DNA from: Actinoplanes sp. NBC_00393
GTDB lineage: Bacteria > Actinomycetota > Actinomycetes > Mycobacteriales > Micromonosporaceae
Direction of reading: 5' to 3'
DNA: 64,000 nt
NCBI RefSeq assembly: GCF_036053395.1
Contig: NZ_CP107942.1
Span: forward strand, 9,580,001-9,644,000
In this document: positions 1 through 64,000 of the stretch, in pieces
How positions within the stretch are numbered: the first letter of the stretch is position 1
Layout of the letters: every line of letters begins with the position of its first letter
Translations under genes and position numbers: made by a program
The notes under the pieces: generated by a model
The model's database searches: none
Seen by the model: the letters and a program-made list of their open reading frames with translations, nothing else
Told to the model about the DNA's origin: nothing

Positions 1-680
1 CGGTGGACCACGCGGCTATCGAGGCCGCGCTGCACAGCTGGGCGTTGCGCCTGGTGAACGTTCGGCGTAGCGCCAGCGACGAGGCCGGGGTGGCGCTGCT
101 GCGGCGGCTTCTGGCCCGAGTCCAGGCCAGCGCACCGGAAGTCGCCGCCGTCGCCCGGATCGCCGTCGGCTCGGACACCTCCGAGGCACTGCTCGCGGAG
201 GCGGGCGACGCCGACCTCGTGGTCGTTGGCCATCACCAGGGTGCTGCGGCGAGCGTTGTCGGGCTCAGCGTCGCCGGCCGTGTCGCCCGCAACCACACCC
301 GTCCGCTCCTGATCGTCCGGATGCCGGGCTGGCCGGCCGAGTTCGGGGCCCGGCCGCTGATGGTGGCTGTCGACGGGTCCCCGGCGTCGCGCAAGAGTGT
401 CCAGTTCGCGCTCGACGAAGCACGGGTCCGCGGCTGCGACGTCACCCTCCTGCACCTGATCGGTTCCGGAACGGACCTGGCCCGCCGTCACGAGATTTTG
501 GGTGGCGTGACCGTCCGTCACCGGATCCTAGGCGGGGATCCCGTGAACGCGTTGGTGGAGGCGTCCGACGCCGCAGCGGCGATGGTGATTGCTCAGCACG
601 GGCTGTCCGCACCGCTGCTGGAGATGGCGGCTCGCGTGCTGCCCCAGAAGGCGCTGTGCCCGGTGTTCCTGGTGGGTTGA
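1..680 (+). CDS. Universal stress protein, tandem UspA domains (5' end outside window)
   Basis: This is the C-terminal part of a two-domain universal stress protein, a soluble cytoplasmic family tied to hypoxia and dormancy in actinobacteria. The first domain begins mid-helix and lacks the usual VVVGVDGS-like first strand, so roughly 20 residues lie before the window; a GTG at position 3 is in frame but is probably not the real start. The first domain continues to LLIVRMPGW near residue 110. The second starts at PLMVAVDGSPASRKSVQFAL and ends at CPVFLVG. The glycine-rich ATP motif (G-2x-G-9x-G-S/T) is degenerate in both domains (VVGHHQGAAASVVG; IAQHGLSAPLLEM), so it may not bind ATP classically. 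It is the first of five USP genes in the window and is followed 30 bases later by a small membrane protein. Confidence 0.9.
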   Translation, partial: VDHAAIEAALHSWALRLVNVRRSASDEAGVALLRRLLARVQASAPEVAAVARIAVGSDTSEALLAEAGDADLVVVGHHQGAAASVVGLSVAGRVARNHTRPLLIVRMPGWPAEFGARPLMVAVDGSPASRKSVQFALDEARVRGCDVTLLHLIGSGTDLARRHEILGGVTVRHRILGGDPVNALVEASDAAAAMVIAQHGLSAPLLEMAARVLPQKALCPVFLVG

Positions 681-710
681 CGCTGCGTGCGGTGAAGAGC
701 AGGAGGAATC

Positions 711-971
711 ATGGAAGCCCTGCTGGTGGTGGTCCTCCTCCTGCTGTTCATCCGCAGCGCCGATTTAGTCGCACAGTTCCTCGCATTACGGCAGCCGGGA
801 CCAGCAGGACCACCGGCCAGTTCCGGCGATCCGTGTTCATCGGCCGGTCTCGTGCGCTCTCCGGCAACCGCGCTTGACTTGGAACGGGTTCTGCTTGACC
901 GGTTGTTATCCGGCGACATCGGGCAGGAGGAATATCGGGCCGCCATGGCGGACGCGGCGCGACTCAGGTAG
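711..971 (+). CDS. Small SHOCT-like protein with N-terminal hydrophobic segment
   Basis: An 86-residue protein preceded by a strong ribosome binding site, AGGAGG, ending 5 bases before the ATG. Residues 1-16 are strongly hydrophobic (ALLVVVLLLLFI) and could anchor the protein in the membrane. The middle is a Pro/Gly/Ser-rich linker. The last 30 residues (LERVLLDRLLSGDIGQEEY) look like a SHOCT motif, a short helical element often found at the ends of small actinobacterial proteins and thought to mediate oligomerisation. It lies 30 bases after the USP gene on the same strand and may be co-transcribed with it. The function is unknown. Confidence 0.7.
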   Translation: MEALLVVVLLLLFIRSADLVAQFLALRQPGPAGPPASSGDPCSSAGLVRSPATALDLERVLLDRLLSGDIGQEEYRAAMADAARLR

Positions 972-1113
972 CTCGGTTGGTGGCCCGTTGATCCGCCCGG
1001 CTGCTGTCGTGCTGGTCGTCGTCGTGCTCGTCGCGGGCACCCAACCGGCAAGGTTGGTCTGCGGAGAGGTGCGGGCAGCCAGCCGGCAGCGACCTAGTCC
1101 CGGGGCGTCTCGG

Positions 1114-1609
1114 CTACCGGACTACGGTTGAGACCGGCTGCAGGTAGAAGAGGCACTGGACGGGGTTGAACTCGACCACCTTGGCGACGAAACGGAACTT
1201 GTCGCCTTCGCCTACGGCGGAGGGGATCGTGTCGCCGGCCAGGTTCAGGTCACCGACGTTGACGTCCTCGTACTTGAAAGCCGGACCTTCTGTCGTTTTC
1301 GGGCCCTTGTTGCCAGGTCCGAGGAGGAGGTCGTACCGGCTGTCGTACGGGCTTCTGCTTGCCTGGGCTGCTCAAGGCAGAGGTGATGCCGCCGACGACG
1401 GCCAGGACCGCGAGGACGGCCGCTCCCGCCCCGATCAGCAGCCACGGCACCGGCTTCTTCGGCCGGCGGAACTTGAGGGTCGAACGCAGGGTGCCCTGGC
1501 TCTGTTCCACGAGTTCCCAGCCGTCGTTCTGCATCCTGGCGATGGCCCGGCCTTCGGTGCCCCGGATTGCCTGTTTGGTCTCGTAGTCGTACTTGATCTC
1601 GTCGGCCAT
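1114..1609 (-). pseudogene. Membrane-anchored protein, interrupted by a one-base frameshift
   Basis: Translation from the ATG at 1609 gives MADEIKYDYETKQAIRGTEG, a soluble domain of about 60 residues, then a single membrane helix (PWLLIGAGAAVLAVLAVVGG). After the helix the frame runs into Arg/Pro-rich nonsense and stops at 1250. A shift of one base near 1349-1360 (minus-strand AAGCAGAAGCCCGTACG) restores a protein-like sequence, SPYDSRYDLLLGPGNKGP, then KYEDVNVGDLNL, ending at a TAG at 1114. The full span is 496 bases, one more than a multiple of three, consistent with one extra base. This could be a sequencing error, a real inactivating insertion, or +1 slippage at CCC. The restored C-terminal domain, with VGEGDKFRFVAKVVEFNPVQ, is not a family I can name. 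Confidence 0.6.
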
Positions 1610-1799
1610 GCAGCTCCGCGCCCCCTGAACACACTGATGACCGCAACGGCCTCGCGAGTATAGGAGGCGTCGGCGAGCAGCCGGATCCGCTGACGGTGCG
1701 CCCGTGGGCCTGCTTGATTCACAAGGTCGCCGTCGGGATTGTTGCACGCGTTCGGAAGCTGCAGGAGCCTGGTGATCCGAGTGGTGTCCGGTAGGCACG

Positions 1800-4331
1800 T
1801 CATTGCGATGGCCGGGCGACCCGCCGCTGTCCCGCGACCCGCAACAGCAGACCGGGGACAGCAGCAACGGCGGTGCAGGCGAGGATCGTGGCGGCGGTGA
1901 GTGGTTCGGTGCCGAGCAGGCCCCGCAACGGTGCGGCGGCGACTCCGGCGACCTGCAGGAGCGCGCATACGGCTACGGCGGCGATCAGCGACCAGTTCCG
2001 GGCGGTGCCGGAGACGGCCGTGGCCCGCACGGCAAGGGCGACGCCGAGTTGGGCGAGCCCGAGCACGAGGAACATCACCGACTGCCACGGCAGGCAGAGC
2101 TGGCCAGCGAGCATACCGGCCGTGAGAGTCACGCCCGCTAGCAGACCTGCACCGGTTAGGACGCCGCGTAACAGGCCGGCGCCGAGGACCGACTCCTGCG
2201 GTGAGCGGGGCGGTCGCTGCAGCACGTCGGCTTCGGTGGGCTCGGCACCGAGCGCGACCCCGGGCACGCCGTGGGTGAGCAGGTTGATCCACAGCAGCTG
2301 GGCGGGCAGCAATGCCAGTGGCATTCCCAGGAACGGTCCGGCGAGCATGACCAGCAACTCGGCCACTCCGCCAGCAAGGGCGTAACGCAGGAACCGGCGG
2401 ATGTTGTCGTAGATTCGGCGGCCTTCGCCGATCGCAGCCACCACCGTGCCGAGGTTGTCGTCGACCAGGACGAGGTCGGCGGCTTGCCGTGCGACCTCGG
2501 TACCGTCGCCCATGGCGACGCCGATGTCAGCGTGGCGCAGCGCGGGCGCGTCGTTCACGCCGTCACCGGTCATCGCGACCACCTCGCCCCGGCGCTGCAG
2601 GGCGGCGATGATGTCGAGCTTCTGCTCTGGCTGCGTGCGCGCGAACACGCGCACCCTGGTGATGTCCGCGTCGGTCAGCGGGCCGCGGTCACCGCTGACG
2701 ACAGCGTCGCCCGCGGCGAGGATGCCGAGCCGGGCGCCGATCGCGGCCGCGGTTCCCGGGTGGTCACCGGTGATCAGCAGCAGCCGTACGCCGGCACGTT
2801 CGAACGCCGTTGCGGTCTGCTGGGCGGTGGCCCGTAGGGGGTCACCGATCCCGACCAGCCCGGCCGGACGCATCGGCGGCGGACTGGCCGGGTCGGGCCG
2901 GCCGCGGGTGGTGGCGGTGGCCACGGCCAGCACCCGCAGCCCGTCCGCGGCCAGTTGTGCCGCGGCCGCCAGCAGCACGGCGTCGTTGTCGGTCTCGAGG
3001 ATGTATTCCGGGGCACCCTTGCGCACCAGCAGATAGCCTCCGTCAGGCAGCTCGTGTGCTGTTGTCATCTGGCGGCGGGCCTGCTCGAACGGCTGCTCGG
3101 CTACCCGCGGCGTGGTGGCCCGTTCAGCATTCGGGTCCAGGTCGCAGCGGGCGGCGAACGTGAGCAGCGCGGCCTCCATCGGATCACCGGCTGCCGCCCA
3201 CTGCGCACGTTCATCGTCCGGTGCCAGCAGGCTTGCGTCGTTGCAGAGCGCCGCGCTACGCGCCAACTCCACCAGGTCCGCCGGGATCGCTGTGGCTCCG
3301 TCGGGGCCGGTGACCGTGCCGTCCGGCACGTACCCGGTTCCGGAGATCGTGTACCGGGCACCGTTCGCGGTGACCGCCTGCTGCACCATCATTCGGTTTT
3401 CGGTGAGCGTTCCGGTCTTGTCGGAGGCGATCACAGTGACCGACCCGAGCGTTTCCACCGCGTGCAACCGGCGGGGGATCGCCCGGATGCGGGCCATCCG
3501 CCGCGCGCCGAGCGCCAAGGCGAGGGTGACGACAGCAGGCAGGCTCTCGGGGACTGCCGCGACGACCAGACTGACGGCGGTGATCGCCATCTGCGCCACC
3601 GGCCGACCGGCAAGCATGCCGAGGAAGAACACCAGCGCGGACACCGCGACTGCGGTTACACCGAGCATCCGGCCGAGGGCGACCAGGCGACGCTGCAACG
3701 GGGTCGGCCCGGATCTGGTGTTGGCGACGAGGTCGGCGATGCGCCCTAGCGCGCTGTCCGCTCCGGTGCGTAAGGCCGTGCCGGCAGCACGCCCGCTGAT
3801 CAGGACGGTGCCCCCGCTTGCGATGTCCGCCACCTGCCGGTGCATCGGGACGGACTCGCCGGTCAGCGACGACTCGTCGAACGCGGTCCGCTGCGCCTCG
3901 GTGAGCTCCAGGTCTGCGGGCACGATGTCCCCGGCTTCGAGACGCACGTGATCACCAGGTACGAGGTCAGCGGCCGGCACGATCTGGTCGCGGCCGTCTC
4001 GGACGACCCGGGCGACGGGTGCAGCAAGCTGGTTCAGGGCGGCGACCGCCGCGTCCGCGCGGACCTCCTGGATCACTCCGATCGTCGTGTTCACGGCGAC
4101 CACGAGGACGATGATCAGCGTGTCGGGAAGGTCACGAAGGACCGCGGTCACCGCCCCGGCTGCAAGGAGTAATGCCACCAGGGGGTCCGCCAGTTGCCGT
4201 CTGGCCCGTCTGGCGATGCTCCGCGGCGGTGGCACGGCGGTCGTGTTCGCGCCGTGGGCGGCAAGACGTGCGGCCGCCTCCGCGCTCGACAGTCCACCGA
4301 CCGTGGTTTGGGATGTCTCGATGTGGCTCAT
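1800..4331 (-). CDS. ctpF-like: P-type cation-transporting ATPase (CtpF/SERCA-like P2 type)
   Basis: An 843-residue P-type ATPase that would pump a cation across the cell membrane using ATP. In order: a cation-ATPase N-terminal domain (residues 1-60), two membrane helices, the actuator domain with TGES, helices 3-4 with PESLP, the phosphorylation site DKTGTLTEN, the nucleotide-binding domain, the hinge TGDGVNDAP, and C-terminal helices. The reading frame is open well upstream, but MSHIETSQTT at 4331 is the sensible start because the preceding translation is Arg/Pro-rich and a GAAGGG element lies upstream. Helix 6 reads NLLTHGVPGVALG, where calcium pumps have Asp in the NLVTDGLPA context, so the ion is uncertain. 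The mycobacterial homologue ctpF belongs to the DosR regulon, which fits the island. It is divergent from the USP gene at 4666. Confidence 0.93.
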   Translation of the reverse strand: MSHIETSQTTVGGLSSAEAAARLAAHGANTTAVPPPRSIARRARRQLADPLVALLLAAGAVTAVLRDLPDTLIIVLVVAVNTTIGVIQEVRADAAVAALNQLAAPVARVVRDGRDQIVPAADLVPGDHVRLEAGDIVPADLELTEAQRTAFDESSLTGESVPMHRQVADIASGGTVLISGRAAGTALRTGADSALGRIADLVANTRSGPTPLQRRLVALGRMLGVTAVAVSALVFFLGMLAGRPVAQMAITAVSLVVAAVPESLPAVVTLALALGARRMARIRAIPRRLHAVETLGSVTVIASDKTGTLTENRMMVQQAVTANGARYTISGTGYVPDGTVTGPDGATAIPADLVELARSAALCNDASLLAPDDERAQWAAAGDPMEAALLTFAARCDLDPNAERATTPRVAEQPFEQARRQMTTAHELPDGGYLLVRKGAPEYILETDNDAVLLAAAAQLAADGLRVLAVATATTRGRPDPASPPPMRPAGLVGIGDPLRATAQQTATAFERAGVRLLLITGDHPGTAAAIGARLGILAAGDAVVSGDRGPLTDADITRVRVFARTQPEQKLDIIAALQRRGEVVAMTGDGVNDAPALRHADIGVAMGDGTEVARQAADLVLVDDNLGTVVAAIGEGRRIYDNIRRFLRYALAGGVAELLVMLAGPFLGMPLALLPAQLLWINLLTHGVPGVALGAEPTEADVLQRPPRSPQESVLGAGLLRGVLTGAGLLAGVTLTAGMLAGQLCLPWQSVMFLVLGLAQLGVALAVRATAVSGTARNWSLIAAVAVCALLQVAGVAAAPLRGLLGTEPLTAATILACTAVAAVPGLLLRVAGQRRVARPSQ

Positions 4332-4665
4332 CGTCACCGCAGCCCTTCCGGCGGGGCGCCGTCCCATCCAGCGTGGGCCTCGGCAGGGCGCTGGCAACAG
4401 AGTCGGTAGTCCTGTGCGCGGCGTGGAATCACCAGCCGGCCAGCATCCGCCGCGGGCGGCGTACCCGCCGGCGGCCCTGTCTCCAACGGGAGGCTTGGGC
4501 CCCCGGCAGGTATGCGCCTCTGCGTTCAGACTCGGCCCCGTCGTCGACTCGCCGACAGAGCCCACGGATTGTCTGAGCGAACGGGGCGTAGCAGGCCTTT
4601 CGGCTCCGTCCTCCGATGCCAACCGGCCGTGCCGGTCTCATGGATGAGCGGCTTAGCGTGCGAGT
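4332..4665. other. Divergent intergenic region, ATPase / USP
   Basis: The 334 bases separate two divergently transcribed genes and must hold both promoters. The only DosR-like element seen is a weak one at 4400-4413 (9 of 14 core positions), not strong enough to call. No coding sequence is convincing here. Confidence 0.5.
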
Positions 4666-5556
4666 ATGCAGACGATCGCGTCGGTCACAGAGAAGCTGTC
4701 CGTGGTGGTCGGCGTGGATGACCTGCCGACCGCCCTGCACAGTGTGGATATTGCCGCCGATGAGGCGGTACGCCGGGGTGTGCCCCTGGTGATCGTGCAT
4801 GCCTGGCCCGGATGGCACCGCGGTACCCGCTATCGGGCGGTAGCTGCGGACCGCAAGGATGGACGGCATCTACTCGACCTCGCTGTCCAGCGCGCCGAGC
4901 ATGCCCATCCCGGCCTGCCGGTCCGGGCAGAACTGACCGACGACAGCGGCGCCAAAGCGTTGCTCGAGCGCTCGGGGCAGGCTTCGCTGCTCGTGATCGG
5001 TCACCGGGACACTGCCGGACGCCGGCTTGGATGGGGCCCGACCGCGACATACCTGGCGCATCACAGTTCCTGCCCGCTGCTCGTCCATCAAGGCCGAGCC
5101 ACGTCGCGGGGGCCGGTCGTACTGGCGGCATCCGGCCGTCATACCGCGACTATGGAACTGGCCTACGACTTCGCCGCCCGAACGACGTCCCCTTTGGTGG
5201 CCGTGCACGTGTGGACCGCTGGCCACCCCGGTCAAGCGCGTGACAGCGGCCGAGGCGCGGCCGAACGTCGACTCGCTGACGTACTCGCCGTGGGCGGTAC
5301 ACGGTGGCCTGACGTCGAGGTTGAGCGACTACTCATCAATGAGAACGACATCGCCTACACGGTGCAGCGGGCGATGCGGCGGAGCCGTCTTCTGGTGGCC
5401 GGCGTGGGGCACAAGGGCTGGACTATCGAAGTTGCCCGCCGTTCCACGTTTGCCGATGTCGGTACGCGCCAGGCCTGCGCGGTCCTGCTCGTCCCTCCGG
5501 GATGGCCGAGCGGGCTGCTGGCACAGGCCGCGTCGGCCAACACCGCTCGATGCTGA
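4666..5556 (+). CDS. Universal stress protein, tandem UspA domains
   Basis: A 296-residue tandem USP. Domain 1 starts at LSVVVGVDDLPTALHSVDIA and ends at CPLLVHQGR; domain 2 runs from GPVVLAASGRHTATMELAYD to CAVLLVPPG. The start is placed at the ATG at 4666 because the first strand follows within ten residues. ATP-loop motifs are poorly kept: domain 1 has GHRDTAGRRLGWGPT and domain 2 has VGHKGWTIEVARRST, so this looks like a non-canonical, perhaps non-ATP-binding member. It is divergent from the ATPase gene and convergent with the ywiC-like gene. Confidence 0.92.
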   Translation: MQTIASVTEKLSVVVGVDDLPTALHSVDIAADEAVRRGVPLVIVHAWPGWHRGTRYRAVAADRKDGRHLLDLAVQRAEHAHPGLPVRAELTDDSGAKALLERSGQASLLVIGHRDTAGRRLGWGPTATYLAHHSSCPLLVHQGRATSRGPVVLAASGRHTATMELAYDFAARTTSPLVAVHVWTAGHPGQARDSGRGAAERRLADVLAVGGTRWPDVEVERLLINENDIAYTVQRAMRRSRLLVAGVGHKGWTIEVARRSTFADVGTRQACAVLLVPPGWPSGLLAQAASANTARC

Positions 5557-5673
5557 CTGCATCAAGCGCACGAGGTGCGTGGGCCGGATAGCGGTGTGGC
5601 GAAACGCGCTCGTTCCGGGTGCCGCGTTCGGGCCGCCGGACATCGATCGCAGCACGCCACCGGCACTCGCGTC

Positions 5674-6417
5674 CTACGGCATGGCGAGGGCGGCAACCGT
5701 CAGCACCAGAACACTCGCCCCGATCTCGATCAGACCGACCTGCTTCGGGCTGAGCGGGCGGCCGGGCAGCAGCCAGGCGCGGGCCAGCAGCAGCACGAAA
5801 ATCAGCGCCGATCCGACGCCAGTCAGGCTTGCTGCCGCAAACGCGACAAGGTGGTAGCCGACGGAGGCCCGCCGGTAGGCGACGACGCCCCGTTCCCGGA
5901 TCATCGTCTTCACGTAGAGCACCGTGCCGGTGAAGTAGAGCAGCACGAGCAGGAAGGGCACGAACACCCGATCCGCCGGTACCTCGGCGATGACGGCGAT
6001 GACCGGGATCATCAGGCAGCTCTGGACGACCGATGCCAAGTCGTTGGGGAGCGCGCGTTCGCGGCGTCGCAGGGCATACCAGCCGTTGATGGCGAGCAGC
6101 AGCACGTACGCGGGCGCGAAGAACAGTACCCGCGGCCGGGCGAGCAGGACTGGAACGGCGAGTACGACGGTGATCAGGCCGTACCAAAGCAGCTGTGCCC
6201 GGACTCGGCTGGGCCGGCGAGTTTTGATGGACTGGAAGGCGAAGTAGGAAAAAACGTAGCCGCTTAGCCAAGCGCCGAACAACGGCAGATCCGGCCAGCG
6301 GAAACCAGCGGTGAGCAGACCGACAAGGTACGGCACCAGCAACATCGCCCACGCGCCGTGCTGCGGTGGAATGTATCGGCGCATGCTGCGCCGACGGCTG
6401 GGAACGGGACGGCTCAT
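5674..6417 (-). CDS. ywiC: YwiC-like polytopic membrane protein
   Basis: A 247-residue, very hydrophobic protein with about seven membrane helices. The N-terminus carries RRYIPPQHGAWAMLLVPYLVG, the PxQHGAW signature of the YwiC-like family. In Bacillus subtilis ywiC sits beside narK, fnr and narGHJI; here it is divergent from narGHJI, so the association is conserved across phyla although its role is not established. The ATG at 6417 is chosen over longer frames because GAGGGTGGC precedes it and translation further upstream is Arg-rich and unlike protein. A second possible start is the ATG at 6384. Confidence 0.85.
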   Translation of the reverse strand: MSRPVPSRRRSMRRYIPPQHGAWAMLLVPYLVGLLTAGFRWPDLPLFGAWLSGYVFSYFAFQSIKTRRPSRVRAQLLWYGLITVVLAVPVLLARPRVLFFAPAYVLLLAINGWYALRRRERALPNDLASVVQSCLMIPVIAVIAEVPADRVFVPFLLVLLYFTGTVLYVKTMIRERGVVAYRRASVGYHLVAFAAASLTGVGSALIFVLLLARAWLLPGRPLSPKQVGLIEIGASVLVLTVAALAMP

Positions 6418-6941
6418 GCCACCCTCAGCTCGAACCGTCGTGCGGCCCGCAGCACCGATCGTTGCGTGCAGGGAGGCATCTTCCACGCGTTGCAAGCTAT
6501 GGCGTCGGAGGGCCCTAAGAAAGGGTCTTCCGGCCCGCAAACGTGACTGCGGACAACCATCGCAGGCAGCCGCACGTCAATCGATGATTCCGTTGAGCAC
6601 CATGAGTGGCCCGCCGACAGTGAAGTGTTCTCCAGTAACGGAGACCGCACCGGCCGGGCGCCGCTTGGTCCGCAACGGCACGCCGATTTTGGCCGCCGAG
6701 TACAGCGGGAGAACCGCGACGCGTCGTGGCCTTGCGGCAGACGACTGGCCGCTCCGTTCCGGCGCTGCACTGTTCGGCGGTTGTGGGCGACGAGTTGCGA
6801 CCGCTGCCTCTCCGACAAGTTCGGGACTTTAGTCCCCTACGAAGCGGGACCGGCGGCTCAGGCCAGTGGCAGTGCGTTCGAACAGGCTGATCTTGCGCTG
6901 GGCGACCGTCCGGTGGCTGGTCCACGGCGAAGGAAGACACC
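6418..6941. other. Divergent promoter region, ywiC-like / narG
   Basis: The 524 bases contain no convincing gene. They hold the near-perfect DosR-type box at 6820-6839 and an imperfect dyad at 6511-6526 (GGCCCTAAGAAAGGGTC) nearer the ywiC-like gene that could be a second operator. The long leader leaves space for more control elements that I cannot identify. Confidence 0.6.
6820..6839 (+). promoter_or_regulatory. DosR/DevR-type box upstream of narG
   Basis: TTCGGGACTTTAGTCCCCTA matches the mycobacterial DosR consensus TTSGGGACTWWAGTCCCSAA at 19 of 20 positions, with a perfect 14-base core dyad at 6823-6836. Its centre lies about 112 bases before the narG GTG. The DevR-like regulator encoded at 27896-28537 keeps the recognition helix TVKNYVS, so it is the obvious candidate to bind here. 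Confidence 0.88.
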
Positions 6942-9900
6942 GTGTCACGAGACCCCTCGACGGACACCGTTCCCGGTATGGCTCCGCTGCTGGCGGCGCG
7001 CCGCTTCCTCACCCGGGAGACGGTCGGCGACCACGGGCGGACCCTGCATCAGGTCGACGGCAACGACTGGGACGCGTTCTACCGGGACCGGTGGCGTTAC
7101 GACAAGGTGGTCCGGTCCACCCACGGGGTCAACTGCACCGGCTCCTGCTCGTGGAACGTCTTCGTCAAGGACGGGCTGATCACCTGGGAGCACCAGGCCA
7201 CCGACTACCCGACGACCGGGCCGGACGCCCCGGACTACGAGCCGCGCGGCTGCCCGCGGGGGGCGAGCTTCTCCTGGTACGAGTACTCGCCGTCCCGTGT
7301 GCGTCACCCGTACCTGCGTGGGGTTCTGGCGGAGATGTTCCGTGAGGCGCGGCAGCGGCTGGGTGACCCGGTGGCCGCGTGGGCGGAGATCGTGGAGACC
7401 CCGCTGAAGGCCCTGGCCTACAAGTCGCAGCGTGGCCGTGGCGGGTTCGTGCGGGCCGGCTGGGACGAGGCGATCGAGCTGGTGGCGGCTGCGCACGTCT
7501 ACACGACGAAGAAGTACGGGCCGGACCGGGTGGTCGGGTTCTCGCCGATCCCGGCGATGTCGATGGCGTCGTTCGCGGCCGGCACCCGCTATCACGCGCT
7601 GCTCGGCGGAACCCTGCTCAGCTTCTACGACTGGTACGCCGACCTGCCGATCGCCTCCCCGCAGATCTGGGGTGACCAGACCGACGTGCCGGAGGCGGGG
7701 GACTGGTGGAACGCCACCTACCTGATGATGTGGGGTTCGAACATCCCGGTGACCCGGACGCCGGACGCGCATTTCCTGGCCGAGGCCCGTTACAAGGGCA
7801 CCAAGGTGGTCGCGGTGTCGCCGGACTACGCGGACAACGTGAAGTTCGCCGACGACTGGCTGGCGCCGCATCCCGGAACCGACGGCGCGCTGGCCATGGC
7901 GATGGGGCACGTGGTCCTCAAGGAGTTCTTCGCCGACCGCGAGGTCCCCTACTTCGCCGACTACGTCCGCAAGTTCACCGACCTGCCGTTCCTGGTGACC
8001 TTGCGCAACACCGGCGAGGCGTGGGCCGCGGACCGTTTCCTCACCGCCGCGGACCTCGGTGATCCGGACGGTGCGCACAAGACGGTGCTGATAGACGAGC
8101 GGACCGGTGAGCCGGTGGTGCCGAACGGTTCGCTCGGCTTCCGCTACGGCGATGCCGGCGCCGGCCGTTGGAACCTTGATCTCGGGGACGTCGTTCCGCA
8201 GCTCGGTTTGGACGTCGACGGGGAGACGGTCGAGATCGACCTGGCGCGGTTCGACGAGGGTGAGACCGAGGGCGGTACCACGATCCGTCGCGGCGTGCCG
8301 GTCCGGTGGATTGGCGGGCACGCCGTCACCACGGTCTTCGACCTGGTCATGGCCCAGTACGGTGTCCGTCGCGGCGACCTGCCCGGCGAGTGGCCGCTCG
8401 GCTACGCCGACGCTGACTCGCCGAACACCCCGGCCTGGCAGGAAAAGATCACCGGCGTGCCGGCCATGCTCGCCACCCGGATCGGCCGGGAGTTCGCGCG
8501 CAACGCCGAGCGCAGCAACGGCCGGTCGATGATCGTCCTGGGTGCCGGGGCGAACCAGTGGTTCCACTCCGACATGACCTATCGGGCGTTCATCACGCTG
8601 GTCACGCTCACCGGCTGCCAGGGTGTGAACGGTGGTGGCTGGGCGCACTACGTGGGTCAGGAGAAGGCCCGGCCGATCACCGGCCAGCAGCACATGAGCT
8701 TCGCCTTCGACTGGCAGCGGCCGATGCGGCACCAGGCGTCCACCCCGTTCTGGTACCTGCACACCGACCAGTGGCGCTACGAGCGGGTCCCGGCCGACGA
8801 GCTGTCCTCGCCGCTGGGCACCGGGCGGTTCACCGGGATGGCGTTCGCCGACACCGTCGCCGCTGCCCAGCGGATGGGCTGGAGTCCCGGTCACCCGTTC
8901 TTCAACCGCAACCCCCTCGACCTGGCCCCGGCCGCCGCAGCGGCCGGCAAGCCGGTGCAGCAGTACATCGTCGAGGAGCTGCAAGCCGGCCGCCTCAAGC
9001 CCGTCGCGGAGGACCCCGACGACCCGGCCAACTTCCCGCGCTGCCTCACGCTCTGGCGGGCCAACCTGCTCGGCTCCTCCGGCAAGGGCAACGAGTACTT
9101 CATGCGCCACCTGCTCGGCGTCGACGGCACCGCCACCGCCACCGAGTGTGAGCCCGGACAGCGGCCGCGCGACGTGACCTGGCGGCACGAGGCGCCGGTC
9201 GGCAAGCTCGACCTGCTCACCGCGATCGACTTCCGGATGACCAACACTGGCCTGCATTCTGACCTGGTCCTACCTGCCGCCACCTGGTACGAGAAGCACG
9301 ACATCTCCACCACCGACATGCACCCGTTCGTGCACGCGTTCAGCCCTGCCGTCGACCCGCCCGGCGACGTGCACACCGACTACGACACGTTCCTCGCGCT
9401 GGCCGACAAGGTCAGCGAGCTCGCCGTCGACCATCTGGGCGTACGGACGGACGTCCTGGCCGCGCCGCTGCAGCACGACACTCCGGATGAGCTGGCCATG
9501 CCCAGCGGCCGGGTCCGCGACTGGAAGTTCGGCGAGTGCGATCCGATGCCGGGCCGCACCATGCCCAAGCTGATCGCGATCGAGCGGGACTACACGCAGA
9601 TCGGCCGCAAGATGCGGACCGTCGGCCCGCTGCTCGACAAGCTCGGCACCACCACCAAGGCGATCACGGTCGACGTCAATCCTGAGATCGACTACCTCAA
9701 GCACCAGAACGGCGTGATCGACGGCAGGCCTTCACTCGCCACCGCCGACCGGATGTGCGAGGCGATCCTCGCCTTCTCCGGCACCACCAACGGCCGGGTC
9801 GCCCACGCCGGATTCGCCGAGTTGGAGAAGCGCACCGGGCAACGGTTCGCCGACTTCATCGAGGGCCACGAGAACGACCGGATCACCTATCCGGAAACCC

Positions 9901-10598
9901 AGGAAGCCCCGCAACCGGTTTTTACCAGCCCGGAGTGGTCCGGCTCGGAGAAGAACGGCCGCCGCTACTCGCCGTTCACGATCAACGTGGAGCGGCTCAA
10001 GCCGTGGCACACGATCACCGGGCGCCAGCACTTCTTCGTCGAGCACGACTGGGTCGCCGAACTGGGCGAGCAACTACCGGGATTCCGACCGCCGCTGAAC
10101 ATGGCCCGGCACTTCGGCAAGCCGGGCGACGCCGTGGACGGGGGAGTGACCGTACGGTTCCTGACCCCGCACGCCAAGTGGTCGATCCACTCGATGTACC
10201 ACGACAACGAACTGATGCTCGCCCTCTCCCGGGGCGGTCCGGTGATCTGGATGAGCGTCCCGGACGCCCTCAAGGTCGGCGTCGCCGACAACGACTGGAT
10301 CGAGGCGCACAACCGCAACGGCGTCGTGGTCGCCCGCGCGGTCGTCTCCCACCGGATGCCCGAGGGCACGGTCTTCCAGTACCACTCGCCGGAACGCACC
10401 GTGAACGTCCCCAAGGCCGAGAAGTCCGGCCGGCGCGGCGGCTACCACAACTCGATGACCCGGCTGCTGATCAAGCCGACCCATCTGGCCGGCGGCCACG
10501 CCCAGCTCACCTACGCCTTCAACTACTACGGCCCGATCGGCAGCCAGCGCGACGAGATCACCGTGATCCGCCGCCGCCGGCAGGAAGTGGAGTACTGA
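6942..10598 (+). CDS. narG: Respiratory nitrate reductase alpha subunit NarG
   Basis: A 1218-residue catalytic subunit of the membrane-bound, cytoplasm-facing nitrate reductase; it reduces nitrate to nitrite at a molybdenum bis-MGD cofactor with electrons from NarH. The FS0 cluster ligands are visible as [11 protein letters not shown] followed by [13 protein letters not shown] (His-Cys-Cys-Cys pattern). The Mo-ligand Asp lies in [20 protein letters not shown]. Further NarG landmarks are [16 protein letters not shown] and [20 protein letters not shown]. The start is a GTG with AGGAAG six bases upstream. The gene ends in a TGATG overlap with narH. It heads narGHJI and is likely under DevR control through the box at 6820. 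Confidence 0.98.
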   Translation: [1218 protein letters not shown]

Positions 10599-12199
10599 TG
10601 CGCATCCGCGCGCAGGTCGCCATGGTGATGAACCTGGACAAGTGCATCGGCTGCCACACCTGCTCGGTCACCTGCAAGCAGACGTGGACCAACCGGGAGG
10701 GGACCGAGTACGTCTGGTTCAACAACGTCGAGACCAAGCCCGGCATCGGCTACCCGAAGCACTACGAGGACCAGGAACGCTGGAAGGGCGGCTGGAAACT
10801 CGACGCGAAAGGCCGGCTGGTGCTGCGCTCCGGCGGCCGGGCCAAGCGGCTGTCCCGGATCTTCGCGAACCCAGACCTGCCGAGCATCGACGACTACTAC
10901 GAGCCGGCCACCTTCGACAAGGACATCCTGGTCAACGCACCGGGCGGCCTGGCCGACACCCCGGTGAAGAAGCCCTACTCGCAGCTGACCGGCGAGCCGA
11001 TGAAGATCGAGTGGGGCGCGAACTGGGAGGACTCCCTCGGCGGCAGCACCTTCGAGCAGGACCCGAACCTGAAGAACATGACTGAGAAGGTTCAGTTCGA
11101 GTTCGAGAAGACCTTCATGTTTCACCTGCCGCGGATCTGCGAGCACTGCCTCAACCCGGCGTGCGTGTCGGCGTGCCCGTCCGGCGCGATGTACAAGCGC
11201 GAGGAGGACGGCATCGTCCTGGTCGACCAGGACCGCTGCCGGGGCTGGCGGATGTGCGTCTCGGCCTGCCCGTACAAGAAGGTCTACGTCAACCACGCCA
11301 CCGGCAAGGCCGAGAAGTGCACCTTCTGCTTCCCGCGCATCGAGGCCGGGCAGCCCACCATCTGCAGCGAGACCTGCGTCGGCCGGCTGCGCTATCTGGG
11401 CATCCTCTGGTACGACGAGGACGCCGTCCTTGCCGCCGCATCAGTCCCCTCGGACGCTGACCTGCTGGATGCCCAGCGATCGGTCTTCCTCGACCCGTTC
11501 GACCCGGCCGTGCAACAGGCGGCCCGCGACGCCGGCCACCCGGACGAGTGGATCGAGGCGGCGATGGCGTCGCCGGTCTGGAAGCTGATCAGCGAGTACC
11601 GGATCGCGCTGCCGCTGCACCCGGAGTACCGGACGCTGCCGATGGTCTGGTACGTCCCGCCGCTGTCACCGGTGCTGGACGCGGCCGGCGCCGCTGGGCG
11701 CGACGACACCGACGCTGACGACATCTTCCACACCATCCAGGACCTGCGGATCCCAGTCGAATACCTGGCGTCGCTGTTCACCGCGGGCGACACCGAGGTG
11801 GCCGGCGGAGTACTGATGAAACTCGCCGCGATGCGGTCATACATGCGGGCCCGCACCCTGGACGGCACCGTCGCCCAGGAGATCCTCGACGGCATCGGCA
11901 TGACGGGCGCGCAGGTCGAAGCCATGTACCGGCTCCTCGCCATCGCCAAGTACGACGAGCGGTACGTCATCCCGGCCGCCCACGCCAAGGACGCCGCCGC
12001 CCTCGAAGCTCAGGCCGCCGCCCAACCGGACTGCTCACTGGACTGCGAGGGCGGCCCGGGCATGGGCGGTGAGGCCGTCGTCGAACGGTTCCACCTGGTC
12101 GACGCCGAACAGGTACGCCCGGGGCGGCCCGGCCTGTTCTCCCGGCGCGGCGACGGCCGGCGTGGCCTGACCATCAACCCGCTGCGGGGCCGGTCATGA
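10598..12199 (+). CDS. narH: Respiratory nitrate reductase beta subunit NarH
   Basis: A 533-residue iron-sulfur subunit that carries electrons from NarI to NarG. Four ferredoxin-type Cys groups are visible: CIGCHTCSVTC near the N-terminus, CEHCLNPACVSACP, CRGWRMCVSACP and CTFCFPRIEAGQPTICSETC. The Trp in CRGWRMC is the substitution known in NarH that makes one centre a 3Fe-4S cluster. The open frame extends far upstream inside narG, but the ATG at 10598 overlaps the narG stop by one base and starts directly at the conserved MRIRAQVAMVMNLDKCIGC. The C-terminus has a Cys pair (PDCSLDC) and a basic tail. Confidence 0.98.
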   Translation: MRIRAQVAMVMNLDKCIGCHTCSVTCKQTWTNREGTEYVWFNNVETKPGIGYPKHYEDQERWKGGWKLDAKGRLVLRSGGRAKRLSRIFANPDLPSIDDYYEPATFDKDILVNAPGGLADTPVKKPYSQLTGEPMKIEWGANWEDSLGGSTFEQDPNLKNMTEKVQFEFEKTFMFHLPRICEHCLNPACVSACPSGAMYKREEDGIVLVDQDRCRGWRMCVSACPYKKVYVNHATGKAEKCTFCFPRIEAGQPTICSETCVGRLRYLGILWYDEDAVLAAASVPSDADLLDAQRSVFLDPFDPAVQQAARDAGHPDEWIEAAMASPVWKLISEYRIALPLHPEYRTLPMVWYVPPLSPVLDAAGAAGRDDTDADDIFHTIQDLRIPVEYLASLFTAGDTEVAGGVLMKLAAMRSYMRARTLDGTVAQEILDGIGMTGAQVEAMYRLLAIAKYDERYVIPAAHAKDAAALEAQAAAQPDCSLDCEGGPGMGGEAVVERFHLVDAEQVRPGRPGLFSRRGDGRRGLTINPLRGRS

Positions 12200-12864
12200 C
12201 GTTGACATCCGCTCGTCCCACCGCATCGGTCCTGCCGGCCGAGCGGGCCCGGATCTTCCAGCTCGCCTCGCTGCTACTCACCTACCCGGACGACGAGCTG
12301 CTCACCGCCGGTCCGCAACTGCGGACGGCCGCCGCCGACCTCCCACAGATCCAAGAGTTCTTGGACTGGCTGCTCACCGCCAGCCCGACCGAGGCGCAGC
12401 GCCACTACGTGCAGACGTTCGACCTGCGGCGCCGGTCAGGGCTCTATCTGACCTACTACCTGCACGGTGACACCCGCAAGCGCGGGATGGCGCTTCTCAT
12501 GCTCAAGCAGCGCTACCGCGCCCGCGGGCTGCGGCTCGCCGACGGGGAACTTCCCGACCTGCTACCGATCGTCCTGGAGTTCGCGGCCACCGTCGGACCC
12601 GGTGACGGCGAGGCGCCACTGCGGCAGCACCGGCAGGGCATCGAACTGCTACGAGCAGCACTGCACGAGACGCGCACGCCGTACGCCAAGGTTCTGGACG
12701 CGGTCTGCGCCGCCCTGCCTGATCTCACCGATGACGACCGCGCCGCGATCGCCGCCCTCGCCTTCGACGGCCCACCGGTCGAGACCGTCGGCCTCGACAC
12801 GATCGGCCTCGGACCCGACCTGTCCGCCTACCCCGCCTGCTCACCCGCGGAGGCCTCGAGATGA
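12196..12864 (+). CDS. narJ: Nitrate reductase assembly chaperone NarJ
   Basis: A 222-residue TorD-family chaperone needed for insertion of the molybdenum cofactor into NarG before docking to NarI; it is not part of the final enzyme. Typical NarJ features are the N-terminal LASLLLTYPDDELL, HYVQTFDLRRRSGLYLTYY in the middle, and the helical LPDLLPIVLEF. The ATG overlaps the narH stop by four bases (ATGA), so translation is probably coupled. Confidence 0.95.
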   Translation: MTLTSARPTASVLPAERARIFQLASLLLTYPDDELLTAGPQLRTAAADLPQIQEFLDWLLTASPTEAQRHYVQTFDLRRRSGLYLTYYLHGDTRKRGMALLMLKQRYRARGLRLADGELPDLLPIVLEFAATVGPGDGEAPLRQHRQGIELLRAALHETRTPYAKVLDAVCAALPDLTDDDRAAIAALAFDGPPVETVGLDTIGLGPDLSAYPACSPAEASR

Positions 12865-13610
12865 ACGTTCTGCTGTGGGTCGTGATCCCGTACGCCTGCC
12901 TGGCGGTGTTCGTGGCCGGACACGTGTGGCGGTGGCGGCACGACCAGTTCGGCTGGACCACCCACACCAGCCAGCTCTTGGAGAACCGCCTGCTGCGGCT
13001 CGGCTCGCCCCTGTTCCACCTGGGCGCGTTCGGGGTGATCGGCGGGCACGCGATGGGCCTGCTGGTTCCCGCCTCGTGGACGGAAGCACTGGGGATCTCG
13101 GAGCACACCTATCACGTGGTGTCGGTCACCGGCGGCACGGTCACCGGCGTGATGCTGGTGGCCGGCCTGGCGCTGCTGATCGCGCGCCGTTTCGTCGTCA
13201 GCGGCCGGGTCCGGAAGGTCACCACGACCATGGACAAGGTTTTGTACGTGGCGCTGGCGGCCATGGTGGTGCTCGGCATGAGCGGCACCGTCGTGATCAA
13301 CCTGTTCGGCGAGGGATACGACTACCGGGAGACGATCGCGGTCTGGTTCCGGGGCATCTTCTGGTTCCAGCCGGATCCCGCGCTGATGACCGGGGCGCCG
13401 CTGGTCTTCCAACTGCACGCCCTCGGTGGGTTCCTGTTCCTGGCGCTCTGGCCGTTCACCCGCCTGGTGCATGTGTGGTCCGCGCCGATGGCGTACCTGT
13501 GGCGCCCGTACGTCGTCTACCGCCGCCGGCGCGGCCCCGCCCCCGCCGCCCAGCAGGCGCCCGCGGCGGTCCGCGACGCCACCCGCCACCCGGCCGTCAA
13601 CAGGCAGTGA
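12861..13610 (+). CDS. narI: Respiratory nitrate reductase gamma subunit NarI (cytochrome b)
   Basis: A 249-residue membrane subunit with five helices that oxidises menaquinol and passes electrons to NarH through two b-haems. Candidate haem histidines are in FHLGAFGVIGGHAMG near residue 55 and QLHALGGFLFLALWPFTRLVH near residue 190. The ATG overlaps the narJ stop by four bases. The tail is Arg- and Ala/Pro-rich. It closes the narGHJI operon; 228 bases then separate it from adhE. Confidence 0.96.
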   Translation: MNVLLWVVIPYACLAVFVAGHVWRWRHDQFGWTTHTSQLLENRLLRLGSPLFHLGAFGVIGGHAMGLLVPASWTEALGISEHTYHVVSVTGGTVTGVMLVAGLALLIARRFVVSGRVRKVTTTMDKVLYVALAAMVVLGMSGTVVINLFGEGYDYRETIAVWFRGIFWFQPDPALMTGAPLVFQLHALGGFLFLALWPFTRLVHVWSAPMAYLWRPYVVYRRRRGPAPAAQQAPAAVRDATRHPAVNRQ

Positions 13611-13621
13611 CCCGGCGCGAA

Positions 13622-13641
13622 CCCGGGACTTGTGGCCTGTT
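13622..13641 (+). promoter_or_regulatory. Degenerate DosR-like box upstream of adhE
   Basis: The core GGGACTTGTGGCCT at 13625-13638 matches 10 of 14 positions of the DosR core. It has the same GGGACTTNNGGCCY shape as the elements before the USP genes at 34396 and 52917. It lies about 205 bases before the adhE ATG and just after narI. Binding is an inference. Confidence 0.4.
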
Positions 13642-13838
13642 GCGCCGGGACCGGCGACTCGGGCATCGAGATCGATGATCGACCAGGCTGAAGGTGTCGG
13701 GAACCGCATCTCAGTATTGATCGATACGGCGGGTCCGACCGGCGCCTGCGGGACATGCTCGAAAGGAGCACCTGCCCGGCGGGGAAGCGAGCACACGCGA
13801 GAGCCGAAAGTACCGACGACAGCCGAGGTGACGAGAGC

Positions 13839-16478
13839 ATGACCGCGGATCAGCAGACCGCCGCACCGTCCGACGTTTCCATCATGATTGACGCCCTGGT
13901 GACCGCGGGTTTGAAGGCGCTGGCCGACTACGACGCCTTCGACCAGGAGAAGATCGACCACATCGTCAAGAAGGCGTCGGTGGCGGCCCTGGACCGGCAC
14001 GCCGTGCTGGCGAAGCTCGCGGTCGAGGAGACCGGCCGTGGCGTCTTCGAGGACAAGGCGGTCAAGAACATCTTCGCCTGTGAGCACGTCACGCACAGCA
14101 TGGCGAAGCTGCGCACCGTCGGTGTGATCAGCGAGGACGAGATCAGCGGCATCACCGAGATCGCGGATCCAGTCGGTGTAGTCGCGGGTATCACCCCGGT
14201 CACCAACCCGACCTCCACGGCGATCTTCAAGGCGCTGCTGGCGCTGAAGACCCGCAACCCGATCGTGTTCGCGTTCCACCCGGCGGCGCAGCGGTGCAGC
14301 GTCGAAGCGGTGCGGATCGTCCGGGACGCCGCGATCGCGGCCGGAGCGCCGGAGAACTGCATCCAGTGGATCGAGCACCCGTCGGTCGAGGCGACCACCG
14401 CGCTGATGCACCACCCCGGCATCGCCACGATCCTGGCTACCGGCGGCAACAACATGGTCCGGGCGGCGTACTCGGCCGGCAAACCCGCCCTCGGCGTCGG
14501 CGCCGGCAACGTGCCCGCCTGGATCGAGAAGAGCGCCAAACTCAAGCGTGCCGTCAACGACATCGTGCTGTCGAAATCCTTCGACAACGGCATGATCTGC
14601 GCCTCCGAACAGGCCGCGATCATCGACGACGAGATCTACGACGCCGCCCTCGACGAGTTCCGCTCCCTGCACGCCTACGTCGCCTCCGCCGACGAGAAGC
14701 GGATGCTGGAAGAGTTCATCTTCGGCACCGCCGCCTACGGCACCGCGTGCAGCGGAGCGAAGCTCAACCCGGACGTGGTGGGCCAGTCGGCGGCCTGGAT
14801 CGCCGAACACGCCGGGTTCAGCGTGCCGCCGAAGACATCGGTGATTCTCGCCGAGGTCGGCGAGGTCGGCCCGAACGAGCCGTTGACCCGGGAGAAGCTG
14901 TGCCCCGTCCTCGCGGTGCTGCGGGTCCGGTCGCGTGATGAGGGCCTGCGCGCCGCGACCGAGATGGTGGAGTTCCACGGGCTCGGGCACAGCGCGGCGA
15001 TCCACACCGAGGACGAGGAGCTGGTCGTCGAGTTCGGCAAGCGGGTCAAAGCGGTCCGGGTGATCTGGAACTCGCCGGCCTCGCAGGGCGGCATCGGCGA
15101 CATGTACAACGCGTTCCTGCCGTCGATGACGCTGGGCTGCGGCAGCTACGGACGCAACTCGGTGTCGAACAACGTGTCGGCGGTCAACCTCATCAACGTC
15201 AAGAGGATCGGCAGGCGCACCAACAACATGCAATGGTTCAAGGTGCCGTCGAAGATCTACTTCGAGCCGCACGCCATCCGCTACCTCGCTGACATGCCCG
15301 ACGTGCACCGCGTTACCGTCGTCACCGACGCGACGATGACCCGGCTCGGCTTCGTCGACCGGATCAACCGGGTCCTGCAGCGGCGCCCGAACCAGGTCGC
15401 GTTGCAGATCATCGACGACGTGGAACCCGAACCGCGGATGACCACCGTCGACCGGGGCGCCGAACTGATGCGCTCGTTCCGCCCGGACACGATCATCGCG
15501 CTCGGCGGTGGCTCGGCCATGGACGCCGCGAAGGTGATGTGGCTCAAATACGAGCACCCCGAAGTCGACTTCGACGACATGCGGGAGAAGTTCTTCGACA
15601 TCCGCAAGCGGGCGTTCGCCTTCCCGAACCTCGGCGAGAAGGCCCGCCTGGTCTGCGTGCCGACGACCTCGGGCACCGGCGCGGAGGTGACCCCGTTCGC
15701 GGTCATCACCGACCACCGCACCGGCAAGAAATACCCTCTGGCGGACTACGCGCTCACGCCGACGGTGGCGATCGTCGACCCGATGCTGACCGCCAGCATG
15801 CCGCGGGCCATCGCCGCCGACAGCGGCTTCGACGCACTCACCCACGCCATCGAGTCGTACGTGTCGGTGTACGCCAACGACTTCACCGACGGTCTCGCCC
15901 TGCACGCCATCCGGCTGATCTTCGCCAACCTCGAACAGTCGGTGGTGCACGGCGACACCGAGGCGAGAGAGCGGATGCACAACGCCGGCACCATCGCCGG
16001 CATGGCGTTCGGCAGCGCGTTCCTCGGCATCGTGCACGCCATGTCGCACACCCTCGGCGCGACCTTCCACATCGCCCACGGCCGCACCAACGCGGTGCTA
16101 CTGCCGCACGTTATCCGCTACAACGGCACCCCGCCGTCGAAGCTGTCCGGCTGGCCCAAGTACGAGAACTACAAGGCGCCGCAGCGGTTCGCCGACATCG
16201 CCGGCATGCTCGGACTGCCGGCCGCCAACCCGGCCGAGGCGGTCGAGGCGCTGGCCGCGGCGGTCGAACGGCTACGGACCGCAGTCGGGATCGAATCGTC
16301 GTTCTCCCAGATCGGCGTCGACGAGAAGGCGTACCTCGCCTCCCTGCCGCAACAGGCCCTCAACGCCTACGAGGACCAATGCGCGCCGGCCAACCCGCGG
16401 ATGCCGATGCTCGACGACATGCAGGAACTCATGCGCGCCGCCTACTACGGCACCGGCCACGACGAAACACACGGCTGA
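13839..16478 (+). CDS. adhE: Bifunctional acetaldehyde-CoA / alcohol dehydrogenase AdhE
   Basis: An 879-residue fusion enzyme converting acetyl-CoA to acetaldehyde and then ethanol, using two NADH; in fermenting bacteria it forms spirosome filaments. The N-terminal aldehyde dehydrogenase half (about 1-440) contains the catalytic Cys in SFDNGMICASEQ and the TGGNNMVRAAYSAGKP loop. The C-terminal iron-type alcohol dehydrogenase half has GGGSAMDAAKVMW, PTTSGTGAEVTPFAVI and the metal-binding region HAMSHTLGATFHIAHG. The frame opens earlier, but the ATG at 13839 begins MTADQQTAAPSDV just before the conserved domain. It is placed between nitrate and NO reductases, with a strong hairpin after its stop. 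It would dispose of reducing power made by the fermentation genes at 37-52 kb. Confidence 0.97.
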   Translation: MTADQQTAAPSDVSIMIDALVTAGLKALADYDAFDQEKIDHIVKKASVAALDRHAVLAKLAVEETGRGVFEDKAVKNIFACEHVTHSMAKLRTVGVISEDEISGITEIADPVGVVAGITPVTNPTSTAIFKALLALKTRNPIVFAFHPAAQRCSVEAVRIVRDAAIAAGAPENCIQWIEHPSVEATTALMHHPGIATILATGGNNMVRAAYSAGKPALGVGAGNVPAWIEKSAKLKRAVNDIVLSKSFDNGMICASEQAAIIDDEIYDAALDEFRSLHAYVASADEKRMLEEFIFGTAAYGTACSGAKLNPDVVGQSAAWIAEHAGFSVPPKTSVILAEVGEVGPNEPLTREKLCPVLAVLRVRSRDEGLRAATEMVEFHGLGHSAAIHTEDEELVVEFGKRVKAVRVIWNSPASQGGIGDMYNAFLPSMTLGCGSYGRNSVSNNVSAVNLINVKRIGRRTNNMQWFKVPSKIYFEPHAIRYLADMPDVHRVTVVTDATMTRLGFVDRINRVLQRRPNQVALQIIDDVEPEPRMTTVDRGAELMRSFRPDTIIALGGGSAMDAAKVMWLKYEHPEVDFDDMREKFFDIRKRAFAFPNLGEKARLVCVPTTSGTGAEVTPFAVITDHRTGKKYPLADYALTPTVAIVDPMLTASMPRAIAADSGFDALTHAIESYVSVYANDFTDGLALHAIRLIFANLEQSVVHGDTEARERMHNAGTIAGMAFGSAFLGIVHAMSHTLGATFHIAHGRTNAVLLPHVIRYNGTPPSKLSGWPKYENYKAPQRFADIAGMLGLPAANPAEAVEALAAAVERLRTAVGIESSFSQIGVDEKAYLASLPQQALNAYEDQCAPANPRMPMLDDMQELMRAAYYGTGHDETHG

Positions 16479-16482
16479 CCTC

Positions 16483-16518
16483 GCGCCGGGTGGCCGCACG
16501 CATGAGGCCATCCGGCGC
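16483..16518 (+). terminator. Hairpin terminator after adhE
   Basis: GCGCCGGGTGGCC (16483-16495) pairs with GGCCATCCGGCGC (16506-16518), a 13-base stem with one G-T wobble and a 10-base loop. It starts five bases after the adhE stop codon. There is no T-run, as is common for actinobacterial terminators. Confidence 0.75.
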
Positions 16519-16665
16519 CCGCCCGACCCGGCGAATCAAGATCGGCCGGTTTGGTTTCAAATGCTGCTTATTCGTACGTTCGAGGGTAAGAACCGCTTCT
16601 TCGTCCGCGGCATCTGACTTCTCGCTACGGTCGGGTCGATCGCTGGTGCGACGAAGGGCCGACTG

Positions 16666-19080
16666 GTGTCTGATCAAGCGCGGGTAAAGGGCTCCGACCG
16701 TGCGGAGTTGCGCCTCTCGAAGGGATGGGTCCAGGGCGTTGCCCTGGTCATGGTCTTCGGTTTCTTCGTCATGGGCATGCTGGCCCTGAGGACCTACACC
16801 GACTCGATGCCGTTACCGAAGCAGGTGACCGGCCCGAGCGGTGAAGTGCTCTACACCGGCGCGGAGGTGACGGCCGGGCAGCAGACCTTCTTGCGCCGCG
16901 GGTTGCAGCAGTACGGCTCCGTGATGGGGCACGGCGCCTACCTCGGTCCGGATTACACCGCCGAGTATCTGCGCATCTCGGCCGAGCACATCAGGGACGG
17001 TCTCGCCGTCTCCGGACAGCAGGAGCCCGCCGAGGCAGCGAAACGGATGCTGCGCGAGAACCGGTACGACGAGGCGACCGGCAGCCTCGCCTTCACCGCC
17101 GAGCAGGTCGCTGCCTTCGAGGCCGCTACCAGGCATTACGCCGACTTCTTCGGCGCCGAAAGCACGAAGTACGGTCTCCTGCCCAAGGTGATCACCGACC
17201 CTCAGGAGATCCACGAGCTGACCGCGTTCTTCTCGTGGACGGCCTGGGCGAGCGCCGCGGAGCGGCCCGGGCACAGCTACTCCTACACCAACAACTGGCC
17301 GCCCGAACCACGCGTCGACAACACCCCGACCGCCGACATCGTGGTCTGGTCAGGCCTGTCGCTGACGGCTCTGCTGGTCGGCCTCGGCGCGCTGTTCGCG
17401 TTGTACGGGCGCTGGAGCCGGACTATCGGCTGGCACGCCTCCGAGCAGCCGAGCCTGGCGTTCCGTCAGCCCGGCGAGGTCCAGATCACCAAGGCACAGA
17501 AAGTGACCGCGTGGTTCTTCTTCGTCGTGGCCGCGCTGTTCCTGGTGCAGTCTCTGCTGGGCGGGGCCATCGAGCATTACCGCGCCGATCTGAGCACGTT
17601 CTTCGGCATCGATCTCGCGCAGGTGCTGCCGTTCAACCTGGCTCGCACCTGGCATGTACAGCTGGCGCTGTTCTGGACGGCGGCAGCGTTCCTCGCGGCC
17701 GGCGTGTTCCTCACGCCGATCATCGCAGGCCGGGAACCGCGCCGGCAGCATTGGCTGGCGTGGGGGCTGCTCGGTGCGCTGGTGATCGTGGTGGTCGGCT
17801 CCATGACCGGGGAAGCGATCAGCATCTTCGGCGCCGACTGGGCCAAGGGGTCGATCTTCTTCGACCAGCAGTGGGAATATCTGGACCTGCCGAGGTTCTG
17901 GCAGGCGCTGCTGGTGATCGGATTGTTCCTGTGGATCGCGATCGTCTATCGCGGGATCCGATCCCGGCTGAGGACCGAGCACCGGCTCAACATGCCATGG
18001 CTGTTCTTCTACGCCGGCCTGGCGATCCCGGCGTTCTACGCGGTCGGCATGCTGGCGTCGGCGCAGAGCCATCTGACCGTGGCGGAGTTCTGGCGGTTCT
18101 GGGTCGTGCACCTGTGGGTGGAGGACTTCCTGGAGCTGTTCACCACGGTGATGGTGGCCTACATCTTCGTGATGCTCGGGGTGGTCCGGCGCCGGATCGC
18201 CATCCAGATCATCTTCCTCGACGTCATCCTCTACTCCGCGGGCGGCGTGATCGGGACGATGCACCACCTGTACTTCTCCGGCACACCGGTGGAGCACATG
18301 GCGCTGGGCGCGTTCTTCTCGGCGCTCGAGGTGGTCCCGCTGACGTTCCTGACCGTCGAAGCGTGGACCTTCCTGCAGTTGGGCTCTCGGCAGCAGGCTC
18401 GTAGCAGCGCGCCGTTCCCGCACCGATGGGCGGTGATGTTCCTGGTCGCCGTGGGTTTCTGGAACTTCGTCGGCGCGGGCGTCTTCGGCTTCTTGATCAA
18501 TCTGCCGCTCGTGTCGTACTTCCAGATCGGCACAGCGCTGACCGCCAACCACGGACACGGCGCGATGATGGGCGTCTACGGCATGCTCGCCGTCGGCTTG
18601 GCGCTCTTCGCGCTGCGCTACATCGTTCCCGCGTCGAAATGGCCGGACAAACTGGCGAAGATCTCGTTCTGGTCGCTCAACATCGGGCTGGCCTGGATGG
18701 TGTTCGTGACCCTGCTGCCGTTGGGCATCCTGCAACTGTGGCACTCGGTCAACGACGGGTACTTCGAGGCACGCACGCTCGGCTACATCACCGAACCGGG
18801 CAACGCCTTCCTCGAATGGATGCGGATGCCCGGCGACCTCATCCTGATCATCGGCGGGGTGCTGCCGTTCCTGTGGATCACGTATCTCGGCATCCGCCAC
18901 GGCATCAAGCCGACGGCGACCGAGCTGCCACCGGAGACGCTCTACGTCGAGGAGACCGCTGAGGCCGCGCAGGACCGCACCGGTCTTCCGGCCATGAGCA
19001 GTGCCGGCGCCGAGGGTGGGCTGCGCCGATCGCGTAGCCGCTACGCCTCCGACCTTCGTGAGGAGGCGGAAGGGCCGTGA
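16666..19080 (+). CDS. norZ: Quinol-dependent nitric oxide reductase (qNor)
   Basis: An 804-residue single-subunit NO reductase that reduces 2 NO to N2O with electrons from quinol. An N-terminal helix (residues 23-43) and a periplasmic domain with QQTFLRRGLQQYGSVMGHGAY replace the NorC subunit. The catalytic NorB-like part follows, with about 12 helices and haem/iron ligands in RTWHVQLALFW, VVHLWVEDFLELFTT, GTMHHLYFSG and ANHGHGAMMGVYGM. The start is a GTG with GAAGGG upstream. The C-terminus has an extra cytoplasmic tail ending RSRSRYASDLREEAEG, which is partly repeated in the next gene product. The gene overlaps the next ORF by four bases, starting a four-gene operon. Confidence 0.95.
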   Translation: MSDQARVKGSDRAELRLSKGWVQGVALVMVFGFFVMGMLALRTYTDSMPLPKQVTGPSGEVLYTGAEVTAGQQTFLRRGLQQYGSVMGHGAYLGPDYTAEYLRISAEHIRDGLAVSGQQEPAEAAKRMLRENRYDEATGSLAFTAEQVAAFEAATRHYADFFGAESTKYGLLPKVITDPQEIHELTAFFSWTAWASAAERPGHSYSYTNNWPPEPRVDNTPTADIVVWSGLSLTALLVGLGALFALYGRWSRTIGWHASEQPSLAFRQPGEVQITKAQKVTAWFFFVVAALFLVQSLLGGAIEHYRADLSTFFGIDLAQVLPFNLARTWHVQLALFWTAAAFLAAGVFLTPIIAGREPRRQHWLAWGLLGALVIVVVGSMTGEAISIFGADWAKGSIFFDQQWEYLDLPRFWQALLVIGLFLWIAIVYRGIRSRLRTEHRLNMPWLFFYAGLAIPAFYAVGMLASAQSHLTVAEFWRFWVVHLWVEDFLELFTTVMVAYIFVMLGVVRRRIAIQIIFLDVILYSAGGVIGTMHHLYFSGTPVEHMALGAFFSALEVVPLTFLTVEAWTFLQLGSRQQARSSAPFPHRWAVMFLVAVGFWNFVGAGVFGFLINLPLVSYFQIGTALTANHGHGAMMGVYGMLAVGLALFALRYIVPASKWPDKLAKISFWSLNIGLAWMVFVTLLPLGILQLWHSVNDGYFEARTLGYITEPGNAFLEWMRMPGDLILIIGGVLPFLWITYLGIRHGIKPTATELPPETLYVEETAEAAQDRTGLPAMSSAGAEGGLRRSRSRYASDLREEAEGP

Positions 19081-19739
19081 CCGGGTTCTCGGCCTCCGCC
19101 GTCGGGGTGGAGGCCTGGCTGGCATCCGGCTATTGCGTGGCCGTTGTCGGGCTTGCGTACGTCATCGACGCGCTGGCGCGCCGAGCAGCGTCGGTCTCCG
19201 AAGGCGGCATCTCCGGCGGTTTCGCCTACCACTCCGACCACGACGCGTGGCGGTGCCCGCAGGACCAATGGCTGTGGCCGCAATCCTTCGACCCGGAAAA
19301 CCGTGTAATGCGCTACCGCGGCACTCCGGCGATCTGCAACGCCTGCCCGGTCAAGGACACCTGCACAACATCCTTCACCGGGCGCGAGATCCAACGCTCG
19401 ATCGACTCGTGGCCGGCCTCCGAGGCTGCCCGCTTCCACCGTGGGATTGCCTGCGCCGTGGTGATCCTTGGTCTGGTGTGGCCGTTGGGCGCCGCACTCA
19501 CCGGCCCGGGGCCGGACGCGTTGCTGGTCCTGGCCGTCGCCATGGTTGTGGCACTGCTGCTCAGCGTGCCGCTCTGGTCCCACCTGCGCCGCAATGCGGT
19601 GTTCATCCCCGAGGGCGTGGTCCACCGCTCGCTCGATGAGCCGGTCGCCGAACGGGAAGCGGCCGCACCGGCGGTGGCCCGCAGGCGCTCGCGTTACGGA
19701 TCCGACCGACGTGAACCAGGAACGGAGACCGCAAGATGA
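19077..19739 (+). CDS. Membrane protein with a four-cysteine cluster, NO-reductase operon
   Basis: A 220-residue protein of unknown function. It has one membrane helix at about 12-33, a soluble stretch of roughly 85 residues, then two helices at about 122-141 and 146-167. The soluble part contains Cys60, Cys87, Cys90 and Cys96 in the pattern WRCPQDQW and YRGTPAICNACPVKDTCTTS, which could bind zinc or an iron-sulfur cluster. Similar YR-x-C-x2-C-P-x4-C ribbons occur in some transposases, but no transposase domain is present here. The C-terminus carries RRRSRYGSDRRE, echoing the tail of the NO reductase. ATGA overlaps on both sides tie it to norZ and the slipin gene, suggesting an accessory or sensing role in NO reduction. 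Confidence 0.8.
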   Translation: MTGFSASAVGVEAWLASGYCVAVVGLAYVIDALARRAASVSEGGISGGFAYHSDHDAWRCPQDQWLWPQSFDPENRVMRYRGTPAICNACPVKDTCTTSFTGREIQRSIDSWPASEAARFHRGIACAVVILGLVWPLGAALTGPGPDALLVLAVAMVVALLLSVPLWSHLRRNAVFIPEGVVHRSLDEPVAEREAAAPAVARRRSRYGSDRREPGTETAR

Positions 19740-20551
19740 TCATCGGTGTCGTCGTCGTTTCGGTACTGCTCGTCCTGGCCGCTGTCTCGCTGAAGGTGCT
19801 GAAAGAGTACGAACGCGGCGTGGCGTTTCGGCTGGGACGGTTGCGCGAGCCACTGGACCCGGGCATCAGGGTCCTGGTGCCGGGCCTGGACAAACTGGTC
19901 AGAGTTGATCTGCGGGTGGTCACGCTGACGATTCCGCCGCAGGAGGTCATCACCCGCGACAACGTGCCGGCCCGCGTCAATGCCGTCGTTCTCTTCCGGG
20001 TGGTCGACCCGGTGAAATCGGTGATGTCGGTGGAGAACCACGCGGTTGCTACTTCCCAGATCGCTCAGACCACGTTGCGGTCGGTCGTCGGTCGCGCGGA
20101 GCTGGACACGCTGCTCGCCCATCGGGCAGACCTCAACGAGGACCTCGCGAAGTCGATCGACGCGATGACCGAGCCTTGGGGGATCAAGGTCGAGGTCGTC
20201 GAGATCAAGGACGTCGAGATCCCTGAAGCGATGCAGCGGGCGATGGCGCGCGAGGCCGAGGCCGAGCGGGAGCGCCGGGCGAAGGTGATCAGCGCCCGTG
20301 GCGAACTCCAGGCCTCGGCGCAACTGCGCGACGCCGCGAAGACGCTCAGCGAAAGCCCGGCGAGCCTCCAGCTTCGCTACCTGCAGACCCTGCTCGAGCT
20401 CGGTGCCGACCACAACTCCACGGTCGTGTTTCCCCTGCCGATCGACATCATCGGCCCGTTCCTCGACACCATCCGTGGACAGGCCACGCGCGGCGTCAAC
20501 GGCGCCTCGCCCGTGATCAAAGCTACGGAAAGGACGCATGATGCCCAGTGA
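19736..20551 (+). CDS. Slipin / stomatin-like SPFH (band 7) protein
   Basis: A 271-residue SPFH-domain protein. One N-terminal membrane helix (residues 2-20) is followed by the band-7 domain, with KEYERGVAFRLGRL, PGLDKLVRVDLRVVTL and ITRDNVPARVNAVVLFRVVD. A charged helix rich in Glu, Arg and Ala (about 165-200) should form a coiled coil that drives oligomerisation. Family members organise membrane microdomains and protect or cluster membrane complexes. The start overlaps the upstream stop by four bases, so it belongs to the NO-reductase operon and might organise or stabilise that enzyme. That role is inferred from position only. Confidence 0.92.
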   Translation: MIIGVVVVSVLLVLAAVSLKVLKEYERGVAFRLGRLREPLDPGIRVLVPGLDKLVRVDLRVVTLTIPPQEVITRDNVPARVNAVVLFRVVDPVKSVMSVENHAVATSQIAQTTLRSVVGRAELDTLLAHRADLNEDLAKSIDAMTEPWGIKVEVVEIKDVEIPEAMQRAMAREAEAERERRAKVISARGELQASAQLRDAAKTLSESPASLQLRYLQTLLELGADHNSTVVFPLPIDIIGPFLDTIRGQATRGVNGASPVIKATERTHDAQ

Positions 20552-20825
20552 TGTGGATTCCGGCCCGCAGAAGGGTCGCCCGGTCCAGCTGACCCCGGTG
20601 GCGCCTGGCGTCTGGCTGGTCATCCTGGGTGGCGGAGTGGCGGTGCTGGGCCCGCTCTTCGGATTTCTCATCGGCACCGTCCTCGGAGCCGAGGCGGAGA
20701 CTCTCGGACTGAGCCCGATCTTCCTGTTCCTCTTCCTCGGCTTCCTCGTCGCCGGTGCCGGTGTCGGCACCGCGATGCTCGGCGTCCGCCGCATCCTCCG
20801 CAACCGCACGAAGGCCACGGCCTGA
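20538..20825 (+). CDS. Small two-helix membrane protein, last gene of the NO-reductase operon
   Basis: A 95-residue protein with two strongly hydrophobic segments, about 26-49 (VWLVILGGGVAVLGPLFGFL) and 61-82 (IFLFLFLGFLVAGAGVGTAM), and a basic end RRILRNRTK. Two adjacent ATG codons (20538 and 20541) follow GGAAAGGACGC. The gene overlaps the end of the slipin gene by 14 bases. No family is recognised; its position suggests a partner of the slipin or the NO reductase. Confidence 0.75.
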   Translation: MMPSDVDSGPQKGRPVQLTPVAPGVWLVILGGGVAVLGPLFGFLIGTVLGAEAETLGLSPIFLFLFLGFLVAGAGVGTAMLGVRRILRNRTKATA

Positions 20826-21019
20826 ACCTCGACCACGTGATCCGCTCTCTCGGCCGGTGCCGGCTGAGGGTGGACAGCGCGGGGACCACGTGCTTCACCG
20901 TGTGGGTGCAACGCGCCAACTGGCGGATTGCGCGGCCAATGACACCGTTATATCCGCCGGACGAAGGGATCAACCGGTCGGCTGACCGTGTATGCGGAGG
21001 TGATCCTGAACGAGGAACC

Positions 21020-21060
21020 CTACACACGATGTGGTGAGGCGAACCGGTTCGAGTGTGTAG
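21020..21060. repeat. Inverted repeat near transposase remnant
   Basis: CTACACAC at 21020-21027 and GTGTGTAG at 21053-21060 form a perfect eight-base inverted repeat with a 25-base loop, shortly before the transposase remnant. It may be the end of the element or the terminator of the upstream operon; neither can be decided here. Confidence 0.35.
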
Positions 21061-21088
21061 CTTGCAGTGATCTTCCATCGTCGGTGAG

Positions 21089-21472
21089 GTGGAACGTGAG
21101 GCACCGCCGCTGTGGATCCTTTCGGACGACCTATGGCATCGGATCGAGCCGCTGCTGCCGGACAAGCCGCGTCGAGTCCGTAGCCCGGGGCGGGAGCGTC
21201 TGCCGGACCGGCAGGTCCTGTGCGGGATCCTCTTCGTGCTGCACACCGGGATCCAATGGAAGTCTCTATCCAAGGAACTCGGCTTCGGCTCAGGGATGAC
21301 CTGCTGGCGCCGCCTGGCAGAGTGGAACGCTGCCGGTACATGGGAGCGACTGCGTGAGGTGCTGCAGCCGGAGCTGCAAGCGGCGGGCAATCTGGACTGG
21401 TCGCGAGCGGGAGGCGCCTCACGCGTACAGGCGGACGTTATGGCCCGGGAGGGGCCGAAAGAACGCCCGTGA
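21089..21472 (+). pseudogene. IS5-family transposase remnant (N-terminal part)
   Basis: The 127-residue frame matches the first part of IS5-family transposases: SDDLWHRIEPLLPDKPRR, LCGILFVLHTGIQWKSL, LGFGSGMTCWRRLAEWN and the LDWSRA that normally precedes the catalytic DGSHVRALKGG segment. After LDWSRA the sequence degenerates and stops, so the DDE catalytic residues are missing. No flanking target duplication or complete terminal repeats could be identified. It marks a past insertion between the NO-reductase operon and the nitroreductase gene. Confidence 0.8.
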
Positions 21473-21648
21473 CTGCCGACGACGACAACGTTCCAGCCGG
21501 CTGGCACTGAAAACGGCCCGGTGAACAGGACGATATCGAATACTTGAAGTGACACGGCGGTGGCGCCAGCGCAGGCCGTGCGCGGCGGACCGCAGCCCGC
21601 CGGACGGTGCCTGACACGCCTCCGCGCAGAACGAGAGACCGGGAGGCG

Positions 21649-22665
21649 ATGACCGTGGACCTCACCACGGAAGTCGACGATCTTCAAACGCCCGCGATAC
21701 CCACCGTGGACGTGCTTGAGAACTGTGTCAGAACAGCGATGCTCGCGCCTTCGCTGCACAACAGTCAGCCATGGTTGTTCCGGATCGGTGACGGAACCGT
21801 TGACGTGTACGCCGATCCCGATCGGCGACTCGACGTTCTCGATCCGGTCGGCCGAGAGTTGATGATCAGCGTCGGTGCCGCGGTCTTCACATTGCGAGTG
21901 AGCCTGCAGGCCGCCGGTTACCTGCCTAGCGTCGCGATCTTTCCGGCCGAGGATGATCCGGTCCTCGTGGCCAGGGTGAGCACCACAGGCCAGGCGGCTG
22001 CCGACCCGATGATCGAACGCTTGGCAGCAGCCGTGCCGCACCGGCACACCAACCGGTCCCCATTCGCCGGCACCGCCATCCCAGACGCCGCGATCGAATC
22101 CATGGTCGAGGCCGCCGCTGAGGAAAACGCCCGCCTGGTGCTGGCAGACCCAGCCAGCCGGGACGAGATCCTTGCGCTGTCGCAGGAGGCCGATCGGCGC
22201 CTACGCGCCGCTGAGGGCTATGAACAGGAGTTGGCCCGCTGGACCACCCAGCGGATCCGTCGGCACGACGGCGTCCCGCCGACGGCGACCGGGCCCTGGG
22301 ACGCCATGGAGAGCATGCCGATCCGGGACTTCGGACAGCTGCAGTCACACCTGCCGCGGCCGACTGATGAGTTCGAGCCGCATCCGACGATCATGGTGCT
22401 CTCCACCTTCGGTGACGACCGGACCGCCTGGGTCACCGCCGGCCAGGCCCTGCAGCGGGTGCTGCTCACCGCGACCTGGCAGAACCTGGCCACGACACCG
22501 ATCTGTCAGTCCGTCGAGGTACCGGAGGTCCGCGAACGGCTCACCGACACCAGCGCGGGTGTTTGGGCTCAGATGGTCCTTCGAGTCGGGTACGGCCCGG
22601 CCACCACCGCCACGCCGCGACGGCTGCTGGCTGATGTCCTTCTGCCAGATTCCGTCTGTACCTGA
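21649..22665 (+). CDS. Acg-like FMN-binding nitroreductase family protein
   Basis: A 338-residue protein of the Acg/nitroreductase-like group, represented in mycobacteria by Rv2032 (acg), Rv3127 and Rv3131 of the DosR regulon. The signature MLAPSLHNSQPWLFRI lies near residue 35, followed by VPHRHTNRSPF in the middle and the C-terminal TWQNLATTPICQSVEVPEVR. Acg-type proteins may sequester FMN rather than act as ordinary nitroreductases. The ATG at 21649 follows GGGAGGCG; the frame extends 14 codons upstream without protein-like features. It is convergent with the ABC transporter genes. A second, divergent paralogue is at 53930. Confidence 0.88.
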   Translation: MTVDLTTEVDDLQTPAIPTVDVLENCVRTAMLAPSLHNSQPWLFRIGDGTVDVYADPDRRLDVLDPVGRELMISVGAAVFTLRVSLQAAGYLPSVAIFPAEDDPVLVARVSTTGQAAADPMIERLAAAVPHRHTNRSPFAGTAIPDAAIESMVEAAAEENARLVLADPASRDEILALSQEADRRLRAAEGYEQELARWTTQRIRRHDGVPPTATGPWDAMESMPIRDFGQLQSHLPRPTDEFEPHPTIMVLSTFGDDRTAWVTAGQALQRVLLTATWQNLATTPICQSVEVPEVRERLTDTSAGVWAQMVLRVGYGPATTATPRRLLADVLLPDSVCT

Positions 22666-22677
22666 TTTGCTGCGCCG

Positions 22678-22714
22678 GATGACGCCGCCAGGTACGTGCG
22701 CGGCGGCAGTCATC
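22678..22714. terminator. Bidirectional hairpin between convergent genes
   Basis: GATGACGCCGCC (22678-22689) pairs with GGCGGC-A-GTCATC (22702-22714), a 12-base stem with one bulged A and a 12-base loop. It sits between the ends of the nitroreductase and ABC permease genes, where a shared terminator is expected. Confidence 0.6.
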
Positions 22715-22768
22715 TGGCCGTTCCGTTCGACCAAGCGCTGCTCGCTGACTCGAGTCGCCGGGCGAGTA

Positions 22769-24349
22769 TCACCCGGTCCGCAGATCGCGGCGGGTGACGG
22801 CGAACGTGCCGAGCAGGATCAGGACCGCGCCGATCGTGGTGAGCAGCAGCAGCGCACCGGCGTGCGGGTTCTCGGCGGCGACGTCCGGCACCTGGCCGAA
22901 GAAACCCAGGTCCTGGACCTGCTCGGGAACGCCGAGCAGGTCACCGAGCATGGCCAGGACACTGCTGGCCAGCAGGGGCAGCCAGGCCAGCACGGCCAGG
23001 CGGGGGACCGCGCCAACCAGCAGCGTGGCGCAGCCGGTCATGACTGTTACGGCCGGCCATTGCCCGATGGTGTAGCCGAGGCTGCGCACGGCGATGTCGT
23101 CGCCGTCCAGAACGGCAGGTGTGATCATGGCGCTGATCACACCGGTGACAGTGAGGATGACGGCGCTGGCGGCAGCGGTGACACCGGCGTGGGCGGCTAC
23201 CGGCGTCCACCGGCGCACGCCGGTGGCCAGTACGAGGCCGGTCAGGCCGGTCTCCTCAGCCCGTCTGGCGGCCAGGATCGACAGGATCGCGAAAGCGGAC
23301 ACGACTATTCCGACGAGCGTGCCGCAGTACGCGAGGTACCCAGCGGCGGGATCGCCGGTGCCGAGTTGGGCGCCGAGGAATCCGCCGATCTCACCGTCGC
23401 GTTGCTGCTCGACCGCGCCCGAACCCATGGTCGCGAACAACGTGCCGATCGCCGCGACCGCGACGGTCCAGGCGAGGACCGACGACCGGGTGAGCCGGGC
23501 GATCAGCCCGACGGTTGTGTGCACGCGCAGCCGGCTGGTGCTGGTGTCGTGCCGGCGGATCAGACCGGTGCCGAACTCGCGGCGTGCGCATAGCCGCACG
23601 GCGGTGAGGGCCAAGACCGCGGAGGTGAGCAGCGCGGGAAGCAGGGCTGCCCACCGGTCGTCGGTGAACGGCTCGACCGTCGCGCGCAGCCCGAGCGGGC
23701 TCACCCAGTTGAGAACGTCGACGTGCTCGGTGTCGGCGAACGCGCGTACCGCGAACGAAGCGCCCAGCACGGTGAAGCCCAGCAGCCGGGCCTGCCCGGC
23801 CGTCGGCGCGACCTGTGCCAGCGCCACGGTCGCGGCGGCGACGATCAGGAACGTCAGCCCGACCACCGCCCCGAACGCGGCAGCGCCGGCCACGGTCATT
23901 CCTTCGACCTGCCCGCCCGATGCCATGATCGCGGCCGCGCAGCCTGTGGTCAGCACGCCGGCCATCGCCGCCAGGATGATCAGCGCGCTGCGTAGCGGCT
24001 GCAACGGGGCGATTCCGCAGCCGCGTAGCAGCTCCAGTGACCCGTCGTCCTCGACCGCGCGGGTCACCGCCACCGCGGCCAGGACCGCCATGATCGCAGC
24101 GAGGATCGTGACGAACCCCCCGATCTCCCACGTGAACAACTGTGCCGGGGTGCCGGGATCCGGCAGCCGCCCGTACAGCAGGGTCGTCGCCGGATTCTGC
24201 TGAGCGAGCTCGACGGCGGTCCGCCGCTGCGCTTCGGTGGCGTAGGTGTCCTGGTAGGCGGTCATCGTGCTGCACAACGCCACCAGCAGCACCGGCCAGG
24301 AAGCCAGCAACAGCCGGTGCCGGCGAACGAGTAGGCGGGTCAGTGTCAT
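22769..24349 (-). CDS. ABC transporter permease (ABC-2 exporter type)
   Basis: A 526-residue integral membrane protein with about twelve predicted helices in two similar halves, resembling fused ABC-2 permeases of drug or antibiotic export systems. The N-terminus is MTLTRLLVRRHRLLLASWPV, and the middle carries a basic cytoplasmic loop (RLCARREFGTGLIRRHD). The ATG overlaps the stop of the upstream ATPase gene by four bases. The same frame is open further upstream inside the ATPase gene, but that translation is nonsense. With the ATPase and the MerR-type regulator it forms a regulator-ATPase-permease operon; the substrate is unknown. Confidence 0.9.
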   Translation of the reverse strand: MTLTRLLVRRHRLLLASWPVLLVALCSTMTAYQDTYATEAQRRTAVELAQQNPATTLLYGRLPDPGTPAQLFTWEIGGFVTILAAIMAVLAAVAVTRAVEDDGSLELLRGCGIAPLQPLRSALIILAAMAGVLTTGCAAAIMASGGQVEGMTVAGAAAFGAVVGLTFLIVAAATVALAQVAPTAGQARLLGFTVLGASFAVRAFADTEHVDVLNWVSPLGLRATVEPFTDDRWAALLPALLTSAVLALTAVRLCARREFGTGLIRRHDTSTSRLRVHTTVGLIARLTRSSVLAWTVAVAAIGTLFATMGSGAVEQQRDGEIGGFLGAQLGTGDPAAGYLAYCGTLVGIVVSAFAILSILAARRAEETGLTGLVLATGVRRWTPVAAHAGVTAAASAVILTVTGVISAMITPAVLDGDDIAVRSLGYTIGQWPAVTVMTGCATLLVGAVPRLAVLAWLPLLASSVLAMLGDLLGVPEQVQDLGFFGQVPDVAAENPHAGALLLLTTIGAVLILLGTFAVTRRDLRTG

Positions 24350-25248
24350 CGGGCTGCTACCTCGTAGTGGCGCAGGAACAGGTCTTCGAGCCCCGCCGGC
24401 GTGCACGTGATGTCGTCGGCGTTCGCGTCGACCAGGACCGCCAGCACGGTGCCTACCCGGTCGCGGGGCACGGCGAGCCGCACCGTGTCGATGCCGGCGT
24501 CGACGCTGACGCCGGGTTGACGCAGCTGCTGCAGGATCATGACGGCCTGCTCGGCAGGCAGCCGCGCGGTGACCGTGGACGCGGCGAGATGCCGCATGTC
24601 GGCCAGCCTGCCGGACTCGACGAGCCGGCCGTCCTTGATGATCGTCACCGTGTCGCAGAGGTCCTCGACCTCGGCGAGGATGTGGCTGGAGAGCAGGACC
24701 GTGCGCCCGGCCGCGACCGCGTCGCGGACACACTGCTGGAACACCTCCTCCATCAGCGGATCGAGCCCGGACGTCGGCTCGTCGAGGATCAGCAGGTCGG
24801 TGGGGGCGGCGAACGCGGCGACGAGCACCACCTTCTGCCGGTTGCCCTTGGAGTAGGTGCGGACCAGCCGGCGGGGGTCGAGCGCGAACGCGTCGGCGAG
24901 GCGCCGCTCGGCGTCGGCGTCGCGTCGGCCCCGCAGACCGGCGAACGCGTCCAGGATTTCCTGTCCGGTCAGGTTCGGCCACAGGGTGACCTCACCGGGC
25001 ACGTACGAGATCCGGGCGGTGACCTCGGCCGCGCGCCGGGCCGGGTCATGACCGAGCACCCGAACGCGGCCTGACGTGGCCCGGTACAGGCCGAGCAGCA
25101 CCCGGATCGTGGTCGACTTGCCGGCACCGTTGGGGCCGAGGAAACCGTGCACCTCGCCCCGCCCGACCCGCAGATCGAGACCGTCGACCGCGGTGAACAC
25201 GCCGAACCGTTTGACCAGCGCGGCGACGTCGACAACCAGCTCTGTCAC
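24346..25248 (-). CDS. ABC transporter ATP-binding protein
   Basis: A 300-residue ATPase energising the adjacent permease. Walker A is GPNGAGKST near residue 40, the signature region is YSKGNRQK rather than LSGGQ, Walker B is LLILDEPTSGLDP, and the switch His is in LLSSHILAEVEDL. A C-terminal extension of about 80 residues is typical of ABC-2 drug-exporter ATPases. The GTG start overlaps the stop of the MerR-type gene (GTGA), implying coupled translation. Confidence 0.94.
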   Translation of the reverse strand: MTELVVDVAALVKRFGVFTAVDGLDLRVGRGEVHGFLGPNGAGKSTTIRVLLGLYRATSGRVRVLGHDPARRAAEVTARISYVPGEVTLWPNLTGQEILDAFAGLRGRRDADAERRLADAFALDPRRLVRTYSKGNRQKVVLVAAFAAPTDLLILDEPTSGLDPLMEEVFQQCVRDAVAAGRTVLLSSHILAEVEDLCDTVTIIKDGRLVESGRLADMRHLAASTVTARLPAEQAVMILQQLRQPGVSVDAGIDTVRLAVPRDRVGTVLAVLVDANADDITCTPAGLEDLFLRHYEVAAR

Positions 25249-26054
25249 TCCGCCTGTCCCTTCTCGATCATGGCCAGGACCGCGTCGCCGATCACTTGGG
25301 CGATCCGCCTTTCGTTCGGTTCGGCGAGGCGTACATACAGGTCAACCGCCCTGCGGGCGACATTCAGGTCAATCGTTCGCAGCAGCCGCGGCAGGTCGGA
25401 ACCGAGATGCCGGGCGACCCGGCCGACGACCGCTGCCGCGATCCGGTCCATCTCCTGCGGGTCAAGATGGTCGCCGTGCTGATTCCTCTCAGCGATCTGC
25501 CCGAACAACGCCGAGCTCTCCACGAGACCGGTGTCGGTGAACCCCTCGTACACGGCCGCTGACTCCGGTGGCATGTCGCCGCGGTAGAACGCCAGCTCCA
25601 TGAAGTCACGTTCCCGGCGGATCACCCGCCGGGTCTGCGGATCGGTGGCACGGGCGTACATCTGGTCGTAGAACCGCACCATCGACGCCGGCATCGGCGA
25701 CAGGTGCCCGTCGCGTTCTACCGCGTCGATCAGGTTCAGCAGCCGGTCGCGGCGGTCGTGCAACCGCTGGATCTCAACGTCGACGGAGTCCACGGCCGCC
25801 CGCAGGTCGGTCAGAACAGGCGCCGAGCCATCCGTAGCCACGGCCGGTGTCTCATCGAGCATCGCCGTGATAGCGGTCAGTGGGATCCCAGCCTGCCTCA
25901 ACCAGCGGATCCGCACCAGCCGGGCCAGGTGCGACAGGTCGTAATCGCGGCGACCGTCACGTTGCGGCGGGATCGGGAGCAGGCCGATCTGGTGGTAGTA
26001 CCGGATCGTCCGGACGGTCGTCTCGGTCAGGTCCGCCAGCTCCGCGATGCGCAC
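25245..26054 (-). CDS. MerR-family transcriptional regulator of the ABC exporter
   Basis: A 269-residue regulator with an N-terminal MerR winged helix (RIAELADLTETTVRTIRYYH), the second DNA-contact wing RRDYDLSHLARLVRIRWLRQ, a coiled-coil linker at about 85-120, and a long C-terminal domain that probably binds a ligand. The length suits a multidrug or antibiotic sensor. It precedes and overlaps the transporter genes. The GTG start at 26054 has no Shine-Dalgarno sequence; it lies where transcription from the palindrome-bearing promoter should begin, so the mRNA may be leaderless. Confidence 0.92.
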   Translation of the reverse strand: MRIAELADLTETTVRTIRYYHQIGLLPIPPQRDGRRDYDLSHLARLVRIRWLRQAGIPLTAITAMLDETPAVATDGSAPVLTDLRAAVDSVDVEIQRLHDRRDRLLNLIDAVERDGHLSPMPASMVRFYDQMYARATDPQTRRVIRRERDFMELAFYRGDMPPESAAVYEGFTDTGLVESSALFGQIAERNQHGDHLDPQEMDRIAAAVVGRVARHLGSDLPRLLRTIDLNVARRAVDLYVRLAEPNERRIAQVIGDAVLAMIEKGQAE

Positions 26055-26060
26055 CAGGCC

Positions 26061-26091
26061 AGTGTCTGCTGTGACGTAACGTCACAGTCAA
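26061..26091 (-). promoter_or_regulatory. MerR-type promoter with 19-base perfect palindrome
   Basis: On the minus strand TTGACT (26091-26086) and GACACT (26066-26061) are separated by 19 bases, the long spacer typical of MerR-regulated promoters. A perfect palindrome CTGTGACGTAACGTCACAG occupies 26069-26087, overlapping the spacer. The predicted transcription start falls about at the GTG start codon (26054). This strongly suggests autoregulation of the regulator-exporter operon. Confidence 0.8.
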
Positions 26092-26099
26092 CCATCGGT

Positions 26100-28537
<2,438 letters not shown>

Positions 28538-28625
28538 ACTGCCACGCCGACCGACCACCAGACCGGCCGTCGAGCCGGGTGCGCGCCAACGGGCGGCGGA
28601 CCGATGGCTTCGACTGCGTGGGTGG

Positions 28626-29126
28626 TCACGGCGGGCTTGCAGCGCCGATGCCTTGCGCCCACTGCTGGGCGCGTTCGAGTTCGCCGGCGACCAGCGGACC
28701 AGCGGTGCCGACGACCCGGAAACTCTCCGCGGACAGGACCGGGCGGCCGCCGAGACCGCGCAGCCGCCGCAGCGCCTTGCCGGCCGCCGAGCCGGGCAGC
28801 AACGCCATCTTCACTTTGGTGTCGAAGGCGGCCACCGGCAGCCCGGCGAGTTCCGGCGTGTTGTCGAGATACTCCCGGATGCCGGTCTGCTGGGCGCCCG
28901 CGCGTACGTCACCCTGTTTGGCTGCGTCGGTGCGGGTACTGGGCCGGCTCATCCCGAAGGCGTGGGTGGGCGCGCCGACCACGAGCAGGTCGGCACCAGC
29001 CACCGGCGGCATGTCCTGGACGTCGGCGAGGGTGACGTCGAAGGTGCCGGCGAGGCCGGCGGCAACCGCGCGGGCCACCGTGGCGGTGTTGCCGAACATG
29101 GACTCGTAGACCACTAGCGCTTTCAT
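28626..29126 (-). CDS. Flavodoxin-family protein
   Basis: A 166-residue flavodoxin-like FMN protein. The phosphate-binding loop is YESMFGNTATVARAVA at residues 7-22, and the sheet strand LLVVGAPTHAFG is followed by SRPSTRTDAAKQG. Flavodoxins carry electrons in place of ferredoxin, and PFL-activating enzyme in enterobacteria uses one, so this could serve the PflA at 40 kb. That link is inference. The ATG at 29126 lies 25 bases after the end of the GNAT/acyl-CoA synthetase gene on the same strand, so a three-gene operon (USP, GNAT-ACS, flavodoxin) is likely. Confidence 0.88.
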   Translation of the reverse strand: MKALVVYESMFGNTATVARAVAAGLAGTFDVTLADVQDMPPVAGADLLVVGAPTHAFGMSRPSTRTDAAKQGDVRAGAQQTGIREYLDNTPELAGLPVAAFDTKVKMALLPGSAAGKALRRLRGLGGRPVLSAESFRVVGTAGPLVAGELERAQQWAQGIGAASPP

Positions 29127-29151
29127 GACAGGTCGTCTCCATCCGTACCGG

Positions 29152-31811
29152 TCAGCCCGGGTCGCGCAGGCGCCGCAGCACCGGGTCGGGTTCGCCGCCG
29201 ACGGGTGCGAGCCGTAGCTTGGCGTCGACCGCGTGCATCCCGTCCGGGCCGGCGAGCACCGGGTTGAGGTCGAGTTCGGCGATCTCGGGGTGGTCCTCGG
29301 CGAGCCGGCTCAGCCGCAGCAGCAGATCCTGCAGGGCGGCGGTGTCCACTGGCGGGGTTCCCCGGTAGCCGGTGAGCAGCGGGGCGCAGCGCAGCGAACG
29401 CCACATGCGGCCGGAGTCCAGGTCGGTCATCGGAACCTGTTGCAGGGCCCGGTCGTCGAGTAGGTCGGTCGAGGTTCCGCCGTGGCCGAGCAGCACCAGC
29501 GATCCGAATAGCGGGTCGTGCACCAGCCCGGCGACCAGCTCGACGGGTCCGTTCAGGTGCGGCTGGACCAGCACGCCTTGGCCGGGGCGGCCGGCCGCGG
29601 CGACCGTGTCGAAGGCTTCCCGTACGGCGGCCGGACCCCTCAGTCCGGTGCGGACCCGGCCGGTGTCGCTCTTGTGTACCAGCCGCGGGTCGGCCGACTT
29701 CAGGACGACCGGACCATCGATCTGTCCGGCGGCCACCGCGGCTGCGAACGCGTCACGGACGAGCGTGGCGGGCACGACGTCGATCCCGTACGCGGCGAGA
29801 ATCTCCGCGGTCCGGGCGTAGGTCTGCCAGCCGGGTCCGTGTTCGAGTGCCTTGTCGACAAGGGCTTGTGCGCGTTGCCGGTCGATACCGGTCAGCTCGG
29901 CGCGGCCACCCAGCGGCCGGCGCCGCCAGGAAGCGTACGAGGCGGCGTGCGCGAGCGCGCGAACGGCCGGTTCCGGTAGGTCGTAGACGGGTGCGCCACG
30001 GGCGCCGAGCCGGTTCGGCAGGCCGGTGCCTCCGGTCACCACCGCGGCGACGCTCAGATCCGGGTGTTGGTCAGCGACGCCACCGAGCGCGGCCAGGATT
30101 TCCGCGGGCTGGTTTGCCCGGGTGCAGGCCACGATGAGCAGCAGCATGTCGACGCCGCTGGCGGCGGCCTCGGCTGCGGCGGCGAACTGCTGCGGAGAGG
30201 CGCCAGCGCCCAGGTCGAGCGGATTATCCTGCGCAGTTTCGCCAGTTGTCGGCAGGTGCAGTCCGGCCAGCTCCGCGGAGTCGGCGGCCAGGACGTTCAG
30301 GCCGCCGGCGTTGCTCACCACCGCGAGCCGCTCGCCGGCGGGCAACGGCTGATCGGTAAGCATCCGGGCGGCGTCCAGCAGCTCACCGAGACTCTCCGTG
30401 TGGATCACACCGGCCTGGGCGAACAAGGCGTCGACGGCGGCTGCCGGGGCCGCGGCGGCCGCGGTGTGCGAGGCGCCGGCACGCTGCCCGGCAACCGAAC
30501 GGCCACTCTTGAGGGCCAGCACCGGCTTGCGGCGCGACAAGGCCCTCACGGTACGGGCGAACTTGCGCGGGTTGCCGAACGACTCCAGGTAAAGGGCGAC
30601 CGCCCGGGTCTCCGGGTCGTCGTACCAGTAGGCGATCAGGTCATTGCCGCTCACATCGGCCTTGTCGCCGAGCGACACCAGGGTGGACACCCCAGCGCCA
30701 GTGCGGGCCGCGTGCTCCAGCACGGCGATGGCCACCGCGCCGGACTGAGCAGCAACCGCCAACGCGCCGCGGGCCGGAAGCGCCGGGGCGAAGCCCGCGG
30801 CGAGCCGGATCCGCGGGTCGGTGTTGTACACCCCGAGGCAGTTCGGGCCCACCAGGCGGATGCCGTGGGAGCGGGCCGCCGTACCAGCTCGGCCTGCCGT
30901 TTACGGCCGTCCGGACCCGCCTCGCCGAAGCCGGCGCTGAGCACGACGGCCGCGCGCGCTCCGACGGCGGCACCGTCGGCGAGCACCCCCGCGACCTGCT
31001 CGGCGGGCACGACGATGACCAGCAGCTCCGCCGGGCCCGGCAGGTCACGCAGGCTGCGGTAGCCGGGTACCGAACCGACCGCGTCACCGTGGCCGTTGAC
31101 CGCGTATAGCGGACCGGTGAACCCGTAGTCGAGCAGCGACTGCAAGGTTTCCCGGCCGACACCGCCAATCTGGTGGCCGGCACCCACCACGGCGACCGAC
31201 GACGGGCTGAGCAACGCGCGCAGCGAGGCGCGTTCCGCCGTGCGGTCCCGCTCGTCAACGACCGCTGCGGTGCTCCCGTCATTACTGATCTGCAAGGTCA
31301 CGTCGACCACGCCCCGGTCGAAACGGTGCCGAGCCTGCGAGCTGAGGTCCCGCGCGACGCGCAGCATGCCGACGTTGCCGGGCAGCACCTCGCCGGAGAG
31401 TTCGGTGATGCCGTACCGGCGACAGCGGGCCGCGAGGTGTTCCAGCAGCAGGGTGCCGATGCCGCGGCCGTGGTGCCGGTCGGCGACCAGCAGAGCGAAC
31501 TCGGAACGCGGCCGGTCGCCGAACCGCTCGGCGGAGGCGACGCCAACGAGCTCGTCGCCCTCGTAGGCCAGCACGTTCACGTGGTGCGCTGACTCCGGCC
31601 GGCACAACCGACTCACCTCGGCGCTCAGCGTGGCGGCGCTGGGTTGGGCGAAGAACCGCAGGTGCAGGCTGGCCGCCGACGCCTGCTCGTACAGCGCGGT
31701 AACGGCCGAGCGGTCCGCGGCCGTGACAGACCGGATCGACACGATGCCGCCGTCGGCGGTCAGCGCGTCGACCGGATCCGTGCCGGGAACCACCCGGCCG
31801 GGCACGGTCAT
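29152..31811 (-). pseudogene. GNAT acetyltransferase fused to ADP-forming acyl-CoA synthetase; frameshifted
   Basis: Two adjacent frames together encode one roughly 886-residue protein. From MTVPGRVVPG at 31811 comes a GNAT domain (about 25-170, acetyl-CoA loop HHGRGIGTLLLEHL), then a CoA-binding domain (LLSPSSVAVVGAGHQIGG) up to AGPDGRKRQAELV. At 30871-30883 a one-base loss in a GC-rich run shifts the frame; downstream the protein resumes as RSHGIRLVGPNCLG and continues through the succinyl-CoA-ligase-like region (catalytic-type GASHTAA) and an ATP-grasp domain (DGPVVLKSADPRLVHKSD). The span is one base short of a multiple of three. N-terminal GNAT fusions of this kind act as protein lysine acetyltransferases in actinobacteria. 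Sequencing error and real disruption both remain possible. Confidence 0.85.
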
Positions 31812-32695
31812 CGCCCGCTGTCCCGCTTGCCGTGCGGCCGCACGATCAGGACCGGACAGTCGGCGTGATGCAGCAGTTGCAGACCGGTCGAGCCGAGCAG
31901 GGTGCCGGCGATCACGCCGTGGCCGCGGCTGCCGACCACCACCAGCTGTGCGCCACGGGAGACGCCGACCAACACCGCCGCGGCGCTGTCGTGCGACAGC
32001 AGGATCTCCACCGGTACGTCGGGGAACTTTTCGCGCCACGGCGCCAGCTGCGTGGTCAGGTTGGCCCGCTCGGCCTGGTCCTGCTCCGGGCTATACACCT
32101 GAGCGGGCGGGAGATGCCCCGAGTAGACCAGTACGGACGGCAGGTATGAGCGGATCGCGGTTAACGAGGTGCAGCGGGCCCGCGCCGCGGTGAACGCCGC
32201 TTCCAGGACCCGATCGGCTGAGCCGTTGTCGTCGACGCCCACCGCGACCGGGCCCTTGCCGGCATCCGTGCGTCCGCGGACCACGACGACCGGGCAGTCG
32301 GCATGCATGGCCACCCGCTGACTGACCGAGCCGAGGTGCAGGCCGGCGAAGCCGCCGCGGCCGCGGCTGCCGAGCACCAGCAGGTCCTCACCTTCGGAGG
32401 CGATGATCAGCTGGGCCGCCGGGTCGCCGGTCAAAACATCGGTATCCATCTCGATCGCCGATGCGACCGTCGCCGCCTCCTGCGCCGCGCGCACGGCGAT
32501 GCCTTCACCGAACCTACGGGCCGTCTCGAAGTGCCGGCCATCGACGTCGTACTGCGTGCCCGCCCAATCCCGGTCCAGGACATGGGTGAGCAGCAACGGC
32601 TGCTTGCGCAGTTCCGCCTCCCGTGCGGCCCAACGCACTGCCGCCCGGCTGGGCTCGGTGCCGTCGACTGCGACGACGATCGCTGGCGTACGCAT
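31808..32695 (-). CDS. Universal stress protein, tandem UspA domains, ATP-binding type
   Basis: A 295-residue tandem USP. Domain 1 (PAIVVAVDGTEPSRAAVRWA) has the canonical ATP loop GSRGRGGFAGLHLGSVS, and domain 2 has GSRGHGVIAGTLLGSTG, so both probably bind ATP. It closely resembles the USP at 34396, suggesting a duplication. Its stop overlaps the start of the GNAT/ACS gene by four bases, making it the first gene of an operon with a protein acetyltransferase; USPs are known acetylation targets of such enzymes in mycobacteria. Confidence 0.94.
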   Translation of the reverse strand: MRTPAIVVAVDGTEPSRAAVRWAAREAELRKQPLLLTHVLDRDWAGTQYDVDGRHFETARRFGEGIAVRAAQEAATVASAIEMDTDVLTGDPAAQLIIASEGEDLLVLGSRGRGGFAGLHLGSVSQRVAMHADCPVVVVRGRTDAGKGPVAVGVDDNGSADRVLEAAFTAARARCTSLTAIRSYLPSVLVYSGHLPPAQVYSPEQDQAERANLTTQLAPWREKFPDVPVEILLSHDSAAAVLVGVSRGAQLVVVGSRGHGVIAGTLLGSTGLQLLHHADCPVLIVRPHGKRDSGR

Positions 32696-32770
32696 GATTC
32701 CTCCTTGGCGTTCCCTTCCTTCAGCCTCATCCGTACCGATGCCCGCCGGCAGGGCGGCACGGCCCGCCGC

Positions 32771-32790
32771 GGCGGGCCGGGAGTCCTGTT
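32771..32790 (-). promoter_or_regulatory. Degenerate DosR-like box upstream of the USP operon
   Basis: Read on the minus strand, the core AGGACTCCCGGCCC (32787-32774) matches 10 of 14 DosR core positions and keeps both half-sites. It is about 80-90 bases upstream of the USP start at 32695, a usual distance for DevR sites. Confidence is limited because GC-rich sequence yields such matches by chance. Confidence 0.35.
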
Positions 32791-32956
32791 CCGCCCGGCT
32801 TTGGCGATTTCGAACGCACCTGCCGGGCGTCCCAGCGGGTCGTCTGGCGGTGGCGGGCGGGCCGCAAGGGCTGGTTCCCCGACGCTGTACACCGCCGTCG
32901 GCACTGCTCGTGCCGCGCCGGATGCTTCAGGCAGCCGCGGTGGACGCAGCACGGTC

Positions 32957-33106
32957 GTGACTCTGGCCCGGCTTGCTGTGCTCGACCTGCAGCGCAACCC
33001 GATGCCGGTGTTGCGGGCGATCGGCGACTATTGCCGGGCCAATCACGCGGATGAGGCTGAGCAGTGGCATGCCCGGGGTGTCGATGTGTACGGTGACTTC
33101 TTCTAA
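32957..33106 (+). CDS. Possible 49-residue protein
   Basis: A GTG at 32957 opens a short frame whose translation has a protein-like composition, MTLARLAVLDLQRNPMPVLR followed by AIGDYCRANHADEAEQWHAR and ending GVDVYGDFF. The open frame extends far upstream, but there it runs antisense to the USP gene and is Arg/Pro-rich. No ribosome binding site stands out and I do not recognise a family. It may be the relic of a longer gene. Confidence 0.35.
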   Translation: MTLARLAVLDLQRNPMPVLRAIGDYCRANHADEAEQWHARGVDVYGDFF

Positions 33107-33419
33107 CGGGCGAACGCAGCAGCGCGGCTGGCCGGACGCGGTGCTCGTCGGCCCATGTCGCGTCGGGCGGCTGATCTCGGACTTTTTGCTGGTCCCGTAC
33201 CTGGTCGGACGCGCCGGTGGCGTCGCGCCAAGGTCCGCCTCCTCCGCCGGTCGGAATGCCGGAGCTCTCTCTCATTCCGCGGCGCTGCCTGCCGATAACT
33301 GAGGCGAAAGCTGAACTGGGTGGTGCGCGAGGCCGCCCGCGGCATCGCAAGAACGGGGACGAGGTGCGTACACGCCACTCGCGGCAGCGGCCGGCCGGAC
33401 CTGCCGGTGACGAGGTCAG
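33107..33419. other. Intergenic region, nothing recognised
   Basis: These 313 bases before the diguanylate cyclase show no convincing reading frame, repeat or DosR-type dyad. The sequence may include decayed upstream parts of the cyclase gene, whose product lacks a sensor domain. Confidence 0.4.
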
Positions 33420-34049
33420 GTGAGCAGCCCGCGTCTCGGGGTCGCGGTGCCCGCCACCGCGACTGCGGTCACCCTAACGCTGTCCGGCTGGTTCCTCACG
33501 TCTTTCGTCGCCATCCAGGAACTGCTCGCTGAGCGTGACGTCCTGGCGGCCAGGCTGCACACCATGGCTTTCACGGACGGCCTCACCGGCCTTGCCAACC
33601 GGGCCTTGTTCCTCGAACGCCTCGAGGACGCGCTACGCCGAGGCGACAGTCGAGTGGGTGTGCTCATCGACCTCGACGACATCAAGCCGGTCAACGACAC
33701 CTACGGGCATGCCGCGGGCGACGCGGTCCTGATGCGGACCGCAGAGCGGCTGCGGCTCAGTGCCGGCTCGGCCGGTGTGACCGCCCGTCTCGGCGGCGAC
33801 GAGTTCGCGGTGCTGATCGAGCAGGCACAGCTTGGCGACCTCGCGGCCGTCGCCGACCGGATCGTCGAGGCGCTCGGTGAACCGTGCCGGCTCGAAGGCG
33901 GCACCGAGGTCCGGTCCACGCCAGCGTCGGGGGCGATGGCGGCCGACGACGACCGTGACGCCTCGGCCTTGTTGCACAGGGCCGACGGTGCCATGTACGC
34001 GGCCAAGCGTTCGGGCAAAGGTTCGTTCGAGCTAGCGCACGCCGCCTGA
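33420..34049 (+). CDS. Short membrane-anchored diguanylate cyclase (GGDEF)
   Basis: A 209-residue protein that would make cyclic di-GMP from two GTP. One membrane helix (about 8-30) is followed by a short coiled coil (QELLAERDVLAARLHTMAF) and a full GGDEF domain: DGLTGLANRALFLERL, LIDLDDIKPVNDTYGHAAGD and the intact active site RLGGDEFAVLIE. No RxxD inhibitory site precedes GGDEF. The GTG start leaves no sensor domain, so the gene may be truncated at the 5' side or be naturally minimal. It lies between two USP genes. Confidence 0.85.
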   Translation: MSSPRLGVAVPATATAVTLTLSGWFLTSFVAIQELLAERDVLAARLHTMAFTDGLTGLANRALFLERLEDALRRGDSRVGVLIDLDDIKPVNDTYGHAAGDAVLMRTAERLRLSAGSAGVTARLGGDEFAVLIEQAQLGDLAAVADRIVEALGEPCRLEGGTEVRSTPASGAMAADDDRDASALLHRADGAMYAAKRSGKGSFELAHAA

Positions 34050-34395
34050 CGACTTGTAAGGCGCTGCGTCTGGACGCCGATTCTGGCGCCGCGCAGAACC
34101 TGGTCGCCCCCCGCCGCCGCGTCGTCATGCTCGGCTGGCGGATGGCCGTCAGGCAAACCGCGGTGGTCGCGCCCTACGGCCGCGTCCAAGCGCGCGCTGG
34201 TCGCCGACGACTTCACGGGGGCACAGGAACTCAGCGAGGTGGAAGCCTACCTGTCGACCAAGTTGTGATTATCGATGTGGCGTCAACGTGTCCGAGCGCA
34301 GTCGGGACTTCCGGCCTGGGTTGTGCGGGTCTCCTTCCCTGATCGTCAGCGTGGAAGCGCTCGAAGATCGATAGGTGATAGAGAGGACGTCCGAC
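34050..34395. other. Intergenic region with DosR-like element
   Basis: The 346 bases between the diguanylate cyclase and the USP gene contain no convincing gene. The main feature is the DosR-like dyad at 34301-34320. Confidence 0.5.
34301..34320 (+). promoter_or_regulatory. DosR-like box upstream of USP gene
   Basis: The core GGGACTTCCGGCCT at 34304-34317 matches 10 of 14 DosR core positions and begins with TCGGGACTT exactly as in the narG box. It is 76-95 bases before the USP start at 34396, a favourable location. Confidence 0.5.
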
Positions 34396-35271
34396 ATGAC
34401 GACCGGAACCATCATCGTCGCCACCGATGGCGCGGAATCCAGCCTCGGGGCCGTGGCATGGGCGGCTCGCGAAGCCGAGCGGCGCCATGGGGTGCTACGC
34501 ATCGTGCACGCCTACGAACGGGACTGGGTGAAGGTACGCCCCGGCGGCGGCAGCGACTACGTCGACATCGCGCGTCAGGTCGCCGAGGGCATCGTCGCGA
34601 CCGCCCGCGACCGAGCGCGGCAGGTCGCGCCCGGAATCGCCATCCAGACGAATCTGCTGATCGGGCATGCCGTGCCGTGTCTGCTGGAGGTTTCGCACGG
34701 CGGGGACCTGTTCGTGGTCGGCAGCCGCGGCCGGGGCGGGTTCGCCGGTCTGCTGCTCGGTTCGGTCAGCGCGAGCATGGCCACGAACGCTTCGTGCCCG
34801 GTCGTGGTCGTCCGTGGCCGTACCGAAGGACCGATCGTCGCGGGGGTTGACGAGAACCCGGCAGCGGAGGTGGTTCTCGAGGCCGCCTTCGCGGCGGCGG
34901 CCGAATGGAATGCGCCGCTGTTGGTGATACGCGCATACCCGCCGGCGGTCCCGCTTTGGGTGGCGGCCGCCGGCGTCGCTGACGTCATAGACACGTCCGA
35001 GCAGGAGAACGACGAACGCGCCCGGCTCGACGAGCAGCTCGCTCCGTGGCGGGAGAAGTACTCCGCCGTGCCGGTCAAGGCGATGGTGACGAGGGAGGGT
35101 GCGGCCGCGGCGCTGGTCGCGGCGTCGGGCAAGGCGCGCCTGGTCGTCGTCGGCAGCCGCGGCCACGGCAGGGTGAGCGGAGCCCTGCTCGGCTCGGTCG
35201 GGCTGCAACTGTTGCACCACGCCGAGAGTCCGGTCCTCATCGTGCGGCATGACGACAGGGCAGGTGCCTGA
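34396..35271 (+). CDS. Universal stress protein, tandem UspA domains, ATP-binding type
   Basis: A 291-residue tandem USP with both ATP loops kept: GSRGRGGFAGLLLGSVS in domain 1 and GSRGHGRVSGALLGSVG in domain 2. It begins MTTGTIIVATDGAESSLGAV and ends CPVVVVRGR-type strands followed by SPVLIVRHDD. The ATG at 34396 follows GAGAGGA. It is close in sequence to the USP at 31808-32695, with matching stretches around CPVVVVRGRT and QLLHHA. The DosR-like box at 34301 suggests hypoxic induction. Confidence 0.95.
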   Translation: MTTGTIIVATDGAESSLGAVAWAAREAERRHGVLRIVHAYERDWVKVRPGGGSDYVDIARQVAEGIVATARDRARQVAPGIAIQTNLLIGHAVPCLLEVSHGGDLFVVGSRGRGGFAGLLLGSVSASMATNASCPVVVVRGRTEGPIVAGVDENPAAEVVLEAAFAAAAEWNAPLLVIRAYPPAVPLWVAAAGVADVIDTSEQENDERARLDEQLAPWREKYSAVPVKAMVTREGAAAALVAASGKARLVVVGSRGHGRVSGALLGSVGLQLLHHAESPVLIVRHDDRAGA

Positions 35272-35504
35272 GCCCGGGCGCGTTACCGCAATCTGCCGCA
35301 TCCATGTGCCGGGCTCCAGGCTGTGCCAGCAGGAGACCGAGGACGCAGCCGCCGGACCAGAGACAAGTAATCCGTACGCGCTCCGCTCGACGGGTCGAGA
35401 CAGCCCGGCCACCGGTGCCACCGCTGGTCCGCCGATCGAGGCGGGATCGGCGGAGTACGTCAGTTCCCGTCACGGACTCGATGTCGATGATGCCACCGGT
35501 CAGG

Positions 35505-37163
35505 TCAATGGTGCAGCAGCACAATCATCAGCTGTGCGATGAGGACCTTCAAAACCATTGCGACCGGGAAAACCGTCGAGTACGCCAGGGCCGGCAGCTC
35601 ATTCTTGGCTCGGTCTTCGGCGAAGGTCAGCACAGCCGGGTTGGTGTCGATGCCGGCCATGACACCCATCAGCCAAGAGAGAGGCATGCGCAGTAGCCTG
35701 CCCCCGACGATGCAGGCGACGGTGGTGCCGGCCGCCACCAGCGCACCGGCTGCGATCATCTTCCAGGCGCCACCGTCGGAGAACCCGTGGATGAGCGCGC
35801 CACCGGACTTGAGTCCGACGCCGGCGAAGAACAGCGCGACGCCGACCTGCCGAAGGACCAGGATCGTCGATCGGGGCTGGTGCCAGGTGATCGCGCCGGT
35901 CCGTCCGATCCGGCCCAGGATCAGGCCCGCGATGAGCGGCCCTGCCGCTAGGCCGAGACGCAGTGTCGCGGCACCGGCAAGTGGCACCGTGACCGCGCCC
36001 AGCAGCAGGCCGAACGCGAGACCGAGGGTGAGGCCAGCGAAGTCCACCCGGGTCAGCGACTGGTCGGAGTCGCCTAGCAAGGCCGTCACGGCGGGCATGC
36101 GGTCGTGTGATGTGACCACCCGCACCCGGTCGCCGAGAAGCAATCGGGTGGTGGGAGTCGCGATCAGGTCGTGATCGCCACGCCGCAACCGGGTGATGAG
36201 CGCATTGTATCGGCGGGGCAGGTCCAGGTCAGCGACGGTCCTGCCGACCAGCGCAGGATCGGAGACCGTGATCCGGCGGAAGTCGAGGGTGCTGCGGTCC
36301 AGCGACAGCGCCGGACCGGCTTTCTCTCCGAGGCGTGCGACGAGATCCCTGGTGGCTGCACGGGTACCGACGACCGACAACAGGTCACCGTAATGCAGGG
36401 TGGCGACCGATACGGCCAGCTGGATGCGGTCGCCGCGTCGCAGCCGAACCAGTAGCGCCTCACCGTCGCGGGCCAGTTCGTTGGTGAGCTCATGGATGTC
36501 GATGCCGGCGCCTCGGGTGACGCGCAGGGTTCGTTCGACCAGTTTTCTCGGAGCAGTAGCCAGGTGCGTGTTCTCGGAGGCCTCGCGCGCGAAGTCGACC
36601 CGGACGAACATCATGTAGGTGACGAGGGCACCGATCATGGCGACCACGCCGTACCCATAGGTCAGGCTCATTCCGACTGCCGCGTCGTTGGCCAGGGCCG
36701 CCGCGTGGGCGGGGGCGATGGCTCGCAGCGCCTCCTGGGCACCGCCGAGCGCCGGCACGTTGACCAGCGCGCCGGCGAACACCCCGGCGGCGGTGGCCGA
36801 GTTGAGGTGGAAGGCGGCAGCGGCTGCGACGGCGATCAGTGCCGCGACGGCGAGGGCTCCGGCGACGAAGGCATTGTCGCGCAGACCGCGCCGGCGCAGT
36901 GCGGCGAAGAAGGTGGGTCCGCTGGCCAGACCGATGAGATAGACGAACAAAGCCAACCCGAACTGGTCGGCGAAGTCAGGCAGCCGTAGCCGTTCGTCGA
37001 GGGCGCCGAGGCCGAGGCCAACGAAGAAGACAGCCGCGACGCCCAGTGCGACGCCGTGGACCCGGACGCTGCCGAGCAGGTGCCCGACGCCGAGGACCAC
37101 TGCGCACAGCAGGACGGCATTGGCCGCCAGTAGGTCGATCGGAGGCAAGATCACACCCGACAT
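35505..37163 (-). CDS. AAEx-family transporter (YidE/YbjL duplication) with TrkA-C domains
   Basis: A 552-residue membrane protein of the aspartate:alanine exchanger family. Two blocks of about five helices (residues 10-185 and 370-552) flank a cytoplasmic part with two RCK/TrkA-C domains (about 205-285 and 290-365). The half-repeat motif is visible as GLALFVYLIGLASGPTFF and VGVALFFAGVGLKSGG. Members exchange amino acids or dicarboxylates, and some export succinate. It is divergent from pflB and next to fermentation genes lacking a FocA-type formate channel, so it may export a fermentation end product. The substrate is not shown by the sequence. Confidence 0.88.
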   Translation of the reverse strand: MSGVILPPIDLLAANAVLLCAVVLGVGHLLGSVRVHGVALGVAAVFFVGLGLGALDERLRLPDFADQFGLALFVYLIGLASGPTFFAALRRRGLRDNAFVAGALAVAALIAVAAAAAFHLNSATAAGVFAGALVNVPALGGAQEALRAIAPAHAAALANDAAVGMSLTYGYGVVAMIGALVTYMMFVRVDFAREASENTHLATAPRKLVERTLRVTRGAGIDIHELTNELARDGEALLVRLRRGDRIQLAVSVATLHYGDLLSVVGTRAATRDLVARLGEKAGPALSLDRSTLDFRRITVSDPALVGRTVADLDLPRRYNALITRLRRGDHDLIATPTTRLLLGDRVRVVTSHDRMPAVTALLGDSDQSLTRVDFAGLTLGLAFGLLLGAVTVPLAGAATLRLGLAAGPLIAGLILGRIGRTGAITWHQPRSTILVLRQVGVALFFAGVGLKSGGALIHGFSDGGAWKMIAAGALVAAGTTVACIVGGRLLRMPLSWLMGVMAGIDTNPAVLTFAEDRAKNELPALAYSTVFPVAMVLKVLIAQLMIVLLHH

Positions 37164-37808
37164 CGTCTGCGACCCTGTGCAGGCCGACGCGGCCTACACC
37201 AAAGAGCTCCCCCGTAGGGGTTGCCTGCCGGGATTCCGCACTCATCTGTCTTGAGCGACCGGCATAATGAGTCCCTCGTCGGCGCGGCGGGGATTCGCCG
37301 AACGGATCGCCGGTACGGCGGAGGCCTTCGGATGGTTGGCCGTCTGCTGAGCGGCTATGGTGTGATTCGCCTGTTACGAGTGTGCGGGCCAGTGCTCTGC
37401 CGTTCAGGGCGGTCGCCCGCCGGGTCATAGATACGGGCGGTGGCCGCAATAGCGCGGCGGTCTCTGCCTGGTCGGCGAGAGACAAGAGTGCCGTGTGCCG
37501 GGCCGAGCGCTTGGGCGACGGTTTCCACGCCGCCGATCTCTTCGCGCACGCTGGTGCCGAGTGCGCTGGCGCCGCCGGTGGCCTCGTTGCCGCAGAAGAA
37601 AGCCATCTCGCAACTGGCTAGGCACTCCGGTGCGTCCGCACTACTACCGCGGGCACAAAGGCCCTGTTCGGTGCAGCGTTGGTCGGGGAACCTGAATACC
37701 CAGGAGGTCATCCGTACTACCGGCGTACATCACACCGGGCTCAGATCCTGCTGGATCATACCGAAGAGCAGACGGCGAATCCGTCAGCACACGACCTGGG
37801 GGAACGAC
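37164..37808. other. Divergent promoter region, transporter / pflB
   Basis: The 645 bases between the divergent transporter and pflB genes hold no gene I can support. The pflB frame stays open through part of it, but the translation is Arg/Pro/Ala-rich and has no family match. A weak DosR-like dyad lies at 37648-37667. Confidence 0.5.
37648..37667 (+). promoter_or_regulatory. Weak DosR-like box upstream of pflB
   Basis: The core GGGCACAAAGGCCC at 37651-37664 matches 10 of 14 positions: both outer triplets and the AAAG centre agree, but the ACT half-site is altered. It lies about 145 bases before the pflB ATG. Confidence 0.3.
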
Positions 37809-40070
37809 ATGAGCGCAACCGTCCTCGGCACCACCGTTGCCGGCCTGGACCCGTGGCGCGGGTTCATCGGTGACGGATGGCGGGCCGGCATCGCCGTGCG
37901 TGACTTCATTCAGGCCAACTACGAGCCGTACACCGGTGACGCGTCGTTCCTGGCCGGGCCGACCGCCCGGACTCGGGGGATCTGGGACAGGCTGTCGGCG
38001 ATGTTTCCGGCCGAGCGTGAGCGCGGCATCTACGACGTCGACGCGGTCACCCCGTCGACGATCACCAGCCACAAGCCGGGCTACATCGACCAGGACAGCG
38101 AGCTGATCGTCGGGTTGCAGACCGACGCGCCGCTACGCCGCGCGATCATCCCGAACGGTGGCTGGCGGATGGTCGAGGGCGGCTTGAAGGCGTACGGTTA
38201 CGCGCCCGACCCGGCCGTCGCGGAGATCTTCACCAAGTACCGCAAGACCCACAACGCTGGTGTGTTCGACGCCTACACCCCGGACATCCTGGCCGCCCGC
38301 AAGTCGCACCTCATCACCGGGCTGCCCGACGCGTACGGCCGGGGCCGGATCATCGGCGACTACCGGCGGGTCGCGCTCTACGGCGTCGACGCCCTGATCG
38401 CCGCGAAGCAGGCCGACAAGGACGCCTGCGCGGCGCAGCCGATGACCGAGGACACCGTGCGCAGGCGCGAAGAGCTGTCCGAGCAGATCCGGGCGCTGGC
38501 CGAGCTCAAGCAGATGGCGGCCTCGTACGGCTACGACATCTCCGGCCCGGCCACCACCGGCCGTGAGGCCATCCAGTGGCTGTACTTCGCCTACCTGGCC
38601 GCGGTGAAGGAGCAGAACGGCGCCGCGATGTCGCTGGGCCGCACCTCCACGTTCATCGACATCTACCTGCAACGCGACATCGCCGAGGGCCGGCTCACCG
38701 AGGAGCAGGCGCAGGAACTCGTCGACGACTTCGTGATCAAGCTGCGGATCGTACGGTTCCTGCGCACCCCGGAGTACGACGAGCTGTTCTCCGGCGACCC
38801 GACCTGGGTGACCGAGTCGATCGGCGGGATCGGCTCCGACAGCCGGCCGCTGGTCACCCGGACCAGCTTTCGCTACCTGCAGACCCTGTACAACCTAGGC
38901 CCCGCGCCGGAGCCGAACCTGACCGTCTTCTGGTCACCGCAGCTGCCGCAGGGCTTCAAGAGCTTCTGCGCCCAGGTGTCCATCGACACCAGCGCCATCC
39001 AGTACGAGTCCGACGAGCTGATGCGGCCCCGGTTCGGCGACGACACCGCGATCGCCTGCTGCGTGTCGGCGATGGCGGTCGGCAAGCAGATGCAGTTCTT
39101 CGGCGCCCGGGTGAACCTCGCCAAGACCCTGCTGTACGCGATCAACGGCGGCCGCGACGAGAACTCCGGCGCCCAGGTCGGCCCGCAGCTGCCGCCGCTG
39201 GAAGGCGACGTCCTCGACTACGAGCAGGTCGCCGAGCGGTTCGACACGATGATGGAGTGGCTGGCCGCCACCTACGTCAACGCGCTCAACATCATCCACT
39301 ACATGCACGACAAGTACGCCTACGAGCGCATCGAGATGGCCCTGCACGACACCGACATCCTGCGCACCCTGGCCTGCGGCATTGCCGGCCTGTCGGTCGC
39401 CACCGACTCGCTGTCCGCGATCAAGCACGCCACCGTACGGCCGGTCCGTGACGAGCGTGGCCTGATCGTCGACTACACCGTCGACGGGGAGTTCCCGACC
39501 TACGGCAACAACGACGACCGCGCCGACACGATCGCGGCCGGGCTGGTCGAGTCGTTCATGGCGAAGATCCGCAAGCACCCGACCTACCGGCAGGCGGTGC
39601 ACACCCAGTCGGTGCTGACGATCACCTCGAACGTCGTCTACGGCAAGCACACCGGCAACACCCCGGACGGCCGGCGCGCCGGCGAGCCGTTCGCGCCGGG
39701 CGCGAACCCGATGAACGGCCGCGACAAGCACGGCATGGTCGCCGCGGCGCTGTCGGTGGCGAAACTGCCGTACGAGCACGCCCAGGACGGCATCTCGCTG
39801 ACCACCACGGTCACCCCGAACGGTCTCGGCAACAGCCGCCACGAGCAGATCCGCAACCTCGTCGGGGTGCTCGACGGATACACCGCGGTCGACGGCTTCC
39901 ACATGAACGTCAACGTGCTGAACCGGGCCACCCTGGAAGACGCGATGGCGCACCCGGAGAACTACCCGCAGCTGACCATCCGGGTCTCCGGCTACGCGGT
40001 CAACTTCGTGCGGCTCACCAAGGAACAGCAGGCCGACGTCATCTCCCGCACCTTCCACGGCGCGCTGTGA
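37809..40070 (+). CDS. pflB: Pyruvate formate-lyase (formate C-acetyltransferase)
   Basis: A 753-residue glycyl-radical enzyme converting pyruvate and CoA to acetyl-CoA and formate without oxygen. The catalytic Cys pair is in [15 protein letters not shown], and the radical Gly is in [13 protein letters not shown] near the C-terminus. Length and motifs match the Escherichia coli enzyme (760 residues), so this is a true PFL rather than a diol dehydratase relative. The ATG at 37809 follows GGGGGAAC. The stop overlaps the GTG of the activase gene (GTGA). Such an oxygen-killed enzyme is notable in an actinomycete of mainly aerobic type and indicates real fermentation. Confidence 0.97.
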
Positions 40071-40885
40071 ACGGCACCGTGATCCAGCGTCCCGACCTGG
40101 GAATCACCCCGGTCGGGACGCACCCGCCAGGCGAACTCGTCGCGTCGGTGCACTCGTGGGATGTCGTGACTGCGGCCGACGGTCCGGGCACCCGGTTCGT
40201 GACCTTCTTCGCCGGCTGCCACCTGCGCTGCCTGTACTGCCACAACCCGGACACCTGGGAAGGCCGTAACGGCCAGCACGTCACCCTCGACGACCTGGTC
40301 GCCAAGATGCTCACCTTCAAGGCGTTCATCACCGCGTCCGGTGGGGGAGTGACGGTCTCCGGCGGCGAGCCGCTGCTGCAGAACCATTTCGTCGAGGCGT
40401 ACCTGCGCCGCTGCAAGCAGGAGGGCATGCACACCGCCCTGGACACCGCCGGGTTCCTCGGCGTCCGCGCCAGCGACCGGCTGCTCGACGACACCGACCT
40501 GGTGCTGCTCGACATCAAGTCCAGCAACCCGGAGACCTACCGGAAGGTCACCGGCGTCGCCCTGCACCCGACCATCGTCTTCGGCGACCGCCTCGCCGAG
40601 CGCGGCAACCAGATGCGAATCCGGTTCGTGCTGGTTCCCGGCCTGACCGACGACCCGGACAACATCGCAGGCGTAGCCGACCTGGCCGCCCGGTGGGGCA
40701 GCGTCGAACACGGCGGGGTGGTCGAGCAGGTCGACATCCTCGGCTACCACCGCCTCGGCGTGGCCAAATACAAGGAGCTCGGACTGCGCTACCCGCTGGC
40801 CGACACCGAGCCGCCCACGACCGAGCAGCTGACTGCGGCCGCCGCACACTTCACCGACCGCGGGCTGCGCGTGACGATCGCCTGA
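40067..40885 (+). CDS. pflA: Pyruvate formate-lyase activating enzyme (radical SAM)
   Basis: A 272-residue radical SAM protein that installs the glycyl radical on PflB. The 4Fe-4S motif is [10 protein letters not shown] (CxxxCxxC) near residue 51, followed by the SAM-binding VSGGEPLLQ and by [16 protein letters not shown]. The N-terminal extension of about 25 residues precedes the usual [18 protein letters not shown]. The GTG start overlaps the pflB stop by four bases, so the pair is translationally coupled. It needs a flavodoxin or ferredoxin for reduction. Confidence 0.96.
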
Positions 40886-40922
40886 ATCCGTAAGACTGTC
40901 TCTAACTCAGTGTGCTATCGCA

Positions 40923-40965
40923 TCGGCCGGTGCACGGTCATGATCGCCGACCGTGCACCGGCCGA
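40923..40965. terminator. 17-base perfect inverted repeat between pflA and ackA
   Basis: TCGGCCGGTGCACGGTC (40923-40939) and GACCGTGCACCGGCCGA (40949-40965) are perfectly complementary, with a nine-base loop. It starts 38 bases after the pflA stop. There is no T-run, so it could be a factor-independent actinobacterial terminator, an mRNA-processing hairpin, or an operator before ackA. Confidence 0.7.
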
Positions 40966-41116
40966 GCAGTGATCAAGGGGTCGCACTGCGGGAAGGTGCG
41001 GACTTCGGCCACGACCACGGAGAACACGAGCGACAATATCCGTGCGAACACCGCGCCGCCGCGCTCGGGACTACGCCGCGCCAGGCAAGCGAGCGGAGGA
41101 ATCGATCGGAGGCGGC

Positions 41117-42235
41117 ATGGACCGGGTGCTGGTACTCAACTGCGGCTCGTCGTCGGTTCGGTACAAACTGTTCAACGGCGATACCGCCACCGCGAAGGGC
41201 TTGACTGAACGGATCGGAGAACCCGGTGGCGGGCCTGCCGACCACCGCCAGGCTCTTCAGCAGTTGATGGACTCCGTCGACCTCAACGGCCTGACCGCAA
41301 TCGGTCACCGGGTAGTGCACGGCGGGGTCACATTCACTGCGCCGACGGTCGTTTCGGACGACGTCATCAGCGCGATCAGCGAGTTGATACCGCTCGCGCC
41401 GCTGCACAACCCCGCCGCGGTCACCGGCATCCGGGTCTGCCGCGAACTGCTTCCCTCCGTTCCCCAGGTCGCCGTCTTCGACACCGCGTTCCACTCCACC
41501 ATCCCGACCGAGGCCGCCATGTGGGCACTCGACACCGAGATCGCCGAGCGGTGGGGGATCCGACGGTACGGCTTCCACGGCACATCCCATGCCTATGTCT
41601 CCCGTGCGACTGCACGCCTGCTCGGCAAACCGGTCGAGGACACTGACTTGATCATCCTGCACCTGGGCAACGGCGCCAGCATCACCGCAGTCCACGCCGG
41701 CCGCAGCGTCGCCACGTCCATGGGTCTCACCCCGCTCAGCGGCCTGGTCATGGGGACCCGCACCGGAGACATCGACCCGAGCGTCATCTTCCATCTGCAT
41801 CGCGTTGCCGGTCTCACCCTCGACCAGATCGAAGAGCTGCTCACCCGTCGATCCGGACTACTCGGCCTCACCGGTGACAACGACATGCGTCTGATCGAAC
41901 AGCGGCGGGACGCTGATGACCCGGCCGCCCGCCGCGCATTCGACATCTACTGCCGGCGAGTCAAGGAGTATGTCGGTGCATACCTGGCCGTCCTGGGGCG
42001 GGCGGACGCGATCACGTTCACCGCCGGTATCGGTGAGCACTCAGCGCTTGTCCGCAGCCAGTCACTCTCCGGCCTTGAGGCGTTCGGCATTTTCCTTGAT
42101 AGCAACCGCAATGAGGCCGACGCCCCTGTCATCTCTGTTGATGGGTCACCCATCGCTGTGTGCGTGGTCCCGACCGAGGAGGAACTCGAGATTGCGAACG
42201 AGACCCGCCGCGCGCTCGCCGCCCGGCCGCATTGA
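41117..42235 (+). CDS. ackA: Acetate kinase
   Basis: A 372-residue kinase that converts acetyl phosphate and ADP to acetate and ATP. The phosphate loop is LVLNCGSSSVRYKLF at the N-terminus. Other landmarks are IGHRVVHGG, FDTAFHSTIP, RYGFHGTSHAYVS, LGNGASITAVHAGRS, MGTRTGDIDPSVIFHL and FTAGIGEHSALVR. It is somewhat shorter than the usual 395-405 residues because the region after the first strands is compact. The ATG at 41117 follows GGAGGCGGC. No phosphotransacetylase gene is visible, so the acetyl phosphate probably comes from the phosphoketolase at 49.8-52.2 kb. It is convergent with the tpiA/xfp remnant. Confidence 0.96.
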   Translation: MDRVLVLNCGSSSVRYKLFNGDTATAKGLTERIGEPGGGPADHRQALQQLMDSVDLNGLTAIGHRVVHGGVTFTAPTVVSDDVISAISELIPLAPLHNPAAVTGIRVCRELLPSVPQVAVFDTAFHSTIPTEAAMWALDTEIAERWGIRRYGFHGTSHAYVSRATARLLGKPVEDTDLIILHLGNGASITAVHAGRSVATSMGLTPLSGLVMGTRTGDIDPSVIFHLHRVAGLTLDQIEELLTRRSGLLGLTGDNDMRLIEQRRDADDPAARRAFDIYCRRVKEYVGAYLAVLGRADAITFTAGIGEHSALVRSQSLSGLEAFGIFLDSNRNEADAPVISVDGSPIAVCVVPTEEELEIANETRRALAARPH

Positions 42236-42239
42236 GTAC

Positions 42240-42325
42240 ATGTCGTTGAGGGTCTCGACCGCGTACGTGTTGTGTCTTGAGCTGGTTTTGAGCCAGGCCT
42301 TCAGGTCCGAGGCACCGGCGGCGTC
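42240..42325 (-). pseudogene. Remnant of phosphoketolase C-terminus
   Basis: The minus strand encodes [20 protein letters not shown] and ETLNDM, which aligns with GATDLKAWCEAQLAKHERYV and VEHLEDM from the end of the intact phosphoketolase at 49809-52238. The similarity is also visible in DNA (gtcgttgagggtctcgac versus gtcctcgaggtgctcgac). Only about 28 residues remain, joined directly to the truncated tpiA. It must be a deletion scar or the result of recombination with an xfp copy. Confidence 0.7.
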
Positions 42326-42633
42326 GGAATGCCCGAGCACCACGGAGCTGCAGCCAGCTTCGCCGGCATCGAGTCGGCAATCTTCCCGGTGTACGCGCCG
42401 GACGCGTGCTGGGAGATGTCCTGGGCGCCGTACGCGATGGCCAGCTTGTCACCGTCCACCGCGGTCTGCACGGTGCGCAGGTCGGTGAACGGCGGCAGCA
42501 CGACCGTCTCGACGGCGTCCAGCTGCGCGGGGGTCAGGCTTGCGGCCAGCTTCTGGACCAGCAGATTGGCCTCGAAGTGGTTGAGGTTCATCTTCCAGTT
42601 GCCGGCAATGATCGGCTTACGGGTCGTCATCAC
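42326..42633 (-). pseudogene. tpiA: Truncated triosephosphate isomerase gene
   Basis: The frame from the ATG at 42633 begins [20 protein letters not shown] and keeps the N-terminal catalytic Lys (GNWKMN), [12 protein letters not shown] and [16 protein letters not shown]. At about 42354 one base is missing; in the shifted frame the expected [10 protein letters not shown] (containing the catalytic His region) appears, then the sequence jumps to the phosphoketolase remnant. Roughly 150 C-terminal residues, including the catalytic Glu, are lost, so no isomerase can be made. The ATG overlaps the pgk stop, the usual gap-pgk-tpiA operon layout, so a functional tpiA must lie elsewhere in the genome. 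Confidence 0.85.
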
Positions 42634-43826
42634 TTCTCCAGTGCGGCGACGCCCGGCAGCGTCTTGCCTTCGAGGTACTCCAGGGACGCGCCCCCGCCGG
42701 TGGAGATGTGGCCGAACGCGGACTCGTCCAGGCCGAGAGTTCGAACCGCCGCGGCCGAGTCACCGCCGCCGACGACCGAGAAGCCGTCGATCTTGGTGAT
42801 CGCCTCGGCCACGCCGCGGGTGCCCGCGGCGAACGGCGCCAGCTCGAAGACGCCCATCGGGCCGTTCCAGAACACGGTCTTGGCGCCCGCGATCGCCTCG
42901 GCGAACAGCGCCGTGGAGCGAGGGCCGATGTCCAGGCCGAGCCGGTCCGCCGGGATCTCGGAGGCGTCCACGGTCACATGGTCCGCATCCGCCGAGAACT
43001 CGGTCGCGGCCACCACGTCGACCGGGAGCACGATCCGGCCCTCGGCCTGCTTCAGCAGCTCCTGGCAGGTCTCGATCATCTCGGCCTCGAGCAGCGACTT
43101 GCCGACCTCGTGGCCCTGGGCCTTGAGGAAGGTGAAGCACATGCCGCCACCGACGAGCAGCTTGTCCACCTTCGGCAGCAGGGCCTGGATGACCGCGAGC
43201 TTGTCGGAGACCTTCGAGCCGCCGAGCACGACGACGTAGGGCTGCTCCGGGCTCTCCGACACGCGCTTGAGGACCTCGATCTCCTTGAGGACGAGACCAC
43301 CGGCGTAGTGCGGAAGGCGGGCCGGCAGGTCGTACACCGAGGCGTGCTTGCGGTGCACCGCGCCGAACGCGTCGTCCACGTAGAAGTCGGCGAACGCCGC
43401 GAGCTGGTCGGCGAACGCGCCGCGAACCGCGTCGTCCTTCGAGGTCTCGCCCTCGTTGAACCGCAGGTTCTCCAGCAGCAGGACCTGGCCGTCCTGCAGC
43501 TCGGCGACCACCTGGGTGGCTTCCGGGCCGACGGTGTCGTCAGCGAAGACCACCGACGACCCGAGCAGCTCGGCCAGCCGCGTCGCGACCGGGCGCAGGG
43601 TGTACTTCGGATCCGGCGCGCCCTTCGGGCGGCCCAGGTGGGACGCCACGATCACGCGGGCGCCCGCGTCACGCAGGGCGATCAGCGTCGGCAGGACCGC
43701 GCGGGCGCGGCCGTCGTCGCTGATGACACCCGGGTTTGCCTTGTCGAACGGGACGTTCAGGTCGGCGCGCACGAAGACGCGCCGACCCGAGACACCCTCG
43801 CCGAGCAGGTCGTCGAGAGTCTTCAA
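42630..43826 (-). CDS. pgk: Phosphoglycerate kinase
   Basis: A 398-residue glycolytic kinase making ATP from 1,3-bisphosphoglycerate. The N-domain has [15 protein letters not shown] and [18 protein letters not shown]; the nucleotide domain has [12 protein letters not shown], the glycine-rich [11 protein letters not shown] and [18 protein letters not shown] at the C-terminus. It is complete, with a codon choice typical of strongly expressed genes. Six bases separate it from gap, and its stop overlaps the tpiA remnant. Confidence 0.98.
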
Positions 43827-43832
43827 GGCAGA

Positions 43833-47607
<3,775 letters not shown>

Positions 47608-47624
47608 TCGGATGTGTCAGGCGG

Positions 47625-49460
47625 CTACCGACGGCTGATGGCGGCGATCACGTCGTTGGCCAACGGTGCATTCAGCAGGTCCTCGACCGGTGCGGGCAGG
47701 CCGATGCGCCAGTTCGGGTAGTCGTCGATAGTGCCCGGCATGTTGGGCCGCTCGGTGACTCCGGCGGCATCATCCAGCGTGGCAAGCACGACGCGGGATG
47801 GGCAGGCCGCCAGTTGCCGGTACTGGGCGAGGATCGCCGCACGTATTTGGTTGGTGCCGATCGGCTGTGACGCCTCGATGCCGGCCTGGCAGCGTAGTTG
47901 GTCTCGCGTTTGTTCGATGTCAGTGGCGTCGAAGGCTTTACCGATGCGGGCCATGTCACGTTGGTCGGAACCCGTCAGGATGCCGGTGATGGTGGCCTGG
48001 TCGTGGGTGCCGGTTGTGCCGACGGTGTTCTCCGGATTCCCGGCGCAGCGTCCGGCGATCTCGGTACGGTAGCCGAGCATGCCGATTGCGGCCATGGTCT
48101 CTCGGATGCCGTCGGCGACCGTGCCGATGTCCTCACCGACGATCCATGCTCCCGCGCGGCCGGCCTCGATGCGAAGTACCGCGAGCAGTGCGTCGACCGG
48201 GTAGCGCACGTAGGCGCCGTCTGTGATCCGGCCACCGACCGGGATCCAGAATAGTTGCCACAGCTGCATGACGTGGTCGATGCGCAGGGCGCCGGCGTGC
48301 CGCAGTGCCGAGCGGACCAGGTTGCGAAACGGAGCGAATCCGGCAGCGGCCAGGGCGTGCGGGTCGAATGGCGGCAGGGTCCAGCGCTGGCCCTCCCGGT
48401 TCCAGGGGTCAGCGGGGCAGCCCACCTCGAAGTTGAGGGCCAGCAGATCCTGGTGCAGCCAGGCGTCGGCGGAGCCGAAGTCGAAGCCGACGGCGGCGTC
48501 CAGGCAGATGGTGGCCCCGCTGCGGCAGGCTACCGCCAACTGCCGGTCGGCGACCCACTGGCACCACATGTGGAAGCGCACCCGGTCGGCGTGCTGCGCG
48601 GCGAACGCGGCTACCGCCGGTGCGAGCGGGTGGGCGAACTCGGTGGGCCAACCTCGCCAGTCGCCGCCGTACGTTTCCGCCAGCACCGTCCAGGTCGCGA
48701 ACGAGCTCAGATCGTCACCATGACCTGTGGCCCAGTCGCGGAACTCAACCGGCTCCTCATCACGGACAGCCGCCCAGATCCGCTCCAACGCCTCCCCTTT
48801 GAGCCGGGAGACAGCATCCCGGTCGATTCGTCGGTTGGCGTTGAGCGATCGGCCTTGCGCAGCCAGGTCGGACAGGTTGACGCGTTCGGCGCCGGGAGCG
48901 TCGCCGGGCGCGATGTGCAACACGTTGAGCCACTGCCGGCTGGCCGGGCTGTACGGGGAGTTCGGGGCGGGGCAAATGGGGGCCATTGCGTGCACCGGGC
49001 TGACCAGTAGCACCCCCGCCCCGCGCGCCGCGACTGACCGGGCGATGAAGGCCAGATCACGGAAGTCGCCGATTCCCCACGAGTCACGGCTGCGAGCGGC
49101 GTACAGCTGCACCGCGAGTCCAGAGGTTCGTGGCGGCTGCGGCAGGTATTCCTCGGCGGCCAGCACCTGATGCACCGTTCCGTCGTCAGCAGTCAGCGTG
49201 TGGTAGCCGACCCGGTCTACGACACCGCAGACCCGACTTGTCGTACCGTCCTCGTACTGCAACTGCCCGTACAACCGGGGGTGGTGCCGTCCAGGAGTGG
49301 CCACGATCGGCTCCGTCGCGAGCATGCTGCTACGCAGAAACCTATCGGCGAGGGCGCGGCGGGTCGAGTCGGCTAGCGTCCGCTCGACGCCGAAGGCATC
49401 GACGTAACCCGGCACGACCCCGAGAGCGGCGAGGTCAACAACAGGCGATGGCGCAGTCAT
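47625..49460 (-). CDS. malQ: 4-alpha-glucanotransferase (amylomaltase)
   Basis: A 611-residue GH77 enzyme that rearranges short alpha-1,4-glucans so that phosphorylase can continue. The catalytic nucleophile Asp is in LRIDHVMQLWQLFWIP, the acid/base Glu in AWIVGEDIGTV, and the third Asp in GTTGTHDQATITG. An N-terminal region of about 130 residues precedes the barrel. The ATG at 49460 is preferred; a GTG three codons upstream (49469) is also possible, and neither has a clear ribosome site. It works with glgP to mobilise glycogen. Confidence 0.94.
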   Translation of the reverse strand: MTAPSPVVDLAALGVVPGYVDAFGVERTLADSTRRALADRFLRSSMLATEPIVATPGRHHPRLYGQLQYEDGTTSRVCGVVDRVGYHTLTADDGTVHQVLAAEEYLPQPPRTSGLAVQLYAARSRDSWGIGDFRDLAFIARSVAARGAGVLLVSPVHAMAPICPAPNSPYSPASRQWLNVLHIAPGDAPGAERVNLSDLAAQGRSLNANRRIDRDAVSRLKGEALERIWAAVRDEEPVEFRDWATGHGDDLSSFATWTVLAETYGGDWRGWPTEFAHPLAPAVAAFAAQHADRVRFHMWCQWVADRQLAVACRSGATICLDAAVGFDFGSADAWLHQDLLALNFEVGCPADPWNREGQRWTLPPFDPHALAAAGFAPFRNLVRSALRHAGALRIDHVMQLWQLFWIPVGGRITDGAYVRYPVDALLAVLRIEAGRAGAWIVGEDIGTVADGIRETMAAIGMLGYRTEIAGRCAGNPENTVGTTGTHDQATITGILTGSDQRDMARIGKAFDATDIEQTRDQLRCQAGIEASQPIGTNQIRAAILAQYRQLAACPSRVVLATLDDAAGVTERPNMPGTIDDYPNWRIGLPAPVEDLLNAPLANDVIAAISRR

Positions 49461-49808
49461 GCCGTTCACAGTCGCGGTTACCAGTTGTCACCGGCCGCAT
49501 CTCCAGGGAGCGATCCGGGTGCAGGGCCCCACACGGTTCACCGTCAGGTCCATGATCCTCGGCTTGCCGGCGTCGTCATGCCGGCGCCGGTGCCGCGACG
49601 TGGTTCACCGTCCACTCCCAGCTGGCCGACGAACGGATCACCGTCTCCAGCGGACGCCATAGCGAGCGCGGTGCCCGCAGCCGCGGGCCGCGCGTAGAAG
49701 ACTGGCGCGTCACCCGTGGACTATGCGGTCTATCTGACAGTGCGCCCCAGGGAACGACACGGGCGGGTCCGTGCCAACCTCGGCGCCGGACCTGCCCGTC
49801 TTCGTCGG
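49461..49808. other. Intergenic region upstream of malQ
   Basis: About 350 bases between the ends of phosphoketolase and the start of malQ, both on the minus strand. No gene, clear hairpin or DosR-type dyad was found. malQ probably has its own promoter here. Confidence 0.45.
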
Positions 49809-52238
49809 TCAGTGCTGGGCCCAGTCGCCGAGGGACCAGTCCCGGACCTCCGGCATGTCCTCGAGGTGCTCGACGACGTACCGTTCGTGCTTGGCCAGTT
49901 GCGCCTCGCACCAGGCCTTGAGGTCGGTAGCGCCGGTCGGCAGCCGCTTGGCGTTGTTGATCGCGTCCATCACCAGGTGGTAGCGGGACGCCCGGTTGCG
50001 CACCGTCATGTCGAACGGTGTGGTGGTGGTGCCCTGCTCGATGAAGCCGCGCACCCGGAACCGGTCGGCGTCCGGCCGGCCGTGCACCAGCTGGTGGATG
50101 GCGCCCGGGTAGCCGTGGAACGAGAACACGACATCCACGTGGTCGGTGAACAGTTCCCGGAACATGGTCTCGCTCATGCCGTGCGGGTGGTCCTTCGGCC
50201 GCGGCAGGGTCATCAGGTTGACCACGTTGACCACCCGCACCTTGAGCTGCGGCAGCTTCTCCATCAGGATTCGGGCGGCCGCCACGGTTTCCATCGTCAC
50301 CACGTCACCGGCGCAGGCCAGCACGATGTCCGGGTCGCTGCTGCCGTCGTCGGTGCCGGCCCACTCCCAGATGCCCGCGCCCTTCTTGCAATGCTCGATC
50401 GCCTGGTCCATGTCGAGCCACTGCAGCTGCGGCTGCTTGTCGATCACGATCAGGTTGATGTACGACTTCGACCGGAAGCAGTGGTCGGCCACCGAGAGCA
50501 GGGTGTTCGCGTCCGGCGGCAGGTAGACCCGGGCGACGTCGCCGCGCTGGGTGAGCACCACCTGGATCAGGCCGGGACCCTGGTGCGAGAACCCGTTGTG
50601 GTCGTTGCGCCAGGCGGTCGAGGTGAGCAGGATGTTCAGGCTCGGCACCTTGGCCCGCCAGGACAGATGCGAGGCCTCCTGCAGCCATTTGCCGTGCTGG
50701 ACTGTCTGCGAGGCGCTGACCATGGCGAACGCCTCGTAGGTGGCGAACATGCCGTGCCGGCCGGTCAGGTTGTAGCCCTCCAGCCAGCCGTGGCAGTTGT
50801 GCTCGGAGAGCACCTCCATGACCCGCCCGTTACGGCTCAGCTTCACGTCGTCGTCGGTGACCGATTCCATGAAGCCGCGGTCGGAGACCTCGAAGACCGC
50901 GCCGAGCCGGTTGCTGTTGGTCTCGTCCGGGCAGAACAGCCGGAACCGGTCCGGGTTGCGGGTGTAGATGTCACGCATCAGCTCGCCCAGCTTGCGGGTC
51001 GACTCCGCCCTGCCGCACGCCGGCTTGTCCACGCCGATGGCGTAGTCCCGGAAGTCGGGCATGTCCAGGTCGCGAGTGAGCAGGCCGCCGTTGGCGTGCG
51101 GGGACGCGCTCATCCGCAGATCCCCGTCCGGCGCAAGAGCGCGGACCTGCTCGACCGGGGCCCCGGTGGCGTCGAACAGCTCCTCCGGCCGGTACGAGCG
51201 CAGCCACTTCTCGAGCTCACGCAGGTGATCCTCGTTGCCTTTCACCCCGGACAGCGGCACCTGGTGCGAGCGCCACGTGCCGGTCACCGTGATGCCGTCG
51301 ATCTTCTCCGGCCCGGTCCAGCCTTTCGGCGTACGCATGACGATCAGCGGCCAGCGCGGCCGCTGGCCGTCCCACGCCCCGCCACGGGCAGCGTCCTGAA
51401 TCTTCTGGATCTTGTCCCAGGCTTCGGCGAGCACCGCCGCGAACCGGTGGTGCATCCCCGGTAGGTCGGCTCCCTCAACCTCGAGCACCTCGTACCCGTG
51501 GCCCTCGAGGAGCTTGCGCACCTCGGCCGGGTCTTTGCGGGCCAGCACCGTCGGGCCGGCGATCTTCGCGCCGTTGAGGTGAAGGATCGGCAGGACCGCG
51601 CCGTCGTGCGCCGGGTTCAGGAAGGAGATGCCCTTCCAGGAACCCTCCAGGGGCCCGGTTTCGGCCTCGCCGTCACCGACCACCGCGATGGCGAGCAGGT
51701 CCGGGTTGTCCATCACCGCGCCGAAGGCGTGCACCAGCGCGTAGCCGAGCTCGCCGCCCTCGTGGATGGAGCCGGGGGTGGTCACCGAGACGTGGCTGGG
51801 GATGCCGCCGGGGCTGGAGAACTGCCGGAACAGCCGCAGCATGCCGCCCTCGTCGAGGCTCACCTTGGGGTAGACCTCGGAGTAGGTGCCCTCCAGGTAA
51901 CCGGCGGCGACCAGGGCGGGGCCGCCGTGCCCCGGACCGGCCAGATAGATGGCCTGCTGGCCGGTCTGCTTGATCAGGCGCGACACGTGGGCGTAGATGA
52001 AGGACAGGCCGGGGCTGGTGCCCCAGTGCCCGAGCAGGCGTGGCTTGATGTGCTCGTTCTTGAGCGGCTCCCGCAGCAGCGGATTGCCCTGCAGATAGAT
52101 CTGACCGATCGTCAGATAGTTGTTGGCCCGCCACCAGGCATCGAGGCCGGCGACTTCGGCGTCGTCCGGTGCGGCGAGCCGCCGCACGACTTCTTCATGG
52201 TCGATCCGGGTGGCCCGGTTGTCCGAAACGGCGGTCAC
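49809..52238 (-). CDS. xfp: Xylulose-5-phosphate / fructose-6-phosphate phosphoketolase
   Basis: An 809-residue thiamine-diphosphate enzyme that splits xylulose-5-P or fructose-6-P with phosphate into acetyl phosphate and an aldose phosphate. Motifs: WWRANNYLTIGQIYLQGNPL, LGHWGTSPGLSFIYAHVSRL, GPGHGGPALVAAGYLEGTYS, the ThDP site VVGDGEAETGPLEGSW and HQGPGLIQVVLTQRGDVARV. The start is a GTG at 52238 with GAGAGGA upstream; a longer frame to 52292 gives an Arg/Ser-rich leader. With ackA it forms a Pta-independent route to acetate and ATP. A fragment of a second copy lies at 42.3 kb. Confidence 0.97.
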   Translation of the reverse strand: MTAVSDNRATRIDHEEVVRRLAAPDDAEVAGLDAWWRANNYLTIGQIYLQGNPLLREPLKNEHIKPRLLGHWGTSPGLSFIYAHVSRLIKQTGQQAIYLAGPGHGGPALVAAGYLEGTYSEVYPKVSLDEGGMLRLFRQFSSPGGIPSHVSVTTPGSIHEGGELGYALVHAFGAVMDNPDLLAIAVVGDGEAETGPLEGSWKGISFLNPAHDGAVLPILHLNGAKIAGPTVLARKDPAEVRKLLEGHGYEVLEVEGADLPGMHHRFAAVLAEAWDKIQKIQDAARGGAWDGQRPRWPLIVMRTPKGWTGPEKIDGITVTGTWRSHQVPLSGVKGNEDHLRELEKWLRSYRPEELFDATGAPVEQVRALAPDGDLRMSASPHANGGLLTRDLDMPDFRDYAIGVDKPACGRAESTRKLGELMRDIYTRNPDRFRLFCPDETNSNRLGAVFEVSDRGFMESVTDDDVKLSRNGRVMEVLSEHNCHGWLEGYNLTGRHGMFATYEAFAMVSASQTVQHGKWLQEASHLSWRAKVPSLNILLTSTAWRNDHNGFSHQGPGLIQVVLTQRGDVARVYLPPDANTLLSVADHCFRSKSYINLIVIDKQPQLQWLDMDQAIEHCKKGAGIWEWAGTDDGSSDPDIVLACAGDVVTMETVAAARILMEKLPQLKVRVVNVVNLMTLPRPKDHPHGMSETMFRELFTDHVDVVFSFHGYPGAIHQLVHGRPDADRFRVRGFIEQGTTTTPFDMTVRNRASRYHLVMDAINNAKRLPTGATDLKAWCEAQLAKHERYVVEHLEDMPEVRDWSLGDWAQH

Positions 52239-52916
52239 AGATGTGGTCCTCTCGTTGCGATGGCACCTCGATCGAATGCTATTGACGCGCACGGTGGCTC
52301 GCAGCGAAAGGACGATTCCGTGGCCAGTGCCGTGCGGTCGTGTTCGCAGCTCAGGCTGTGCAGCGCCGAGATCTTGTGAGTGACACGCCGGGCGAGGCGA
52401 GTGTCCGATGATTTGCCGTCCTGTGTACGGCAGGCGGCGGGCCGCTGGCCATGGCGAGTCGATGGCCCCTGGGCCGGCTGTCCGAGATTGTCACTCCGGG
52501 GTCGCGGCCACGGAGGTCGCCGAGGCCACGGCCGTCGTGAACCACCTTCGCCGCAGTCGTTGCCCAAGTAGGAATACAGCGGCGCAGCGGGCGCACGCCG
52601 ATCCCCTCACGCCGGAGTCAGTGACCGCTTCACCGTCCCCTTGGCGGATGCATCGGGCAGGGCTGGCCAGCGAGTCCTTGAAGGCCGCCGATCAGAGCGC
52701 GTGCGCGGCATGCCGGTGGGTCGGCCGTGCGGTACGCCATATCGGTGAATGGCGGCCGTGTTGCGCCGCCGAGGGACTTTCGGCCCTGAACAAGTACCGC
52801 CCCGCGCGGTCACTGTGAGCTGTGAAGGACGTCACCGCTGGTGTTCGCCGGAAGGTCCCTTTGCTGAGACCCGAGGTGGCGCCGGTTGCGGTTTCCGAAC
52901 GAGGAGGGCGAGCAGG
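52239..52916. other. Divergent promoter region, xfp / USP
   Basis: The 678 bases between two divergent genes contain no credible coding sequence. A good DosR-like dyad lies at 52770-52789, closer to the USP gene. Confidence 0.5.
52770..52789 (+). promoter_or_regulatory. DosR-like box upstream of USP gene
   Basis: The core GGGACTTTCGGCCC at 52773-52786 matches 12 of 14 DosR core positions. It lies about 130-145 bases upstream of the USP ATG at 52917. After the narG and narK boxes it is the best candidate in the window. Confidence 0.65.
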
Positions 52917-53729
52917 ATGCGTCGCTCAGTTGCGGTTGGTGTCGGAGGAGCCGGCGGATGGAATGCCCTGGCGTGGGCCGTCGAGCAGGGCCATCAGTCC
53001 GGGGGCCGGCTGGTGTTGGTGCACGTCTGCCCGCCGGGATCAATGCTGGACCGCGGTGACGGTGAACCGACGGCTGCTGAGGTGGAACTGACGGATCCAG
53101 GGCTGGCTCGCGCTGTCACGGCCAGCCGCCGGAAACTGGGCGGTCGGCGGGTTGGGCTGACCATTCGTTCGGGAGACGCCTCGTCACGGCTCGTCGAGGC
53201 ATCATCGGGGGCTGACCTGCTGGTCGTCGGCGCTGGCGGCAGGACCTCCCGCCGGGTCCTGCGCGGTGCACACTGCCCGACTGTCATCGTGCGCAACACA
53301 ACGCCACAACCGCAGGAATCGTTCGCCGGCATGGTGGTCGTCGGCGTCGATGCCAGTGCCGCCGGTGGCGCCGCAGTCGACTTCGCCTTCGCTTTCGCGC
53401 AAGAGCATCGGCTGCCGCTCGCCGCGGTTCATGTTCTCACCCACCGCGAGCGGCAGCCGGAGGCAGCCGTACAGCGCCTGGCCGACGATGTCGTTGCTCG
53501 GCAACGCACCTACCCGGATGTGCCCGTCGTCTCAACGGTGTTGCACGGCAATGTCGCCGCCGCTCTGATCCAGGCCGGTGCAGGCGCTGCCCTGCTCGTG
53601 GTCGGCGACAAACGACGCGGGCCGCTCGGCCGGGTCCGCACCGGCGATGTCGTCGTGACCGTCGCTGACAAGGCCCCGTGCCCGGTCGCGGTGGTACCCG
53701 CCGATCAGCGATCCGGTGACCCGCTATGA
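52917..53729 (+). CDS. Universal stress protein, tandem UspA domains, divergent type
   Basis: A 270-residue tandem USP. Domain 1 (RRSVAVGVGGAGGWNALAWA) is short and ends VVGAGGRTSRRVLRGAHCPT, with the ATP loop shrunken. Domain 2 (MVVVGVDASAAGGAAVDFAF) has VVGDKRRGPLGRVRTGDVV, also unlike the canonical G-2x-G-9x-GS. The ATG at 52917 follows GAGGAGGGCG; the longer upstream frame is Arg/Gly-rich and does not look like protein. A DosR-like box precedes it, and the Acg-like gene follows 200 bases later on the same strand. Confidence 0.9.
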   Translation: MRRSVAVGVGGAGGWNALAWAVEQGHQSGGRLVLVHVCPPGSMLDRGDGEPTAAEVELTDPGLARAVTASRRKLGGRRVGLTIRSGDASSRLVEASSGADLLVVGAGGRTSRRVLRGAHCPTVIVRNTTPQPQESFAGMVVVGVDASAAGGAAVDFAFAFAQEHRLPLAAVHVLTHRERQPEAAVQRLADDVVARQRTYPDVPVVSTVLHGNVAAALIQAGAGAALLVVGDKRRGPLGRVRTGDVVVTVADKAPCPVAVVPADQRSGDPL

Positions 53730-53929
53730 GCGCCCACGATCGGTGCTGGATCACCGGTCGGCCCGTGGGGAGGTGAGCGGCCAAACCGCCTCGACAGCGT
53801 CGGCCAGAGGAACGAACCCGCAAGCAACGCGGCAGCACGAGCTTTCACCCAGACGTGGTCGCAACGGGGAAGGCCGGCTCGACCAGAACCGTCAGGACCT
53901 GCAAACCCGTGACGTGGAAGGCAACGAAC

Positions 53930-54898
53930 ATGATCCCGGACCCGTCCAGCATGCTGACCAACGCCGCCGTCTTCGCCGCGCGGGCACCGTCGCTGCACAA
54001 CACCCAACCTTGGCACTGGCACGTCCATCACAACACCCTCGAACTGTCGCTGGACACCCGACGGGTGCTGCCGGCCACGGACCCGGACGCCCGGCTCGCC
54101 ATCCTCAGTTGCGGCGCAGCCCTGCACCATGCCGTGATCCGGCTCGCCGCCGACGGACAGGCCGTGACCGTGCAGCGCCAACCCGACACCGCCGATCCGA
54201 CCCTGCTGGCCCGGGTGCGGGTAACTGGCACCATGCTTGCCGACCAGGATGCGGTGGCGCTGGCAGAACAGGTGCCACACCGCAGAACCGATCGCCGTAC
54301 TGCTACGGCCGCCCCGGTCGATCTCGACTTGGTCCGGCGGATCCGGGAAGCGGTCAAAAGCCACGGATGCGGCCTCATCCCGTTGTCACCGCGGCAACTG
54401 GTCACGCTCGCGGAGGCGGTCGAGGCCGCCCACCACGTCGAAGCCCTCGACCCGCAATGGCAGGTGGAAGTAGCAGGCTGGGTCGGTGGGAACCGTCCCG
54501 ACGGGACCGGCATCCCCACCACTGCACTGCCAGAGGATCCCTACCTGCTGACCGCGCCGGCCCGGGCCTTGCGCCGGGCCGGGGCCGCTCTCATCGCGGA
54601 CTCGCAGCAGCGGGCGGCGGTGTTCACCGTCCTGCACGGACCCGACGATCTCCCGCAGACCTGGCTGCGAGCCGGGGAAGCGCTGTCCGCGGGCTGGCTG
54701 ACCGCGACCAGCACCCAGATCGCGGTCCTGCCGCTGAGCATCGTCGCCGAGGTGGCCACCACCCGCGACCGCATCCGCGCCGCCTTGAACTTCACCAGCC
54801 ACCCGTTCCTGGTGCTGCGGCTGGCCGCAGCGGGCAGCAGCATCGCGCCCTCGGCCACCCCACGGCTGCCGGCAGCGGCAGTCATCACCCGATCCTGA
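53930..54898 (+). CDS. Acg-like FMN-binding nitroreductase family protein (second copy)
   Basis: A 322-residue paralogue of the protein at 21649. It carries FAARAPSLHNTQPWHWHVHH near the N-terminus, VPHRRTDRRTATAAPVDLDL in the middle and TSHPFLVLRLAAAG near the end. The ATG at 53930 follows GGAAGG; translation further upstream lacks the fold. The pairing of an Acg-like protein with a USP repeats an arrangement common in the DosR regulon. Substrate and activity are unknown. Confidence 0.88.
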   Translation: MIPDPSSMLTNAAVFAARAPSLHNTQPWHWHVHHNTLELSLDTRRVLPATDPDARLAILSCGAALHHAVIRLAADGQAVTVQRQPDTADPTLLARVRVTGTMLADQDAVALAEQVPHRRTDRRTATAAPVDLDLVRRIREAVKSHGCGLIPLSPRQLVTLAEAVEAAHHVEALDPQWQVEVAGWVGGNRPDGTGIPTTALPEDPYLLTAPARALRRAGAALIADSQQRAAVFTVLHGPDDLPQTWLRAGEALSAGWLTATSTQIAVLPLSIVAEVATTRDRIRAALNFTSHPFLVLRLAAAGSSIAPSATPRLPAAAVITRS

Positions 54899-54936
54899 AC
54901 CGTGCGGACGGATGTAGCCGACAGCAGCACGACGGG

Positions 54937-55479
54937 TCAGTGCGTGTGCCGGTTGGTCAGCACCCAGACGAACTCGTCGTACTGCAGCCCTACGTCCGAG
55001 AGCGCCTCCTGCAGCGCCCGTGAGCCGGCAGCGACAGCCGCATCGCCCGTAGAATGGCGTCGTTCCTGCTCCAGGATCTTCTGGTAGAGGATGTGGATCT
55101 CGCCGACCGCCTCCCGCGACGGCAGCCGCCGGTTGGAGTGATAGCCGACAACGTTGCGGTCCGCGTCGTACGACGGAGTGATGTGTGCGAAGACCCAGTA
55201 GTGGGCGCCGTCCGCGGCCAGGTTCAGGACGTAGGCGAAGATCTCCTGCCGCTGCTTGAGCGTGTCCCACATCAACTTGAACACCGCCCGCGGCATGTCC
55301 GGATGCCGGATGATGTTGTGCGGCTGCCCGACGGCTCTTGCCTCAGCCAGCGCCGCGACGCGCAGGAAGACGTCGTTGCAGTAGGTGATGACACCTCTCG
55401 GGTCCGTCTTAGTGACGATGAGTTCATCCTCGCGGAAAGTCCGCTCGATACCAGTCGGCTGGACCCGCACTGCCCTCAT
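54937..55479 (-). CDS. Single PAS-domain protein, aerotaxis-receptor type
   Basis: A 180-residue soluble protein built on one PAS domain resembling the FAD-binding PAS of Aer: ELIVTKTDPRGVITYCNDVF, GQPHNIIRHPDMPRAVFKLM, and VLNLAADGAHYWVFAHITPS. A C-terminal helical part follows (EIHILYQKILEQERRH). It has no kinase, methyl-accepting or cyclase domain, so it must signal through a partner. The start MRAVRVQPTGIERTF at 55479 follows GGGAGAAG. A CheY-like protein is encoded next on the same strand, which could be its partner; this is inferred from position. Confidence 0.85.
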   Translation of the reverse strand: MRAVRVQPTGIERTFREDELIVTKTDPRGVITYCNDVFLRVAALAEARAVGQPHNIIRHPDMPRAVFKLMWDTLKQRQEIFAYVLNLAADGAHYWVFAHITPSYDADRNVVGYHSNRRLPSREAVGEIHILYQKILEQERRHSTGDAAVAAGSRALQEALSDVGLQYDEFVWVLTNRHTH

Positions 55480-55632
55480 ACGGGCATCTTCTCCCAGCGC
55501 GCCGCGATGTACCTCCTGATCGCCGGCGAAGCTGAGGTGGCCGCGACGGGGAAATGGTGCTACCGGTCGGCCGCTACCCCACCTCACCTGGTGACCCCGC
55601 GGTGAACACAAGAGCAAGAACCGTGTGCCCGG

Positions 55633-56013
55633 TCATCGGAGTCGACGGGGATTGGGTGTGGTGGCCAGCACGTCGTTGACCTCGGCGCGTAGTGACCGAG
55701 GAGCGAATGGTTTTGTGATCCAGCGGGTGAACAGGCCGTCAGGGACTGTCGACTTGGTGGCGGCGGCGGTGACCAGGATGGCAGGAACGTCGTTACGGCT
55801 GGGGCTCTTCCGTAGTTGTCGCACCAGGTCGGCGCCGGTCATGTCCGGCATATGGAAATCGGTGATGACCAGGTCGAGGTCGCGGCTGGCAGCGTGGGCG
55901 AGCGCCGGTGTCGGCCCGGATGCGGCGAGAACCTCATGGTCGGCGCCCTGCAGAACGAACACGATCAGATCCAAAATGTCGGGGTCGTCGTCGACGACCA
56001 GGATCACCGCCAT
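55633..56013 (-). CDS. Stand-alone CheY-like response regulator receiver
   Basis: A 126-residue receiver domain only: acidic pair in ILVVDDDPDILDL, phospho-Asp in LDLVITDFHMPDMTGADL, Thr/Ala switch in ILVTAAAT and conserved Lys in RWITKPFAPRSLRAEV. There is no output domain, so it should act by protein interaction or phosphotransfer. The ATG at 56013 follows GGACGG; longer upstream starts give Arg-rich sequence. It is divergent from narK. Confidence 0.88.
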   Translation of the reverse strand: MAVILVVDDDPDILDLIVFVLQGADHEVLAASGPTPALAHAASRDLDLVITDFHMPDMTGADLVRQLRKSPSRNDVPAILVTAAATKSTVPDGLFTRWITKPFAPRSLRAEVNDVLATTPNPRRLR

Positions 56014-56171
56014 GGCACCGTCCATCCGCCTGTCGTTTCGAGGGATGGTCACAGACTGTCCGGTGGTTGAGTGCAAGCCGGGTTTGGTCGCGGTGCGAAC
56101 CGGTTGCATGTCTTGTGCACGGTCCAACCGGTGACGGACCGCCTCGACGTGGTCGGTAGGGGTCCCGGCAG

Positions 56172-56191
56172 GGCGGGTCCAAAGTCCCTGT
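56172..56191 (+). promoter_or_regulatory. DosR-like box upstream of narK
   Basis: The core GGGTCCAAAGTCCC at 56175-56188 matches 12 of 14 DosR core positions, with a perfect AAAGTCCC right half. It is about 135-155 bases upstream of the narK ATG. In mycobacteria narK2 is a DosR target, so this conserves the regulatory logic. Confidence 0.65.
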
Positions 56192-56325
56192 TCGCGCGGG
56201 TTGCGCCCAGGGAACCTGATGAGGCAGACCTTCAGGCCGTTCCTCGCGATGCGGCCGGTCTGTGGACAGCAGCGATGGGCACGGGCTGCCCGTCGCTTAC
56301 CGACGTCGAAACAGCGGAGAGTTCC

Positions 56326-57570
56326 ATGAGCAGTTCGTCGGCCCGCCTCACACGGGACCCTCACCCGAACGGCCGTCCGGGGTTGATGCTGACACTGGCC
56401 ACGGTCGGGTTCGCGGTGAACTTCTGGGCATGGGCGCTGCTCAGCCCGCTCGCCGTCCGGTTCACGGCCGCTCTGAATCTCAGCCCGTTCCAGCAGGCGT
56501 TGCTGGTGGCCGTACCGGTGGTGGTCGGCTCGGTCGGCCGGATCCCGGTCGGGGCGCTGACTGACAAGTTCGGTGGCCGGCTCATGTTTCCGCTGGTGTC
56601 GCTCGCCACCATCGTGCCGGTGCTGTACCTCGGCTTGCTCGGGCACGGCTCCCTGGCAGCGCTGCTGATCGGTGGGTTCTTCCTCGGCATCGGCGGCACC
56701 GCGTTCGCGGTCGGTGTCCCGTTCGTCAGCGCCTGGTTCCCGCCGCAGCGGCGCGGCTTCGCCGTCGGTGTGTTCGGTGCCGGCATGGGTGGCACCGCGA
56801 TCAGCGCGCTGACCACCGTCAAGCTGGTCGACGCCGGCAGCACCGCGACCCCGTTTCTGATCACCGCTGCGGTGCTCGCCGTCTACGCGGTCGTCGCCTG
56901 GCTCGTCATGCGTGACGCCCCGGACCGGCCGGTGCCGACCGCCCCGCTCGCCGCCCGGCTTGGCGCGACGCTACGGCTGCGGATTACCTGGCAGGCGTCG
57001 GCCTTGTATGCGGTCGCGTTCGGCGGCTACGTCGCGTTCTCCGTCTACCTGCCCGCCTATCTGAAGACCGCGTACGGGCTGGCCCAGGCCGACGCCGCCA
57101 ACCGGATGGCCGGGTTCGTCGTCCTCGCGGTGATCATGCGCCCCGTCGGCGGGTGGCTGTCCGACAAGGTCGCCCCAAGCCGGGTGCTGGCCGCCAGCCT
57201 GGGCGTGGTCCTCGTCGGTGCGGCCGTGCAAGCGTTCACCCCGGGCCTGGCACCGGTCGGCACGATCGCGTTCCTTTCCATGGCCGCCGCGCTCGGTGCC
57301 GGCAGCGGTGCCACGTTCGCCCTGGTCGCACAGGTCGCTCCGGCCAACCAGGTCGGCTCGGTCACCGGCATCGTCGGCGCGGCCGGCGGACTCGGCGGGT
57401 TCGTGCCGCCGCTGGTGATGGGAGCAATCTACGGCAGTTTCGAGTCGTACGCCCTCGGCCTGGCCCTGCTCGCCGTGGTCGCCCTGGCCGCCCTGCTGCT
57501 CGACATCCTGTCGGTCGCCCGCAGCGCCGGCCGCGAGACCGCACGAGGCGGGGAAGTCGTTCATGTGTGA
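56326..57570 (+). CDS. narK: Nitrate/nitrite transporter NarK (MFS)
   Basis: A 414-residue major facilitator protein with 12 predicted helices that imports nitrate or exchanges it for nitrite. The nitrate-porter signatures are visible as GTAFAVGVPFVSAWFPPQRR and GFAVGVFGAGMGGTAI in the first half and VGSVTGIVGAAGGLGGFVPP in the second. The ATG at 56326 follows GGAGAG; the open frame upstream is not protein-like. It is separated from narGHJI by more than 40 kb but shares a similar operator. Its end overlaps the hemerythrin gene by eight bases. Confidence 0.95.
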   Translation: MSSSSARLTRDPHPNGRPGLMLTLATVGFAVNFWAWALLSPLAVRFTAALNLSPFQQALLVAVPVVVGSVGRIPVGALTDKFGGRLMFPLVSLATIVPVLYLGLLGHGSLAALLIGGFFLGIGGTAFAVGVPFVSAWFPPQRRGFAVGVFGAGMGGTAISALTTVKLVDAGSTATPFLITAAVLAVYAVVAWLVMRDAPDRPVPTAPLAARLGATLRLRITWQASALYAVAFGGYVAFSVYLPAYLKTAYGLAQADAANRMAGFVVLAVIMRPVGGWLSDKVAPSRVLAASLGVVLVGAAVQAFTPGLAPVGTIAFLSMAAALGAGSGATFALVAQVAPANQVGSVTGIVGAAGGLGGFVPPLVMGAIYGSFESYALGLALLAVVALAALLLDILSVARSAGRETARGGEVVHV

Positions 57571-58039
57571 GTACTGCGGCTGCCAGGAGGTCACCGCGAT
57601 CGGTGACCTGACCCGTGAACACGACGAGGTCGTTGCCCTGATGAGTGACGTGCGTACGGCACACGCCGCTGGCGACGTCGACGGCATGGCGGTGCTGGCC
57701 CGCCGGATCAGCGAGATCCTCAGCCCGCACACTGCCGTGGAGGAAGAGGGACTTTTCCCTCTGCTGGCCCCCGACTTCCCCGATCAGGTGGACGCGTTGC
57801 GGACCGAGCACCGCCACGTCGAGGCCGTTCTCGGCGCCGCCGCCACCGCAACGCCGGCCGACCCGGACCGGCCAGCTGCGTTCATGGATGTGCTGTCGGA
57901 GTTGCGGGCGCACATCCTCAAGGAACAGGACGGTGTGTTCCCGGCCGCGTTGACCACGCTCGACGGTGCCGACTGGGACGCCGTCGACGCCGTCCGTGCC
58001 CGCGTCGGCAGCGGTCTGCATCACGACGCCACCGCCTGA
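57563..58039 (+). CDS. Hemerythrin (HHE) domain protein
   Basis: A 158-residue protein with two HHE helical pairs forming a likely di-iron site: LTREHDEVVALMSD, LSPHTAVEEEGLFPLL, LRTEHRHVEAVLG and LRAHILKEQDGVFPAAL. It starts MCEYCGCQ, a three-Cys leader also seen in related actinobacterial proteins. The eight-base overlap with narK implies co-expression; a role in binding NO or oxygen, or repairing iron centres during nitrite stress, is plausible but inferred. Confidence 0.92.
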   Translation: MCEYCGCQEVTAIGDLTREHDEVVALMSDVRTAHAAGDVDGMAVLARRISEILSPHTAVEEEGLFPLLAPDFPDQVDALRTEHRHVEAVLGAAATATPADPDRPAAFMDVLSELRAHILKEQDGVFPAALTTLDGADWDAVDAVRARVGSGLHHDATA

Positions 58040-58050
58040 GCGAGCAGAAG

Positions 58051-58081
58051 ACGTTGCCGCCCGCACCGCGGGCGGCTACGT
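58051..58081. terminator. Bidirectional hairpin between hemerythrin and flavohaemoglobin genes
   Basis: GCCGCCCGC (58056-58064) pairs with GCGGGCGGC (58068-58076) around a three-base loop, extended outward by ACGT/ACGT after one T-T mismatch. It lies between two convergent genes and should stop transcription from both sides. Confidence 0.8.
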
Positions 58082-58093
58082 CGCTTTCAGCTG

Positions 58094-59302
58094 TCAGTCG
58101 GTGTCGGCCTGCCACAAGTCCGGGCCGAACACTTCGTATTGAATGTCACGCACACCGACACCTCGTTCGAGCAACGCTCCACGAATCGCCTGCATGAAAG
58201 CGATCGGCCCGCACAGGTAGTAGACCGCGTTCTGCGGCAACTCCACCCCGCTCAGGTCCATCATGCCGGCGTGCGCGGCGGCGACGGGAAGCTCACTGCC
58301 GCTCCCGTCCTCGTACCAGACGTGTAACGCCGAGCCGGGCAGCCGGGCGAGATCGCCGACAAGCTGCTGCCGCAGCGGGAACGACGCTTCGTTGGCGTCG
58401 GCGTGCAGCAGCGTCACGTTCAGGTGCGAACCGGCCGCGACCAGGTGCGAGATCATCCCGGCCATCGGGGTGACCCCGATCCCGGCGCTGACGAAGACCA
58501 CCGGCCGGCCGCCGTCGTCGAGGACGACATCGCCGTACGGCACGCTCATGGTTAGTTCGTCGCCGACCTGAACCCGGTCGTGCAGGAACGTCGACACCTC
58601 CCCGTCGGGTTTCCCGCCGCCGTGCACCCGCTTGACCGCGAAGTAGCGGTGCTCGCCGTCGTCGGCGCGGGTCAGGCTGAACTGGCGCGGCTGACGCACG
58701 CCGTCCGGCATCAGCGCGTTGACGGTGATGTACTGGCCGGGCAGCGACGTCTTCACCGGCCGGTCGTCGACCCGGCGCATCACGAACACGGTGACGTCGT
58801 CGGTTTCCCGGATCTTCTCGGAGACCGCCCACTGCCGCCACACCCGTTCCGCGGTGACCCCGCGGGCGCTGTACAGGCCGCGCTCCTGATGGATCAGCGC
58901 GTACGCCATCAGCCAATAGACTTCGTCCCACGCGGCTGCGACCTCCGGGGTGACCGCGTCACCGAGCACGTCACCGATCGCCCACATCAGGTTGTCCCGC
59001 ACGATCTGATACTGGTCGGGGCGGATGCCCAGCGACGCATGCTTGTGCGCAATCCGGGTTAGCAACCGCTCCGGCAACTGCTGCGGGCTCTTCACCAACG
59101 CAGTGGCGAACACCGCCACCGACCCGGCCAGGGCCTTCGGCTGGCTGCCCTCAGCCTGGTTCCCGCGGTTGAACATCCCGTCCTGTAAATCCGGGTGCTC
59201 GGCGAACATGTGGGCGTAGAACCGGTTCGCGATCTCCTCGATGTGTTCGCCGACAACCGGCAGCGTGGCCTCGACAATCGGCCGGGCCTTGTCCGACAGC
59301 AC
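58094..59302 (-). CDS. hmp: Flavohaemoglobin (nitric oxide dioxygenase)
   Basis: A 402-residue enzyme that turns NO and O2 into nitrate, using NAD(P)H. The globin domain (1-140) starts MLSDKARPIVEATLPVVGEH, with the proximal His in IAHKHASLGIRPDQY. The FAD domain has GQYITVNALMPDG and RQFSLTRADD. The NAD domain has VFVSAGIGVTPMAGMI, YYLCGPIAFMQ and the C-terminal YEVFGPDLW. The GTG start at 59302 has GGGAGGT five bases upstream and gives the standard MLS start. It complements qNor: qNor works without oxygen, Hmp with it. Confidence 0.97.
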   Translation of the reverse strand: MLSDKARPIVEATLPVVGEHIEEIANRFYAHMFAEHPDLQDGMFNRGNQAEGSQPKALAGSVAVFATALVKSPQQLPERLLTRIAHKHASLGIRPDQYQIVRDNLMWAIGDVLGDAVTPEVAAAWDEVYWLMAYALIHQERGLYSARGVTAERVWRQWAVSEKIRETDDVTVFVMRRVDDRPVKTSLPGQYITVNALMPDGVRQPRQFSLTRADDGEHRYFAVKRVHGGGKPDGEVSTFLHDRVQVGDELTMSVPYGDVVLDDGGRPVVFVSAGIGVTPMAGMISHLVAAGSHLNVTLLHADANEASFPLRQQLVGDLARLPGSALHVWYEDGSGSELPVAAAHAGMMDLSGVELPQNAVYYLCGPIAFMQAIRGALLERGVGVRDIQYEVFGPDLWQADTD

Positions 59303-59776
59303 AGTGACCTCCCGGTGAAAGACGGCACCCTGATGTCTGGACGCGGCAGTCCAGATTCAGGGCAGTTGATGAGTACCCCGAGTGGCATCGGCCACTCTCC
59401 CGCGGCGCTACCTCCCCGCAGGGACGGATCTTTCCGAGACTAACCACGTTCCGCCGGACAACCGCCGGAGATCAGCCAACGCGCCCCGACATTTCGCTGC
59501 CGCTGATATATATTGCCCCGCCGCATGTTCGAGCTCAGGCCGAGCTCAACCAACGGGGAACGAGCGACCTTCTTGAGAGATCGGTGTGCCCGACGGCAGT
59601 GTCCGGAGCGTTCACAGCATTCGGCGGCCGTGCCTGACCCTGGCAGGACCAGAACATGCACACCCCGATCGGCATCGCCGAACGGCTCACTGCCTCCGTG
59701 CGCTGGACGAGGAGCGAACCGCATCGAGGGCGCCGCAGGCCCGGACAACCCGCATGGTGAACGCTTCGGAGTGACC
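59303..59776. other. Promoter region of hmp
   Basis: The 474 bases contain no gene. Two dyads lie near the hmp start: TCTGGAC-GCGGCA-GTCCAGA at 59336-59355 and AGTGGC-ATCG-GCCACT at 59381-59396. An AT-rich stretch, TGATATATATTG, stands at about 59503-59514. These are plausible operator and promoter parts. Confidence 0.55.
59336..59355 (-). promoter_or_regulatory. Candidate operator of hmp
   Basis: TCTGGAC and GTCCAGA are perfect seven-base arms separated by six bases, centred about 44 bases upstream of the hmp GTG. The half-sites resemble DosR half-sites (GGAC/GTCC) but the spacing is two bases longer, so a different regulator, perhaps NO-responsive, is more likely. Confidence 0.5.
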
Positions 59777-60982
59777 TTACCGACGACGTGAAACTGCCAG
59801 CAGCGCCATGTCATCCTCCGGCTGGCGTGGGGCGGCCGCCATGATGGCCGAGCACACGCCCTCCGCGGTGTCCGCGCAGGCGGCGGCCAGCAAGCCTCGG
59901 ATACCCACGTCGATAGGTTGATCGCGGCGTTCCACCAGACCGTCCGTGTAGCAGACCAGCGTACCGGCGGAGGGAAATGCCATCGTGACGCTGCGGCGGT
60001 CGAGCCGCAGCTCGCCGGTACCAAGGGGAGGATCGACCGGGATATCGGTGAGCTCCACAGCGTGCCCGCCGGCGCACAGTATCGGGCGCAAGTGACCAGC
60101 CGAGGAGATACGTACGGCCGCCCGTTCAGGAGAGATCATCAGATAGAGACAGGTGGCGAAACGATCGTTCTCGAAATGGTGCACCTCGCGATCGAGAAAG
60201 GACAATGCAGCGGCAGGATCCGCGCACAGCAGCGAATACGAACGCAGTGCGCTGCGGGCACGCCCCATCGCGACCGCGGCAGATGGCCCGCGACCGCAGA
60301 CATCACCCATGACCACCCCGAGCCATCCCGATGGCAGTGGAAAAGCGTCGTACCAGTCTCCACCGACACCGGAATCGTCGACCGGCACGTAACGGGCGGC
60401 AAGTTCGAGACCCGCTACGGTCGGCAGCCCCGCGGGTATCAGGCTCCGGCTCAACGTGGATACGGCGATCCGCTCACGCGCGTACTCGCTCAGACGCCTC
60501 ACCTCACTCAGCCGATCAGCTGCGGATTGGAGCATCTGCACATCCTCGGCGGTGAAGTCCCGCCGCGTCAGCGTGCCTACATGCAGAACCCCGACGAGTT
60601 GCTCATCTGTAATGACGGGTGCGCCAAGGAGAGATCGGAGACCTCGCTCGATCAAAACCGGATTAACAACATTGGCGGAGTTGACATTGTTGATAGTGAT
60701 CAACTGACGGCTTTTTGCGATCTGGCCGGCAAAGCCGCGCCCGTACGAAATGCGGATTCCATGGAGGAGTTCTTCTTCCAGGCCTCTGGCCGCGACAGGA
60801 ATGAGCTGGCCAGCAGTCTCGTCGAACAGTAGGAATGTCGCGGTGTCGGCGCTGAGAAGCTTCCGGATCTCGTCGAGTAGTTCGTCGAGTGGGTTCGCAG
60901 ATTGAATCCGAGACAACGCGGCACAGGTGGAATCCGCGAATCTGCGGAGTCGTTCACTGCGCTGCATGTTGGCTGCTGCCAC
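59777..60982 (-). CDS. GAF-domain SpoIIE-type serine phosphatase
   Basis: A 401-residue protein with an N-terminal GAF domain (about 25-165: ADTATFLLFDETAGQLIPVA, GRGFAGQIAKSRQLI) and a PP2C/SpoIIE phosphatase domain (about 195-400). Metal-binding motifs are GVGGDWYDAFPL, VVMGDVCGRGPSAAVAMG, GTLVCYTDGLVERRD and EDDMALLAVSRR. Such phosphatases act on anti-sigma antagonists and so switch on stress sigma factors. No kinase or antagonist gene is adjacent. The start is a GTG at 60982; MQRSERLRRF six codons later is an alternative. Confidence 0.92.
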   Translation of the reverse strand: MAAANMQRSERLRRFADSTCAALSRIQSANPLDELLDEIRKLLSADTATFLLFDETAGQLIPVAARGLEEELLHGIRISYGRGFAGQIAKSRQLITINNVNSANVVNPVLIERGLRSLLGAPVITDEQLVGVLHVGTLTRRDFTAEDVQMLQSAADRLSEVRRLSEYARERIAVSTLSRSLIPAGLPTVAGLELAARYVPVDDSGVGGDWYDAFPLPSGWLGVVMGDVCGRGPSAAVAMGRARSALRSYSLLCADPAAALSFLDREVHHFENDRFATCLYLMISPERAAVRISSAGHLRPILCAGGHAVELTDIPVDPPLGTGELRLDRRSVTMAFPSAGTLVCYTDGLVERRDQPIDVGIRGLLAAACADTAEGVCSAIMAAAPRQPEDDMALLAVSRRR

Positions 60983-61273
60983 ACGCGAAGCGTATGCGTC
61001 GGCGCATCAGACGTCAGTCTGGTGCCTCCTTAGGGTGCCGCAATGCTGCCGCCCACCGGGCAGACTCATGCCGAGGATCAGGGCGGTCGGTATGGCTGGA
61101 TGACGCCGTTCCCCTGGCGACGCGGGATGCCGGGCGGCGAATGTTTGCACCTGGACGGTCCGGCACCGTGCCGGACCGGTGTGGGACGGCCGGCTGGATG
61201 GTGCCGAAGCTTTCAGGCGGCGTGGGCGCTGTTTTGGTCCGGCGCGGCGCCGCCAGGTCGTACGGTTGGCGAC

Positions 61274-61663
61274 ATGCCTGCCGAGCCTGGCCCACTACTC
61301 GCCGGCCTCGTATCCCGGCTCGACTCGACCTTGTTAGTGCTGCGGACGAGGGTGTGCCGGCTGGCCGAGGGCGGAGTGCCGCCGATTGAGCTGGTGGCTG
61401 TCCATGCCGCGCTTGATCAGATGCAAGCAGCAGTGGCGCAGCTGCGGTGTCGCGCCGCCGACCTGTTGACTGCGGCAGCGGATGACGGCTCGGGGCAAAG
61501 CGATGACCTCTCGGCCGAACCTACCGTCGGGAGACGGGCGCTCAAGCCGTGGACACACCTCGGCAGCGAGGTGCCTGATCACGGCCCGACGACAAACCGG
61601 CGCGGGTCTTATGACGGGTTCGGCGGGTGGAAGTCCGGTCCGCACGGTCACGACCGACGGTGA
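61274..61663 (+). CDS. Small helical protein of unknown function
   Basis: A 129-residue frame starting MPAEPGPLLAGLVSRLDSTL. Residues 5-70 look like a helical, Leu/Ala/Val-rich coiled segment (VAVHAALDQMQAAVAQLRCR); the rest is Gly/Ser/Asp-rich and probably disordered. The longer upstream frame is Trp/Arg/Gly-rich and unlikely to be translated. No ribosome site is obvious. It is convergent with the hybrid kinase gene. Confidence 0.45.
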   Translation: MPAEPGPLLAGLVSRLDSTLLVLRTRVCRLAEGGVPPIELVAVHAALDQMQAAVAQLRCRAADLLTAAADDGSGQSDDLSAEPTVGRRALKPWTHLGSEVPDHGPTTNRRGSYDGFGGWKSGPHGHDRR

Positions 61664-61684
61664 GCGTGGTAGAGGCCAGCCGGC

Positions 61685-63310
61685 TCAGCCGGCAAGTGCC
61701 TGATGGACCGCGGTCAGCAGTTCCCGCCGGGTGAACGGCTTCTCCAGCAGCGTGTTCGCCGGGTCGAGGGTGCCGTGAGTGGCCAGGAACGGGGTGGCGT
61801 ACCCGGACATGAACAGCACCTTAGTGCCGGCACGCTTCGCGGTGACGCGTTCGGCAAGCGCGGTACCGAGCATGGTGGGCATCACCACATCGGTCAACAA
61901 AAGGTCGATTGAGCCGGGATGCCGGTCGGCCAACTCGACCGCGGCGGCGGCGTCATTCGGGGCCAGTACCTGGTATCCGCTGGTGTCCAGCAAGCGGCGG
62001 CACACCTGCCGCAGACTGGGTTCATCCTCGACCAGCAACACCGTCTCTCCGTGCCCGGCAAGCTGATCCAGCCTGGGCTCCGCGGGGCGTGCGGTCGTCG
62101 GCCGTTGATCAGTTACCGGCAGCAGAATGCTGAAGGTGGTTCCCACACCCTCCTCGGAGCAGACCGTGACGGTTCCGGCGGCACCGGTCACGATCCCGTA
62201 CACCATTGCCAGGCCCAAGCCGGTGCCTTGACCCGGTGCCTTCGTGGTGAAGAACGGTTCGAAGATCCGGTCGACGACCTCGCGGGGCATGCCGGTGCCG
62301 GTGTCGCTGACCCGCAACCGCGCATACTCACCCGGTTTGATCGCCGGGCCGTGTGTGACGTGGTCGCCGTCGACCATGACGCTGTCGGTCTCGATACTCA
62401 GGGTGCCGCCACCCGGCATGGCGTCGCGGGCGTTGACGGCCAGGTTGACCAGAACCTGTTCGAGCTGTCCCGGATCGGCCATGATCGGTCCGCAGTCACC
62501 GCCGCAGGTGATGGACAGGGTGATGTGCTCGCCGATCGAGCGGCGCAGCATGTCCTCCACGCCGTGCACGACGGTGGCCCAGTCGACGGCCTGCGGCCGC
62601 ACGACCTCCTGGCGGGCGAAGGCCAGTAACTGCCGGGTCAGGTCACCGCCGCGGCGGGCGGCTCGCATGATCTGCTGCGCGTCCTGACGGACCTCAGCCC
62701 ACATCTCCGGTCCGTCCCCGGCCGGATGCTGTTCGTCGGCGCTGTCCGAGATGAATGCCGCATAGTTGACGATCACGGCGAGAAGATTGTTGAAGTCGTG
62801 GGCGACACCACCGGCCAGCTGACCCAGGCTCTCCATCCGTTGGGTGCGCAGCAGCTGGGCTTGCAGTGCCGCCCGGTCGGCTTCCTCCCGCAGCCGGACC
62901 CGTTCGGCCTCGGCGCGTAGCCTGTCGCTGATGTCGCGAACCGCCGCGGATACGATCAGTCCGCTGTCGGTACGCAAACCGCTCAGGCTGATCTCAGTGG
63001 GAAACACCACGCCGTCCTTGCGGCGCGCCCGTAGCGGTTCACCGCCGCCCATGGCCCGGTGCACCGCGTTGGCGAAGTACCGCTCTCGCATTTCACGGTG
63101 TGCCTGCGCGAGGTCGTCCGGAACGAGGACCTCGATCGGTTGGCCGATCAACTCGTCCCGGCCGTAACCGAACAGCCGCTCGGCCTGCCCGTTGACGAAC
63201 ACGATCCGCCCGTGCCGATCCGCACCGACCATCGGGTCCGGCGCCGCATCGACCAGTTGCCGAAACAGCGAGTCGTCCGGCACCAGGTGCTTGTCGTCGG
63301 CTGTAGTCAC
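61685..63310 (-). CDS. PAS-domain hybrid histidine kinase with C-terminal receiver
   Basis: A 541-residue cytoplasmic hybrid kinase. PAS domain at about 12-135 (FRQLVDAAPDPMVGADRHGR, YGRDELIGQPIEVLVP); HisKA with the phospho-His in LGQLAGGVAHDFNNLLAVI; HATPase with VNLAVNARDAMPGGG and GTGLGLAMVYGIV; then a receiver domain (about 420-541: VLLVEDEPSLRQV, phospho-Asp in IDLLLTDVVMPTM, Lys in LLEKPFTRREL). The GTG at 63310 (VTTADDKHLV) follows GGAGCGG; the frame runs 149 codons further upstream with no domain. The partial receiver protein at the window end may work with it. Confidence 0.93.
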   Translation of the reverse strand: MTTADDKHLVPDDSLFRQLVDAAPDPMVGADRHGRIVFVNGQAERLFGYGRDELIGQPIEVLVPDDLAQAHREMRERYFANAVHRAMGGGEPLRARRKDGVVFPTEISLSGLRTDSGLIVSAAVRDISDRLRAEAERVRLREEADRAALQAQLLRTQRMESLGQLAGGVAHDFNNLLAVIVNYAAFISDSADEQHPAGDGPEMWAEVRQDAQQIMRAARRGGDLTRQLLAFARQEVVRPQAVDWATVVHGVEDMLRRSIGEHITLSITCGGDCGPIMADPGQLEQVLVNLAVNARDAMPGGGTLSIETDSVMVDGDHVTHGPAIKPGEYARLRVSDTGTGMPREVVDRIFEPFFTTKAPGQGTGLGLAMVYGIVTGAAGTVTVCSEEGVGTTFSILLPVTDQRPTTARPAEPRLDQLAGHGETVLLVEDEPSLRQVCRRLLDTSGYQVLAPNDAAAAVELADRHPGSIDLLLTDVVMPTMLGTALAERVTAKRAGTKVLFMSGYATPFLATHGTLDPANTLLEKPFTRRELLTAVHQALAG

Positions 63311-63871
63311 CGGTCCGCTCCGTCCCAGTAGCGGCGGAGTCTGCCGTGCGGCGGCCAGAGCTGTCCCGGCGGTGCGCTGGTAGCGCCGACCGGACGAAGG
63401 ACCGCGCTGGTACCCAACAACGTGGCCACCCCCTTTCGCGTCGACCCGGTGTTCTTCGTACCGCATCGTCGGACGAGCGACTGCCACATACGCAAACCCG
63501 CACCGCCTCGACGGCGCCGTGTCCAATGCGAGAGGGTGTGCCGGCCGCACACCAGAAGCGGTAGGACATGCTACAAAGCCTGGTGGGTCCCGCGGCCTGG
63601 GCCGTGGGTTGATGCGGCGGGGATGATCATCGCGAACCGCCGTACCCGATGGCCTGACCTGGTCGCTGTGAGGAGAGAAGTCACCGCTGCACCACGATAG
63701 GACTGGCGTTCTCGGATCAAATCTATGCCTGGCGTCCGCGGATCGACGCTCTGTCACCTCGCTGGCCGGCGGCCGTGACCGGCTCCTTTGCGCAAGGCCG
63801 GACCAGGGCCTCCTGCTGACGTGAGTCGGCCCCTTCGATCGGAACCCGGGAGTGTCTTCGGTGCTGCGCTG
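63311..63871. other. Intergenic region upstream of the hybrid kinase
   Basis: The 561 bases between the end of the partial receiver gene and the hybrid kinase, both on the minus strand, show no convincing gene, hairpin or DosR-like dyad. Confidence 0.4.
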
Positions 63872-64000
63872 TCACGGGCAGGCGAAGGGAACCTGACCGT
63901 CCTCATGTCCGCTGTGCAGGGCCTTGTCGACGCAGCCGACGAGCTCCCGCGGCTCGAACGGCTTACGCAGAAACCCGGTCGCCTGCGCGTCTTCCGGTAG
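63872..64000 (-). CDS. C-terminal end of a response-regulator receiver protein (partial)
   Basis: Read on the minus strand from the window edge, the frame encodes LPEDAQATGFLRKPFEPREL followed by VGCVDKALHSGHEDGQVPFA and a TGA at 63872-63874. GFLRKPFEPRELV is the end of a receiver domain, with its conserved Lys-Pro-Phe, and it closely resembles the tail of the receiver in the neighbouring hybrid kinase. The start lies outside the window, so it is open whether a kinase or another domain precedes it. Confidence 0.8.
   Translation of the reverse strand, partial: LPEDAQATGFLRKPFEPRELVGCVDKALHSGHEDGQVPFACP

Follow-up and report, generated by a model that had tools for sequence, protein, structure and literature searches.

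The window analysed here is a stretch of 64,000 nt from the 11.43 Mb, Actinoplanes-type chromosome of Actinoplanes sp. NBC_00393. It opens with the 3' part of a universal stress protein (Usp) gene on the forward strand (1-680), the start of which lies outside the window at around -231 in L002, followed by a CtpF-like, Ca-type P-type cation ATPase (1800-4151, reverse), a Usp gene with a single recognised domain (4666-5556, forward) and a nar-linked, YwiC-like membrane protein (5674-6345, reverse); another YwiC is encoded about 5 kb from a different narG at 0.87 Mb. The forward strand then carries the narGHJI respiratory nitrate reductase operon (6978-13610), a bifunctional aldehyde/alcohol dehydrogenase, AdhE (13839-16478), a quinol-type nitric oxide reductase with NorB cytochrome-c-like and COX1 domains (16666-19080), an SPFH/Band 7 protein (19736-20551) in a row with open reading frames at 19077-19739 and 20553-20825, and an Acg-family FMN oxidoreductase (21739-22665; NF047509, above cut-off). 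On the reverse strand, 22769-26054 encodes a MerR regulator, an ABC ATPase and a 526 aa protein lacking a Pfam match, which is a putative permease by position.

These genes adjoin a DevS-like sensor kinase (26100-27779, reverse) and a DevR-like response regulator (27896-28537, forward). The kinase has the domain order GAF-GAF-HisKA_3-HATPase, and aligns with the haem-GAF structures of DosT and DevS (2vzw and 2y8h) across the GAF domain, including the HHPPM segment, the histidine of which we take to be the haem ligand in GAF domains of this type. DevR consists of a receiver and a GerE domain; 212 residues align with M. tuberculosis DevR (3c3w, E = 2.4e-75), the two proteins sharing an identical EKTVKNYVS segment and residues D8, D9, D54 and K104.

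Beyond this pair are found a flavodoxin-domain protein (28626-29126, reverse), a GNAT and ADP-forming acyl-CoA synthetase (29152-32039, reverse) split by a frameshift into 30651-32039 and 29152-30852 in different frames, a two-domain Usp gene (31808-32695, reverse), a GGDEF protein (33420-34049, forward) and another two-domain Usp gene (34396-35271, forward). An AspT/YidE/YbjL-type transporter (35505-37163, reverse), possibly an acid exporter, is divergent to pflBA, which encodes pyruvate formate-lyase (PflB, 37809-40070) and its activating enzyme (PflA, 40067-40885), both on the forward strand. By sequence this system is complete, having the cysteine pair at residue 417 and the glycyl-radical loop (RVSGY at 725) in PflB, and the CX3CX2C motif (CHLRCLYC at 51) in the activase. 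Downstream lie a second acetate kinase, AckA (41117-42235, forward), a truncated triosephosphate isomerase (42301-42630, reverse), a gap-pgk pair (42630-44834, reverse), a second copy of GlgP (45172-47607, forward), a second type of MalQ (47625-49415, reverse) and a phosphoketolase, Xfp (49809-52238, reverse). The right-hand part contains a further two-domain Usp gene (52749-53729, forward), the true start of which is probably at around 52.9 kb since the Usp domain only begins at residue 57, a second Acg-family FMN oxidoreductase (53909-54898, forward; NF047509, above cut-off), overlapping genes for a NarK-like transporter and a hemerythrin (56386-58039, forward) and the flavohaemoglobin Hmp (58094-59302, reverse).

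The gene inventory given in the original prediction was borne out. Scores above the model cut-offs were obtained for NarG (TIGR01580), AdhE (NF010378, 1372 bits against a cut-off of 951, with both domains present), PflB (TIGR01255), PflA (TIGR02493), AckA (TIGR00016), GlgP (TIGR02093) and Xfp (NF003619); NarJ, Pgk, Gap, MalQ, hemerythrin and the cation ATPase were confirmed by curated models or Pfam, whilst NarH and NarI were assigned by operon position and gene calls. The NarK-like MFS protein scores 199 bits, below the 311.7 cut-off of the NarK model, and Hmp has the expected domains with 330 bits against an NCBIfam cut-off of 432. The AspT/YidE-type transporter, the frame-split synthetase and the truncated isomerase had been overlooked. 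Scans of the window with Rfam at the gathering threshold, and for tRNA, returned no matches.

The prediction took the feature to be the window itself, which proved too narrow: the same kinds of genes and promoter boxes exceed both ends, such that the island spans from around -22 to around +71 kb in window coordinates. The left flank, also overlooked, encodes pyruvate phosphate dikinase (PPDK), a Zn-alcohol dehydrogenase and a second nar operon, and the right flank a cNMP-binding protein. The stretch 9,570,456-9,651,321 accounts for 15 of the genome's 35 Usp-domain matches, a clustering that exceeds chance, and several of the island genes encode two such domains each. The five Usp genes described as tandem do exist, but are dispersed (1-680, 4666, 31808, 34396 and 52749).

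The search for regulatory sites started from the published OsdR sites of S. coelicolor, as given in the text of PMC5069765. A matrix built from seven of these was usable, but placed the narG site of the window outside its 45 best, and was replaced by one composed of 101 sites from relatives with the source genome left out. This Dev box has the form GGG(A/C)C-N4-G(G/T)CCC. In 144 kb of the left-out genome, scores of at least 10 were reached at 19 intergenic and two coding positions, against one and seven, respectively, for the reversed control. Within the window, Dev boxes precede narG, narK, pflB and Usp genes: TCGGGACTTTAGTCCCCT (6821-6838, score 16.9) lies 149 bp upstream of narG, with a second, weaker site at 6521 (9.0); a box at 34302-34319 (9.8) is upstream of the Usp gene at 34396; GCGGGCACAAAGGCCCTG (37649-37666, 10.5) is around 152 bp upstream of pflB; GAGGGACTTTCGGCCCTG (52771-52788, 19.7) falls between xfp, which starts around 530 bp from it, and the point where the Usp gene at 52749 probably begins; and GCGGGTCCAAAGTCCCTG (56173-56190, 11.9) is 205 bp upstream of narK. 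Weak sites alone are found at 13623, ahead of adhE (5.9), and at 32750, by the Usp gene at 31808 (6.1). A scan of the island devRS promoter detected no Dev box, and hence no sign of autoregulation in this copy; devR-2, at 0.52 Mb, does have one in its promoter, and outside the island the strict form is present at 13 of the 23 devR promoters counted.

Across the whole genome the tighter form of the box matches 22 times and its reverse 27 times (139 and 580 for the looser form); therefore only the placement of the box is informative. Eight of the 22 tighter matches lie inside a single 91 kb stretch, which contains none of the 27 reversed ones. Outside the island, boxes are found ahead of a second pflB at 1.92 Mb, of pta-ackA, of devRS-2/acg, of narG and ywiC at 0.87 Mb, and between divergent narG and hmp genes at 8.37 Mb, with xfp following hmp. 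The pta-ackA operon, at 7.395 Mb, contains the sole pta of the genome alongside the housekeeping ackA; an initial view that the genome lacks pta was dropped when this was found. The route from acetyl-CoA to acetate is thus encoded, with pta lying outside the island. The pta-ackA box scores at least 10 in 15 of 20 relatives, at the same position in 14 of these, and its core columns have a 92% majority.

Among unique promoters outside the source genome's island, the strict box is present in 106 of 315 and the reversed pattern in 16, the relatives behind these counts, and behind those of co-location, not being independent samples. Type B pflB promoters have it in 17 of 24 cases, every one centred 27-40 bp ahead of the start (reversed control, 6/24). 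Type A pflB promoters lack it in 6 of 13 cases, in four of which (L008, L011, L012 and L014) pflB directly follows adhE. It is also present at PPDK (4/5), Zn-alcohol dehydrogenase (7/13), AdhE (4/8) and Xfp (4/12) promoters, whilst at gap the reversed control (3/5) is commoner than the box (2/5). No strict box was found in the promoters of the island neighbours flavodoxin, acyl-CoA synthetase and F420 (0/4 each) and GlgP (0/3), or of one nitroreductase group (0/5).

DevR and PflB are encoded within 20 kb of one another in 8 of 17 near-complete genomes, where 0.127 would be expected, and more than 60 kb apart in the other nine. The gene content of the island recurs in relatives in scrambled order, and the idea of a block conserved in its order was consequently abandoned. 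The original prediction was to fall if homologues proved scattered and non-syntenic: synteny is indeed lost, but the same genes keep grouping together. In G082, for instance, the MerR, ABC ATPase and 526 aa protein genes are likewise next to devR-pflBA.

We consider it likely, from these promoter sites and neighbourhoods, that the window forms the central part of the Actinoplanes version of a DevRS/OsdKR hypoxia, or dormancy, island, in which DevR boxes reach both nitrate respiration and fermentation. The low-oxygen reading, tying nitrate and nitric oxide respiration and formate, acetate and ethanol fermentation to a DevR-type regulator, is upheld by the shared boxes and the repeated co-location in relatives. 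By homology, the haem-GAF DevS would probably sense the loss of oxygen, or nitric oxide, and phosphorylate DevR, which is predicted to bind the Dev box and turn on nar, narK-hemerythrin, nitric oxide handling and the Usp and Acg proteins. It would also turn on a fermentative ATP route comprising pyruvate formate-lyase, PPDK and the distant pta-ackA, which phosphoketolase and AdhE may join in some relatives. The conversion of acetyl-CoA and acetyl phosphate to acetate would yield ATP at substrate level, whilst NADH would be reoxidised by AdhE. The island itself appears to be a shuffled, locally growing collection of genes.

That the fermentation genes are bystanders, gathered in a permissive region around a DevR/OsdR stress island serving nitrate respiration only, would accord with the scrambled gene order, the distance of PflB from DevR in nine of the 17 genomes and the want of good boxes at GlgP, MalQ, AckA, Gap-Pgk and Hmp in the window; it is nevertheless improbable, as the second pflB and pta-ackA have kept the box far from any DevR. 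Control of these genes by another oxygen or redox regulator, such as Rex or a Crp/FNR-like protein, for which the cNMP-binding protein of the right flank might be a candidate, seems very unlikely: searched with generic consensus patterns, the 144 kb contain no site of the Rex type even when one mismatch is allowed, and single Crp-type (52821) and FNR-type (60690) sites, neither beside pfl, adhE or ackA.

The original prediction went further, treating the whole glycogen-to-formate/acetate/ethanol block, including GlgP and MalQ, as one co-regulated pathway. The named enzymes are all present and adjacent, and the region separating gap from glgP has a box, albeit a weak one (5.1); however, this arm looks nearly peculiar to the source genome. 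The extra, island-type GlgP occurs in one of 20 near-complete genomes, the MalQ type in eight of 67 and the island AckA in one of 67, with no counterpart of the latter above 73% identity among the matches listed. The MalQ regions of five of seven relatives, 20 kb each, contain no GlgP, DevR or Pfl. In a tree, the island GlgP groups with the housekeeping copies of G074 and G053 rather than with that of its own genome, pointing to acquisition or copying, and the triosephosphate isomerase is truncated. A single pathway of this extent is hence doubtful and glycogen use within the programme unsupported; GlgP, MalQ, Gap-Pgk and the second AckA would instead be lineage-restricted additions to the DevR island, their place in the regulon being putative.

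Filamentous actinomycetes are regarded as strict aerobes, yet outlive anoxia. The conserved Dev boxes at pta-ackA and pflB provide a definite and cheap handle on whether such bacteria ferment without oxygen, and bear on whether the tuberculosis-type dormancy switch governs central energy metabolism. It is conceivable, by analogy and with less confidence, that the Actinoplanes DevR is a general anaerobic switch like enteric FNR, covering nitrate respiration, nitric oxide defence and acetate and formate fermentation. Acetyl phosphate, a product of Pta as well as of Xfp, phosphorylates S. coelicolor OsdR in vitro (reported in PMC5069765). Were pta-ackA and xfp under DevR control, the regulator could therefore reinforce its own activation by positive feedback, and hyphae or spores might be locked into a dormant, fermenting state.

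The island resembles the DosR/DevR regulon of M. tuberculosis in the homology of its sensor and regulator and in its Acg/Rv3131-type proteins. That regulon also includes Usps and a CtpF-type ATPase, and the narG box of the window resembles what we take to be the DosR consensus; fermentation based on pyruvate formate-lyase is not known to be part of it. Clusters with pflBA beside DevR/DevS are found in Streptomyces, a Frankiaceae MAG and Sphaerisporangium (L039, L051, L057, L060, L100, L090 and L037), six of the seven also having AdhE, and none having GlgP or MalQ at 50% identity or above among the matches listed; a box lies ahead of pfl in nine of 22 Streptomyces/Kitasatospora loci.

Searches mostly confined to journals free of subscription found no paper joining Actinoplanes with pyruvate formate. 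Apart from PMC6302529, none of the papers listed, as judged by titles and the starts of abstracts, reports an action of DevR on pfl or pta-ackA. A single paper combined pyruvate formate-lyase with DosR and actinobacteria, and its pfl passage concerns FNR. The main text of a Micromonospora low-oxygen paper (PMC12916061) does not contain pyruvate, nitrate, DosR, dormancy or universal stress.

The original prediction suggested a full anaerobic energy programme in an otherwise aerobic lineage; that setting is not new in itself, since Streptomyces has a cluster of this kind, as the texts of PMC5069765 and PMC6302529 describe, which has been known chiefly for its nitrate reductase and stress proteins. 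The S. coelicolor OsdK/OsdR region, SCO0167-SCO0219, is described in the former as having a DevRS pair, Usps, a nitroreductase, PPDK, Zn-alcohol dehydrogenase, nar2, NarK with hemerythrin and a palindromic GGG/CCC box, which precedes narG in both species. Its published target prediction names no pfl gene and no pta-ackA, and the main text mentions neither formate nor phosphoketolase, nor the SCO0206 tag (PMC5069765); here, in contrast, pflBA is intact and pta-ackA has a conserved box. In S. lividans TK24, a putative pfl (SCO0206), PPDK, alcohol dehydrogenase, nar2 and usp track osdR expression in Table 2 of PMC6302529, Pta-AckA and Xfp not being among the rows considered. The annotation given there treats the pfl activase of that strain as a putative pseudogene of which an N-terminal fragment is left, unlike the intact PflA here; this annotation may partly account for the emphasis on nitrate reductase and stress proteins in descriptions of the Streptomyces regulon. 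Hence the kind of cluster was already known as the OsdR cluster of Streptomyces, and what the promoter sequences suggest as new is the presence of DevR sites at fermentation genes.

The window covers positions 9,580,001-9,644,000 of a single chromosome of 11,433,213 bases, the closest named relative by PflB being Actinoplanes cyaneus (91%). For gene calling, a codon model was trained on the window plus 40 kb per side; 40 window ORFs were scanned against Pfam and 20 window ORFs or pieces against NCBIfam. With corrections, the predicted gene inventory is present: curated NCBIfam cut-offs are exceeded by NarG, AdhE, PflB, PflA, AckA, GlgP, Xfp and the two Acg proteins, while NarK and Hmp fall below the model cut-offs, yet have the correct domains. 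The motifs expected of these enzymes are intact: a Cys pair and an RVSGY loop in PflB, and CX3CX2C in PflA. The five Usp genes, originally described as tandem, are instead dispersed across the window; 15 of the 35 USP-domain matches of the whole genome fall within one 81 kb stretch here. The island, placed at 1-64000 in the original prediction, extends beyond both ends of the window. To the left are PPDK, Zn-ADH, DoxX, nitroreductase-type, Usp and CBS-BON genes and a second nar operon (narGH, from position 3753 of the left-flank locus L001, ~43 kb to the left of the nar genes in the window), and to the right CBS-BON, cNMP, nitroreductase-type and Usp genes. Four genes of narG type were noted in the genome.

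The gene for a GNAT and ADP-forming acyl-CoA synthetase (29152-32039, minus strand) is split over two frames in the assembled sequence, by a genuine frameshift or an assembly error; its ten best Actinoplanes matches are open frames of 892-1821 codons. Only around the first third of triosephosphate isomerase is left (42301-42630, minus strand), flanked by pgk on one side and the ackA terminus on the other. MerR regulator and ABC-transporter genes (22769-26054, minus strand) adjoin devRS, and the same genes border devR-pflBA in the relative G082. An AspT/YidE-type transporter (35505-37163, minus strand), divergent to pflBA, is perhaps an exporter of fermentation acids, and the row of qNor, an unassigned 220-aa protein, an SPFH protein and an unassigned 90-aa protein (16666-20825, plus strand) is perhaps a single operon.

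The solved haem GAF domains of DosT and DevS from M. tuberculosis match DevS of the window, which retains the HHPPM segment with its haem ligand. The window's DevR, one of two copies in the genome (the other at 0.52 Mb), aligns with DevR 3c3w over 212 residues, the EKTVKNYVS segment being identical. PMC5069765 reports both the homology of S. coelicolor OsdK/OsdR with this system and binding to palindromes of the Dev box type. The strict form of this box, GGG(A/C)C-N4-G(G/T)CCC, was found in 106 of 315 unique promoters of homologues located outside the island, versus 16 for the reversed pattern, six of which belong to the 24 type-B pflB promoters. Seventeen of those 24 have a strict box, centred 27-40 bp before the start, as do 13 of 23 devR promoters, where 12 of 14 sites lie at 42-43 bp. 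None was found in promoters of the island neighbours flavodoxin (0/4), acyl-CoA synthetase (0/4) and GlgP (0/3), or ahead of the left-flank narG.

A matrix built from 101 sites in relatives, none from this genome, was applied to 144 kb comprising the window and its 40 kb flanks. At a score of at least 10 there were 19 intergenic and two coding sites, versus one and seven with the reversed string; other regions of the genome gave none in 40 kb (glgP-2), one in 20 kb (the pta site), one in 40 kb (the site of the second pflB, at 1.92 Mb) and three in 40 kb (the second devRS). Window boxes score 19.7 before the Usp gene beside xfp, 16.9 before narG, 11.9 before narK-hemerythrin, 10.5 before pflB and 9.8 before the Usp gene at 34396, with weak ones at adhE (5.9) and gap/glgP (5.1); no box scoring at least 5 was found within 450 bp of devRS, ackA, malQ or hmp in the window.

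A tighter box, GGGMCNWWNGKCCC, has 22 matches in 11.43 Mb versus 27 for its reverse and, since 22 is no more than 27, this count alone is uninformative. The placement of the box, unlike its number, is informative: eight matches lie between 9,559,733 and 9,650,295, where none of the 27 reversed controls falls. The 14 outside the island comprise two at devRS-2/acg, one each before ywiC and narG (both at 0.87 Mb), one ahead of pflB-2, one where pta-ackA begins, two at 8.37 Mb in the gap separating divergent narG and hmp genes, with phosphoketolase and Usp genes following, one before a MauE/DoxX gene, one within an ORF just ahead of the cobalamin gene cbiC (L239 position 4430, genome position 6,659,430), either a target or a chance match, and four without a plausible target. 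A single control match near devR-2, at 525,216, is due to chance as far as can be told.

No other single finding points as strongly as the pta site to a reach of the Dev box into central fermentation metabolism. The only Pta of the genome is encoded immediately 5' of the housekeeping ackA, and the box (score 18.9) is centred ~42 bp before a GTG at position 8902 of the stretch L213, the probable pta start judging by the onset of conservation with relatives. Of the other 66 genomes, 20 were compared over the matching stretch. A box scoring at least 10 is present in 15, with 14 sharing the same position, and three more score 8.0, 8.1 and 9.8 there. G040, which reaches 10 at another position only, has a remnant of 3.1 at the pta position, where G048 and G057 lack a box. 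Across the 21 aligned rows, mean majority is 92% in the ten core columns, 66% in the 30 columns downstream and 11% in the 40 upstream, the last depressed by gaps, counted as zero. In G023, the relative with the 9.8 box, DevRS has been kept, and the searches for PflB and AdhE gave no match at the thresholds applied.

Of the 67 Actinoplanes genomes, 46 have a PflB match. Some copies are broken (L117-L118 in G074, ~9 kb from devR; G059:C1:7085613-7087660; G051:C41), which suggests repeated decay of the pfl arm. Among 17 genomes that are assembled into at most two contigs and carry both DevR and PflB, the two lie within 20 kb in eight (7/16 without the source genome) versus 0.127 expected for all 17; no random draw in 200,000 reached eight pairs, related genomes being treated as independent. 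AdhE lies no further than 25 kb from DevR or PflB in seven of the 17 (expected 0.276). PPDK, Zn-ADH, Usps, nitroreductase-type, acyl-CoA synthetase, P-type ATPase, flavodoxin, DoxX, CBS-BON, cNMP and Xfp recur as neighbours in shuffled order, and in A. cyaneus and G072 the pflBA genes have narGHJI next to them. A wider survey covered 80 named PFL loci (59 actinobacterial, 21 from outside the Actinobacteria); DevR and/or DevS lie within the stretch examined in 8 of the 59. A box precedes pfl in 9/22 Streptomyces/Kitasatospora (control 0), 4/24 Micrococcales (2), 1/6 Micromonosporaceae (2), 2/7 other Actinobacteria (0) and 0/21 non-Actinobacteria (0).

The inclusion of glycogen use in the anaerobic programme was not borne out, a second GlgP being found in this genome alone out of 20. 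Elsewhere, GlgP lies within 20 kb of PflB only in G047, whose sole copy is divergent, and the GlgP tree places the island copy beside the housekeeping GlgPs of G074 and G053 (support 100/97), apart from this genome's own. Island-type MalQ at 70% or above occurs in eight of the 67 genomes, counting this one; island AckA has at most 73% identity to any relative among the best 120 of 8000 scored, with a best match of 72% in the other 66 genomes; and window-type Pgk was not found in the relatives' islands inspected. The glycogen-arm genes may still serve the low-oxygen programme.

The genes, their intact motifs, the boxes and the conservation of these boxes are read from the sequence itself. In the inferred scheme, DevS would sense oxygen or NO, and phosphorylated DevR would activate the target genes; PFL would convert pyruvate to formate and acetyl-CoA, with Pta-AckA yielding acetate and ATP and AdhE ethanol, and nitrate would act as electron sink when available. 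In the S. lividans table of PMC6302529, a gene annotated as putative pfl tracks osdR together with an activase fragment; this fits the proposed mechanism and may be a reason why the fermentative arm has attracted little attention.
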